From Haliclystus octoradiatus (lineage: Eukaryota > Cnidaria > Staurozoa > Stauromedusae > Haliclystidae): a DNA stretch of 64,000 nucleotides. Made by a program: the position numbers and the translations under genes. The DNA is taken from NCBI GenBank assembly GCA_916610825.1, contig OU744451.1:23386349-23450348 (forward strand), in the 5' to 3' direction. Position 1 is the stretch's first letter. Each line of letters opens with the position of its first letter. A model generated the notes under the pieces. The model worked only from the letters and a program-made list of their open reading frames with translations. It was not told where the DNA came from and searched no databases. Shown piece after piece: positions 1-64,000 of the stretch.

Positions 1-256
1 AATTCTATTTGTAAAATAAGAAACTTGTTTCGATCGATGTGATTGGTTTTGAGCTTCAATGCCAAATCATCATAATCAACACAAGAAAAAATAAGAATAT
101 TCGAAAAAACACAATGGATCTTTCAATTCAAACTTGGTGTTGCAAATGACTAATGCGTTGAGTTTGATGGTTTGTCATGAATATATTGCCAAAGTAACTA
201 ACTATCAACCATAAGTATGAAAATGTATCTTCAAACCCCTTTGCGCTTTAACAATA

Positions 257-433
257 CAGTGAAACCTGTTACAACGGTCACCTCTATACAGCGACCACCT
301 GTCTATAATGGTCACTCTTGCAATGCCTAAAATAGTATTTTCTATTGAATCAAACCTGTATATTAAGGTCAGCTGTCTATAGTGGTCGATTTATCTACCT
401 CTCATAGCTGGCCTTTATATACAGTTTTCACTG
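257..433. mobile_element. MITE family R1, full copy, TA target site
   Basis: The ends are CAGTGAAACCTG and an imperfect inverted copy finishing CACTG, with TA on both sides. The interior has alternating 'ctataatggtcac' and 'tatagtggtc' motifs. Length is 177 bp, the same as the copy at 15903-16079. TA target sites and CAGT ends are typical of Tc1/mariner-derived MITEs. No transposase is present. Confidence 0.8.
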
Positions 434-576
434 TACACATATATGTCATTATGTCATACCTTTGTACTGTTTTTGAGTTTTTGAAGAAGCAAACTTGTAT
501 GTTTCTTTTGGTTGAGATCAAGGAAGATCACAGTAACTTGAGACTTTACTCGCTCAACACTTTTGATACATGTCCT

Positions 577-749
577 CAGTGTCCGACAAAAGGTTTAGTC
601 TTCCGGAATCTTGAAAAATATTGCCCGTTTTCTTCTGACTTTTTTGTTGAGGTTTGGCCTTTAAATCAGAAAATTTTCAATTTTCTTCTGAATTTGCTCT
701 AGCCCTCCGGGATCTAGGATCCCAGGATCCCCACTTTTGTCGGACCCTG
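577..749. mobile_element. MITE-like family R4, copy 1
   Basis: Begins CAGTGTCCGACAAAAGG and ends with the inverse ACTTTTGTCGGACCCTG. The interior has two 'ttttcttctga' blocks and 'gggatctaggatcccaggatcc'. A 174 bp relative lies at 18979-19152. Length is 173 bp. Confidence 0.75.
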
Positions 750-1049
750 CATGTCCTCTAAAAGCCTGGTTTCCATATGGCATTCTTGCCTGCATTCTTG
801 TCTGGGACATCTGCCTGGGTCACAACCATAGACATTTATTGGTATATTTTTATCGCTTCAATTTTACTGGATATCGTTAGTGTTTCCTATGTCATTTCAA
901 GGCTGAACTTATGCAAGGACGCAGGCAGAGACACATGCAAATTTGCTATATAGAAACCAGGCTAAAGCTAGAAGGCGAACTGAAATGTGAAAATAAACAC
1001 TCAAGCTCCTTAGAAGTTTAAGAATATTTAATTTGATTTGTTATTTTAG

Positions 1050-4000
1050 ACCTGCATCAAATGTTCTTGAAGATATTCTTGCTACAAACAGAAAGATTGT
1101 TGATTTAGCACAAATAGGTAGGAGTAAATTATCAAGAACTATGCCTTTATGCGGTCGCCCAAAACAATGGATTATCGACCAGTGGCGGCTCGTGATATAA
1201 ATTGTTGGTGGGGCAGGAGGGCTGGTGAGAGTGCCGAAGGCACCCACATTTTCTAGCAATTGATCTGATGCCAGTATGACGTTGTCATGGATATTTGTAA
1301 ATGACGCTTCTCACTTCAGTGAATAGGGCAAACTGTTTTCTGCCCCAAAACACTATTGTTTCGAGATAGTCGATCATGCGCACCAAGTGTTAAAGCCTCG
1401 AAAACAAAAGCATATTTGGGGCATAGAGAATTTTGCCCTAAGAATGCCAGACCATTGTCAGAAATAGAAAGGATATTGTGAAAATTTTGAATGAACCGCA
1501 ATGTCAACATGGTTATATAATAGGAGTCTAATGTCTATTCATTAGGCGAAGGGCTTTGTCTACATAGTCTGGCATGTGTCCTCGCAAAATAAAAAAGGTT
1601 TTGCTGAAAATGTTAGTTGTATGATAATATTTTATTTCTGACAAAATTTATGACTTTATTTTGTTTTACAAGCTAAATAATTACAAAGTTGAAAAGGAGT
1701 AATTTACAAAATTTATTTGTGGGTCGTTGCCCCGGTTTCCCCACTGTTAGAGCCGCCACTGAGCCACCTATTACCAGAGCCATCTATTGTTGTGACACTC
1801 TAAGCGCCCATTGGACAGATCAGATGACAGTTAGATGATTTTATTGTCGCAACCATTTCCAATTTGAACAAAGCCTGCGGAAATTTTATCATAAATTCGA
1901 AAAAACTTTTTGTTCAAAAGCAAAACCACCAATGGAACAGAAATGGCGATTTTTGAGCCTCAAAATTTGCATGTTCCACTTCTTATAAATAGATGGCTCT
2001 GGCAGACTCTGGTCGCATTTCAAGAGTGATTGTTACATACAACACTTTTCTATTGTTTTATTCATATGCGCCCTGAAGCACTGTCACTTACAAAGAGTTC
2101 CTGCTTAATAGGAGTGGTTGCTATGACGAGTTTGACTGTAGTTTAAATGTTCCCATTCTTATTTTAGCAAATCTACACAATTTGATATGTACATTAAACG
2201 AAAAAGACTTTGCTAGTTTCTGTCATATTCTGGCTGGCATAGTTGCTGATATAGATTTTTCTGAAGATAAAACCACACGTAAGTAGGAACAAAAATTGAC
2301 GGTAACTAAGTCGGCTATACTTACTAATAACAAATGTGTTATATTGTTTGTGTAACCAACTTTCTAAAATATGGAGTCATAATCGAACATAATCCTGCAA
2401 TTTGATTGATTGGTCCATGCATCTAGAAATTTAGAGGATAAACAATTCAACAGTGTTCAAATAATCCCACTTCAAAATTTCGCAATAAAATGTTGTCAGA
2501 GGTTCGATCAAACAAACGTTTCAACTAGTCAAGCTGATGTTGATGTTTTCTTGGATCTCACCACCTAGTGAAATTTGATACCAAAAATGCAAACAATTAA
2601 TACGGTTATCTTCTTTTGTTATGCTTAACAGAAAGCTGAATAAAAAATCAAAGCCTGTCCGAACCACATTTGGAACCATGTCTTACCCGCGTTGTTGGGT
2701 TGATCTAGGCTGAATTAAAACTAACTTTGATGTTGTCCAGTTGCAATACAAATATATAAATTGGATATCAAACAATAGAAATGCAACGCAACAGAGCATG
2801 TCGTAGAATAGCGTTTCCAAAAATTCCATTGATTGAAAAAGTCAAATGCTAGTAAATATTTTTCTTGCCTCAGAATTTCTTTTGGTGTCACTTAAGCTGG
2901 AAATTTTCACATTTGCTCAGGGATCGATAAACTGATAATTATTTTGAAAATACTGTAGTTGTTCTTTTATTGTCTCGCGTTGCCTTGTTATTTTCAAAGT
3001 TAAATAGTTCAGAACAATTTTCAACAGCTATTCTCTTGTATCATCATTACTCAGCTCACACTTAGAGAATCTTGTATTTATCTAATATGATATCATATTT
3101 GCAGTGAAACCTGTCTATAACAGCCAGCTATTATAGATACTTAGATAAATTGACCACCATACACAGGTGGCCTTTATATACAGGTGTTGATGCATGAGAC
3201 AATACTATTTTGGACATTGCAAGAATGACCATTATAAACAGGTGACTGCTGTATAGAGGTGACCATTATAACAGGTTTGACTGCGTAATACTGATGTATG
3301 TTCTCTTTTTTTTTCTAGTTGTTGCCCTTGACAAAGATGAAAAAGAGAGGTTACGAGAAAAATCTCTAGCTGATGCCAATCAAGCCTTACTATTATCATT
3401 ACCAGAATTTTTACCGAAATTAGTCAAACTTGCCAAGAAGCCATTGTGTAAGTAAATGTGTGAAGTGTAAGTGAATGAACAAACGAATTTTAAATGAACA
3501 CTAAATGGCCCAATAGAGTTGAAAAACGGAGAATGAAAGTTAAGTGACGCCATACTGTAAAAATTCAGGATGTCGTCTTGGAGAGAGATGATTTGGAGAG
3601 TGACAGGTTCGCCATAGCAAGAGCAGCATATACAGCAAGCATGTAGAAGTTAAACGCATTAAGCCAGCTGAGAGATGTTATGAACGCAGAGAGCAAGCAT
3701 TGAATATCAAGCATATAGATGTTATTGAAGCTTATTAGTTGTGCATATAAATATAAATAGAAGCATGTAAATAGATATCCCACCAACCAAGCACCTAACC
3801 CAGAGCTCATCATCGGATGAGTTTAAATGAACATTAAATGGCCCAATAGGGTTGACTCATAAAAAATTGAAAATCAAAGTTTTTACCTTGAATTGTTGTA
3901 TAATAAGGGCCTTGATTGCTTTAATTTTTGTTGTTGTTGATAAACAGATAAATATTTTTTGAGAAATATGCATTTGAATAAATGAGAATTTCAAAATCTT

Positions 4001-7000
4001 GAAAAACAGAGAATGAAAGTTAAGTGACGCCATACTGTAAAAATTCAACAAGTGATTGCGATAAGATCACCATAACTATTGAGCATTTGTTCGAAAAACA
4101 AAATGTTTGAAAATCGTGTTGTTGTTATGGCAAATGCAAATGCAGGATTTTAATAAGCTGGTCATGAACAATTCATGAAAGTTTCATGAAAGGGATCATA
4201 AAAACAGGTCATTTTTATTTCATAAACTTTTCATGATGGGTACGGCAAATATGGGGATCCTAGACCGTGTAAGGCTAGAGCAAAGTATTATAGACCAAAC
4301 TTCAACAAAAATAATAGGTTTGAAATTTCCTAGGATTCCAGAAGGCTAATCCATTTACCAGACATTGATTTAATGTGCCTTTTAGCAGTACGTGGATATG
4401 CCGTTCATGAATTATCCAGGACGTTTATGAACAGTTTATAAACCCATCAAGTTTTTCATAGGGCTATTTCTAATTTTAAGACCACAAATAAAATAATGTT
4501 TTTCGTGCTTTAATTTCTATAATTTTTTTTTCAATTGATTCGTTTTGTCTTACAGCTGGTTCACCAAGTATGCCTCCACGGGCTTATTTATCTCAGTTAC
4601 GAAATCTTCTTCTTGACGGTACTGTTATAATGTCGCATAATAATGATACACCGCCTGAAACCAACGATGAATGGCAGGCAATGTCAGCAGATATATGTAA
4701 GGATATGATGGTTTTTTATATTTATTTATATTTTACTACCGGTATAAATCTTATTACCATTAGCATTATAAAATTTATTATGATCAGGACCGACAAATTT
4801 AGGAATCCTAGATTCCGGAAGGTTATTTGTGAAATTCAAAAGAAAATTGATATTTTTAACGATTTATTGGTCAAACATCAACAAGAAAATTTGAGAAGAA
4901 AACTTTCATTGTCTCTAACATTCCAGAAGACTGAATTTTTTTTTTTGATTTTTGGATTTATCATCTATCCACAAACCGGGCAGCAACGTTGCAGCTTTTT
5001 TTCACCGGGGTGGTTGGTTAAATTGGTTACTATTTTAGCTTGTGTGCGTTTAATAGCCGGATGCCCTTCCTGACACCAACCTATAGTGCTCCGGCCAGGG
5101 ATTGAACCCGAGACCCTGTGGGCCGTGGTCCAATGCTCTAGCCACTACACCAAGGCTGCACATTGAACCTTTTGTCGCACCCTGATTACGATTCACTTAT
5201 TTACTTATATTATATTATTTTTTTTAACCCAATACAGATGTTATACTCATACTCTTTTGAAACTCAAGTTATTACTTTTTTCCATCAAAATCCATTCCGA
5301 ATAATCTAGATATCATTGGTTTCAGAAAATTTTTGAAATTAAATTCTTCTGTCTGAAATATACTTACTGCGTGGTACACTTTTCATCCCTACCAGAGGGG
5401 GGATATTAAACAAGTTCAACTGTAATTATAAGCAATTTGATTCCTTTAGTTTTGTATGCTTTCTAAGTAAGTAGAGTTTGATCGCAAATGTTGAAGCCTT
5501 CTGGTCTGCTTCAAGCTGAGCTCACACATCCCACATACAGTACTTATAAAGCTGGGCAGAAATGGCAGCGCAGAGTTTGTTTCAAAATTAATCAAATCAA
5601 CTATGATGCCTTTTGTTTTTCAGTTGGTAATGAAGATGACGAAGCTCCTAATTTTCAGTTAGAAGTATTATCAAGTCCTTCATTAGACTCACCTATGCCA
5701 TTACCTTTCAAAATTATACAAGAAGTAAGCTATGATTAATTTATTTTGTCTTGATTTTGAATTGTTTTATCAAACTTATAATAATCCTTCCAATGTTAAT
5801 CAAGCAAGGTAATCATGTGATGATAAAATGCACTTGTGCGATGAAAAGAGTGGATATTGATTGAAAGAAATAAATCCAAAATATATTTAGATAACGGTTT
5901 CACTTGTAAAAACATCTCAACTATTGCAATTAAGCATGCAACAGAACCCATGTTGAAGAAATTCACAATTTTCTAATTTTGAGTGAGAGCATTGCCTACA
6001 TTAATCAGAGTTTCGCGCGATAGTGCTCATCAGACAGTTAGTAAAAACCGTCTGATAGGAACTATTGTGTAAAGCTCCGAGTAACAGATACAGCATCTAA
6101 TCTTTGACTTTATTTGTATACTGCCTGTACATATCTGCATCAAGCACTGTACTGATGTTTTGCCACCAATAAAGTTGATTTTAAATTAAGGTACACATGA
6201 CACGAAAAAATGTTATCACAGATACGAGTAGCAGACACAAATACAAGGGTTTTTACTTGTTGAATTTACTTTTTTTGTCAGAAATGTGTCAATCATCCTC
6301 CGCGGCCTGCGGTTTGGACTGTGCACCCGCTGTTTTACGTACACATAACCTCCATTTGTGAAAGATGTCTGTCAGGTGTTTGAGCCTTTTTCTACAGACA
6401 AACGCTATTCCAACTAGTAAATGTCCTTGTATCTGTTATTCGGTTAAATGAATTCGCTTTAAGTAGAAAAGGTGTCCCAAAGGTGTATCCATAGCTGACT
6501 CGGACGTTACAAACTTTTAATTCGGCGGGAATTGGAATTGTCCATTTTCCTATAGTAAGCCCTCTTGTCATTCTTACTATCGTTCTGGTTTTGAATAGAG
6601 TGAATGATCGAAAATAGGATAGATTCAACATTAAATATATTCACTTATACGGGTTCAAACTAAGAAATCATTGTGACCATTCTTCATCATTTAGCTTCAG
6701 CTACTGGAATATGTGATAACATTTTTCTGTGTCATGTGTACTTTAAATGTAAACTACAACAATAGTGTATTTATGTGATAGATAGAAAACCTCTGGTGAT
6801 TTTGATTCCAACATAAGTTTAGTGAAATTTATATCCCCAGCCGCCAAAAAGTTATGTTTATTTTTTTAACAAATAACAGGAATCTGTGAGGAATCGACTT
6901 ACTTGCAGATTTACTAGTACCAACGCATTATCTACCATTTCATTAAGCCATACCTTGTTTAATAGTAGTTTTATACCTCAACTAATTTAACCTCATTTAA

Positions 7001-10000
7001 AACATGCTAAATTGCAATAAAAATAGTCGGTGTTAAACCTCGGCCAAGTGACATTTCTTATTTTGTCAACATTGATAGGATTTAATCCTACTGATGTTGT
7101 TGTTTTTGCCAACAACTTGGGGGTGGTCAAATGACTTTTTATTTCGTTTACATTCATAGGATTTTGTTGAATTTTCTATTGTCAATAGCGGTGATATTTT
7201 TAAGGATGGTGATGTCAGGCAATGTCGTTGTTGACCAATCAGAAGAAGGCTTATATTTCACAAATTCTACTGATTTTGGCGAAAAATAAAAAGTCATTTG
7301 GCCACTTCGCCAACATCGATAGGATTTCTTTGAGAACGATAGATTTTAGATTTTAACAAAATCCTACCAATATTGGCGAAATGTTTGAACGTCTTCAAAA
7401 CACAAAAAAAGAGAAATTCAACATGAGCCAACAAAATCTGTAAAAAGTAATTTGGCTGTTGCTTTATGTCTGTGCATCTTTATTGTATAGAATAAGTTTT
7501 ATTCATGATTTTATTACATATTTTCGAAATTTTAATTCTGTGCATCAATTTTCCGTAAGCTGCTTTATAATTTTTAATCCACGCACATCTCTATCCTGTT
7601 ATAGTTTTGAAATTGTATTATATTGTTTTACGTTTTCTAACTTGATTCAATGATTTGTTGCAGGTAATGTACAAAGTTGAAGTGTTATACATTTTGACAT
7701 TATTTCTCACTGGTAAATATAAAAAAGATGTAAGTGGCCTAGCGTAGTGATATCTGAACTGTTAGGTGTTCAAATTACATTATACCAAAGTAATCCAGCA
7801 TACCAGGGTGTTTCTAGCCATGCAAAATCACTTGGTTTAGAACATGGGATTCGATTAATTTGATTAGTTTAGAGCTTTTCTCCAATTGCTATCAGCACGA
7901 AAATAAAAACCTATTTGAAAATGTTATTAACCCAATCAATCCTGTGATCCACTCTTGATGCCGCAAATTGAATTTTGCAAACCATCAATACTAGGGTAGG
8001 AAAGCCATGTAAAAGTTTATAAGCACCACAACGTTATAACCATTAAATTTTTACACCATAACTTTATGGATCACTAAAGGGAATTCTGGCATAAAAATTC
8101 GAGGATGAATATCACCCGTCGCGCCTACGGCTTATGATTTTCCAATGTTTTCTTGTTTTCTACTTACGTGTCTCTCGTGCGCTATAAAGTGATGTATCAT
8201 AAAAAATGGCCGCCAGTTGCTTAACAGACATACAGTCGAACTTGCTTCATATCCCCCCCTCTGGTACGGATGAAAAGTGGGATATTAAGCAAGGTAGGAT
8301 TATGAGAGTTTGTATGGATAATGGAATATAGAAATCAGATTTACGTGGGGATATTAAGCAAGGTAGGATTATGAGAGTTTGTATGGATAATGGAATATAG
8401 AAATCAGATTTACGTGGGGATATTAAGCAAGGTAGGATTATGAGAGTTTGTATGGATAATGGAATATAGAAATCAGATTTACGTGGGGATATTAAGCAAG
8501 GTGGGACATTAAAAGAGGGATATTAACCGAGTTCGACCGTAGTAGTAATAAAAATGTTCCATGCCACCCTGTGGAGAAGTTGCGTCAAGGACATGTATTT
8601 GTAAATTGTATAGGTAGTATCTTACACTAATGAAAAGATTCATGACATGGGTTATGTTTTCCGATTTTTTGTCAGCCATATTTGACGGAGTTTTATGCAG
8701 CTCTATGTGTGGCAAATATATCAATCATATCAGGGATAATGAATTCTTATATGTGACCATTTATACTAGGTGTACCATGCATTCATATACACTAGCAATC
8801 TGTTTTGTTATGAGTTTTAAATAATTTTGATTTGTTATGATTTTTAGGTCCAAATCAAACTTGGTGACTCAAAGTTAATTCCAAATCTTTCCGACATGTT
8901 TGATAAATTCAAATGGCATACATCAACGTATTATACTTTATTTATTACTATTTGTGCAGTTCATTGTGTAATTTGTATGCGTAGTTGTAACTAATTGATG
9001 GCTATTTAAACTATTAAGCTGGAATATACTGAATCACTATCGAAAACATACTAGAATGAGATTGAGTACTGAAACCATACTGAAATTCACCACACACTTT
9101 AATCTAGATTCTTCTCATTCTACTGAAAAATTACTGAAACACACCTTAAAATTTGAAAGGTACTGAAAAGTGTCAAGTTCAGTAACCCATTCAATAAGTT
9201 TTAGTATATTTTCAGCAAGTTTCCAGTTTTTCAAATTCGTAGTGTTATCCGATATGGAACAGGTTTGAGGGCTCTATAGCGTTCTATTAATATAAGCGGT
9301 GCGTAGTCGCTATCAAATCACAAACTGCTACTGCGATGTGTGACTTTTAAATTTTCTTTTTTTGTCGCATTACCTTGAGTGTTGATAGAATGTTATACTA
9401 CTGCCTGTATTACTAAGTTCCATGTCGCATTTATGAAATTAAAAACCTCAATTATTCGACCAAATTAATTCAAATTAAATAATTCGTATTTACTAATCAT
9501 TGAATGATATTCGAAGTGTACAACAGTCAATGTGTTTGAATCTGTATTCGATTAATTTGAATCACGACATAGACATGGAAAACTAATATGTACCCCTGCA
9601 AAAAAAGTTCAGGAGTTCATGAACTGTTCATGAACTCCTGAACTGTTTTTCGCAGGGGTATAGCCCGCAAATGATCTGTACAGCTCGAAAGTTAATCTGT
9701 TTGCTTCATCAAATATTTGCTGAGTTTATGAACTTCATGAACAGTCCATGCACCTTACTAGCATTCATGAACTGTTCACGGACACCTTATAAACAGTTCA
9801 TAAACTGCCAAATGAAGTTTACAAAAATTCATAAACTGTTCATGAACACCTTTTAATCAATTCATGAACAGTTAATGAACTTTATGGGCATTCATGAACT
9901 GTTCACAAACACCTTATAAACAGTTCACGGACAGTTAATGAAGTTTAAGAACATTCATGAAATACTTTATGAACGTTAAATGGCATGTTTTCATGGATTG

Positions 10001-10423
10001 TGTCTTTGTTATGAACAGTTCATTAGTCAGTGGTGAAAGGAGTCTGCAAAATCTGTTTTGAAATTTCACAATACTGAATATTATTATCGCCATTTTGTAC
10101 CTTTTTCAGAAGTATTATTTCTTACTAAATATCAAGTCTTTCCATGCCATAAAATAACTTCATCTCTTGTTACCAAGTAGGTCTATTTTTAAATGTTAAC
10201 AATATAAATATATTTTTGTTGTAGTGATCAATTTCCACGACGTGTTCACAGTGAAGGAGAAAACTGCGATTGTACTCCTGTAAGTTGAATTGTAATTGGT
10301 ATCAATATTGTCTCTTATGAAACAACGCGTTAATGTTAGGATGTGTTCTTAATTATGATCGGCCAGTTTTATGAGAATCTCAAGCTACAATTCCATAACG
10401 TGGTTTCTTAGAAACAATAAAAA

Positions 10424-10479
<56 letters not shown>

Positions 10480-13400
10480 ATAGTAGTATAGACAGTCACA
10501 TTGTAGGAATGTGCCGTCCCTCTTACGCCTTACATATTTGCTACACACAAAAAACGCCACAAATCACTGTCAGACATAGCTGACAACGAAACTTGTAAAT
10601 AAGGCTATGGCTATACGGCGTATTTTGAGCGAAAATAATGCAGGCATATTTAATGCATTATTTACGCCTCGAAATACGCCTTTCGAGATGTTTGAAAACT
10701 TGAAGCGCGCTAAACAGGCGGAAATAAATCAAATTTTCTGATTAGTGCGTTTTACACAAACAAACTATTGTTCTCTACGCCATGACACTAGATATTTGTT
10801 TTCATCATGAGGCAATATGATATCGTAAGTTTATTCAAAAATTATTTTTTGAAAGTCGTGGAAGGAAGTCGTTCGCTTTTTCTGTGATTGTTACAAGCCA
10901 TGTTCAAGATAATAATCAACATACAGAAGCAATTAACATGCTGTTCAAGAATACCCATTGGAAACAAAAGTTACAAACTTAGCTTTGCGATAATGTCGAG
11001 AAGAGGTTGCATTCAAGTAACTATGAACTATGATTTTTTATTTAACTAGAATCAAAATGTGAATGTTTTGATTATTGCATTCTCAAGTACATGTTTTCCA
11101 ATGATATATGAAATAAAAATTTAATTTATTGATAAAAGAGAATGAACAGTTTGTTGTACTTCGACCTCTGCTCATTTGTATTTGTTGTTCATTGAATCCT
11201 TTCCATGCCATCACTGGCATACTCGCTGGGAGTTGCTATGCGTTGCTATGCTGTTGCCATGCAACTGCGTCTAAACGAGACAAATTGAATGTCTAAACCC
11301 CTGTCTTTATTGAAATAATTTACGAATAATTAAGGATTATTATAGGATTACCAAGGATTGCGTTTTATAGTTCAAAGGTGTATTGAGAGGTGTCGAAGGC
11401 GTATTTGCATTTAAATACGCCTAGCCAAGGCGTATTTTGGCATTTTAACCGGTTAAAATGCAGCAGGCGTATTTAATGCGCGCTATAAGGCGCTCTCCAG
11501 CCGTATTTCAGGTGTAAATAATGCTCGAATTAAATACGCCTGTATTATTTTCGCTCAAAATACGCCGTATAGCCATAGCCTAACACAATTCACGATACAA
11601 AACATTATTGAAAGATACTCCTCTCCCATAGCCCCGTCGAAACATCTAAAAATAAAAATAATAAGCAACAAAGCCATGGAAGGATACAATTGAACACAGA
11701 TATGAATTATCAACACAACCACAATTCAGCCATAGCGAATCGATTGGCATATCTATGTAATAAAACGGACTTTGACTACTACCATGTCGTGAAATAAATA
11801 ATGAGAAGGAAGAGGTTCCAACCCAATTATTGCACTGGGTGTGGATTTGCAAATACTTGAAAGGTGAATTTTTTGCAACGGTTTGTCAATTTCAGATGCC
11901 TTTCTCTAGGCTTCATTTAAAACTGGAAACGTTGAATGCTGTAATCTCACAGTCAATCGATTTGCTCATATTTATTGTAAAGAATTCTGTATTCCAAACA
12001 TTCGAAATCGGTAATGGCTGATTAGTTTTTTCCTTGTATCTTATTTTCTTCTTATTTTCTCTTCAACAGGAGAGTGCATTGAAGATCCAATTCTTACGAT
12101 TTATTCACAGTTTCTGTGATCACAGCGAGTAAGTAATAAAAGCAGTGTAAAATTGCTACTTTAAATATCACAATCGACTTAACAACACTAAATTTTCAAA
12201 ACCCGCTTCTTTCAAATTTAACTAATTTTTATTCTGAGCCCATGCATGTGTATTACTGATTTCTCTGACAAATACAATAGCAATACAACATTGAACAAAA
12301 CTTTTATTATATAATTTACAGGAGGCGACATCTTGTCTTAACAACATCTGAAGTGGAAGAGTTACACGGATTATGTGGTGAGATGGATATACTCAAACCA
12401 AGTTGTAATTCTTTCTTTGCAGCTACTCATTCTTCAATTACATACTGTAATAGATTATTACTACATCCTAAAATCGATTATTACCAAGTCGATAGTTTAC
12501 AAGTGGCGAACGACAGAAATTTTCATGTGACAAGTCTGTTTTATCTCTGACAGATGTTTTTTATGGTTTGAAACAGTGTTTTCATGGGAGGCTAAAAGGG
12601 CTCGACTGTCTCTTAAGACTTATAGAACAGCTAAGAGGGGTCTTGATTGAGCATAAACATGGCTTAATAGATACATGTGGTCGTTGTATAGAGGTGACTG
12701 TTATAACAGGTTTGACTGTATCAGTTTTATTAGTTTGAATTGGAGTTTCAATTAAAATTATCCTTAATTCAAATTTGTTTAAATTTTATTCAAAATGATT
12801 TATAATTATAACATTTCCGTTCAGCTCCATCTGAAGAATCCTAAATTTGTGATCTTTAAATTTCAAATTAATATTTCATTTTACAAATTTGACATTCTGG
12901 GAGACCACTAAGAAAGCTACAACAAACTCTCCTGTGACTCATTCATTCAATCTCACTTCATGCCTATCTCCCAATATCACATATGCAAGAATGTTACAAT
13001 GAAGCACGACCGCCCTTTGCATCGACCGTTCAGTTGATGTAGTTACATATTCCTAGACTGGAAAACTTACTTTGGTCAAATAAAATCTAGTTAATTAGTT
13101 AATCTGAACTGATTCTTGTTTTCTGATATCATAGAGAAAAATAATCTGGAGAAACCAGCTTCACTTGACAAATGCAAAAGGTATGGTTCAATACACTGCT
13201 GTAGTTGACTATCTTCATTCCCAATTGATCCCCAGGGGGGCTCAATAAGGCCCCTATAATATATTTTTCGCAGCTGAACATTATATTCTGTCTATTCTGT
13301 CTAATAAACCACACCTTGCTGGACAGTTTAGAAAACGTGACCGACCCAAAGGCAAGACATTTTGTCGCTGACCCTTTGAATCGTTATCGTATTGTTTTAA

Positions 13401-16400
13401 TGTTATATAGTATCTCATTTTATTGGATTGTTTCCGTAAAATAAGTTTTTATAGACTATGATATCCATATTCTCTGTCCCACCTGTTGTTTAATATGTAG
13501 TAGAGGTGCGTCGATTTATCGGAAGTAATTGGAATTTCTTTTTAATTCGCAGTTTTGAGAATTTTTGGATAATCGGTGATCGACCGATTATCATTTCTCA
13601 TCGTCAAAAAATTTAGTTATTATAAACATTCCTCAATTACATTCCTCATCAAGGTTTTATCCATATTATATCTCAAAAAGACTTAAATGCCTTAAATTAC
13701 TTTTATAAACTGTTCCATAAACAGTACAATCCATAATTCCACTCATCCGGAAAGCAATTGTGAGTGAGCAGCTCTTAATTCGTAGTAAAATCATTGGATG
13801 TTTTATTCAACACAAAATTTGTTTCTTAGTTTGCCTCCATTTTGTTCTCCAAATAATACAAACCCCTGAGTTATTTTATCGCTTGCTATAAAGTATTCAG
13901 TCTACCTACGCTGATATTGAATGCTGTAATGGAATATTTCTTTGTTTCTTTGAATGTAGCAAGTTACGATGTCGAGGTGCCAAAGGTTTGATGACAAAAA
14001 TAATTGATGTTTTGAAACGAACTGCAGCTAACAATCAGCTAAGGTATTGTGTTCATATTATAGTACAATACTAACAATATACTAACAATATATTTGGAAT
14101 TGTTTTATTTTGAAATAAAAATTAGCGACAAAAAAACTTCCAGAGTGGAGACGTTTCGATATCATATATCAGATCACATATATATGACCCTCTGTAGACC
14201 TGTGCACTGGGCAACTCCAATACATTCAAACCTGTTATAACGGTCACGTGTCTAAATAGACCACTTTTGCAATACTTAAATTGTATTTTCTGTTAAATCA
14301 ACCCTGTGTATACAGGTTTCAGTGTATATAATATTGGATTATACTTTGTCTTGTATCTTTGCAACATACAAAATTACCTGATGACAGCAACCAAATGAGG
14401 CTTCAAGGTGTATGTTTTTAATTACTGCTAAAACCAAACCACCTGTCCATAGTAAGCTCGTACACAAACAAGCTCTCGTGCTTCAGGAGTCACGCCAAAC
14501 ATATTATATTCATCATTGTAATTAGCTAGCCTAATATTTTGTAGGCCTACAGTAACTGTCATATTTGGCTCAATGCTATCTTTTGTAATTTTGTATCTTC
14601 CTTTAATATGTTTAAAATATATGATCTATTTATCATAGTAAAATGTAAAATCAGCATTATTTAACCGAATCAAATCCTGTATATAAAGGCAGCCTGTCGC
14701 TATTGGTCAATTTATCCATGTCCTATATATGGCGGTTATATGTCTTGAAGATGGCTGTTAAATGTCTTATACATGGCTGTTATATGCATTTTTACTGTGC
14801 ACAGAAGGGTTTGACTGTATATGACTTGCTCAGGGTGACAAAGCATACAGATTTCAGGTCTAATTGCCTGTCCTGCAAGTCCCTGATAGTTAATTTAGCC
14901 TTGAATGTATCTGAATATCAAACAAATGACACTTTTCATGGTTGTTTGGTTGAATGGTTGTTTGGTGGTTGAGAGGAGATTGTAAGAGCTATGACACGTT
15001 CCTGCATCGCAATAATGACAACACAAGAAAAGAGTCAATATAGTTTTGCTTCTTCATTACTTGTCGCAACCCCTCATCCTGTGTAAACAAATAGTAGAAA
15101 TCGAAGGAAACCACAAGCGCTATAGTAAGCTTTGATTTGTTTGCCTTCCAGAGCATTTTCCCAAATGAGGAAAGCATAATGTTTATTGGTCACGTGATGT
15201 AACAAAAGATCCATCTATAAGATTAAACCAATAATAAAGGGTTCCCTACTAGAGGTCTGCATTGGATTGGATTATGTACTAGTAATCCGAATGTTGGAAA
15301 AGTGTTACAATCCAAATGAGAATAATGCTGAAGAAAATCTGAAAATTTCAGATTTGTGAATTTGAGCCGACAAAATCTGATTATTCAAAATGGCAACACA
15401 AATTTCACGGATAAATATGAAATATTTTTATTCAATCAATTAACTTATAAAGAGTGATTGTCAAGGAAATCTGAAATCCGATTCGATCTGAAATGGATTA
15501 CAGGAAAACTGATCCAATCCGTTGATAAAAATTTCAATAATTTGTGCAACACTTTCCTGGTTTTAGTAATTACGAATACAGACACCGCAAGCGTGTAGGA
15601 ACTCTTTTATAAAATAAAGCAAATCTCAGAATCAAGTTTGTTTTGCGGAAGGTTGTTTGAATTTGAATTAACAATTTAAAATTCAATTTCCATTGAATAT
15701 TTTTATTTTCAATTATGTTCAAGGTTTTGGTTATGTCGTGCAATTGAAGGCTTCCTACGCGGGTCTGTGTCCCTTCCTGATCAACACTTTCTTATGAACC
15801 GTGGTTTAATAGAGGTAAGCTTGGATTATAACTTTGATTTTGTTTGTTAAGAATGAATGCATGTTACTTTTACTGAAAGAGGATATTGTCAAGTACTTAG
15901 TACAGTGAAACCTGTTATAATGGTCACCTCTATACAGCGGCCACCTGTCTATAATGGTCACTTTTTCAATGCCTAAAATAGTATTTTCTATTGAATCAAA
16001 CCTGTATATAAAGGTCACCTGTCTATAGTAGTCAATTTATCTACCTCTCATAGCTGGCCGTTATATACAGGTTTCACTGTAGAATGACTCTATTCTATCG
16101 AAGTACAAGCTTGTCAACCAGTATAGAACCCAAGCAATAAACGACAATGTTTAACTCAATCTTGTTTTCTTATTAAACTGGTGAAGTAGAATATAACGTA
16201 TAACATAATATAATTTTGTAATAAAGGACAACGCAATTAAATTTATATTTTTATTCGCAACGTTTCGGCTTTTCACTGAAGCCATTATCAAGCTAAAAAA
16301 TAATTTTACATGTTACCTATTATCACCATCCTCATCAATAGGTGAACACATGAGGCAAGCACACCAAAATAGCTACATCAACGAGATTTTTAACAATTTT

Positions 16401-19400
16401 ACGATTCTCAAGCACTGCCGAAATCAATTTGATTGCAAAGTTTACGAAATGTTATTTATGCGAGAACAATCTCCTTCATTAAATCGACAAATGGATTCAA
16501 TTCCATCGTTATTATTCTCATGAACAAAGTGCTTCGAGTACAATGGGTCCCAATAGGCCAGTATATTACTATTCCCAATAGACATTATTATTAATTTCAT
16601 ATTTCTGTAGTTATATAAATAGGTAACATGTAAAATTATTTTTTAGCTTGATAATGGCTTCAGTGAAAAGCCGAAACGTTGCGAATAATAATATAAATTT
16701 AATTGCGCTGTCCTTTATTACAAAATGCGTAAATTTGAAGCTTCTAAACATAATATAAATTAAACTAATAAAATTTATGTTTATCTAATAGCAGATAATT
16801 TAGGGCTCTATGTCTTCATTTGACAGAGCGGTAAATAATAATAATAATATATGGCGAAAGAGTCAAAGAGTACACATTCTTTACTGTTACTTAAGTTTCA
16901 CGCATTTCACAGCGATCTTCAAACAGATTTTTTACTCATTAACTTTTTTATTTGAGTAAAAAATCTGTCTGAAGATCTCTGTGAAATGCGTGAAACTTAA
17001 GTAACAGTAAAGAATGTGTATTCGTTGACTCTTTCGCCATATATTATTATTATAAATTAAACTACTTATATTCCTACATGGAAACTATTATATCATATAT
17101 AATTAAACTGTATACTTACAAATTGATCTATTAGCACTAAAATAAGGTTAGTAAACTAATAAATATAATAATCAGTAACGTCTAGTTACAATGATAATTA
17201 AACAAATTTAAAATAATCAATATTAAGGGATAAAATAAGGAAAATATATTGCTATAACTAGCGTGTTGCTATAACAACACTCTAAATCGAGGCTAGAGAG
17301 CGTTTTTTGTTGTTGTTGTTTATTGACAATGATCTGTGGATTCAATTATGAAGGATATTAGAGTCTTGAACAGACCAATTATACAATAATATAATTAGTA
17401 ATACTTTGGTTATACTTCGTCATATAGATCAGCGAATAGTCAGACAATCATAATAATAATAATGAATCTATTGTTCTATGGTTCTGTCATCATAGCACAA
17501 GTGTGACAGAAGACAAAATTTTATGAAGAAGTTATTCCGGATTAAAGGTGTGCTGATTTACAGAAAATTGATTACGGGTGCAAATTTGATAGTGAATCCG
17601 ATCCGATCCATAAGGCAATAATCATAATTTTTATTCGATCCGAAAAGAATTTAAAATTTCTAAATATTTCTGAACCAAAAATTTCACCATTCTTATACTG
17701 TAACTTTGATTTTCATGCTTTTATATCAATCATCAGACAAAAATAAAACTATTAATGGAAACCAAACTACTATTAATAGTCTCTGACTCCTTTCTATTTC
17801 TATTATTATTAAATTTAAGTAAAATGTATATATATATAAGTTATGTATCTGAATATCAAACAAGTAGCCCTTTTCATGGTTGTTTGGTTGAATGGTTGTT
17901 TGGTGGTTGAGAGGAGATTGTAAGAGCTGTGACACGTTCCTGCATCGCAATAATGACAACACAAGGAAAGAGTCAATATAGTTTTGCTTCTTCATTACTT
18001 GTCGCAACCCCCTCATCCTGTTTAAACAAATAGTAGAAAGCAAAGGAAACCACAAGCTCTATAGTAAGCTTTGATTTGTTTGCCTTCCAGATCGTAATAT
18101 CATACATAGTGCTAAAAACCCACGTCAGATGCAAACTACCCTCTATATAGTACTGTGAATTGTAATCGGTGATTTATTTTTCGTTCTCTATTGTTTTACA
18201 GCATATCCTTGACCACATTCTTGATCCAGCTACAAAGTGTAAAGAAATTTTTCAAAGTAGTTTTGACTTACTTGGTGAATTAATGAAATTTAATAGCGTT
18301 GCATTTGAACGATTCAATAGACATATTTGTACTGATGGTCAGGTAAGAAAAAGTTGATGAAATCTAGCTGAGAATAGAAACAATACTGATTCTTGTGTGA
18401 CAGAAGTTTTAGTACCTAGTAGCATATATTCATACCTATTGAGCAGTTATATAGTGAAACCTGTATATAACGGCCAGCTACGAGAGGTAGATGAATTGAT
18501 CACTATAGACAGATGGCCTTAATATACAAATTTGATTCAATAGAAAATGCTATTTTTGACATTGGAAGAATGACCACTATATACAGGTGGCTGCTATATG
18601 GAGGTGACCGTTATAACAGGTTTGACTGTATATTGATGTTTTAAAATTTAATAAGATATATTTAGGAACAAGGTACAAGAAGCTGATGCAAATTAGCAGA
18701 GAGTAGACTTAATCTAAGGCTTTTCTTGAAACTATAAGATCTCTGAGTTAATTTGTGATTTCCTGCCCAACAAGTTCCAATGAGTTGTACATATGATTTA
18801 TTCATACCTTGGATCATATCATCATTAAGTTCCACACCCACTGCATGTATATTGTATAGTTGGCTCCATTGAAGTACTAAAGCATCCGACTAATGTAAAA
18901 TCATTGTTTGAATCTAACCTGTGTACAAATTTCATCTGCATATAGAGGTTGATATCTGTAGAACATTTAACTTGATAGCAGGGTCCGACAAAAGGTTCAG
19001 CCTTCTGGAATCCTAGAGGCATTTCAACATTTTCTTCTGAATTTTTTGTTGATGTTTGAGCAATAAATCATTAAAAACATAAATTTTCTTCTGAATTTTG
19101 TCTAGCCTTCCGGGATCTAGGATCCCAGGATCCCCACTTTTGTCGTACCCTGGTTGATAGAAATAAATATACATATAACTAACGCTATATTATGTAGTGC
19201 ATTTGTATGTTTCCTTGTAAGTAATAAATATACACTCACCTGATGATCGTCGTATGGCGTGTAACTCGTAGTAGCGAGTAATGCGTCTGTCTCTTTTTAA
19301 CTCATTTTATTTATTTACATATACAGTAAAACCTGTATATAACGACCAGCTACGAGAGGTAGATAAACTGACCACTATAGACAGGTGACCTTTATATACA

Positions 19401-22400
19401 GGTTTGATTCAGTAGAAGATACTATTTTAGACATATCATTAGACAGATGATCGCTGTATAGAGGTGACCGTTATAGCAGGTTTGACTGTAATTGAATAAT
19501 ATTGTTGTTTAAAAATGAGAATTTTGTTTATTCATTTCAGTTTGAGAAGTTTATATCAATCATGACATTGAATGTTGTCGATTCAAATATGTTTATTCGT
19601 TGCATTGTGTTATCATTGGAAACATTCTCAATTAAAACACATGGTAAAAAGATTTCAATGGCATCATGTCGTTTGGCAGGATTAATGAGGAGATGGGAAC
19701 ATAAAATGTATCTAATGTATAAATTGATTAGCTCCATATCTGTTGATAGTCTCACACAGGTATGAATTACAAACAAACAAACAAACAAACAAACAAACAT
19801 ACAAACAGACATACAAACGCAAAACTATAGTATACAGTAAATACAGTATGTACAATAATTTAGAGAAATTTCAGGCCCAGGAATTTTGAAAATATGGCAT
19901 TTATATAGCTGGTTATTGTAACTCTTTTCTGGCTCCACTCACAATATTTCACACAAATATATCTGAAATCATTCTTAATTTCACAATCAAAATGCAACAG
20001 AAACATCTTTCAGATCCTATTTAGATTATAGTAGATTATTAAACTTCTAAATTAATAGAAATTTGGATTGATCGCCTTAGATATGATGTTACCCTCAAAA
20101 TTACTACCATATTCAAGTACAGGGGAGTTCATTGAATCAACTTATTTCCTAATTTTCTATTAACCCCAAAACAAACAAAATCGTAATATAATAATAATAA
20201 TAATATAACACTAAGGCATTTATATAGAGGCTATATTGTTGTGTTCTAGGCACTTTACATTTTCTGTTGAACTAAATATATATTAAATTATTCAGTCTTT
20301 TCTGCCTTCTCTAAACTCCAGTTTGACCTATTCCGTCTATTTTCAGCCTAAATCCTTAGTACAAGTCTATTTAAATGTTTGGCTATGTTTTGACTTGAAT
20401 TCACTTTCTTGCCTGATCTTGAACCTGATCCAATGATGGCACCATGATTTCCCCCAAAAAGGGATGAATATTCCAACAGGTACCCCTGTCCCCCTCTGGT
20501 TTCACCTCTGTCCTGTTGGTCTGGTGTCTCCTATCCTATCATTACAGTAACTTCTCAAGGGGGTAGTCTATAGAAGGTAATATCGATATGGCATCCTGTC
20601 ACACCTTATTCCAAAAAGAACCAACTAATCAGCTAAATTGTGTGGAAATCGATTCATTAATACAACTTTAGTTAGGTACTACAGTTAAATAAGTATATGA
20701 AGTACAGCAGGCAAAAAAATACTTCTAATGATTTTGTTTGTTTCTTTTTCAGGAAAATGTGAGCTGTTTGAATACAACTTTAATATTTTTAATGGTCGCT
20801 TATAGCAGTGGTCAGCTGCATTTATATCTTCAGGTGAATTTTATTAAATTGAATTTATAATAGAAAATGTTGATTATATACCAAGAATGAAAAACTTATG
20901 ATTATGAAATTAAGTTAAATATTTTGTTAGATAAACATCTGGAATCAGATCTGACAAAATATTTTTCCTTTCTCTGTGCTGAGAATGTTGTTGTAAACCT
21001 CTTGAAGATTCTCAACTTTTTTTGCATTATTTGTTAAAAAAATTGACCTAATATATGAAGAGAAAAACTGTTTTTTTCTGAATTTAGCCTTCTAAGATCT
21101 ACCCCTGCGAAAACAGTTCAGGAGTTCATGGACAGTCAATGAACAGTTCGTGAACGTTAAATGGCCCCAAATTTTCACAAACTGTTCATGAGCTGCCTGT
21201 GAGGGTTCATGAACCATGAACAGTTCATAAACAGTTCAGGAAAGTTTTTTCAGGGGTAAGTTTGCAGAGCACCGATTCTTGTTGAATCCTGCGAGAGTTT
21301 TTATAGATAAACAATGCATGCAATAAAATTGTAACTTGAAATAATTATGTAAACTTAAAAACATTTATATAAATTCTATGCTAATTATTCTAATTATAAT
21401 ATATCCTAAAATTGTTCTCGCAGTCACCATTACGGAAAATACCCATTGCAGTATTTGCATTTCCTCTTTGCACTGCAATTACAATTCTCTCTTTTGAATA
21501 TTTCCCAGCATTAGCATCCTGTATGTAGAACCTCTCAACATTGAAGATAGCTACTTCAAGAACAACGTAGCAGCCAGAGTTATCATTGCCAATTAAACAA
21601 TGCTTACATAATTACATAAAATAATTACAGTAAAGTACATCATTCTAAATTGTCAACAGAAACTTTAAATTTTTTTAAGAATATTTTGCTTGTTTCAAGT
21701 TCGATTCACTTACTTTGAGCCGCAAATGTCTTATTTTAAACCTCAAAATGACTTGTTTGAAACCGCAAATTTCTTGTTTCAAGCAGTAAATGATTGTTTA
21801 TGTCCAGTTATCAAGCGATTTGAACTTGCAAAACAAAAATGCTATAGTTGAATTTCCAAAATCTTTTAGCGAAACTAATGTTTGCTAATTGCAATGTCAA
21901 TTTATATGTCAATTTCTGAATTGTCAATCAAACCTTCTAGAGAATATTGCTGATCGACTGGCAAATCAATTAAACCTTTTGATTGATTTTTTTCAAAATT
22001 GACATTGATAATTATTCTTTTCATACTTTCTCCAAAATATTCATTTTCTATATTTTGGAAATTTGAAATTAACATTCAAAAACTTTGGCATTTATTGAAT
22101 ACTTCAATTAGAAAATCAATTCTAAGAAAAGTTGAATGCCGAACGCAGTCAAATTAGATGTTTAAGTTATACTCAGCAAGTTGATGTTTCATTTTGATCA
22201 TAACAATGTTGACCTTCATTTCCATTTCATGCAGCACTAAGGCCTGGATGGGCGTAATTACATTGCTATAAAGGAATATACCATTTTTTTAAGGTACCAT
22301 TTCGGTACAGTGCTGGCAATTAGGAGGTGTCAAGTTTTCGCCGTTCAGCTTCCTGCTGCATAATTTTCAATTGTCATCTGTGAATGCAACATAGTTCCTG

Positions 22401-24790
22401 TTGTCTGTGAGGTGCCCAGATTGCATTCGAAATTCAAAAATAATTTTAGGGAATAATACATTATTTTCGGTTTTGGGTATTATTACCAGAAAAACCTACA
22501 ATGTTGGTGTTCTAGCGAGAATCTATCGACGTACTCCCACCAGGGCTAAATCTGCATGCAGCGTCCAACAAAAGTCGGATTCCTGGAAGGATTCCGCAAA
22601 GCAAGAGCAAATTCAGAAGAAAATGGATATTTTTATGATTGATTGGTCAATCCTCAACAACAAAAATTCAGAAGAAAATATCCTACAATGCTGCAAGCGT
22701 ATCTTATGACAGTCGGAAATAATGGCGATTTTGTCTTCAAATAAATTAATGCTTGGTATTGTGATTCCAGTCACACAATAATAAACTCGTCCCTCATAGT
22801 TTTGCATCTACATTCTGCACTACAGTCAAACCTGTTAAAACGGTCACCTCTTGCAATGTCTAAAATAGTATTTTCTATTGAACCAAACCTGCATATAAAG
22901 GCCACCTGTCTATAGTGGTCAATTTATCTACCTCTGGTAGCGGGCCGTTATATACAGGTTTCACTGTACATAAGTTTTCAAGTAAAATAAATGTTATTTA
23001 ACTCCCTGTGGGTGTAATAACAGATTTCAGAAACTCAACAGGAACTTCATTCTCATTCTCATTGTTTAACCAAATTTGTTTTGTGATGTACGTTACAGGC
23101 TTTCATGAAAGAGGAACACGCGCAGAAGCATCCGGGATTGATTTTAAATAATTTGAGGTAAGTTGATAAGAATGTAGATTGTTAGTGTGTTTTTATTTTC
23201 GTCTTTTTATTTTTTCTAATTTACCATTTTCTTTAAAAAAAATTATTGTAACTGTAGTACATATACACTGGAAATCTTTGTGCTCTTAAAAAGTAAATAT
23301 TTTCTTTTTGAGTGAAAACAAATTTCTCTTAAAACAAGAACTAGCTATATGCGCTATACGGGGATTTGCTATTTTGGAATACCATTTTCGCATCATGTTG
23401 GAAATTTTCTTCCCAGCTGTGAACCCGAAAAATATCTTGCTTTGAGGTGCCCAAACAGTATACTGCTTTGAGGATCTTAAAACAAGAACTAACTATATGC
23501 GCTATATGGGGATGTACTATTTTTTAATACCATTTTCGCATCATGTTGGAAATTTTCTTCCAAGCTGTGAACCCGGAAAATATCCTGCTTTGAGGTGCCC
23601 AAACAGTACACTGCTTTGAAGTATCCTGCTTTAATGCAAAGTTACAGAAATAGTACATTTTTGGGTACTGTATTGGATAGCCTATAGATACTTGCCTTTT
23701 TCTGATTCAATATATTGTTATTGTAATGATATTGTTATTGTAATGATATTGTTATTGTGATGCCGCACGGTTCGGTAACGGACTGACACTTCTTTAATGC
23801 ACTTCACAAGTGCACTACCCCTGCGAAAAACAGTTCAGAGTTCATGAACAGTTTTAGAATGTTAAATGGCTTCAATTTTCATGAACCTTTAAGTATAATT
23901 AAGAGCCATGCATCTCAAACGACACATTTTCATGGGAAATCAAAAGTAAAATAATGCCTCCATTAAACTACCCGTTCGAAAAGCAGTTCAGGAGTTCATG
24001 AAAATTCGAGGCCATTTAACGTTCATCAACGGTTCGTTCATGAACTGTACATGAACTCCTGATCTGCTTTTCGCATGGGTAGTTTATAGGGAGGATTAGC
24101 TCAGATGGCAGAGCAACCAAACTTCAGATCGGATCATATCTGATCGACTGTGGTTCAAATCCCCCTACGGTCAACTCAGCCTTGACTTTATCTGGAAGAT
24201 CAAATGAGTACCATCTGAGGATGGCGGATGGAATGGTCCAGAGGGAACTGCATTGTGAGTAGCTGTGGCGCAATCAAGACTTATCTGCCATGAAATCTGT
24301 TGAATTGATCTGCAGTGTCGCGGCTGAGATCAACAAAGAGCGTTTAAAATCATTGCTCTCAGCGAAAAAAGCCACTCTTCTAGAAATAGAGGAGTGGTAC
24401 GGGTGCCTTCGGTAGGGCGACACCGTCTACATTACTTTACTTAGTTTAATGGAGACACTATTTTCTTTTGATTTCCCATGAAAATGTGTCGTCTAAGATG
24501 TATGGCTATTAATTATACTTCTTTCTTCATCTTAGAATTCATGTCTTGTCTATGATTTTAGGGATATGTTGGAATTTTGGCGTGTACATTATTTATTTCG
24601 TGGTCGAGAATGTACACAATTAGAACAAAGCTCTTGTATTCAATTTGGACATTGGCATTCAGTGGTTGACGTACTGCTAAACAAAGACGCTTCATTGGCT
24701 ACTTCAATACGTCATTATATATCACCATGGAAACAACAACAGCAATCATCTAATCGTATGAGAATAGATTTTATGCCGAGAGACTCATAA
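1050..24790 (+). CDS. TRPC4AP: TRPC4AP (TRUSS) orthologue, 3' 18 coding exons (5'-partial)
   Basis: Spliced by eye. Exons: 1050-1117, 2168-2278, 3319-3447, 4556-4696, 5624-5724, 7664-7729, 8848-8927, 10225-10279, 12070-12128, 12322-12377, 13135-13180, 13960-14043, 15724-15814, 18202-18342, 19541-19759, 20753-20833, 23099-23157, 24562-24790. All junctions are AG/GT. The joined frame stays open for 604 codons and stops with TAA at 24788-24790. Segments recognised from remembered human TRPC4AP include FDLLGELMKFN (exon 18202), VDSNMFIRC (19541), ENVSCLNTTLIFLM (20753) and LEQSSCIQF with the C-terminal tail (last exon). The human protein is about 797 residues, so roughly 190-200 N-terminal residues are outside the window. 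Known role of the family: substrate receptor of DDB1-CUL4 E3 ligases, including C-terminal degron recognition, plus TNFR1 and TRPC-channel association. Exon 4556-4696 matches my recollection of the human protein least well. Confidence 0.93.
1180..1761. mobile_element. Putative non-autonomous hAT-like element
   Basis: Perfect 12 bp terminal inverted repeats, CAGTGGCGGCTC and GAGCCGCCACTG, bound 582 bp. CAGTGGCGG-type ends are common in hAT elements. I see no matching 8 bp target duplication and no transposase, so the family call is tentative. It starts 62 bp after the splice donor of the first exon in the window. Confidence 0.5.
1772..2003. mobile_element. Inverted-repeat element (family R5), copy 1
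   Basis: The ends are 'taccagagccatcta' and 'tagatggctctggca', inverted copies around a roughly 230 bp body containing 'cattggacagat'. A diverged relative with 'tattggacagat' and 'tagatgtctctggta' lies near 61399-61612. It sits next to the hAT-like element. Confidence 0.55.
3102..3283. mobile_element. MITE family R1, reverse copy
   Basis: Begins CAGTGAAACCTGTCTATAAC and ends 'ttataacaggtttgactg'. It has the R1 interior in reverse order. It lies in the intron just before the exon at 3319. Confidence 0.7.
3490..4130. repeat. Broken copy of palindromic family R7 with 48 bp internal duplication
   Basis: The segment 'gagaatgaaagttaagtgac' and its flanks occur twice, at about 3521-3568 and 4002-4048, and 'aaatggcccaatag' occurs near 3502 and 3837. 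The right part matches one arm of the 51268-51725 palindrome ('gttgactcat', 'ataagatcac', 'attgagcatt'). It looks like an old copy split by another short insertion. Confidence 0.5.
4785..5184. mobile_element. R4 element interrupted by a SINE
   Basis: The left end 'caggaccgacaaatttagg' and the right end 'ccttttgtcgcaccctg' match the R4 termini, but they are 400 bp apart instead of about 174 bp. The extra DNA at about 4937-5160 is a tRNA-derived SINE. Confidence 0.6.
4937..5160 (-). mobile_element. tRNA-derived SINE
   Basis: Read on the minus strand it starts GCAGCCTTGGTGTAGTGG, with an A-box-like 'TGGTGTAGTGGCTAGAGC' and a B box 'GGTTCAATCC'. Then comes a body with 'CAGGAAGGGCATCCGGC', a block I know from several invertebrate and fish SINEs. 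It ends in an A-run (T-run on the plus strand near 4937). It does not fold as a normal tRNA downstream of the B box. Confidence 0.75.
5960..6080 (-). repeat. Hammerhead-like palindromic fragment
   Basis: On the minus strand GTCTGATGAGCACTATCGCG is followed at once by CGAAACTC. This has the order of a hammerhead core: CUGAUGA, short stem, GAAA. An inverted, degenerate copy lies just beside it ('cgtctgataggaactattg'). Stem II would carry an A-C mismatch and I could not build a convincing stem III, so this is a relic at best. Confidence 0.35.
6190..6742. mobile_element. Non-autonomous element with TTAA target site
   Basis: The arms 'gtacacatgacac' and 'gtgtcatgtgtac' extend to about 45 imperfect bases around 553 bp, with TTAA directly outside both ends (6186-6189 and 6743-6746). 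TTAA duplications suggest a piggyBac- or Kolobok-type mobiliser. The 79-residue open frame inside resembles nothing I know. Confidence 0.65.
8233..8540. mobile_element. MITE family R2 with internal 69 bp tandem repeat
   Basis: The ends are CAGTCGAACTTG (after TA) and 'gagttcgaccg'. Inside, 'gggatattaagcaagg' recurs near 8278, 8347, 8416 and 8485, a period of exactly 69 bp. Other R2 copies lie at 29242-29397 and 33117-33305, with a fragment near 5375-5430. Confidence 0.75.
9018..9240. repeat. Palindromic repeat family R6, copy 1
   Basis: Left part 'tatactgaatcactatcg' with 'gaaaacatact', and right part 'tttagtatattttcagcaag', are inverted relatives. A second member is at 55135-55318 ('tcagtagcgattccgtatat'). 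Confidence 0.5.
9591..10023. repeat. Fold-back family R3 hairpin plus 'ttcatgaactg' array
   Basis: 9591-9660 is an almost perfect hairpin from 'tacccctgca' to 'tgcaggggta'-type ends. It is followed to about 10023 by many imperfect copies of 'ttcatgaacagttcatgaac', a self-complementary motif. Other R3 copies: 21100-21258, near 23816 and 23969-24081. A diffuse relative is near 4145-4440. Confidence 0.7.
10424..10489. repeat. (AGT)n microsatellite
   Basis: About 20 nearly perfect AGT units, read as poly-Ser in one frame. It lies in a TRPC4AP intron and is not coding. Confidence 0.95.
10603..11580. mobile_element. Harbinger-like non-autonomous DNA transposon
   Basis: Terminal inverted repeats of about 42 bp, starting GGCTATGGCTATACGGCG, bound 978 bp. 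They are flanked by TAA on both sides (10600-10602 and 11581-11583). A 3 bp TWA duplication and GG-starting ends fit PIF/Harbinger. No transposase frame is seen inside. Confidence 0.7.
14904..15151. repeat. 248 bp direct duplication, copy 1
   Basis: From 'atgtatctgaatatcaaac' to 'tttgccttccaga', nearly identical to 17843-18091 in the same orientation, 2.9 kb away. It contains 'ggttgtttggttgaatgg' and 'gacacgttcctgcatcgc'. Confidence 0.85.
15903..16079. mobile_element. MITE family R1, full copy, TA target site
   Basis: 177 bp, TA on both sides, near-identical in layout to 257-433. It lies 88 bp downstream of the exon 15724-15814. Confidence 0.8.
16213..16727. mobile_element. Inverted pair of Penelope-type repeat ends
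   Basis: The arms of about 110 bp (16213-16324 and 16614-16727) are inverted copies. On the plus strand the right arm reads TTGATAATGGCTTCAGTG followed by AAAAGCCGAAACGTTGCG: a TGATAA box, a GGCTT/AAGCC stem and GAAAC. This is the arrangement of the hammerhead-like motifs known from Penelope-like elements. About 290 bp of unrelated sequence separates the arms. Confidence 0.55.
16836..17053. repeat. 218 bp near-perfect palindrome
   Basis: Two arms of about 95 bp with 'tggcgaaagagtcaa', 'ttaagtttcacgcatttcac' and their inverses meet at about 16945. The right arm has CTGAAGATCTCTG before 'gtgaaac', again hammerhead/Penelope-like in order. AAT triplets lie at both outer ends. Confidence 0.8.
17843..18091. 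repeat. 248 bp direct duplication, copy 2
   Basis: Matches 14904-15151. It ends 110 bp before the exon at 18202. Confidence 0.85.
18453..18628. mobile_element. MITE family R1, reverse copy
   Basis: Begins 'agtgaaacctgtatataacg' and ends 'ttataacaggtttgactg'. A further reverse copy follows at 19324-19488. Confidence 0.75.
18979..19152. mobile_element. MITE-like family R4, copy 2
   Basis: Begins CAGGGTCCGACAAAAGG and ends 'cttttgtcgtaccctg'. It shares the central 'gggatctaggatcccagg' with copy 1. A degraded relative is near 22558-22700. Confidence 0.8.
19324..19488. mobile_element. MITE family R1, reverse copy
   Basis: Begins 'cagtaaaacctgtatataac' after TA and ends 'ttatagcaggtttgactg' before TA. 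It lies just before the exon at 19541. Confidence 0.75.
21100..21258. repeat. Fold-back family R3 copy
   Basis: Ends 'tacccctgcgaaaacag' and 'ttttttcaggggta', with 'ttcatgaac'-type inverted motifs between them. Confidence 0.7.
22823..22966. mobile_element. MITE family R1, internally deleted copy
   Basis: CAGTCAAACCTGTTAAAACG start and 'atatacaggtttcactg' end, TA on both sides, 144 bp. It lacks part of the first half found in the 177 bp copies. Confidence 0.75.
23333..23625. repeat. Tandem duplication, two units of about 138 bp
   Basis: 'aacaagaactagctatatgc' to 'cagtatactgctttgag' is repeated once with a few changes. The unit shares 'gctatacgggga'-type sequence with the elements at 38547-38868 and 53125-53395. 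Confidence 0.8.
23890..24518. mobile_element. Inverted-repeat element containing an R3 hairpin and a SINE
   Basis: The arms of about 75 bp (23890-23965 and 24444-24518) are inverted copies, sharing 'cccatgaaaatgtgtcgt' and 'tagtttaatgga'. Between them lie an R3 fold-back copy (23969-24081) and then a tRNA-like SINE. This looks like at least two insertions into one older palindrome. The last TRPC4AP exon starts 43 bp downstream. Confidence 0.65.
24086..24430 (+). mobile_element. tRNA-derived SINE-like repeat
   Basis: The head GGGAGGATTAGCTCAGATGG contains an A box ('TTAGCTCAGATGG'), and a B box 'GGTTCAAATCC' follows about 55 bp on. The anticodon region does not form a proper cloverleaf. The body continues with 'tgaggatggcggatgg' to about 24430, so I call it a SINE rather than a tRNA gene. 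Confidence 0.6.
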
Positions 24791-25643
24791 ATTATGTAAA
24801 TTAAACTAGACCATGGTATCTTATTTTAAGCCTTCTATGACCACCCAGTCTTATAGGTCTACAGATTTTGTAATTTCATAAAACGACTGCATTCGATGTT
24901 GGTGATGCAATAACAGATGCGCAGCTTGGAATGTAAAGGAGCAGTAAGGTGTTATTTTACGCAAGACATATACCCAGAAAATACAGGCCATCTTTGGGAT
25001 GAGGCCATATATGATCTTCAATTTTATGAAATTAGCATGTGATACCAATCCTACTCAGATTAATCCTGTTTACAATTTAGCTTAACCAAAAACATTTTAT
25101 CTGAATGTTTAATTAAGTTGGCTCTGACTGCTAGATACTACAAAATTATATATGTAAATTTGATGCATGGTACTCTTGGTAAACGAACCAATGTATCTTG
25201 TTTTACTTGAAAATATTTAACATACATTATAATCTACAAACTAGCTCTATAGAATGCTTTTCTTTCTTAACTTAGTATCACATAGTTGTTATGGACATTA
25301 TATGATATGTAAAATAGTAAATTGACCAAATTGTTCGTCTTATTAAAGTTCTTATATAAAATGTTAAATTTTTAAACAACTGTGTTAGTTTAATGTCTCC
25401 ATAAACAGTCCAAGCAAATAATGCTACGAGCAAGCCTTGCTCTATTATAAGTGTTATGGAAAATCAAATGTAGTGAAAGTTTGACTCATCCTTCGTTATA
25501 CACCTGTTCAGCTAAGAAGGAAATACAGAAAAGACTATACATGCATGCAATTAGGTATGAGATAGATTGACTCATGTGAGAATATGACAGCGCCTTGAGA
25601 TAATGGATATGTGTGCTATATAAAAAATACATGATTATTATTC

Positions 25644-25807
<164 letters not shown>

Positions 25808-26834
25808 GCCGTAAAATTTCGCAAGAATCTGGGAAAGAGACCCCTTAAAATGGCACGTCCCCTAACAGTTGATGTATCCGGCAAGTCTCCCCCAGGGAAT
25901 CTCATGATGTAAAGATATAGTATGAAGCAAAGAAAGCAGCATTATAATTTTAAGGAAGATACAACACAGTAAGGAGAGACATGAGAAATTGAGTGCAGAT
26001 GTATGGTGATTAGCTGATAACAAAACATGCACAAATAATAGTCATTTCGTAAATAATAGCAAAGGAAAATCATTCTCGACCATGTCAAGAAAAATGTTCT
26101 TAAAAGATCCCTATAAAATAAAAATGTTTAGCTCAAACATATGGAAACAAGGAAAATGTTCTTAAAATATCCCTATACTGTAAGGAATTTCAGTTCAAAA
26201 CAAGAAACGCATACATGGAATCAAGTTGAACTTTCTTAAAAGATTCCCAAAGTTAAAATATCCTGTATAAAATAAGACAAACATACCATGATACCTATGC
26301 ATGAAACCGCTTCTTAAAATATTCATGTAAGGTAGAAGTTTCAGTTCAAAATAAGTGAAGCATTCCTGGAATGGAATCAAGTAAAGTTTTCTTCAAATAT
26401 TCTTAATGTAAGAGTTTTCAATTCAGAAAGGGAAACAAAATTAATTAAGAATGTTTATCCCTGACCTTGGATTTGATAATGTTGTAAATTCGATAATACT
26501 TTCCCTGCTGGTTCTTATAGTTTTCAATTTTGTTGGTTAGGTGTTAGGGCAATCATCATTATCATCATCATCATCAATTATTCGGAAACACCTGATAAAT
26601 ATACAACATTATAACCTGAAAACAGTAGTAAGATTTTTTTCTCAATGGACTGACTAACTAAGATTACAAAGTCATATAAAAGACAAAATTACAAAAAACA
26701 TATTTTGAAATGAAGGGTGGCGATGGCTTGACTTGATGTCGTATATGTCATTATGATTCGATTTTATGATTGGACGTTAATTGATGTGAGTTTATTTGAT
26801 CTCTGACAGAAGGCCAACCAAGTCAGCTTTGCAT

Positions 26835-28457
26835 GGACTTGCAGTCACGTGACATTTTGCGCGCGAAAACATTCTTGTAGGGCATTTTCTTCGAAATTAT
26901 GGCAGAGGCCGGTCAATTGCCTCTTAAAAACGAAGATTACTAAAGCTGAGTAATGGAGTATTATGCCTGGTAAGTAAGTACAATTGTTCTTATTTATAAT
27001 TTCATTTATGGCTCTGTAATGTTAACTTCGATTTTATAGTTTCCAGCACAGTGCAATCTTCTTCTTTCAAATTTACGCTATTTACATTTTGTATGTCTGT
27101 ACTAGTATGTAAGACATGTAAGGCGGGGATAATTCACGATGTTATTATTTAATGCTGCTTCAGATGCAATATACTTGAAACATATATCAATATATTCGTC
27201 ATTACCCAGAAGGGTACATGGCCGGCTTCATGTTTTAAATAAATACATTCAAGTTGATAAAAAACAGTGAAAACTGTTTCCTGTTTCAACAACAATCCTG
27301 TCACAGACTGAAGCGCTAATTAAACAGTTACGCAACTTGAATGAATTTCTATTGTCTCTCAATACAAAACAGTGCCCTTTGTTTTGTGACTTGAGAGATT
27401 ATTTGTGTATGTCATCGTTGTATTATTCTCAGAATGTAATTCAAACGTAAACAAACAAAAACACATTTATTTATATAAAAGTTAAAAAAAAAATAAGAAG
27501 TGAGTTATCATATGATCTTTGATTGGAAATTATATAACCGGAAATTATTACTGGAAAATGATTGGAAGAGAGCGTTAATATCAAATTTGTAAACAAACCC
27601 GCTTTATGGAAATCAAATTACAATGATGTAAAATATTTCCTGATTATTACATCCTGTAATTATACTCAGTGCAATGCAAAGAAATAGAATTTAGAAACAA
27701 TTGCAATACCAACTTCCACTCCATCAGTGACAAGAAATTGGATTTTTTTTTAGGGGGTATGACTATATACTGTCACGTGCTTTGCGATAAACTAAATAGT
27801 AACTAGTTTTGTAAATAAAATCCTGTGCGTGCTACTTTACACTTCAAAACTTTCTGCTTCTTTCAACAGCAAAAAATGAAATAGAATATGTTCTCAATTA
27901 AACTCAGTACGGCTTCGATTGGCTTTTCTACAAAGATTTCTTCATGCATTTATTTGGAATCACTTAAGCCAGATGATTCGTAATGCATACAACTCATAAT
28001 CTAGAGAGCTGTATGTAGAATTATCTGTAAAAAGCATATGTAACGATGGTAGATTAAGATATAGGATAAATCTTTACTAGAAAATACACATAGACGAGAC
28101 AGTGATGAATTGTGTTTTATGTCTTACTCTAATGACAGTAGGCAGAGGACTGTTATTTGATATTGTGTTACAAGTGAATTCAATGACTAAATATTGTTGT
28201 ACATAAAAGAAAAGCTCAATGATAAAAGAGGTTAAAATCTTATACACTACACAGATGTCATTCAATAAAAAAAAATGGCATTCTACTTCAAAGCTAATCT
28301 TTGCCATGCTAAATACCAGCCCCTTGCCATACTAACTACCTATTCTGCGTTTGTAATCTTTGTTTTGAAGAGGTGACTGACCCGCCGCAGGCATGGTTTC
28401 GAAGGAAATGCCCTACAAGACAGGTTTCGCGCGCAAATATCACGTGACTTCAAGTCC
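26835..28457. mobile_element. 1.6 kb DNA transposon remnant with ~105 bp inverted ends
   Basis: The left arm (26835-26940) and right arm (28353-28457) are inverted, diverged copies. Both start GGACTTG(C/A)AGTCACGTGA and run through 'gcgcgcgaaa' and 'ttgtagggcatt' to 'aaagattac'. The interior has no recognisable transposase. I saw no clear target duplication. Confidence 0.65.
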
Positions 28458-28599
28458 TCTGGTAAAGTAAATTTTGCAACACTAGACATGTGATGTAGTC
28501 GAAAGTATATACATATGTGTGAAGTGTCCAATTATAATTTAAGACGTTTGGAACGAAACTTGTGAAAGGTTAAATTAATATTTATGATACTTGATATAA

Positions 28600-28710
28600 T
28601 AATATAATATAATATAATATAATATAATATAATATAATATAATATAATATAATATAATATAATATAATATAATATAATATAATATAATATAATATAATAT
28701 AATATAATAT
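28600..28710. repeat. (AATAT)n microsatellite, about 22 units
   Basis: Perfect 5 bp repeat. The Y-I-L open frames on the minus strand arise from it. Confidence 0.95.
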
Positions 28711-29241
28711 GAGATGAACACATGTATGTGAGAGTGCTCAATGTTTGTTAATAAAAAGAGCATAATATAGAATAGACACAAAGATGAGGCAAAAGCCTTT
28801 TCCATTACTCAGAGTTTCACGCGTTCACTTTGCGTTCAACAGACGGTTATACTTGATGATAGTTGATATACCAATTTTGTTTCATAGCTGCTCCAATTAG
28901 TTGCTAATGTTTCTAAATCCCGCTATAGATTACTTAGAAATAGCAACTCAAGTCAAGATCTTATTTGTGATTCGGTCCTTCCTGCATGATGCAATTTTGT
29001 CGAAATCAGTTGATAATGATCTGAAAGACCTTTGCTTGTAGCTTCTTTCTCAGGATCCAGTGTAGTGTCATCTACGTATAGTTCATCTACATAGCACGTA
29101 CAAGAGCTTTTGATGTTTGTAAAATGATGCTCTGACACAGATAACAGCGTTTAAACTTAATTTTTATATTTTGAAGAAAGATTTTTGTTTTAACGTTTCA
29201 TAACTTGTGTTTACTATGAGGCATTTTTTAATAAAGATATA

Positions 29242-29397
29242 CAGTTGAACTTGATTAATATCCCCTTCTTTAATGTCCCACCTTGCTTAATATTCCCACT
29301 TAAAACTGATTTCCATTTTCAATTCTCCATACAAACTCTCATATTCTTTCCTCGCTTAATATCCCACCTCGCTTAATGTCCCACTTAAGTTCGGCTG
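29242..29397. mobile_element. MITE family R2 copy
   Basis: CAGTTGAACTTG at the left after TA and 'agttcggctg' at the right before TA, with 'cttaatgtcccac'-type motifs inside. Confidence 0.7.
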
Positions 29398-31761
29398 TAT
29401 ATACAGATTTCTTGTTTTTACATTCCCTTATTCTTCTACCAAGCTCTCAGCAAGAAATAATATTGTTTATGGCGCCCCAATTTGAAATTGGTTGTGTTAG
29501 GAATTACTTTTCAATGATTCAATTTCCGCTTTGTTAGCTGAATCAAGCCGATTAGTTAAGCGAAGGGCGGAGCTGCACTCACATTTTGGAGATAATTTTG
29601 GGCCAGGCCAGAGCGTCTGCGCAGGTTAAGGATTGCTTTTGGGGTTATGCGAGTTAATTTTGCGATGTACTGATCAGGTTCCATCGCAACTTCGTGAATC
29701 AAATAATTCAAATACAGATTTGAACACATGAAGTATATTTGTACTTTTAAAAATGTTCAATGGCTTAAAAGCATAAACAAATTATGCAGTTGAAATTAAT
29801 TTGTCGAGATAATTAAGGCTATTTTTAATTTCATAAATATGATATAGAACGTGTAGAAAAGGGTGCATAGCGTTCTATTAACATTAGTAATGCTTATCAG
29901 AAACATCGATATATCGATGGCTTATATCCAGAACAGCTTTCTTTTAGTTTAGGGCTTTGGTGGACCATTACCCGCAAGGTATGACCGCCATCTCTGGCAG
30001 CATGAGAAAGACAAGAAAGGTAAAACATACAAACGTTTCAAATACATCACAATCTTCAAGCTTACTCCGGTTTGCGAATGAATGATAAATATATCCTGAG
30101 AAAAGCTTCAGCCATAAGAAACTTCCTCCACAATAGCTTATTTCGCCATCTTAATCACGTTTCGGGTCTCTTTTGGGTGAATCTGACTAACGTGTATTTC
30201 AAACGACTTAAATTAGAGATAGTTGAAGGATTGTTTCAATCAGTCAGATTTGTATTCCTCTGTATAGGAAATACCTTAATTGACGTAATCATAGTTATCA
30301 CCCCCTAACGTTTTACATCCCCACCCCTATGCAAAGTCGCTTCTACTCCATTGTTTAAATGTTGCTAAGCAATATTATTTATTAAACAAGGAAGCATGCA
30401 TAATCTTAAATTAATGTTCAAAATATTACAATTCTTTTAAATAGGGCTTAAGATGTTAATTACATTGGATGAATTTATTGATCTATTTTGATTACATAAA
30501 AACATGTAAATTCTCAATTTTCAAAACTACTTAACTACATTCTAAATGTGCTATTTTATTTTGAGCCTATAGAAAGAGTTCCCATAGGTAATAGTATATT
30601 CCAATTGATAGACAATTTTATATCTATTTATGTCTATGATCTAGGAGTTTTTATAGGCCAGAAATGGCACATATTTATGGTACTGCATGGAGAACTTCAC
30701 TTTACAGATACTAAATGGCACGATTTCTGATTTCTTTTTTATTTGCATAACTCGATCGGTTATAAGGATAAGGGGGTTCTTATATATAAAATATATACAA
30801 TAAAAAATTATTTCATCAAACTTCATACAAGTACTAATGCAAAAATGCAAAGTACTAGTTTCAAAATGACTCCATATTTCCTACATTACATAATGTAAAA
30901 CTTCCCTAACTCGCTAAACCATTGTGAATTATGTAATTAGAATAATAGCATTTTCTGTTTCCTCGAATTGTTTAATTTGTTGGCTCAGCCACGTGCTGCT
31001 ACGTTTCACACTAATGTTTCAAATGACATCAATTAGCAGTACAGTAGGTTGATACCTTAACCTTAACACTAATTAATTATAATTTAACTACAGTCTTATC
31101 TCAAATATAAAGTTTAATAGGTGATGATAACAAGTTGATAAAAGATGAAAACATTTCAAAATAAAAATCACTATCCAAAGCCTTTCTATAGGCGATTACA
31201 TGTCGTTGGTGTTGTAAATCTAACAGATACACAAGTAAGTTTTCAACGATTATGTAATATTGTGTTTTATTTTAAATTGATAACTTTAAGTATACCTTTT
31301 TATTGTGAACAATATAAAATATATTTTGATACAGCGTAGGTGAAATTTCTAGCCAAACAAGATCGCCTTTTCTTGTTTTAAGTAAGAGATCATGTAGTTT
31401 GTGAGATAATATTAGCTTGCTTTGAGAAAATATTCTGAACTTTTTTGATACAACGTAGATAGAATTTCTATATCTAGACAAGATCATCTTTTCTTGTTTT
31501 AAGTGAAATTTATACATTCTGATAAAATGCTTACTTGCTTTGAGCACAGCCAATTTTTGCTATAGTCTATATGTTACAAGGATTACATTCTCCAGTTTGA
31601 TCCTTTTCTGTAAATTACTTCAAATTCATCATTTATTCCAAATAAATAACACTACTTATTTATGAAAAGTGTATATATGAGTAGTTTATTGTTTTAAAAT
31701 TTGTTCTGTTATAATTCGAAAGCTTTAAATTTTTGCATAATTCATTTGTTTTCCTTTCAGG

Positions 31762-34700
31762 ATGATTCTTGTTGGTCTGAGACTCACTATTTTCACAGGA
31801 TGCCTGATGGGATTATTTAATCTCGGCAGTGCAACATACGGTCATCCAAGATGTGAGTATATCTATATTAACTAGTCTCAAGCAAATGATTTCGTAGTTT
31901 AAAGGAGCAAAATTGACCGGCGGTCGCTACAAGCTCAACTTGAATTAATTAAGCTTAGCGTAAATTCAACGATCAACGTCAGTCAGGGCTTCAGCATGGC
32001 TTCAAATTTCAGTTTTAGCATGGTTTCAGGTGCAGAAACAATACAAGCGTCAAACACTCACGTGACTCTAAGCGCGTAGAGCATGTCGGTCAATTTTGCT
32101 CCTTTAAATGCTCATACGGGCTGAATTTTACAAGCGAATGAACAAATTCAACGACGAAACTGAGCATTGATTTTGAACATTTGTGTAGTTTTAGAGTAAT
32201 ACAAATTATTATTATATGGGATATATATAACATTGCCAGACATCCTCATAACACATTTCCTACACTCCTTTCGAAACATTGTCCCACCCCTCCCTTTCTA
32301 ATAGATAACCCTAATGTGTTAAGCACTATAAATGATCAATTATTTGGCACTTTGAAATTCTATTTTATTTTAATTAATCGAAAATTACTAATTCCTTTTG
32401 TATTGGTTCCTGTATCCAAGCAACTGTATTTTTTTTCTTTATTTAAAAACTTTATTCGAAAGTAAGAAACCCTTTGATTGCGAAAAAAATAATCCTGTAT
32501 TCGTCAGTGACATTTTTCGACTCTGAGAATCCCTATTTGTCACATTCACAGAATAAAAATTTAACTATGTTTGAATATATATGAATAAAATCCATGTCAT
32601 GCAATTCAAAATCGTCATAACGATTTCGCTAGTATATACATCGCGTTTCTTGTTTCACTCAAATTTTCTCGATAGGTTCGTCAGCGACCATATTCTCCTG
32701 AACAGTACTGCCTTTATAAAAAAAGACTCTTGCAACTTTACATTATTACTTAATACTATACTTTATATCCAACTATAAGTGTAGCTATTATGTATCATTT
32801 CCCCTGTAAATAACTTTATTTAAAACTGACATTGATAAAATGATGATGATGATTGTCATCTTTCGGAAGATCATAACAAGAAATATCAGCGAGTAATGAA
32901 ATCCTTTAGAGTTAAATGTGAATGTGAAAGTAGCACAATTTTTGTTTCCTTACAATTTGGTTACAGAAAAGTTTTACAAACTGAACAAATAACACTCGTC
33001 CGGTATTTACTTCATTTGGGATGACTCTCGAAACGTAATGCGATAACCCTGTTCGGAGAAAGGAATTTTTTGGCCTGAGGCAAGGTGGTATAATTCGATG
33101 TAATTTGATAGAACTACAGTCAAACTCGGTTAATATCCCCTCGTTTAATGTCCCACTATGCTTAATGTCCGTGCATAAAACTGATTTCTTGTTTCAATTC
33201 TCCATACTAACTCTTATATTCCTACCTCGCTTAATATCCCCCCTTGCTTAATGTCCCGCTTTCCATCCGTACTAGGGGGGGGGGGATATTAAGCAAGTTT
33301 GACTGCATCATACGTCTTTTGCTCTTGGCAAATACAGGAAACAATGTGAAAGAGAAACTGACTCTGAAGAGGCTGTTTCGTATCATTTTGAGATCTTTTT
33401 GAGGATTCTCAAAATACTAATTTCTTGTATTTTATTTTAGGTGGAATGCAAGGTTATGATCCAACTGAAGAAATTTGCTGTGAGAATGTAATCCATGCAA
33501 AATTAGCTAGCCATAAATGTTGCAGGTATAATAACATTTACATTCAATTTTATTATATAATTGTCAGTTGTGTATACAGGGTTTTCCGCAACTGAGAAAA
33601 GCGGTGTTCGAAAAATTCATATTTCCCACGAAAAATAACATGTTATTTTTTTACACGCGAAAAAAAAACCTATTATACCAATCAATGAATTGAATGAATG
33701 AATGAATAAATTAATGATTTGTTTATTTCTGCATAGCAGCATATAAATGTGAATTACATACAGAATAAGTTAACATAAATTAACAAATGATTAAATAGTT
33801 TTACATAATTAAGAATCTAGATAGATTTTCATATTGGAGAGGTATATTTTAAATTTATAAACAGTTCCAGAATATAAAATGATAATTCCAGTAGTTTCTG
33901 TGATAACAACTTTCTTTTGTTGGTTCCAATAAAATTCATTTCAGAGTTGCAAATTTGAAATGGTGGAATGGTTTGTCCCTCGGAGAAGGTTGAATTTTCC
34001 GACAAAGGCACAGAAGTTTCGATGCCTTAGAATACGCGCTATTCCTAATATTTACTTTCGAAAGCTTTATTGGCTTTAATGCTGGAATGATAGCTGAAAA
34101 TAAAATCATATTCAAGCTAATTTTACGTTTAAAAACATTTTAAATAAGTTACAATTAAAACTGCACGTGCTGATGATTTTACTGGCCTTCAATATCTATA
34201 AAAGAGACTCAGGATAACATTTGTGGTATTATTTTTATAAAATAAACAGAATAATTCTTGGGTGCATTGAGATTTGAATTTATTTTTCGAGTAGAGTTTC
34301 GCTCGTGAGGTGTCGACTTGAGCACTCGAATATGCGATATTGACAGCTACTTGATTGGTGAATAGACATTATAAATCGTCGAATGTTGTTTTAGCAATCT
34401 GATTGGGTAATGGTCATGTTTGGAATTCACAATGCAGACAATGCTAACAATGGCGGGATACTGAGACCAGATTCAAAACATAAATGCAATAAAACCAAAA
34501 CAAGCAAAATCTTTTTCTTGTTACCTATAAAAGTTTCAAAATGTAGCTCAAAACTAAGAAAATTGTTCTTTTGGTTGCGAAGTAAATTCAGATAGTAATA
34601 ATAATAATAGTAATGATAATAACGGATCAGGAAGGTTTTCTACTTTTACAAGTAATGACTTGTATGTCCTTCTGAATGAAGCACAGGCGAAAAGTACGAA

Positions 34701-37700
34701 GTACAAACAAAATAGGCAGTAAATATTTTCAACGGTATGTTATTGTGACATTGAAATATCATTTACTTGAGGAAATTAAATCCAGAATGTTCGGCCTGGT
34801 CTCAGTATCCAAAACAAAACTGGAAACCTTCAGATCGATATTTGTAACAAAATCGTCCTTTCGATGTGAATACTCTGAACATTGCAGCATTACAACAACA
34901 GACCATCCACTACACAATCGAGGCAATGTAGTACAGTTCTATCTGAACGGTTCACTTGTTGGACGGATTTACAGCTAGAAATTGAGAATTTTGCAGCAAA
35001 AAGCCAAAGCAGCAATTGAAAAATGTGTTGTCACCATGTGTATTTCGCCTATATGTATGCATATGTTTACTTGTCAACAATGGCCGCCGCTTCTGGCCGC
35101 TACCATTTAAATAATATTGAAAAAAATGAAAATACAACAGCACTGTAGCAACTGTTTAGGTGAAGTACAATGAAGAGGTACATTAGCTACATATAAGTAT
35201 ATACCTGTTGCAAGCAACGAACGTTCAAATCAAATGCGGGTACATTCTTTGACAGAGCACAATCACTCGGTAGAGAGGCGATTGCAAAATTGATTTTTAC
35301 TGCATTTTAGAAATTGTTTTAGATTTTTAATTTGAAGGAGTCACTTTGCATCTTCCACTTATTTATATAAATATCGCATAATGTATTTTTGTCTAAATCT
35401 ACAATAGTTTGAGTTAATATGAACATTAAAAGCTAGATCAGGCACAATCCTACGACTCTCATATGATTCAAATTCGAATAATTCTAGTCTAGTATAGCCT
35501 ATAGAAGTGCCCCGGGTTTGAATGGAGGTTGCAGTGAAGGAAAACATAGATTCATAGACTGCGTGTGGCCTAATTAGCAATGTTTTGACCAATTGTGTGA
35601 TATTAGCAAATCATGTAATAATTAAAACAATGAAAATATAGTTATTCCAATTTGTTGTTTACTTCTTATTTTCAGCTCAAAGTTATATGACGTAAGAACA
35701 CATGGTTGTCAAGAAAATGAAACGTATGATCTGAACAAGCATGGTATATGTTCAGGCAAGATGTACAACAAAATGAAACAAAGATGCTACAAAGGAAAAT
35801 TGTATAACCGATCCGCAACATGTGCTTATCATAAACACGATGAGAAAAAGTTCCTGTGTTATGAAGGCAAATTATACGAACGTCAAGTATATGCAATTTG
35901 TGAAAAGGCACTTTTTAAAAAAAAATCTCATACTTGCACTGATGGAAATGTTGTCGTTATTGCTGTCAACCATGAAGATTGCAAGCTCTCCTCCTATCAA
36001 CGAAAAAGATATTTTTGTTATCAAGGAAAGCGTTATGATCATAGATTTTACGGTTTGTGTTCAAGTAAACTGTATTCAAGAAAAAAGCACTTTTGTCATA
36101 AGAATAAATTATACAGCAAAATTAATTATGGTCATTGCAAAGGACGCATATTTAAGAAGAGATTTTATGCTTGCAATCGTTTGAAACTAAGATTGAAGCA
36201 TCCTTATAGGAAATGTAGAGGAAAGATTTACAATACCTTGATCAATATTTGCTACAGACGCAAATTATATTCAAGAAAAACCTATGGTTTTTGCAGACGA
36301 AAGATATTTAAAAGAGCAACACATCGATGTGATAGAGGAAAAGTTGTTCTTATTAAAATAACGGGCAAAAAATGTGGAGGAAAACCAATGAAGAGCAATG
36401 TATTATGTTACAAAAAGAAGCAATACTCTCGTAGGCTATTTGGACTATGTAAGGGTAAATTATTCAAAAGAAGAACACATCAATGCAGAAAAGGAAAAAT
36501 TGTTCGTAGAATACGCTATTATAAACGATGTGGTGGAAAGTATTTAAACAGAAATTTCTTCTGTTTCAAAAATAAGAGATATCTACGCAGAGTGTTTGGT
36601 CTTTGCAAAGGGAAACTTTTCAGAAAGTCAACTCACACATGCAAGAATGGAAAAATTGTTCGCAAACAAAGAAAATGTGGAGGAAAGAATTTGACTAAGA
36701 GGAACTTCTGTTATAAGAACAAGCTGTATTCTCGAAAACACTACGGTCTCTGCAAGGGAAAGTTATTTAAAAGGAGAACTCATGTATGCAGACGAGGAAA
36801 AGTTGTCCGCAAAGCAAGAAATTACAAAAGATGCGGTGGTAAATATTTGAACAAGAAGAATTTCTGTTACAAGAGCAAGATGTACTCTCGCAAACACTAC
36901 GGTCTCTGCAAAGGAAAGTTGTTCAAGAAAGCAACTCATATGTGCAGAAAAGGAAAAGTTGTTCGCAGACCAAGAAATTACAAAAGATGCGGTGGTAAAT
37001 ATTTGAACAAGAGGAACTTCTGTTACAAGAACAAGATGTACTCTCGCAAACACTACGGTCTCTGCAAAGGAAAGTTGTTCAAGAAATCAACTCATATGTG
37101 CAGAAGAGGAAAAATTGTTCGCAAACAAAGAAAATGTGGAGGAAAGAATTTGACTAAGAGGAACTTCTGTTATAAGAACAAGCTGTATTCTCGAAAACAC
37201 TACGGTCTCTGCAAAGGAAAGTTATTTAAAAGGAGAACTCATGTATGCAGACGAGGAAAAGTTGTCCGCAAAGCAAGAAATTACAAAAGATGCGGTGGTA
37301 AATATTTGAACAAGAAGAATTTCTGTTACAAGAACAAGATGTACTCTCGCAAACACTACGGTCTCTGCAAAGGAAAGTTGTTCAAGAAAGCAACTCATAT
37401 GTGCAGAAAAGGAAAAGTTGTTCGCAGACCAAGAAATTACAAAAGATGCGGTGGTAAATATTTGAACAAGAGGAACTTCTGTTACAAGAACAAGATGTAC
37501 TCTCGCAAACACTACGGTCTCTGCAAAGGAAAGTTGTTCAAGAAATCAACTCATATGTGCAGAAGAGGAAAAATTGTTCGCAAACAAAGAAAATGTGGAG
37601 GAAAGAATTTGACTAAGAGGAACTTCTGTTATAAGAACAAGATGTACTCTCGCAAACACTACGGTCTCTGCAAAGGAAAGTTGTTCAAGAAAGCAACTCA

Positions 37701-38049
37701 TATGTGCAGAAAAGGAAAAGTTGTTCGCAGACCAAGAAATTACAAAAGATGCGGTGGTAAATATTTGAACAAGAGGAATTTCTGTTACAAGAACAAGATG
37801 TACTCTCGCAAACACTACGGTCTCTGTAAAGGAAAGTTGTTCAAGAAATCAACTCATATGTGCAGAAGAGGAAAAGTTGTTCGCAGACCACGAAATTACA
37901 AAAGATGCGGTGGTAAATATTTGAACAAGAAGAATTTCTGTTACAAGAACAAGATGTACTCCCGCAAACACTACGGTCTCTGCAAAGGAAAGTTGTTTAA
38001 GAAAGCAACTCATGTGTGCAGAAAAGGAAAAGTTGTCTCCAGGGGTTAA
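31762..38049 (+). CDS. Secreted, highly basic galaxin-like cysteine repeat protein
   Basis: Three coding exons: 31762-31852 (the exon itself starts at 31761 after 'ctttcag'), 33441-33525 and 35676-38049, giving 849 residues. The ATG opens a typical signal peptide (ILVGLRLTIF...GSA). Intron 1 is phase 1 and splits the first Cys codon. Exon 2 carries a galaxin-type module, CGMQGYDPTEEICC then KCC. Intron 2 is phase 2 right after CC. Exon 3 is a run of modules of 49 or 52 residues with the pattern CGGK-x7-CYKNK-x9-YGLCKGKLF-x7-C, four Cys each. One 52-residue unit has 19 Lys/Arg and no Asp/Glu. The name galaxin-like rests on Cys spacing, CGG and Y(D/N) motifs. Function is unknown: an extracellular matrix, shell, tube or adhesive scleroprotein is my guess. 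It converges on a paralogous gene at 43177-54301. Confidence 0.88.
31903..32103. mobile_element. 201 bp MITE with TTAA target site in intron 1
   Basis: The ends AGGAGCAAAATTGACC and its exact inverse are flanked by TTAA on both sides (31899-31902 and 32104-32107). piggyBac- or Kolobok-like. Confidence 0.75.
33117..33305. mobile_element. MITE family R2 copy
   Basis: CAGTCAAACTCGG after TA at the left, 'agcaagtttgactg' at the right, with a G-run near 33285. It ends 135 bp before the second coding exon of the basic gene. Confidence 0.7.
33526..35675. other. Intron 2 of the basic repeat gene
   Basis: 2150 bp between a 'gtataa' donor and a 'tattttcag' acceptor. The open frame at 34676-34978 (100 residues) resembles nothing I know and shows no splice or codon support. 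I see no repeat family in the body. Confidence 0.6.
36661..37577 (+). repeat. 459 bp higher-order coding repeat, two copies
   Basis: The landmark 'cgcaaacaaagaaaatgtgg' recurs at 36661, 37120 and 37579, exactly 459 bp apart. Each copy encodes units of 52, 52 and 49 residues (153 in all). After 37579 the order changes: the third copy has lost one 52-residue unit of the L-type, consistent with unequal crossing-over or conversion. The two full copies are almost identical. Confidence 0.9.
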
Positions 38050-38157
38050 TACTAGATAGAAAGCGAAAGTATAAAAAATTGTACCTTAGAAGAAGGCAAG
38101 TTTGATTTATCATATATTACTTGAAACTTAACACTTATTTACTCGTATGAGCTACTC

Positions 38158-38163
38158 ATTAAA
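38158..38163 (+). other. Possible poly(A) signal of the basic repeat gene
   Basis: ATTAAA about 109 bases after the stop, a common variant signal, followed by U-rich sequence. Supported only by position. Confidence 0.4.
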
Positions 38164-38546
38164 CATTTGTAATTTTAAGAATTGACAATTAAAATTTTTA
38201 AAATTGATATTCGCTTTAATGTCTTTTGTTTTAATTACTAAAATACTCGTTCTGTAATTTTCCTTTGCTATACGAGTCCGAGTCGTAGATATCAATATTT
38301 ATCCAACCTTTCTCGACAACAGAGATTTTGAAATTGAGATATCCTCAGTTTAATTCGTTTTGAAGGTATTGAAAATCGCCATTTTGCTCTATTGAAAACG
38401 AGCTTCTGCTTTTGAACAAAAACTTTATTGAATTCGTTACATTATTTTCGCGGGTTTTGTTCAAATTACGCAAGCCTGGGTTTGGTGGAATGAAAATTGC
38501 TACCGTAAAATCGGCACATGAAAGAGTGTCCCATGAAATAGCAAGA

Positions 38547-38868
38547 CAATATTGCCCGGGGGTAACTCCACTATGACGGCTATACGGGGACGTGCCAATT
38601 TTTTTGGGTCCATATTCCAGCTGAGGAAAAACTTTTTGGGTTTGAGATTTCAAATTTTGGAGTCTTTTGGGTATCCTGCTTTTGATTTTTTCAAGAATTT
38701 TTGAAAATATTTGCATCATTTTTGTGTATTCACACAAAATCAATTAACCTGCTGGAACTTTTTGTGTTGCATCAACAGAAATTTTTGGAACTTTTTGGGT
38801 ACTTTACCTATTTCCAAAATGGCACCTCCCCGTCCCTAAAGAGCTGAAGTTACCCCCGGGCAATATTG
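38547..38868. mobile_element. Inverted-repeat element, CAATATTGCCCGGGGGTAAC ends
   Basis: About 21 bp near-perfect inverted ends bound 322 bp containing 'ggctatacggggacgtgcc'. The same interior motif is in the element near 53125-53395, whose ends are also C/G runs followed by 'ggacttc' and its inverse. Confidence 0.65.
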
Positions 38869-39084
38869 TAGGTGTAGATTAATCACACCTTGGTAAATCT
38901 GCAGTTTGTGACGAACAGTAAAGAGGGTTTCTAGGTGAATCAGGGTGTAAATATTTGCCCTAATGCGGGAGTAAACATGATTTATACATACCTCATACCA
39001 ATTTAGTTTCTCGTCTACATATATACACCTGAAAATTTGACCGAATTACGTCAGTGTTGATAGAAATATGATTGACTTTCAAAA

Positions 39085-39250
39085 TCATTTCCAAGTTGTT
39101 TGTTGGAATTTGAGAAAATTATGAAATTTGGTTTTGCTGGATGTAAAAGTCAGCTCATTATCATAAAACCATTTTGATACTTTGAAAAGTTCGTAGTGAT
39201 ACAGATTTATGCTTGGAAATAATTTGTTGTCCATGGAATCCATCATGCAA
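39085..39250 (-). pseudogene. LINE reverse-transcriptase fragment
   Basis: A short minus-strand frame contains LFKVSKWFYDNELTF then SSKTKFHNF, the post-YADD 'V..WF..N.L..N.SKTKF' segment of non-LTR reverse transcriptases. The upstream and downstream RT domains are absent. It is a separate relic from the plus-strand LINE that follows. Confidence 0.5.
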
Positions 39251-39291
39251 TGAGCAGTTTCATATTCATATTGATCAACATATAAATAAAA

Positions 39292-41880
39292 TTGTTTTTT
39301 AACAATCTTTTCCAAATCTTTGGAGAAATCATGATGAAATTGGTCTGTAATTGGAAAAATAATGTGGATTCTGTCTCGTCTATTCAGTCAACAAGTTATA
39401 CTCCAATCACTTTAACAACAAATTTTATAAATGATATATCAAATGTAAGTATTTTAGCAAATCAATTTCAATTTCAGTCAATTTCAATGTTAGAAACAGA
39501 AAAATTAATATATAAACTACCAAATAAACGATCTGTAGGTATCGATAACATAGAAACTAGGCTTTTAAAATTAATTGCACACAGCATTGCACCAGGCTTG
39601 ACTGGAATATTCAATCTTTCTCTCAGGGATGATGTCTTTCCTGAAGCTCTGAAAACAGCAAAGGTTATCCCTTTACACAAGGGTGATGCCATAACTGAGA
39701 GAACCAATTATCGTCTAGCCTGCGCGCAGACCCAAATCTTTTTTTTATGATTAGTAGGGTCTGCGTAATATGGACAGAAAGCTTGCACTGGGCGGAAGTT
39801 GGGGGGAGTGGCGGAACGTCACTACACTTTAACTCCTGCTGTTCAGCGTTGTTCAACTACAGACGGCGTCACAAACAGCATTTCTGCAAGTCCGATTTTC
39901 GTAAATAACAAAACTTTTCACAATCAAAATTAACACTTATTATTTACGAAATAAGATGAGTTGATTCATAACCACGTTCAAATGATTAATACTAACTTAA
40001 TACAACGTACTATTTCTGTTCAATACGAAGTGATCTAAGTTGTCCAATGTTTTTAATGCATTTGTTTTTGACAAAGAAACTCGAAAATTGACATTGGTAA
40101 TAAAACGATGATGAGAATTAGTCTTTCGCAAAGAAATATTTTTGTAATCCATTGCCATGGCGCAGCAAAAAAGATCCAGAGATTAAATCGTTCTATATCT
40201 AATAAAATGATTTGTTCTTTCGATATTACCCATGACAAATTGGCTTTTACGACAAACACAATCCAAACGAATTGAAAGTATCTTAAAATCAAGTCTTTCC
40301 TGGCCGAAGCTGCCTGCAAAATGATTTTATCGAAGAAGAACGACGTTTTATTATTCGGCTTGCGTGTAGCATACTTGAAAAGGAATGCGTCAATAACTTA
40401 TATTTATCAACCTATCATGTTCTGGTTCTAGTTTTGGAGAACTTGCTAGCGATTGGCTGATGAACAATAGACACACAATAGATTTCTCACGTTTCTGCCA
40501 CTCCCTCTAATTCAGTCCAGCGCAAGCTTTCTGTCAATCATACGCAGACCCTACTAATCATAAAAAAAGATTTAGGTCTGCACGCAGGCTAATTATCGTC
40601 CAATTTCAGTCCTTCCGATAATCTTCAAGCTTTTAGAAAAGATTGCTCATACCCAGTTAAAATTATTATTTATCAAATTATAATATATTATCTAATTACC
40701 ATTTTGGTTTTCGTAACAACCATTCGACAGACGGCACTGTGTTAAGTTTTGTTTCAATAATATTTTAAATAGAAATCTTAAAGGTGTAATTAGTATTGAT
40801 CTTAAAAAGGCATTTGATAAGTAGATTTGTATATATTATTAGATGAAATTATACGGTAGTGATGTAAATATCTTAAATTTTTTAAATCTTATTTATTGCA
40901 TAGAAAACAAAGTGTAAATGTAAATAGTGTAAATTCAAATTTAGATGTAATTAAATACGAAGTTCCTCAAGGGTCAATCCTTTGGCCGCTACTCTTTCTT
41001 ATTTATATAAATGATATTTGTAACTCTGTAAATAACTGTAAAATAAATCTATATGCAGACGATACTCTTTTGTATGCAACCCGTAAAGATATGAGGTAAA
41101 GATATGAAAGACGTTGAAGAAAACTAACATTAAATATTAAATATTAATAAAATATTAATAAAACTAACTGCTAACTGCATGGTATAGTAGGCTCCAGGAC
41201 AAAACTAAATAAACAAGAACCAATTGATTTGATAATAAAACTGGATGACAAACCTGTCGAAAGAGTAGATATTTTTGAAATACCTAGGCATTGAAATAGA
41301 CAATACCCTATCTTTTGACAAATATGTTCTAGCAATAAATAAGAAAATAGAAGCTTGGGCGTTTTGAAATATGTGAGACACTTCATACCGCAAGAAGCAG
41401 CTGAAACTATTTATAAAACCATTGTTTTGCCACACTTCGACTACTGCACTGTCGTATGAGGAACTGTAAAACCGAACATCTAGATCGCCTCCAGAGATTG
41501 CAAAACAGAGGAATGAGGACGGTGCTCCGTTGTAACTACCGCACTCGTGCCTCTGATATGCAAAGTCAACTAGGTTGGCTTTCTGTTAGAGACAGAATAA
41601 CATCGCATCAACGAATACGGCAAGCTGTTCTGGTGGAATACGGCAGTTGAAAAAAGTCGGAAAGGAAAGGAGGAGCTAGTTTGAATTTAATTTTATGAGT
41701 AAACATTATTCCACCAGAACAAGATCTGACGCCCACAATGACATTTACATCAAGTCGAGCCATCGCCATTCCTTTCAAGATTCTGGTGTGCATAAGTGGA
41801 ACGATCTACCGTCTGCAATGAAGGAAGTCCAAAGCAGGCCTACTTTCAAATGTCTCCTTGATAAGCACTTACGTTCTTAA
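39292..41880 (+). pseudogene. Non-LTR retrotransposon (jockey/CR1-like) ORF2 remnant
   Basis: RT motifs occur in order but in shifting frames. A segment with KRSVGIDNIETRLLK and FPEALKTAKVIPLHKGD runs to TNYR at 39714. After an inserted transposon the frame resumes as PISVLPIIFKLLEKI (from about 40600), then FGFRNNHST and IDLKKAFDK, then [12 protein letters not shown] and YADDTLLYA (40896-41099). Further on come KYLGIEIDNTLSFD-like sequence, LDRLQRLQNRGMRTVL (41456-41650) and an ORF end with HKWNDLPSAM (41695-41880). Stops and frameshifts make it non-functional. The N-terminal endonuclease was not seen. Confidence 0.85.
39716..40591. mobile_element. 876 bp DNA transposon inserted into the LINE RT domain
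   Basis: The inverted ends TAGCCTGCGCGCAGACC and, on the other side, TAGCCTGCGTGCAGACC extend for about 47 bp through 'tatgattagtagggtctgcg'. A 9 bp direct repeat ATTATCGTC lies immediately outside both ends (39707-39715 and 40592-40600). Removing the element and one repeat restores the RT reading TNYR-PISV, which proves the boundaries. A 9 bp duplication fits Mutator-like or Merlin-like elements. No transposase is seen. Confidence 0.88.
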
Positions 41881-41999
41881 GATACTTTATACTTACCACT
41901 CGTTCCTGTTATTTAAACCCTTTATACGTAATGTCTGTTTTCTTGTTAACTTAGCTATGTCTGCAACATATGTATCAGTCCTTTGAAAAAAAGTTATGT

Positions 42000-43000
42000 A
42001 TAACTTAAATGTTTATGACTAAATGATGATGATGACTGAGTGCCTCAATAGCATGTAATAAACAATCACTAGCAATTGCCAATTACTAACTAATGTATTT
42101 AATACAATTATATAAGAAAAGTGGTTGTTTGTACTTTCGTGTTTTGTCTTCACCACAAACTTTCTTTATAGAACTTCATTCATTTAATATCGTAAATTAC
42201 ATTAATACAACTTCCCTTTGAATAAGCCTCCTAACTGTACGGAGACTTAAACGACCTAAATTCGAATGAAGCGTAGCGTATGAAGCTTAAGGCAGTGGCA
42301 GACCCTTGATGATATATTGGGGTGCTGTGCATCCTTGCATATGACAATAAGGGCCAACTATAGGGAGTCTACCCCAGGGATGTTTTGTAAAATGAAATCC
42401 TGAAAGCTCTCTAATGGCACTTTCTAATACCAGAAAATTGGATTGATGTTAACCCTGGCTTTCAAAACAGTGTAGCATATGACAACCCTTTTTTGCTGTC
42501 TCGAACATCAATCAACGTACCACTTTATGATATGTTACTATACATGGAACTATATGCCTGAACATTTTTCTGATGTTGATTTCACTATCGGCAATCCTAA
42601 CATCTTTGCCTTGACCACTGCCAACTTGAACCGTCGCGGCATCAGTCGAATAGTTTACCACACTTTCACTCCTAACTCTTTCTAATCAGAAAAAAGCTTC
42701 CTTCTTTTCTTTAATTGCGAAACAGCGATTGTGATTTGGAATTATTCATAAGTGTTTATTAGATTGAAATACAGTCTATTGATTTAACTAAGTAAAACTT
42801 ATATGAAATAGTACATCTCAGTCAAGGCCCAGTCAAACCATCAAGCGATCATTTATAAAAGCTTCAATCATGTAAGAAATTAGATCTTTGAAGCTATAAT
42901 TTAATACATTAGCGTAATTTTTTCGCCATCTTGAATTTCCTTGATCATTGTAAATTTAACAATATCAAATTTAATTTAATTGGAATCAAAGACAATAATC
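42000..43000. other. Spacer, nothing recognised
   Basis: The small frame at 42479-42685 contains DFTIGNPNIFALTTANLNRRG, which I do not recognise. No clear repeat is seen here. Confidence 0.4.
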
Positions 43001-43026
43001 GCTAAGAAATCAAAATAAACTAAACA

Positions 43027-43032
43027 TTTATT
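43027..43032 (-). other. Poly(A) signal AATAAA for the acidic repeat gene
   Basis: AATAAA on the minus strand about 145 bases after the stop. A second AATAAA lies at 43078-43083. Either fits the expected distance. Confidence 0.5.
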
Positions 43033-43176
43033 GTAAATTTTGTTTAATTTTCTTGACTGACAACTGCCTATAGTTATTTTATTTGTTGACATTCTATTTC
43101 ATAGAACTTCTAAATTAACTTTTAGTTATACATGGTGGGTAATATAGTTAGGAACAACGTTCATCAGAATTTCCAT

Positions 43177-46100
43177 TTAGACTACTTTAGTGTATCCAAT
43201 AGGTTTTACTACACCATAAACACATCTGTATTTGTTTAATTCATAAGCTAAACCACGACAAACACCATGAGTTGAATAGGCATATGATGTAGATTTCAAA
43301 CAAAAGTTGCTGCGTCTTTCATAGAGAACACCATTGCACAAGCCGTATGTAAATACAGAGTATACATCTCCGTTATAACACATCTCTTCCATTTTTCGAT
43401 ATGCACATTCTCCGCAAGGTCCGTATTCTTCTTTACTCCATACCTTTGGTTTTCCTTGTTTATCTTGGTATGATTTAGCACAGAATTCAGTTGCTTTTTC
43501 AGCAGCTAGATCACCACATTTTTCATATTTATCTTTTGGGAACACTTTGTCATTCCCATCCTTATCTTTAGCACAGAAATATGTTGCGACTTCGTACACT
43601 TCTTCACCGCATTTGTCGTATTTGGATATAGGGAAAGGTTTATCAATCCCATCTTTATCTTTGGCACAAAATTCTGCACCTCTTCTAGCTGCTTCACCGT
43701 TACCACATTTTTGATACTGCCATCTGTAGAAGGGTTTTTCTGGAGCTCCAGGATTGTTAGGATCCTTGGCACAAAATTGACTTTGCTTGTTCGCAGCTTC
43801 TCCATTTTCACATTTTTCGTATGTTGTTTTGTCAAATGGCTTTTCAGGATCATTGGGTTTTTTGGGGTCCTTGGCACAGAATTGATTTTGCTTGTTTGCA
43901 GCTTCTCCATTCTCGCATTTTTCAAATGTCTCTTTGTCGAATGGCTTTTCTGGTTCATTTGGATTATTTGGGTCTTTGGCACAGAATTGGCTTTGCTTGT
44001 TGGCTGCTTCTCCGTTCTCGCATTTCTCAAATGTCTCTTTGTCAAATGGCTTTTCTGGGCCATTAGGATTTTGAGGGTCTTTAGCACAGAATTGCTTTTC
44101 AATGTTTATTACTTCACCATTTTCACAAACTTTGTATACATTTTTGTCTAATGGCTTTTCTGGGCCGTTTGGATTTTGAGGGTCCTTTGCGCAGAATTGG
44201 TTCTCCTTGTTAGCAGCTTCTCCGTTCTCACATTTCTCAAATGTCTCTTTGTCGAATGGTTTTTCTGGCTCATTAGGAGCTTTGGGGTCTTTGGCGCAAA
44301 ATTGGTTTTGCTTGTTGGCCGCTTCACCGTTCTCACATTTCTCAAATGTCTCTTTGTCGAATGGCTTTTCTGGGCCATTTGGATTTTGAGGGTCTTTGGC
44401 GCAGAATTGGTTCTGCTTGTTTGCAGCTTCACCGTTCTCACATTTCTCAAATGTCTCTTTGTCGAATGGCTTTTCTGGCTCATTTGGAGCTTTGGGGTCT
44501 TTAGCACAAAATTGATTCTGCTTGTTGGCAGCCTCTCCATTCTCGCATTTCTCAAATGTCTCTTTGTCGAATGGCTTTTCTGGGCCATTTGGATTTTGAG
44601 GATCTTTGGCGCAGAATTGGTTTTGTTTGTTGGCAGTTTCTCCATTCTCGCATTTCTCAAATGTCTCTTTGTCAAATGGCTTTTCTGGACCATTTGGATT
44701 TTGAGGATCTTTGGCGCAGAATTGGTTTTGTTTGTTGGCAGCTTCTCCATTCTGGCATTTCTCAAATGTCTCTTTATCAAAAGGCTTTTCTGGGCCGTTT
44801 GGATTTTGAGGGTCTTTGGCGCAGAATTGATTTTGTTTATTGGCAGCTTCTCCATTCTCGCATTTCTCAAATGTCTCTTTGTCGAATGGCTTTTCTGGGG
44901 CATTTGGATTTTGAGGATCTTTGGCGCAGAATTGATTTTGTTTGTTGGCAGCTTCTCCATTCTCGCATTTCTCAAATGTCTCTTTGTCGAATGGCTTTTC
45001 TGGGCCATTTGGATTTTGAGGGTCTTTGGCGCAGAACTGGTTTTGTTTGTTTGCAGCTTCCCCATTCTCGCATTTCTCAAATGTCTCTTTGTCGAATGGC
45101 TTTTCTGGACCATTTGGATTTTGAGGATCTTTGGCGCAGAATTGGTTCAGCTTGTTGGCAGCTTCTCCATTCTCGCATTTCTCAAATGTCTCTTTGTCGA
45201 ATGGCTTTTCTGGGCCATTTGGATTTTGAGGATCTTTGGCGCAGAATTGGTTTTGTTTGTTGGCAGCTTCTCCATTCTCGCATTTCTCAAATGTCTCTTT
45301 GTCGAAAGGCTTTTCTGGGCCATTTGGATTTTGAGGATCTTTGGCGCAGAATTGGTTTTGTTTGTTGGCAGCTTCTCCATTCTCACATTTCTCAAACGTC
45401 TCTTTGTCGAATGGCTTTTCTGGGCCATTTGGATTATTAGGGTCTTTTGCGCAGAATTGATTCTGCTTGTTGGCAGCTTCACCGTTCTCACATTTCTCAA
45501 ATGTCTCTTTGTCGAATGGCTTTTCTGGCTCATTTGGAGCTTTGGGGTCTTTGGCACAAAATTGATTCTGCTTGTTGGCAGCTTCTCCGTTCTCGCATTT
45601 CTCGAATGTCTCTTTGTCGAATGGCTTTTCTGGGCCATTTGGATTTTGAGGATCTTTGGCGCAGAATTGGTTTTGTTTGTTTGCAGCTTCTCCATTCTCG
45701 CATTTCTCAAATGTCTCTTTGTCGAATGGCTTTTCTGGGCCATTTGGATTTTGAGGGTCTTTGGCGCAGAATTGGTTTTGTTTGTTGGCAGCTTCTCCAT
45801 TCTCGCATTTCTCAAATGTCTCCTTGTCGAATGGCTTTTCTGGGCCATTTGGATTTTGAGGATCTTTGGCGCAGAATTGGTTTTGTTTGTTGGCAGCTTC
45901 TCCATTCTCGCATTTCTCAAATGTCTCTTTGTCGAATGGCTTTTCTGGGCCATTTGGATTTTGAGGGTCTTTGGCGCAGAATTGGTTTTGTTTGTTGGCA
46001 GCTTCTCCATTTTCGCATTTCTCAAATGTCTCCTTGTCAAATGGCTTTTCTGGGCCATTTGGATTTTGAGGATCTTTGGCGCAGAATTGGTTTTGTTTGT

Positions 46101-49100
46101 TGGCAGCTTCTCCGTTCTCGCATTTCTCAAATGTCTCTTTGTCGAATGGCTTTTCTGGGTCATTTGGATTTTGAGGGTCTTTGGCGCAGAATTGGTTTTG
46201 TTTGTTTGCAGCTTCTCCGTTCTCGCATTTCTCAAATGTATCTTTGTCAAATGGCTTTTCTGGGCCATTAGGATTTTGAGGGTCTTTTGCACAGAATTGG
46301 TTCTGCTTGTTGGCGGCTTCTCCGTTCTCACATTCCTCGAATTCCTCTTTATCGACTGGCTTTTCCGGGCCATTTGGATTGTTTACGTCTTTTGCGCAGA
46401 ATTGATTCAGCTTGTTGGCAGCCTCTCCGTTTTCGCATTTTTCAAATGTCTCTTTGTCGAATGGCTTTTCTGGACCATTTGGATTTTGAGGGTCTTTTGC
46501 GCAGAATTGGTTTTGCTTGTTGGCTGCTTCTCCGTTCTCGCATTTCTCAAATGTCTCTTTGTCGAATGGCTTTTCTGGGCCATTTGGATTTTGAGGGTCC
46601 TTTGCACAGAATTGGTTTTGCTTGTTGGCTGCTTCTCCATTCTCGCATTTTTCAAATGTGTCTTTGTCAAACGGCTTTTCTGGATCATTAGGAGAATTAG
46701 GGTCTTTGGCACAGAATTGGTTCTGCTTGTTGGCAGCCTCTCCATTCTCGCATTTCTCGAATGTCTCTTTGTCAAATGGCTTTTCTGGGCCATTTGGATT
46801 ATTTGGGTCTTTTGCGCAGAATTGGTTCTGCTTGTTGGCTGCTTCTCCATTCTCGCATTTCTCGAATGTCTCTTTGTCGAATGGCTTTTCTGGGCCATTT
46901 GGATTTTGAGGGTCTTTGGCGCAGAATTGGTTTTGTTTGTTGGCAGCTTCTCCATTCACGCATTTCTCAAATGTCTCTTTATCGAATGGCTTTTCTGGGC
47001 CATTTGGATTTTGAGGGTCTTTGGCGCAGAATTGGTTTTGTTTGTTGGCAGCTTCTCCATTCTCGCATTTCTCAAATGTCTCTTTGTCGAATGGCTTTTC
47101 TGGGCCATTTGGATTTTGAGGGTCTTTGGCGCAGAATTGGTTTTGCTTGTTGGCAGCTTCTCCGTTCTCGCATTTCTCAAATGTCTCTTTGTCGAATGGC
47201 TTTTCTGGGCCATTTGGATTTTGAGGGTCTTTGGCGCAGAATTGGTTTTGCTTGTTGGCAGCTTCTCCATTCTCACATTTCTCAAATGTCTCTTTGTCGA
47301 ATGGCTTTTCTGGGCTATTTGGATTTTGAGGGTCTTTGGCGCAGAATTGGTTTTGTTTGTTGGCAGCTTCTCCATTCTCGCATTTCTCAAATGTCTCTTT
47401 GTCAAATGGCTTTTCTGGGCCATTTGGATTTTGAGGGTCTTTTGCACAGAATTGGCTCTGCTTATTGGCGGCTTCTCCGTTCTCACATTCCTCGAATGCC
47501 TCTTTATCGACTGGCTTTTCTGGGCCATTTGGATTTTGAGGGTCTTTTGCGCAGAATTGGTTCTGCTTGTTGGCTGCTTCTCCATTCTCGCATTTCTCGA
47601 ATGTCTCTTTGTCGAATGGCTTTTCTGGTCCATTTGGATTTTGAGGGTCTTTGGCGCAGAATTGGTTTTGTTTGTTGGCAGCTTCTCCATTCTCGCATTT
47701 CTCAAATGTCTCTTTGTCGAATGGCTTTTCTGGGCCATTTGGATTTTGAGGGTCTTTGGCGCAGAATTGGTTTTGTTTGTTGGCAGCTTCTCCATTCTCG
47801 CATTTCTCAAATGTCTCTTTGTCGAATGGCTTTTCTGGGCCATTTGGATTTTGAGGGTCTTTGGCGCAGAATTGGTTTACCTTGTTGGCAGCTTCTCCGT
47901 TCTCGCATTTCTCAAATGTCTCTTTGTCGAATGGCTTTTCTGGGCCATTTGGATTTTGAGGGTCTTTGGCGCAGAATTGGTTTTGCTTGTTTGCAGCTTC
48001 TCCATTCTCACATTTCTCAAATGTCTCTTTGTCGAATGGCTTTTCTGGGCCATTTGGATTTTGAGGGTCTTTGGCGCAGAATTGGTTTTGTTTGTTGGCA
48101 GCTTCTCCATTCTCGCATTTCTCAAATGTCTCTTTGTCAAATGGCTTTTCTGGGCCATTTGGATTTTGAGGGTCTTTTGCACAGAATTGGCTCTGCTTAT
48201 TGGCGGCTTCTCCGTTCTCACATTCCTCGAATGCCTCTTTATCGACTGGCTTTTCTGGGCCATTTGGATTTTGAGGGTCTTTTGCGCAGAATTGGTTCAG
48301 CTTGTTGGCAGCTTCTCCGTTCTCACATTTCTCGAATGTCTCTTTGTCGAATGGCTTTTCTGGGCCATTTGGATTTTGAGGGTCTTTGGCACAGAATTGG
48401 TTTTGCTTGTTGGCAGCTTCTCCATTCTCGCATTTCTCAAATGTCTCTTTGTCGAATGGCTTTTCTGGGCCATTTGGATTTTGAGGGTCTTTGGCGCAGA
48501 ATTGGTTTTGTTTGTTGGCAGCTTCTCCATTCTCGCATTTCTCAAATGTCTCTTTGTCGAATGGCTTTTCTGGGCCATTTGGATTTTGAGGGTCTTTGGC
48601 GCAGAATTGGTTTTGCTTGTTGGCAGCTTCTCCGTTCACGCATTTCTCAAATGTGTCTTTGTCAAATGGCTTTTCTGGGCCGTTTGGATTTTGAGGGTCT
48701 TTGGCGCAGAATTGGTTTTGCTTGTTGGCAGCTTCTCCGTTCTCGCATTTCTCAAATGTGTCTTTGTCAAATGGCTTTTCTGGGCCATTTGGATTTTGAG
48801 GGTCTTTGGCACAGAATTGGTTTTGCTTGTTGGCAGCTTCTCCATTCTCGCATTTCTCAAATGTCTCTTTGTCGAATGGCTTTTCTGGGCCATTTGGATT
48901 TTGAGGGTCTTTTGCGCAGAATTGGTTCTGCTTGTTGGCGGCTTCTCCGTTCTCACATTCCTCGAATGCCTCTTTATCGACTGGCTTTTCTGGGCCGTTT
49001 GGATTATTTGGGTCTTTTGCGCAGAATTGATTCTGCTTGTTGGCAGCTTCTCCGTTCTCACATTTCTCAAATGTCTCCTTGTCGAATGGCTTTTCTGGAC

Positions 49101-52100
49101 CATTTGGATTTTGAGGGTCTTTGGCGCAGAATTGGTTTTGTTTGTTGGCTGCTTCTCCATTCTCGCATTTCTCAAATGTCTCTTTGTCGAATGGCTTTCC
49201 TGGGCCATTTGGATTTTGAGGGTCTTTGGCGCAGAATTGGTTTTGTTTGTTGGCTGCTTCTCCATTCTCGCATTTTTCAAATGTCTCTTTGTCAAATGGC
49301 TTTTCTGGGCCATTTGGATTTTTTGGGTCTTTGGCACAGAATTGGTTTTGTTTGTTGGCTGCTTCTCCATTCTCGCATTTCTCAAATGTCTCTTTGTCGA
49401 ATGGCTTTCCTGGGCCATTTGGATTTTGAGGGTCTTTGGCGCAGAATTGGTTTTGTTTGTTGGCTGCTTCTCCATTCTCGCATTTTTCAAATGTCTCTTT
49501 GTCAAATGGCTTTTCTGGGCCATTTGGATTTTGTGGGTCTTTGGCGCAAAATTGTTTTTCCAAGTTGACTATTTCACCATTTTCACACTTTTTGAATTCA
49601 GTTTTGTCTAATGGCTTTTCTGGACCATTTGGATTTTGAGGGTCTTTGGCGCAGAATTGATTTTGTTTGTTGGCAGCTTCTCCATTTTCGCATTTCTCAA
49701 ATGTCTCTTTGTCGAATGGTTTTTCTGGACCATTAGGATTTTTTGGGTCTTTGGCACAGAATTGGGTTTGTTTGTTGGCAGCTTCTCCGTTTTCACATTT
49801 CTCGTGTGTTTCTTTTTCAAATGGCTTTTCTTGTCCACTTGGATTTTTAGGATCCTTGGCACAAAATTCTGTTGCTACTTCAATAACTTGTCCATTCTCA
49901 CACTGTTTGTAAGTGGCTGTATCCAATGGTTTGCTTGGTCCAATTGGATTTTGAGGGTCTTTGGCGCAGAATTGGTTTTGTTTGTTGGCTGCTTGTCCGT
50001 TTTCACATTTTTCAAATGTTTCTTTGTCAAAAGGTTTCTCTGGTCCATCAGGGTTTTTAGGGTCCTTTGCACAGAATTGTGTTTGCTTGTTGATGACTTC
50101 TCCATTTTGACATTTTTCATAAGCGTTCTTGTCTAATGGCTTTTCTGGTCCGTTAGGGTTGCTTGGATCTTTTCCACAAAATTGTGTTTGCTTGTTGGCT
50201 GCTTCTCCATTTTCACATTTCTCAAATGTGTCTTTGTCAAATGGTTTTTCTGGTTCATCAGGTTTTTTGGGGTCTTTGGCACAAAACTGTGCTTGCTTGT
50301 TGGCTGCGTAACCATTTGCACATTTTTCGTATTTATCTTTTGGGAATGGTTTATCCACTCCATCTTTATCTTTAGCACATATTTCTGTGGCTTTTTCCGC
50401 TGCATATCCATTTTCACATTTTTCATAATTCTTTTTATCGAATACTTTGTCTTTGCCATCTTTATCTTTGGCACAGAATTGTGTAGTTTTGTAATATGCC
50501 CCTATGCCACATTCTCCAAAATAATTCTTATCAAATGCTGTGTCAACTCCATCTGGTTTTCCATTATGCTTCGCACAAAATTGTGTGATGATGTTATATG
50601 CACATACTCCGCATGGTTTGTGTGTAGATTTGTTGTAAACCTTTGGTTTGTATTCCAAATCTTTAGCACAAAATTCTGTTGCTATATTGTAGATTTCATA
50701 ACCACATTTTGCATGGGTTAGTTTGCTGTATGCTTTGTTCATGTGACATATATAGTCTTTTGTTAGTAAAAGCTTGTCCCTGGAAAGAAAGGAGCGAATT
50801 TTAATTATTGAATGCTATTTTTATAACTCTCATTTCAATAGAAACCACCTATAGCAGTCATAACATGTGACAGCTTTAAGGGGGTTCGCTACATATAGTG
50901 CCAAATTTCAATTCTATAATAATTCGTTGATATTTGGTGGAAGCATTCTTCAATTATAGAGGTTCTCAAATATGAAATAAAAATAATTGGTCACTATGTT
51001 ATTTTGGGCACAGAGGTTGTTCAAATTCCCAATAAGTTTGGATACTAAAATATATGCAGTTTTTTGACATTCTTAAAAAATCAGATGGATGCATGAACGA
51101 TACAGAAATTTAGAAGAAAGACTTTCAGACATATATATATACCAATGCCTAAAATATTTTTTTTTGAGTCTAGCAATTAATGTTGTCTGGGGAGTGCGCA
51201 ATTTCACCTACTTTTCAGTTCTTTACAGCAATATACTCAAATAAAATTTTATCAAATTTAGATACTCATTTGAAATTGGAATAGGGTCGACTCATGAAAA
51301 ATTAAAACTCAGATTGTTACCTTAGCTTGTTGCACTAAGTAGTGCCTGATTACTTCATACTATAAAAATCCCTATCACGATAAGTGAGCGCGATAAGATC
51401 ACGACATCTATTGAGCATTCGTCCATAACAACAACACGATTTTCGAAATTTGGATCTTATGAACGAATGCTCAATAGCTGTTGTGATCTTATCATGATCA
51501 TTCGTCGTGATAGGAACTTTACAATATGACGTCACATAACTTTCATTCTTTGTTTTTCAAGATTTGAAATTATGACTTTGTCAAATGCATATTTCTCAGA
51601 AAATACTTATTTTTTATCAATAAATCTTGGCAAAATAATCAAGGCACTTAGTACAATAAGTCAAGGTAAAATAGAACGAGTTTTTAATGTTTTTATGAGT
51701 CAACCCTATATTCAAATTTTAAATGTTCCTCCAAACCAAACCTGATTCTGAAATTTCTTTTCTTTCATAAAACACTTTCTATAAATTTTATGTGTTTGTA
51801 ATGTGTATGTATACATGTTTACTATTATTATACTCGGGACAAATGGGAGACACTCGGGGAGACTCGGTTAAGCTAGTAGCCTTTTTTCAACGATGTGTTT
51901 GGTTAATTGGTTAATGTTTTTAAGCGTGAAAATGTTGGTAATATGTAGAATCGATTCTTCATTGAATGAGGGTTAGGGAAATCCTGGCTTCATTGGGTGA
52001 TTTTATGCTCCTTGTCATCTAGAAGAATTCGGGGATATAATCACATAGTGTACACACTTACTCGCAACACATCTCGTCAGCTTTCCTGTCATAGACTTTT

Positions 52101-54301
52101 GCTCCACAACACACTTGAACAAATGGATGAAAAAACACGACGTCAGGGGAATCAGGCTGACCTGCGACTTGAGGAGGACCTATATATAAAACATAAAAAA
52201 ATTGTTGTTAAATGTTAACACTGATACCAACAACACTGACATCAACACTGACATCAACACTGACATCAGCACTGACATAACTCATTATATTAGCACTGCA
52301 TCAACACTGACATTAATGCTGTCATCAAACACTGACATCAACAATGACATCAACACTGACATCAAAATTGACATCAGCACTGACATAACTCATTATATTA
52401 GCACTGCATCAACACTGACACTAGTGCTGTCATCAAACACTGACATCAACAATGACATCAACACTGACACTAGTACTGACATCAAAATTGGCATTACCAC
52501 TGACATAACACCGACATTATCACTGGCATAACTCATAATATTTGCACTGCATCAACACTGACACTAGTACTGACATCAACAGTGACATTAACACTGGCAT
52601 AACTCATAATATTAGCACTGCATCAACACTGACATCAACACTGATACTAGTACTGACATCAAAATTGACATTATCACTAACATAACACTAACATTAACAC
52701 TGGCCTCAACACTGACATTAGTACTGACATCAACACTGATTCACATTGACATCAATAAAAAATTAAGAACATACTCGCTATTTCTCCTCTTTATGGATAA
52801 TTCTTCCTAAGAAAATTACATGCAGCCCCGGCAAAATGGACGCAAAATGTGCTCAACATCGCTGTAGAGCTCATATAGATCACATGTTGGGTTTATCGTT
52901 GAGGAAACGTGTTTAGCTGTGACGAGTGACAATATTTGTAGATAATAAATTTGATCATTGTTAATTAATATTGCTAAATTTAATCAGACATTTTATATCT
53001 GCAAAGTGACTGTAAAAGAAAAAACGATAAAATAGATGATAATTTTGAGAAGTTTCATAATGATAGATTCAAATTACATTTTCAATCGAAAATAATGTAA
53101 TGTGATGGGAAATGAAAAAAACGCAGGCCCGGGGGGGACTTCCATACATTGGCTATTGGCTATACGGGGACGTGCCATTTTTAAGGAGTGCCTTTTTCCA
53201 AATTCTTGTGAAATTTTAGGGTGTCAATTTACAGATTTTTGAAAGTTTTAGAACTTTTCCTTTGTTTTACTTGTAAAAACACGAAATTTTAGGGTCTCCG
53301 TCCTCACTTGCTGTGAAATTTTAGGGGTTTCCTTTAAATTTTGAAAATGGCGCACCTGCGTCTAAAAAATATCGAAGTGCCCCCCCCCCCCGGAACACAG
53401 GTACTTTTATATAATTTACCAATCAAATTTACAATAGAGTGTACTTAAGCAAGTCATGTAATCTTCTGCATTTCAAGATGCTCCATTTGTTTTGTAGTAT
53501 TTCCTATTTAACTGCCATATTGTACATAAAATGTCGAAACGTTGCTCTGTTACGCATTTTATCATATAAAATTTTTAAATGTTATAGGTACCAAACTCTA
53601 GCTGATAGTTTTGTGCTATAATTATAGCTAGGTTATAGTTTTACTTGATTTTTCATTATTTTTTTCGAAAAGACAACGAAATGTAAATTGAAGAAATAGC
53701 TAATGTCATTGCAAATGTGATTTTCTGTAATTTTTATGGGTTTCTCTTTGGAAATTGATGAGTTTCATGTACATTTCACTGAAATTAATAACACTGTTTA
53801 TCTACTTAATTCAAAGAGTATAGCCCGTTGTTTCAGAACTAGCTCTATAAATTTCGAGTTGTCTTAAATTCAAAAAATATAATTATAAGATACTTGGCAT
53901 GTATCTCAGGAGATTACCTATAATGCACTCATAATAACGCATGGCAATTAGAAGAATGGGGTTGGTCACTTTGAGGATGATTGATTCTTAATTGTGTCCT
54001 CCTATTGAAGTCATTAAAATACCATATTTAAATTTCTATTATCCGTAGTAACACAGCAAGGATCAATTATAATGGAGGCAAGATTAAATAATACATAAAT
54101 AGCAAAAATAACGACTGTACATCAACCACTGAACTCTGAAGAGGCTTGTAGGCAAGCTAGGGGCTATATAGTGTATGAATCCATCCCCCTTCATAAAATA
54201 CATCATATAAGTTCAAATCGGTACTTACATTTTGAAATATAAGCTGCTTGTGAAAGCGACAATGAAGCTACAAGAGCAGCGAATGTAACTAACTGTAGCA
54301 T
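43177..54301 (-). CDS. Giant secreted acidic galaxin-like repeat protein, 2597 aa
   Basis: Coding exons on the minus strand: 54301-54229, 52179-52062 and 50779-43177, total 7794 nt. Exon 1 follows the acceptor 'tttcatcag' and encodes a signal peptide (MLQLVTFAALVASL...QAA). Its phase-1 donor splits the first Cys codon. Exon 2 has VCCGAKVYDRKADEMCCE, a classical galaxin double-Cys module. The phase-2 intron follows CC. Exon 3 starts DKLLLTKDYICHMNKAYSKL, so the ATG at 50742 is internal. About 62 copies follow of a 35-residue unit, CAKDPQNPNGPEKPFDKE then TFEKCENGEAANKQNQF: two Cys, net charge about -2. The last 80 residues (MCYNGDVYSVFTYGLCNG, YELNKYRCVYGVV) resemble the modules of the basic gene. 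Function unknown. Family naming is inference from Cys pattern. Confidence 0.9.
43735..50283 (-). repeat. 105 bp coding minisatellite, about 62 units
   Basis: The period is exactly 105 bp (35 codons), so all six frames stay in register. The central units are nearly identical and edge units are degenerate. A marked variant (VDKEAFEECENG; 'ctcgaatgcctctttatcg' on the plus strand) recurs at 47491, 48226 and 48961, spacing 735 bp = 7 units, and a cousin lies at 46336 (1155 bp = 11 units). This indicates duplication of multi-unit blocks. Confidence 0.95.
51268..51725. repeat. 458 bp palindromic element, family R7
   Basis: Inverted arms cover nearly the whole length: 'actcatttgaaattggaata' with 'gtcgactcat' on the left, and 'atgagtcaaccctatattc' on the right. 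The centre has 'gatcttatcatgatcattcg' and its inverse. A broken relative is at 3490-4130. It lies in the intron between exons 2 and 3 of the acidic gene. Confidence 0.75.
52204..52755. repeat. Intronic minisatellite of 'actgacatcaac'-type units
   Basis: Dozens of imperfect 6 bp-multiple units (ACTGACATCAAC, with ATTAGCACTGC spacers). A larger block ('actcattatattagcactgc' onward) is repeated at about 52268 and 52388. The array starts about 25 bp from the splice acceptor of exon 2 of the acidic gene, inside intron 1. Confidence 0.9.
53125..53395. mobile_element. Inverted-repeat element with C/G-run ends
   Basis: The left end 'cccgggggggacttcc' and right end 'gaagtgccccccccccccgg' are inverted. 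The interior has 'ggctatacggggacgtgcc', as in 38547-38868. Confidence 0.6.
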
Positions 54302-55134
54302 TCCTGATGAAAACAAATCGAAACATTTATCAAATTTATTTCGGCTTCAATAAATACAATTGAAAGTAGTTAAGGCTAAATTGTTTATATGCTAGTTTTT
54401 GAAGGAGATATCAGAAATCAGAAAGATATTTACCAATACGACCTATTTTAATAAAGACAAGCGCTAGTAACATATACCTTCTACAACAATAGAGTTAAAC
54501 TTATTAATAAATTAAGTCTGTTTTAGTAAAAAGATCAACTGTTTTCAAATGTGAAGGGTCATAGAAGTGTTATAGTACATCGAAATTCGATTGTAAGAAG
54601 AATATACATAGAAGTACACGAGTGGCAGAGTGTATGACACTTGATTGTCATTTTAATGGTTCGTATATATATATAGATTCATATATAGGGAATATATGAT
54701 GGTAAATAAGTTTAATATAGGAGCAGTTTTATTTGAGTTAGAAATCATGTAGAAATATATTTTTAAAATTTCATCTCAATATTGTATATATGTATGAATT
54801 AAAATTAAATGATGCAAAAAGATTTCTATTTACCATTTACCAATCGATCTCGGATAGTCTAGAGTCACGAAACTGCTGCTGATTGTTTCTTGTTTAAAAT
54901 AAACATGGTACTTGCAGTTTCTAACTTTTGTCAGTCAGAGAAATATTTTCCATCTATCCAACATCTAGAAACTATTTCCTTGATATTATTAGCAAAACGA
55001 AACACCTGGCATGTATAAACCAAAAGAAAAACTTCCTCTTGTTAAAACATTCATACAACGTAGCTTTATCTTACTTATCAATTGTAAATGGGTATCTTCA
55101 AAGTATCAATATATATATATATATACATAACGGA

Positions 55135-55318
55135 TTTTGAAAATCTGAAAACCGACTGAGAACATAATGAAAACATAGGCAACTGAATTAGGCTATTTTC
55201 AGTAGTTTTTCAATAAAATGAGAAAAATCTAGAAACAAGTTTCTGTTTGGTTTCATATACCAATCCCATTTCAGTATGTTCTCAGTAGGTTTTCAGTAGC
55301 GATTCCGTATATCCAACA
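55135..55318. repeat. Palindromic repeat family R6, copy 2
   Basis: 'aaccgactgagaacataatg' on the left against 'cagtatgttctcagtaggtt' on the right. Related to 9018-9240. Confidence 0.55.
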
Positions 55319-58300
55319 TTCATATAATGATATAATATACGTAGCTTAATGTAAAACAATTTTTATTTAAATTATAATCTCACCTGCAATCAGCTTTAAC
55401 TCCAAAATGAAATTTCTTATGTTCTTCGTTGGGTAGGATGGACCAACGTGGCAAATAAATATAAATATTTCATTTTTTATACTCTAACATTTATCTGTCA
55501 TATCTTTTAATTGAGTCATTAAGGTAGTACTCAAAATACGTACTTAAAACAGATAATAATCAATCATTTTAGTATAATTGCTTAAGTATTTTTATGTTAT
55601 CTTTTGACCGTTATAGATTACGTACATACTGATGATGGAGATAGTCTGTAAGAATATGCAACGTCAAATTGGGCATAATGAAATCATTAGACTCTTAATT
55701 CTAGATTCTCATTTAATATATAATTTAACATCAATAACAGTATAAGCTCAAATTTCCAGGTCTATTTACAGTTTCAATATCAAAACATATTTCTAAATAT
55801 GACGTCGTGATCGAACGTGATTCTGCAATTTGATTGGTTGATCCACTTGTATTTGGAAATTCTAGGATAACATTTTTCAAAAATTCCTTTCGAAATTTGT
55901 CAATAATAGTGTGTGGTAATCGTTTAATAGTGCATGAGTTACTACCTAGACGGACATGCAGATGGCAGAAATCAATCTACTCACAAACGTTTGCTAGTGT
56001 CGTCATATTCAGATGATTTTCTAGTCTCCGTTTATTTTTCTTTGTGGTTGAAACATCATTTGGGCTTGTTAAACAAAATCTACAACGGATATGCATTTAA
56101 TTTTGAAAGCAGTTTATCAACTAAGATCCGGCAATAACGGTCCCAACTTTAAAGGTACAGCAACCCAAAAAAATCCGATACCGAGTAATTTACGGTCAAA
56201 CTTTGCTAAATATTTACCGCTTACAACGGATTCTGCCAAAACCGGAAAAATAGTTTGTCTCCCTAGCCGCATACCGCTATTTCCCGGATTCAACTGTATT
56301 CATTTAAATTTATTAATGTATATTTTTTAAATGACATCAAATTGTTTGCAAGATGTTTTCTATGGTTATTTTGAATATACGATATTTGGTGTTGACAGAG
56401 TATTTTGATTTCCTATCCATATGCTACTTATAAAATCTTCAAATGATAGCGATTGGATCAGTATTGCCTTGGATAAAGTCAAGCAATGCATGGAGCAACT
56501 TCATGGAACCCTATGAGACCGAAAATGTATCATTGGATTAGAAAATATAAACATCAAAGATTACCCTAGCTCTATATAGGAGACGCCATACAGAACATTG
56601 GTGACCTAGATACTAGCATTAAAATGTTTTGATATAATTTTGTAGTGATATGTATCATGTTGTCGTTAGACAGCTTAAGAACCCGGCTAAGAACTAAGCA
56701 TTCATTATCAGCTACAACGATAACACTTGCCGGGATTTCTGGTGAAATTGACAAGCAAGCTTAACAGGGAAATCGGAAAGGGTGCAGTGATGGTTGCAAC
56801 TCTACCTCAAACGAGACTGATAATATCTAATGACCCCACGTTCTTTATACGCCTTGTGTGATATTTATGATAGTGAATACTCCGATGTAGATTACAGATG
56901 TATAGACAGGTTAAAGTTTTAGTACCTCCTAGAATACGTAATTGGTACGACTACCTTTTCCCAACGCGAACAACTATAAAAAGAACTCCTTATCCATTTA
57001 TACAGTTAAAAAGAGCTCCGGTTCTGAATTCTATGATGCGTTTTACCTAAACCCCTCAGTCCTGTTCAATTTAGCTTCGGAATATTAATGCTGAGCCCGC
57101 CGATACAGCCATCTAGACTGCGAACCTGGTTCATCCATATATGTCGGATTTAGACATTTACAATTCAAAGCAAGTAATAGCAGGGAAGTCAATAGGATTT
57201 CTCCAACAGAGGGGCTGTAACCCTCTCTACTACTTCCCCTTCACTCTTGAGTATAGAAATTGTGCAGGTAAAATACAGTTCCAATCAAATAAACTTATGC
57301 AGTATCAATCATGTGAAAAAAGTTATTGTAAAACTTGTTCATATTCTGAATGAAGTTGATTATGAGTATAGTGTAATGCAACGCAACTCAAGCAAGATAA
57401 CAGAAGTTTTATTTATTATACTTCTCCTGTAGCAACAAGATCCCTACTCAATAATAAAATCAAAACAATCTTGTCTAGCTACCCCACACGTAAATTATAT
57501 CTATTGGAAATCTTGCTCTTGCAATCGCAGCGATATCAATTGATGATTTGTACTTATCAATTTTAACAATATATCTGTAGTATGGTATATGCGGTTTTAG
57601 ATGATCGCCCACTCGGGGGATACCCTTACACTATTTTGATTAGATAATTCACTGGGGATAAAATTTTTTAAAAAAGTTTAAACTACAGCATGCTTTGCAA
57701 ACCATAGATTCATGATGATTTGTAATGCCTTGTTTCCGAGGGGTTTGATTATATGGAAGACGTTTATGTTATGTTATGTTATGTTTGTACATGAGCTGGT
57801 ATGCACTGATATGCTTCTTCTCGCAGCAGTGATGACAGGCTGTATGTGAGTGTTTGTGTAACTTTATTATTTTACTTTGCGTAATTAAATTCAACCTCAT
57901 GAGATGTTCGCTCGGATGTTCGCATAAATGCTCGTTTGCGCGGATGCGAAAGGATTGCACAGCAGTCAACATGGACATCTATGAACTTGATTACATCAAA
58001 GCTACATAAAGAAATAATACATTTTGTGTCACCGATGAGGAATCCTACGATGGCCTCCCGTGTGTGATGCTGGCGCCCTAATCCTGTATTCAGCTAGTAC
58101 TAGTCCATAAATAAGTAACACGTTTACAGGGGTATAACGCTTTCATACAAATCCACGTATCCACAAAGTTAAAGTTCCATGAGATAACACACATAAAATC
58201 CCCCAAAATGTATCTTAATCTTTGATTTTAGGCCATTATTTTTAGTCTATTCCTTTGATGTTATTTCACTCCCTAATACAAGCAAAATATTGGTAAAATT

Positions 58301-59159
58301 TCTTAACTTGAATCATAAATGGTAGCCCATTCCTGTATTTCTTTAATATCTAATTGACAACCCAGTTGCAGCTATATATATACTTATTACATTTAATTCT
58401 TTTAAAAACTGAATATGTTTTCAATTAATAACGATACTTGAGGTGCAATATTATATAAAGAATACTTGCCATTTAAAACAGTTATGAATCAGGGTTTAGC
58501 TCTATATTTCACTTTTAATTGATATTTAACTCATTATATAGTTAATTGCATTCAAGTATTCAAACGTTTAAAGTGCTTAGTAACATGCAGATCGATTTAC
58601 ACAAATTTCGAATTAAAAGAAATTGGTTTGAATTGCACTTCGGATTATATAGAATGAGGCTAGTTTGAAATGTTGTTTTATCATGTTGATCTCGTTTCCA
58701 AGGAAAGGCAAATCAAGAAAGATTACAACTTATAATTTGAAAAGAAGCAAATTATCAAGCAGTAATTAGTTCCTCATTACTGCAAATTTGTAAAGAAATT
58801 GTATAACTTTTGTAATGCCTCATTATACAAACAACAGCCTGTTTAGATCTCTAGAGTTTGACCGAAAAATGTGCTTGTAATCAATATCTGTGTTTCTAAT
58901 AAATTGGTATACCTTGAGAAATGAATTATATATTTGAAGAATTATTTGCAAAGAACTGCGTCGATCACTCTTTCTGCCTTCAGTTAAGAAATTAAAAAAA
59001 TTAGTAGAAACTTATAGCTAATCTCATATATACCCCCTTCTCTATTTGATCTGTTATCTGTGATTTGACCTATAGATACGCTAATAAAACAGGCGGGGTT
59101 TTTCGCTGTTATAGTGATTAAAGAAAACAAAACATCGATCGTCCACGCGCCAAAAGTGT

Positions 59160-59535
59160 ACAGGAGTTAGAGTCAAACTCCGAATCCGGCAGGAGTATCA
59201 ATATTTCAACAGGAGGCAGACTGGAGTTAATGTTTTGCCTGTAAGGAGCAGGAGGCCGATCCGGAATCTAGAATGCATTTCTGATAATTCATTAGTTGTG
59301 ATTAGTTATAAGTTGAAAATTTTCTTCATATTTCCACATAGAGGTTTGACTCAATGATTAGCTACATATTTCAGATCATGCTAATTTATTTTGTACCTTC
59401 CTATGTTTTCTTAATTTTGGGTTGATAAAATTATTCATTTTCGGACTTTGTGCAGGAGTTTATTGTGAAATATTTTGGAGCCAGAGTTGGAGTCTACTTT
59501 TCACACATTTTTGGAGCATGATTCGGAGTCAAATG
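59160..59535. repeat. GGAGTC-type interspersed repeat pieces
   Basis: Two clusters (59160-59270 and 59455-59535) of 'caggagttagagtc', 'ggagccagagttggagtc' and 'ttcggagtcaaa' words. Looks like a decayed simple-sequence-derived repeat. Confidence 0.4.
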
Positions 59536-60446
59536 CTTCTATAAGGACTTTTCTCGGATTAAATAGTAAAACATTCTGACTTCGTACACCTCTGCCGTTC
59601 GCTGTGTCTAAAAAAATCGCATGTATTTGATGAGGTAGCGTGATTGGAAATAGTTTTACTGATGTTGAGTTATTGATCGGCACATAAAATTATAATTGTA
59701 GGAACTAGTTACACACACTGTATGCATGCTAGTGGTATAGATACGATGGAGTGAGGTAATTGATGAACCTTTTATCTGGGAATTTTATGTATTATTTACT
59801 TTTTATTATTAAAACATTAATATTAATTTCTTTAGCCTTCCTTCTTTGCCTACAAGTTTGCAATTATGGGGATATTCCGGGAATTAAAGTTGTGAATGTG
59901 ACGCTGGTTAGTGTCGTTATCACATACCTGCATGTTTAGTGTTTACGCATTGATAAAATCGATAAAAATAATCATGAAGATAGACGCATATACGTAAAGA
60001 TTCTTTGGTCAATTTCCATGACAACATTGATCAAATTGCATAGTTTGGTCTGACCTATATGATTCCAATTATAGATAACTCTATTCTTTATAATCAGTTG
60101 AGGAACGATAACCAAAAACGTATAATTGATTTGGTTATTTATCATTGTTAGAAATTACTGATTTAAGTCGTCATATCTGTAAACATATCTGTAAATGTTT
60201 CCTTTTCGATAAATCCATATCAATTATGTGGACATGTCCAATATGCGGCGGCTCAATCGTGATTATCTTATGCCTCCCTCACCTCGTGACGCAACACTTG
60301 CGCGTGTTTATAAAACAAAATCCCATAGTACACACAAAGTGTTTAATATAAGTTATAATAAAAATAATAATATAATAACATTAATAGTGTGATAGCTCCA
60401 CACCAGTTCTTGATATATTGCGCAATGAAATTAATCAGAGCATTTA

Positions 60447-60648
60447 TAGAATGAGATTCAAAAATGAAACATATATGCTAGAATTACGCTACTTCAAGTT
60501 TCATACCAAAAGATGATTTAGGCGATTTATTTCAACTTTACCTTTGAATTAAATCATCAACTTTGAAATAAATTGTCTGATGATCACCTTCTTGTGAAAC
60601 TTGAATTAGCGGAAATCTAGCATGTTTCATTTTCGACTCTCGTTCTAA
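60447..60648. repeat. 202 bp palindromic MITE
   Basis: The left arm 'aatgagattcaaaaatgaaa' with 'acttcaagtttca', and its inverse on the right ('tgaaacttgaatt', 'catgtttcattttcgactct'), with an AT-rich self-complementary centre. Confidence 0.7.
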
Positions 60649-62490
60649 TATAACTTATAAAAGCATTTTCAAAAGCATTTGTTGTTATTGACGGTGTCTT
60701 CTCTTTGACACGACGTATGTTATTCCACAACAAGGGTAAATGGGTAATTAACTGAAAAACGGTACGAAAAGGCCAAATCATTTTCAAAAAGCCACAGAAA
60801 AAGTTGATATATTGCCTTATTGAAAAAAATTATAGCTTCATCCATTGTAAAAATACATCCATACAGCATTTGGAGATATACACATTGAGTTTCTTTTCTG
60901 TTTAGAACACTGATTCTAAATGATCTTTGCTGATTATAGACGCCATAAAACACACTGCAAATCTCAATATATGTCATGGGAAAAAGAAGCGTTAATTCTC
61001 AATGCTTGGCAGTATGTAATGATAATGCGTTATTGTTTCATACGTATACATGAAAGTGAGACTCCATAAAGGAGGTTAGGTCTTGTATAAATAGCGCTGT
61101 ATAGCTAATATTGAGTTAGTGTACTTAATCCATGTGTTGGTGTTGAGTTGTTCCATGTGTTGGACGAAAGTTGATAGTTGATTATATTATACATATTACT
61201 TTTACTTAATATTACTACACAGTATATAGAACAGCTTTTTTGTATATTTCTCTCTTAGCCATACTCCACCAGACTCATTTGATGCTTAGGTTTAGTCGGC
61301 AAGCTTCTCATTGGATCAATCTTCAGGGGATTTGGATCATAAAGAAAGAGGGTCCCCCAATTAAGGGACCAAGATTTACAGAGGCTTTTACCCTTTATGA
61401 TTTACAAGAGTTGGTACACGCTTTCATTCATGTGCCGCTATCGTCTCCTATTGGACAGATGCCAATCACATGATTTTTGGACTCCATTTTTGATTCTTCG
61501 GAAAAAACACATTTTCCGCACATGCGCACTGTTAAGAACGTGCTCGGGTCCAGGCCAAAAAGATCAAAAATGGCATGAGTGTCCCAACTCTTGTAAATAG
61601 ATGTCTCTGGTATGATTACATCAGACCTCCTACATATAGGCTATCCTATACAGCTTCGATTCTGTTTTATCTATGGTTTTATCCAGCTGAACAGAACAGC
61701 CGCTATATAGAGGCTCTGTCTCTTTTCTATACAGGAATTTAAGCTATGGTCTACCCACGCTGAAATAATATTTAATCCCACTTGGATAATAATAATAAAT
61801 AATATTATTTCGTCATAATAATTATAGTAATGTCAGTATTATGATAAAATCAGACGGCTAATAAAATAGAAGGAAGTACTGTTTACGACAAAATCTGGAT
61901 ATACAAACACAGGCACACACAGGGCACACACACTCAAAAATACATGAATCGTGAATAAACTCGGTTGATAGATGTTTCCCGGGTCGGTCACCTCCAAATA
62001 GAAGCAATATGAGATACGCCAATTTATTACGGCATGCTTTTTTCCAGTTTGTAGAACTACTAGAGGCATCATATTAAAGAGAATGAATATATCCCTGCTA
62101 CGTTTTCAAATTAAAAAAAAAATGCCAACCTTTACTAGAAAATGAAATGAATACCAATGAAAATCATGAGAAAGATCAAAAGGATGATAAAATTATTATA
62201 TTATATTCTATAAGATTTAAGGCGAATCAAAAGCGATCTGATAATGATGTTAAAATTATTAATAATCTAGTAGAGTTACGGTTAGAAGAATATTTTAAAT
62301 TCAATAAAAATAAATAAATTGCTTAAATATAAATATCACCATAGAAGGAAAAAGCTATTTGGGAAGTTGTAGCGGGTGGAATGTATGGCTTATTGATATG
62401 ATAGATACCATCACACATACATAGATGTTGATTAGATATATATTCCATGTAATTGCTGTAACTGGCTGGCCACCAACAGGGAGAGGATGA

Positions 62491-63045
62491 ATGAGGGGTA
62501 ATATGACCGTTGATAAACAGAGCCTCTGTGAAAGAGCTATATTGCGGGCAAACGACTTGAGTAAGATGGAAGGCGCCTCAAGCTGCCTCACTTCACTACC
62601 ACTCTCCCCTGAAAACTTTCAACTCAATAAAAGAGAATTCTATGACACCATTTTCCTACGATTTCGTTGGCCTGTAAAATATCTGCCCATGTGGAAAGCC
62701 ATTCAATGTTGATCATGCCATGTCATGCATGAAAGGGGATTTATTCACCAGAGACATGATGACATTAGAGACTTGTTCGGAAAATTGTTGAACGATGTAT
62801 GTTACGATGTAGAAATTGAGCCTTCCCTTCAGCCATTGTCTGGAGAATCCCTCAGCAACGCAGCCAATATTACTGATGAAGCAAGACTTGATATCAGTGC
62901 CCGCAGAATCTGGCAAAGGGGGCAACGTGCATTTTTTTATGTAAGGGTTTTTAATCCTTTCGCAAAGAGCCATCTGAACCAGAAACTTCAAACAGCATTC
63001 ACTGCTAATGAAAAAGAAAAAAAAACAATTACAATCAACGAGTAA
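62491..63045 (+). pseudogene. Retroelement-associated ORF remnant (RHNEIRD/EP.LQPL type)
   Basis: The segments GASSCLTSLPLSPENFQLNK, FYDTIFLRFRWPVKYLP, then in another frame KPFNVDHAMSCMKG, then FIHQRHDDIRDLFGKLL and IEPSLQPLSGE...ARLDISA...FFYVRVFNPFA are in the order I know from abundant retroelement-linked ORFs of cnidarians and other invertebrates. The conserved DH..SC cysteine/histidine part needs a frame change on both sides (near 62697 and 62738), so this copy is broken. The domain's activity is uncertain. A nuclease-like fold is only a guess. Confidence 0.6.
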
Positions 63046-63422
63046 TCGAGATAGAGCATGGCTCATTCAGCCCCCTCAACTTCACCCCCTACGGAGGTTA
63101 CAGCCGAGAAACTGAGTTGTTTGTGTCTGAACTTTCAATAAAAATATGTAAAAAAAAGGTATTGATCATGGCATTCTTCTGCCCTGGCTGAGAGCTAAAA
63201 TATCCTTCCATCTTACCCGTTCTGCTGTGCTCTGCATTCGTGGTTCAAGATCTATCAAATCAACAGTCTCAGTAGATGTACCAAACGTTGAGATTTTACA
63301 TTCAAATGGTCACATCATTGCTTAATTAAATAATGTAAATACAAAATGATTCCATAAACTGTTATTATATAGCTATAAAAATAAATAAATCACATGACTG
63401 TGAAATTTGTACATATTTAAGC

Positions 63423-63623
63423 AATTGTGATATGTTGGAAAAAAATATATATTCTATGCGGGGTAACTCCTTAAAATTACAACGGACAAATGTAACTGAT
63501 AGGCTTAATATCAGCAAATACCAATTTATCAATCGAGCAATTCCATGGTGGAACAGCTTTACCAGAGATTGTGCTCACCTCCAAAACATTATTTTTCTTC
63601 AAATCAAAATTGAACACTGTTGA
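63423..63623 (+). pseudogene. C-terminal end of a second non-LTR RT ORF
   Basis: A short frame with MRGNSLKLQRTNVTDRLNIS then YQFINRAIPWWNSF matches the 'RGH.LKL...R...R.YSF..R....WNSLP' block that ends many non-LTR retrotransposon ORF2 proteins. Nothing of the RT core is present. Confidence 0.55.
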
Positions 63624-64000
63624 TCTAATGCCTTATGCAAAGTTAATTAACAATCCGTATCTTTTCCATGGAATTTTATGGGGTATGTCAACTAGGCCCG
63701 GTCAAGTAAAGGTGAGGATTTTTTGAAAGTTGTACACTCCTGACAATGTATTTCAAGAAGTAAATTCCTTATTGGCTCGATCTCCTTAATCAAATGTTGT
63801 TTTTTGATATTGTTACATATCTCAAGCATGGATTATAGTTTATCATGTTTTGACGGAACCATGATTGTTATGCAGCTGTTATGTTAATTATATTTGTACC
63901 ATTAGACGTGATAACATAACAGTGAGATTCCAGGTTTGATGTGAAGTATTATTGTTCATTTTCAAGTCACTATTTTATCATTGCTATCGGAAATATCTTT

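Follow-up and report, generated by a model that had tools for sequence, protein, structure and literature searches.

A cluster of three cysteine-patterned, putatively galaxin-derived repeat protein genes in the staurozoan Haliclystus octoradiatus

The cement of the sandcastle worm combines a polycation with a phosphoserine polyanion. Three clustered genes of H. octoradiatus, termed CAT1, AN and GLX3, invite comparison with this cement and with three other described systems. The coral galaxins and galaxin-likes (PF24748; Amgalaxin-like 1 and 2 of Acropora) are, like the trio, tandem cysteine repeats and, according to the available part of the source, are also clustered in the genome. Amgalaxin-like 1 has strongly basic (pI 12.39) and acidic (pI 3.21) parts and Amgalaxin-like 2 is similarly bipartite; corals thus carry both charges within one protein, whereas in H. 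octoradiatus the charges are split over adjacent genes. Di-cysteines are kept in the coral repeats, in contrast to the single cysteines of the trio's repeats, and even the longest of the three Acropora proteins (660 aa) reaches only about a quarter of AN's length. The calcarins of the sponge Sycon ciliatum are described, in the portion of the report available, as galaxin-like proteins with regular cysteines, some of which arose by gene duplication, as in the trio; they have a signal peptide (PMC12419799), which in the trio is probable from hydropathy. That portion gives them 10-23 di-cysteines, details no repeats and links them to spicule formation, whereas the trio has two di-cysteines per protein and strong repeats. 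Finally, the flatworm protein Mlig-ap1 is presented in the excerpted source as secreted and large, with regions extremely rich in K/R; its cohesion in temporary marine adhesion was proposed to be disturbed by anions. It has lectin-type, VWD and EGF-like domains and is an analogue of the trio in working principle only.

The cluster is located on chromosome 6 (C6) of H. octoradiatus. The window, that is the whole stretch of DNA analysed, covers 64,000 nucleotides. CAT1, on the plus strand, and AN, on the minus strand, are convergent and have three exons each, with start codons at 31762 (+) and 54301 (-); exon borders were set by eye at GT/AG splice sites. The tail-to-tail arrangement of the original prediction was thereby confirmed. 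However, the pair belongs to a cluster of three, because a third paralogue, GLX3, lies on AN's strand about 1 kb outside the window end. Two members are cationic (CAT1, GLX3) and one is acidic (AN). The features are as follows.

31762..31852, plus strand: CAT1 exon 1, with the start codon and a signal peptide that is probable from N-terminal hydropathy, ending in phase 1
33441..33525, plus strand: CAT1 exon 2, 85 nt, galaxin-like di-cysteine exon with cysteine gaps 0,12,0, ending in phase 2
35676..38049, plus strand: CAT1 exon 3, last exon, carrying the repeats; stop at 38049; PF24748 at 161 bits
36373..38046, plus strand: CAT1 array, 558 residues in 11 units of 47-52 aa, with 204 K/R and 0 D/E
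54229..54301, minus strand: AN exon 1, with the start codon and a signal peptide that is probable from hydropathy, ending in phase 1
52062..52179, minus strand: AN exon 2, 118 nt, galaxin-like di-cysteine exon, ending in phase 2
43177..50779, minus strand: AN exon 3, the giant last exon, holding the array between galaxin-like flanks
43672..50286, minus strand: AN array, 2205 residues in 63 units of 35 aa, with a net charge of -120
locus L010, 3113-3203, minus strand: GLX3 exon 1, past the window end
locus L010, 2706-2790, minus strand: GLX3 exon 2, past the window end
locus L010, 996-2310, minus strand: GLX3 exon 3, past the window end

Hydropathy gave hydrophobic N-termini in all three proteins and no strong hydrophobic stretch further downstream; judged from the N-termini only, the proteins are probably secreted. 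An antisense frame of 1819 aa (44152-49611) runs opposite AN's 105-bp array and is taken to be a side effect of the repeat length being a multiple of three.

As judged from gene layout, cysteine spacing and alignment, CAT1, AN and GLX3 are paralogues, in agreement with the relationship first proposed for CAT1 and AN. Each gene is made of a hydrophobic first exon, a di-cysteine exon and a giant repeat exon, with identical intron phases 1 and 2, and exon lengths of 91 and 85 nt are common to CAT1 and GLX3. A ladder of cysteine gaps, 0,12,0,11,13,11, is found near the start of all three proteins, and the C-terminal end of AN reverts to 13/11 gaps. Searching the genome with GLX3 recovered CAT1 (E 1.0e-44) and AN (E 1.8e-12); the E-values of separate pairwise BLAST comparisons refer to one-sequence targets. 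The N-terminal part of AN matched GLX3 with 68.6 bits as compared to 38.1 for the best of 300 cysteine-fixed shuffles, and the C-terminal part with 76.3 bits as compared to 38.5. In hhalign comparisons of unit profiles, GLX3 reached 97.8 with CAT1 and 82.8 with AN. The value of 22.0 between CAT1 and AN (22% probability) alone gives no support for homology of those two arrays, but it is outweighed by the gene layout, the flanks and the shuffles. Genome searches yielded no convincing fourth paralogue. Weak matches on C10 (E 0.1-4), every one with internal stops, were left aside. A GLX3 match at C11:16637015-16640812 (best E 8.4e-15, 16-22% identity) was rejected as a whole on the basis of 1,001 bases at one end, a low-complexity repeat in which all three minus-strand frames lack cysteine within the repeat.

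The link to galaxins is best seen in CAT1, whose exon-3 frame scored 161.1 bits against PF24748 (Galaxin_repeat; gathering cut-off 28 bits). It is the only one of the three proteins above this threshold. The whole AN frame did not match PF24748, its C-terminal flank reached 25.6 bits, just below the cut-off, and its N-terminal flank had no Pfam match. Likewise, GLX3 had no galaxin match in Pfam at E 0.01. Genome-wide, PF24748 gave 14 matches at E 1, none of them in GLX3: five at this locus, five on C6, three on C4 and one on C5, the weak matches at C4:5.17 Mb and C5:14.38 Mb being below the cut-off. A separate galaxin-repeat gene of the same genome bears a chitin-binding domain. Each protein of the trio contains two CC motifs, both near the start, and no tandem di-cysteine repeats of the galaxin type, so that we name the proteins galaxin-derived and not galaxins. 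The RXRR processing motif, given in the available part of one study as a mark of scleractinian galaxins sensu stricto (PMC6824150), occurs in none of them. Other Pfam matches were regarded as composition effects: TSP_C and Env-gp36 in CAT1; DUF1647, YmgD and others in AN; SCRG1, TMEM100 and CH_CAMSAP2_N, all below cut-off, in GLX3. Carb_bind in GLX3, at 29.9 bits above its cut-off of 25, was discounted on the same ground by judgement. NCBIfam returned a single weak match far under cut-off, and known-structure look-ups no match for CAT1, GLX3 or an AN profile built from 14 rows. Overall, the three genes look derived from a galaxin-like ancestor.

CAT1 (849 aa, pI 10.5, net charge +252) contains 11 'CGGK' units, ten of them with 49-52 residues and a charge of +17 to +20, the last with 47 residues and +15. 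The predicted charge of about +19 per unit thus holds for most units, whereas the predicted lack of acidic residues is true of the array only, since all 18 acidic residues of CAT1 are N-terminal to it. GLX3 (497 aa, pI 10.0, net charge +83) is a Tyr-rich variant carrying N-glycosylation sequons; its repeats and those of CAT1 are rich in K/R and Y and nearly free of acidic residues. In AN (2,597 aa, pI 4.9, net charge -113), TRF found 62.4 copies of 105 bp, and of 70 unit splits 63 were of 35 aa and 42 had a charge of -2, as expected from the announced 62 or so units of 35 residues at about -2. The cysteines are evenly spaced, and the cysteine columns, also foreseen, were intact in 11/11 CAT1 units (four cysteines per unit), 62/62 AN units and 16/16 GLX3 units. 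Values of pN/pS were 0.108 across ten of the 11 CAT1 units and 0.054 across 62 AN units, ratios that are approximate because codons with multiple differences were excluded. Third-position differences were dominant in both. The CAT1 and AN arrays are therefore coding sequence under purifying selection. Charge was addressed by counting variants one base away from the column consensus, with transitions weighted 2 and other variants dropped, a test that is weak overall. In CAT1, 3/17 variants altered charge as compared to 7.1 expected (p 0.033, not corrected for the three such tests made), showing modest conservation of repeat charge. The GLX3 test gave p 0.32. In AN, 15/34 variants counted altered charge as compared to 15.2 expected, and no selection specifically on repeat charge was seen.

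We tentatively favor, as a possible reading, that the three duplicated genes encode secreted, disulfide-linked structural proteins of an epidermal secretion, the likeliest site being adhesive or mucous glands in the parts that grip seaweed, namely the pedal disk, the anchors and the tentacles. Every cysteine-bounded hairpin, with its putative disulfides, would form a stiff bead. CAT1 and GLX3 may attach to anionic glycans in mucus, the glycocalyx or the algal wall, adding cohesion. AN, very long and potentially cross-linked, could act as a spacer or form a network, and would be kept extended and near neutral by Pro/Asn-rich loop insertions. H. octoradiatus lives fixed to seaweed, and the adhesive regions of staurozoans are glandular. 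In the accessible parts of the respective sources, a K/R-rich protein is proposed to provide cohesion when flatworms adhere temporarily, and galaxin-likes of settling coral are located in the ectoderm of the aboral side, which faces the substrate; a tubeworm has galaxin in its body wall. However, the word galaxin does not occur in the main text of a Hydra basal-disc glue study, so that the nearest studied cnidarian glue lends no support. The terms secretion, mucus and gland cells are likewise absent from a staurozoan anatomy paper, which thus shows a glandular epidermis and leaves the secreted material undescribed. A survey of titles and abstract starts, with term look-ups in two staurozoan papers, found no named staurozoan adhesive protein.

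In a complex-coacervate cement, both partners are densely charged, with opposite signs. It is unlikely that CAT1 and AN form a matched polycation-polyanion pair, co-secreted and coacervating or complexing into one material. The net charges are opposite, as predicted, and the two paralogues are convergent neighbors. However, the AN array has fractions of 0.146 basic and 0.200 acidic residues, a net of -0.054 per residue, about one seventh of the density of the CAT1 array (+0.366). AN is a weak polyampholyte and not a strong polyanion, and calling it a polyanion was an overstatement, all the more as its charge is not specifically conserved. Such a low density would be weakened in sea-water salt, the third copy is cationic like CAT1, and words common to the upstream regions of the three genes were not above chance. 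The trio resembles sandcastle-worm cement in having opposite-charge secreted repeat proteins with a lysine-/tyrosine-rich cation; unlike the worm's polyanion, AN is near-balanced in charge, has 0.9% serine in its main exon and lacks phosphoserine blocks. A joint extracellular material of CAT1 and AN, as such, is plausible as a hypothesis.

Nematocyst components, whether of a disulfide-rich capsule wall, the tubule or the matrix, are a doubtful assignment. Nematocyst capsules contain polyglutamate, so polycations would fit in packing this content, and the host is a cnidarian with cysteine-rich proteins; against this, no nematocyst-type domain was among the Pfam matches of the trio. Among the 15 of 523 papers listed on galaxin and nematocysts, the top one, a review of sea anemone toxins, mentions galaxin once, which is a weak argument against this assignment. 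Just as doubtful is a life-cycle stage coat (cuticle, cyst wall, egg or planula envelope). Ancestral galaxins have been suggested, in the part of the source available, to be structural extracellular proteins (PMC2726143), and the different galaxin-repeat gene with a chitin-binding domain would fit such a coat. On the other hand, the words periderm and podocyst do not occur in a staurozoan systematics paper. We consider it quite improbable that the cluster is non-structural, with CAT1, perhaps also GLX3, being a precursor cleaved at dibasics into cationic four-cysteine defence peptides. Dibasic sites number 85 in CAT1, overlapping ones included, and KR ends seven of the ten units that precede another unit; yet chance alone yields dibasics at its K+R content of 32%, AN and GLX3 have few (8 and 11), and no RX[KR]R furin site was found in the three proteins. 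A biomineral scaffold, the use originally suggested as one option, is very improbable and found no support in H. octoradiatus: the family resemblance and the calcarins, tied to spicule formation and present in the spicule matrix in the available part of that report (PMC12419799), are set against the lack of RXRR in all three proteins and of the words calcareous and statolith in the systematics paper, a word absence that is no proof of mineral absence.

Returning to the epidermal secretion, a bolder and improbable extension would be that array expansion and concerted evolution drove adjacent copies of a single galaxin-like gene to opposite charges, one locus providing the two components of an underwater adhesive assembled by charge, in which the cations dock on acidic polysaccharides of kelp and mucus and AN forms a releasable network. 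The cluster provides three concrete candidates for a staurozoan structural secretion. One repeat ladder would have given rise, via loop insertion and array expansion, to a K/R polycation, a Tyr-rich sequon-bearing variant and a giant polyampholyte, units near the ancestral spacing still being visible at the ends of AN. The cluster may therefore bear on bioadhesion, on the pre-skeletal roles of galaxins and on protein-material design.

The window lies on the 26.96-Mb contig C7, chromosome 6 of the H. octoradiatus assembly jrHalOcto1.1 (33 scaffolds, 262 Mb, longest 39,977,743 bp, mitochondrion 18.3 kb; PMC9975415). A further contig, 18,316 bases long, carries COX1, which by visual inspection looks conserved when translated with table 4 (AGA/AGG read as arginine), in keeping with a cnidarian. 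Three paralogous genes were modelled at this locus, and the length of the AN array is that of this one assembly.

Exons of the three genes (window coordinates; GLX3 in the numbering of its own locus, L010)
31762-31852, 33441-33525, 35676-38049, plus strand: CAT1, strongly cationic repeat protein, 849 aa
54301-54229, 52179-52062, 50779-43177, minus strand: AN, very long, mildly acidic paralogue, 2,597 aa
L010 3203-3113, 2790-2706, 2310-996, minus strand: GLX3, cationic paralogue, 497 aa, pI 9.97, Tyr 11.5%

CAT1 and AN are convergent, with 5.1 kb between their facing stop codons, confirming the tail-to-tail arrangement of the original prediction. The term "pair" has to be abandoned, as GLX3 adjoins them as a third paralogue, its 3′ end being located about 1 kb beyond the right window edge. 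Genes for an inositol-phosphate synthase and a DREV methyltransferase (METTL9-like), and a TAFH-domain (TAF4-like) frame, are found in the surroundings (L031, L032 and L030, respectively) and can be used as synteny anchors. Tandem repeats are present at 8279-8506 (69 bp, 3.3 copies, 99%), at 23327-23619 (148 bp, 2 copies, 93%) and in AN intron 1 (52231-52755, units of 12 bp and 71 bp). CAT1 intron 1 carries at 31896-32107 a dispersed repeat of about 210 bp, with at least 39 other near-full-length copies genome-wide (84-92% identity).

The paralogy of CAT1 and AN, as previously claimed, is supported by exon layout, cysteine gaps and alignment scores. In all three genes, a hydrophobic exon 1 ending in phase 1 (3/3) is followed by a short, di-cysteine-bearing exon 2 ending in phase 2, then by a single long repeat-bearing exon; CAT1 and GLX3 also have the 91- and 85-nt exon lengths in common. 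Near the start of each protein, the cysteine gaps are 0, 12, 0, 11, 13, 11. A whole-genome search with GLX3 retrieved both CAT1 (E 1.0e-44) and AN (E 1.8e-12). When aligned with GLX3, the N-part of AN scored 68.6 bits and the C-part 76.3 bits (best shuffles 38.1 and 38.5); with CAT1, the two parts scored 53.5 and 52.4 bits (best shuffles 39.7 and 31.2), using 300 shuffles per comparison with cysteines held in place. However, when only the repeat-unit profiles of CAT1 and AN were compared, the match probability was only 22%, which taken by itself does not support homology of the two arrays. For the two arrays covered, pN/pS was 0.054 in AN (62 units compared) and 0.108 in CAT1 (10 units compared), marking both as coding sequence. 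A splice-acceptor-like tract precedes the ATG by 1, 2 and 7 bases at 31762 (+), 54301 (-) and L010:3203 (-), that is in 3/3 genes as compared to 176 of the 2636 ATGs in the window (both strands); it would reflect either a 5′UTR intron or trans-splicing.

The 13/11 cysteine gaps are carried on to the protein end in GLX3, and the CAT1 array shows gaps of 13/11/14 (or 11)/10. Because AN shifts to 21/12 within its array and returns to 13/11 at the C-terminus, its array looks like the ancestral cysteine ladder in which a single loop has been lengthened by some eight residues. The flank units of AN (50287-50778 and 43180-43701, minus strand) contain AKDKDGxDK loops, none of which was seen in interior units; we take these loops to resemble the DxDG calcium-binding motif.

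As to the opposite charges that had been proposed, the contrast between CAT1 and AN is real but lopsided, since the CAT1 array contains 204 K/R and 0 D/E while the AN array has a net charge of only -0.054 per residue (f+ 0.146, f- 0.200). Over whole proteins, K/R and D/E number 270 and 18 in CAT1, 87 and 4 in GLX3, and 382 and 495 in AN, whose flanks are near neutral (+0.019 and +0.018 per residue). Distinct one-base variants of repeat units were then counted (three tests, p uncorrected). Charge-altering amino-acid changes amounted to 3/17 in CAT1 (7.1 expected, p 0.033), 4/16 in GLX3 (5.4 expected, p 0.32) and 15/34 in AN (15.2 expected, p 0.54). The positive charge of CAT1 may be kept for its own sake; for the mild acidity of AN, this test on repeat units gave no sign of charge being kept. 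N-glycosylation sequons number 8 in GLX3 (all NKS, within repeat units), 5 in CAT1 and 1 in AN.

A tblastn search over 124 kb around the locus returned CAT1, AN and GLX3 only, four other matches at E 3.0-4.4 being disregarded. Genome-wide, no convincing fourth gene of the single-cysteine type was found among the matches listed for 326 residues of the AN repeat exon, GLX3 and the Pfam Galaxin_repeat PF24748, weak matches on contig C10 being left aside. Di-cysteine frames on contig C6 (about 6.486-6.490 Mb) look like one multi-exon galaxin, and a stretch with di-cysteines occurs on contig C4 at about 27.636 Mb. A further C4 frame has a peritrophin-A chitin-binding domain and galaxin repeats, each above cut-off, and an arginine-rich C-terminal tail:

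L027:7449-8936 (C4, about 35.133 Mb), minus strand: chitin-binding and galaxin-repeat frame, 496 aa (Pfam)

Unlike galaxins, CAT1, AN and GLX3 lack tandem di-cysteines though they look galaxin-derived, and the three proteins are divided into opposite charges. Among the matches listed from open-licence full texts, judged on titles and abstract starts, no paper dealt with galaxin-type genes or adhesive proteins of Staurozoa, or with a cluster split by charge in this way. Staurozoa do figure in the skeletome-homologue plot of one survey (PMC6824150).

In a staurozoan systematics paper, anchors and pads are described as glandular and adhesive, and the words "calcareous", "periderm", "podocyst" and "statolith" do not occur. 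H. octoradiatus lives fixed to kelp or other seaweeds (PMC9975415). Acropora galaxin-likes, in which an acidic region is paired with a basic one, are expressed in aboral, substrate-facing ectoderm during settlement. In Macrostomum, a K/R-rich protein has been proposed as the cohesion source in temporary adhesion, and attachment is inhibited by anions. Somewhat against an adhesive role, "galaxin" does not occur in the main text of a Hydra basal-disc paper. Because of the glandular anchors, the attachment to seaweeds, the Acropora galaxin-likes and the Macrostomum protein, we suggest by analogy that CAT1, AN and GLX3 could be parts of an epidermal adhesive or mucous secretion, in which CAT1 and GLX3 would bind anionic glycans and AN would act as the long spacer of the network.
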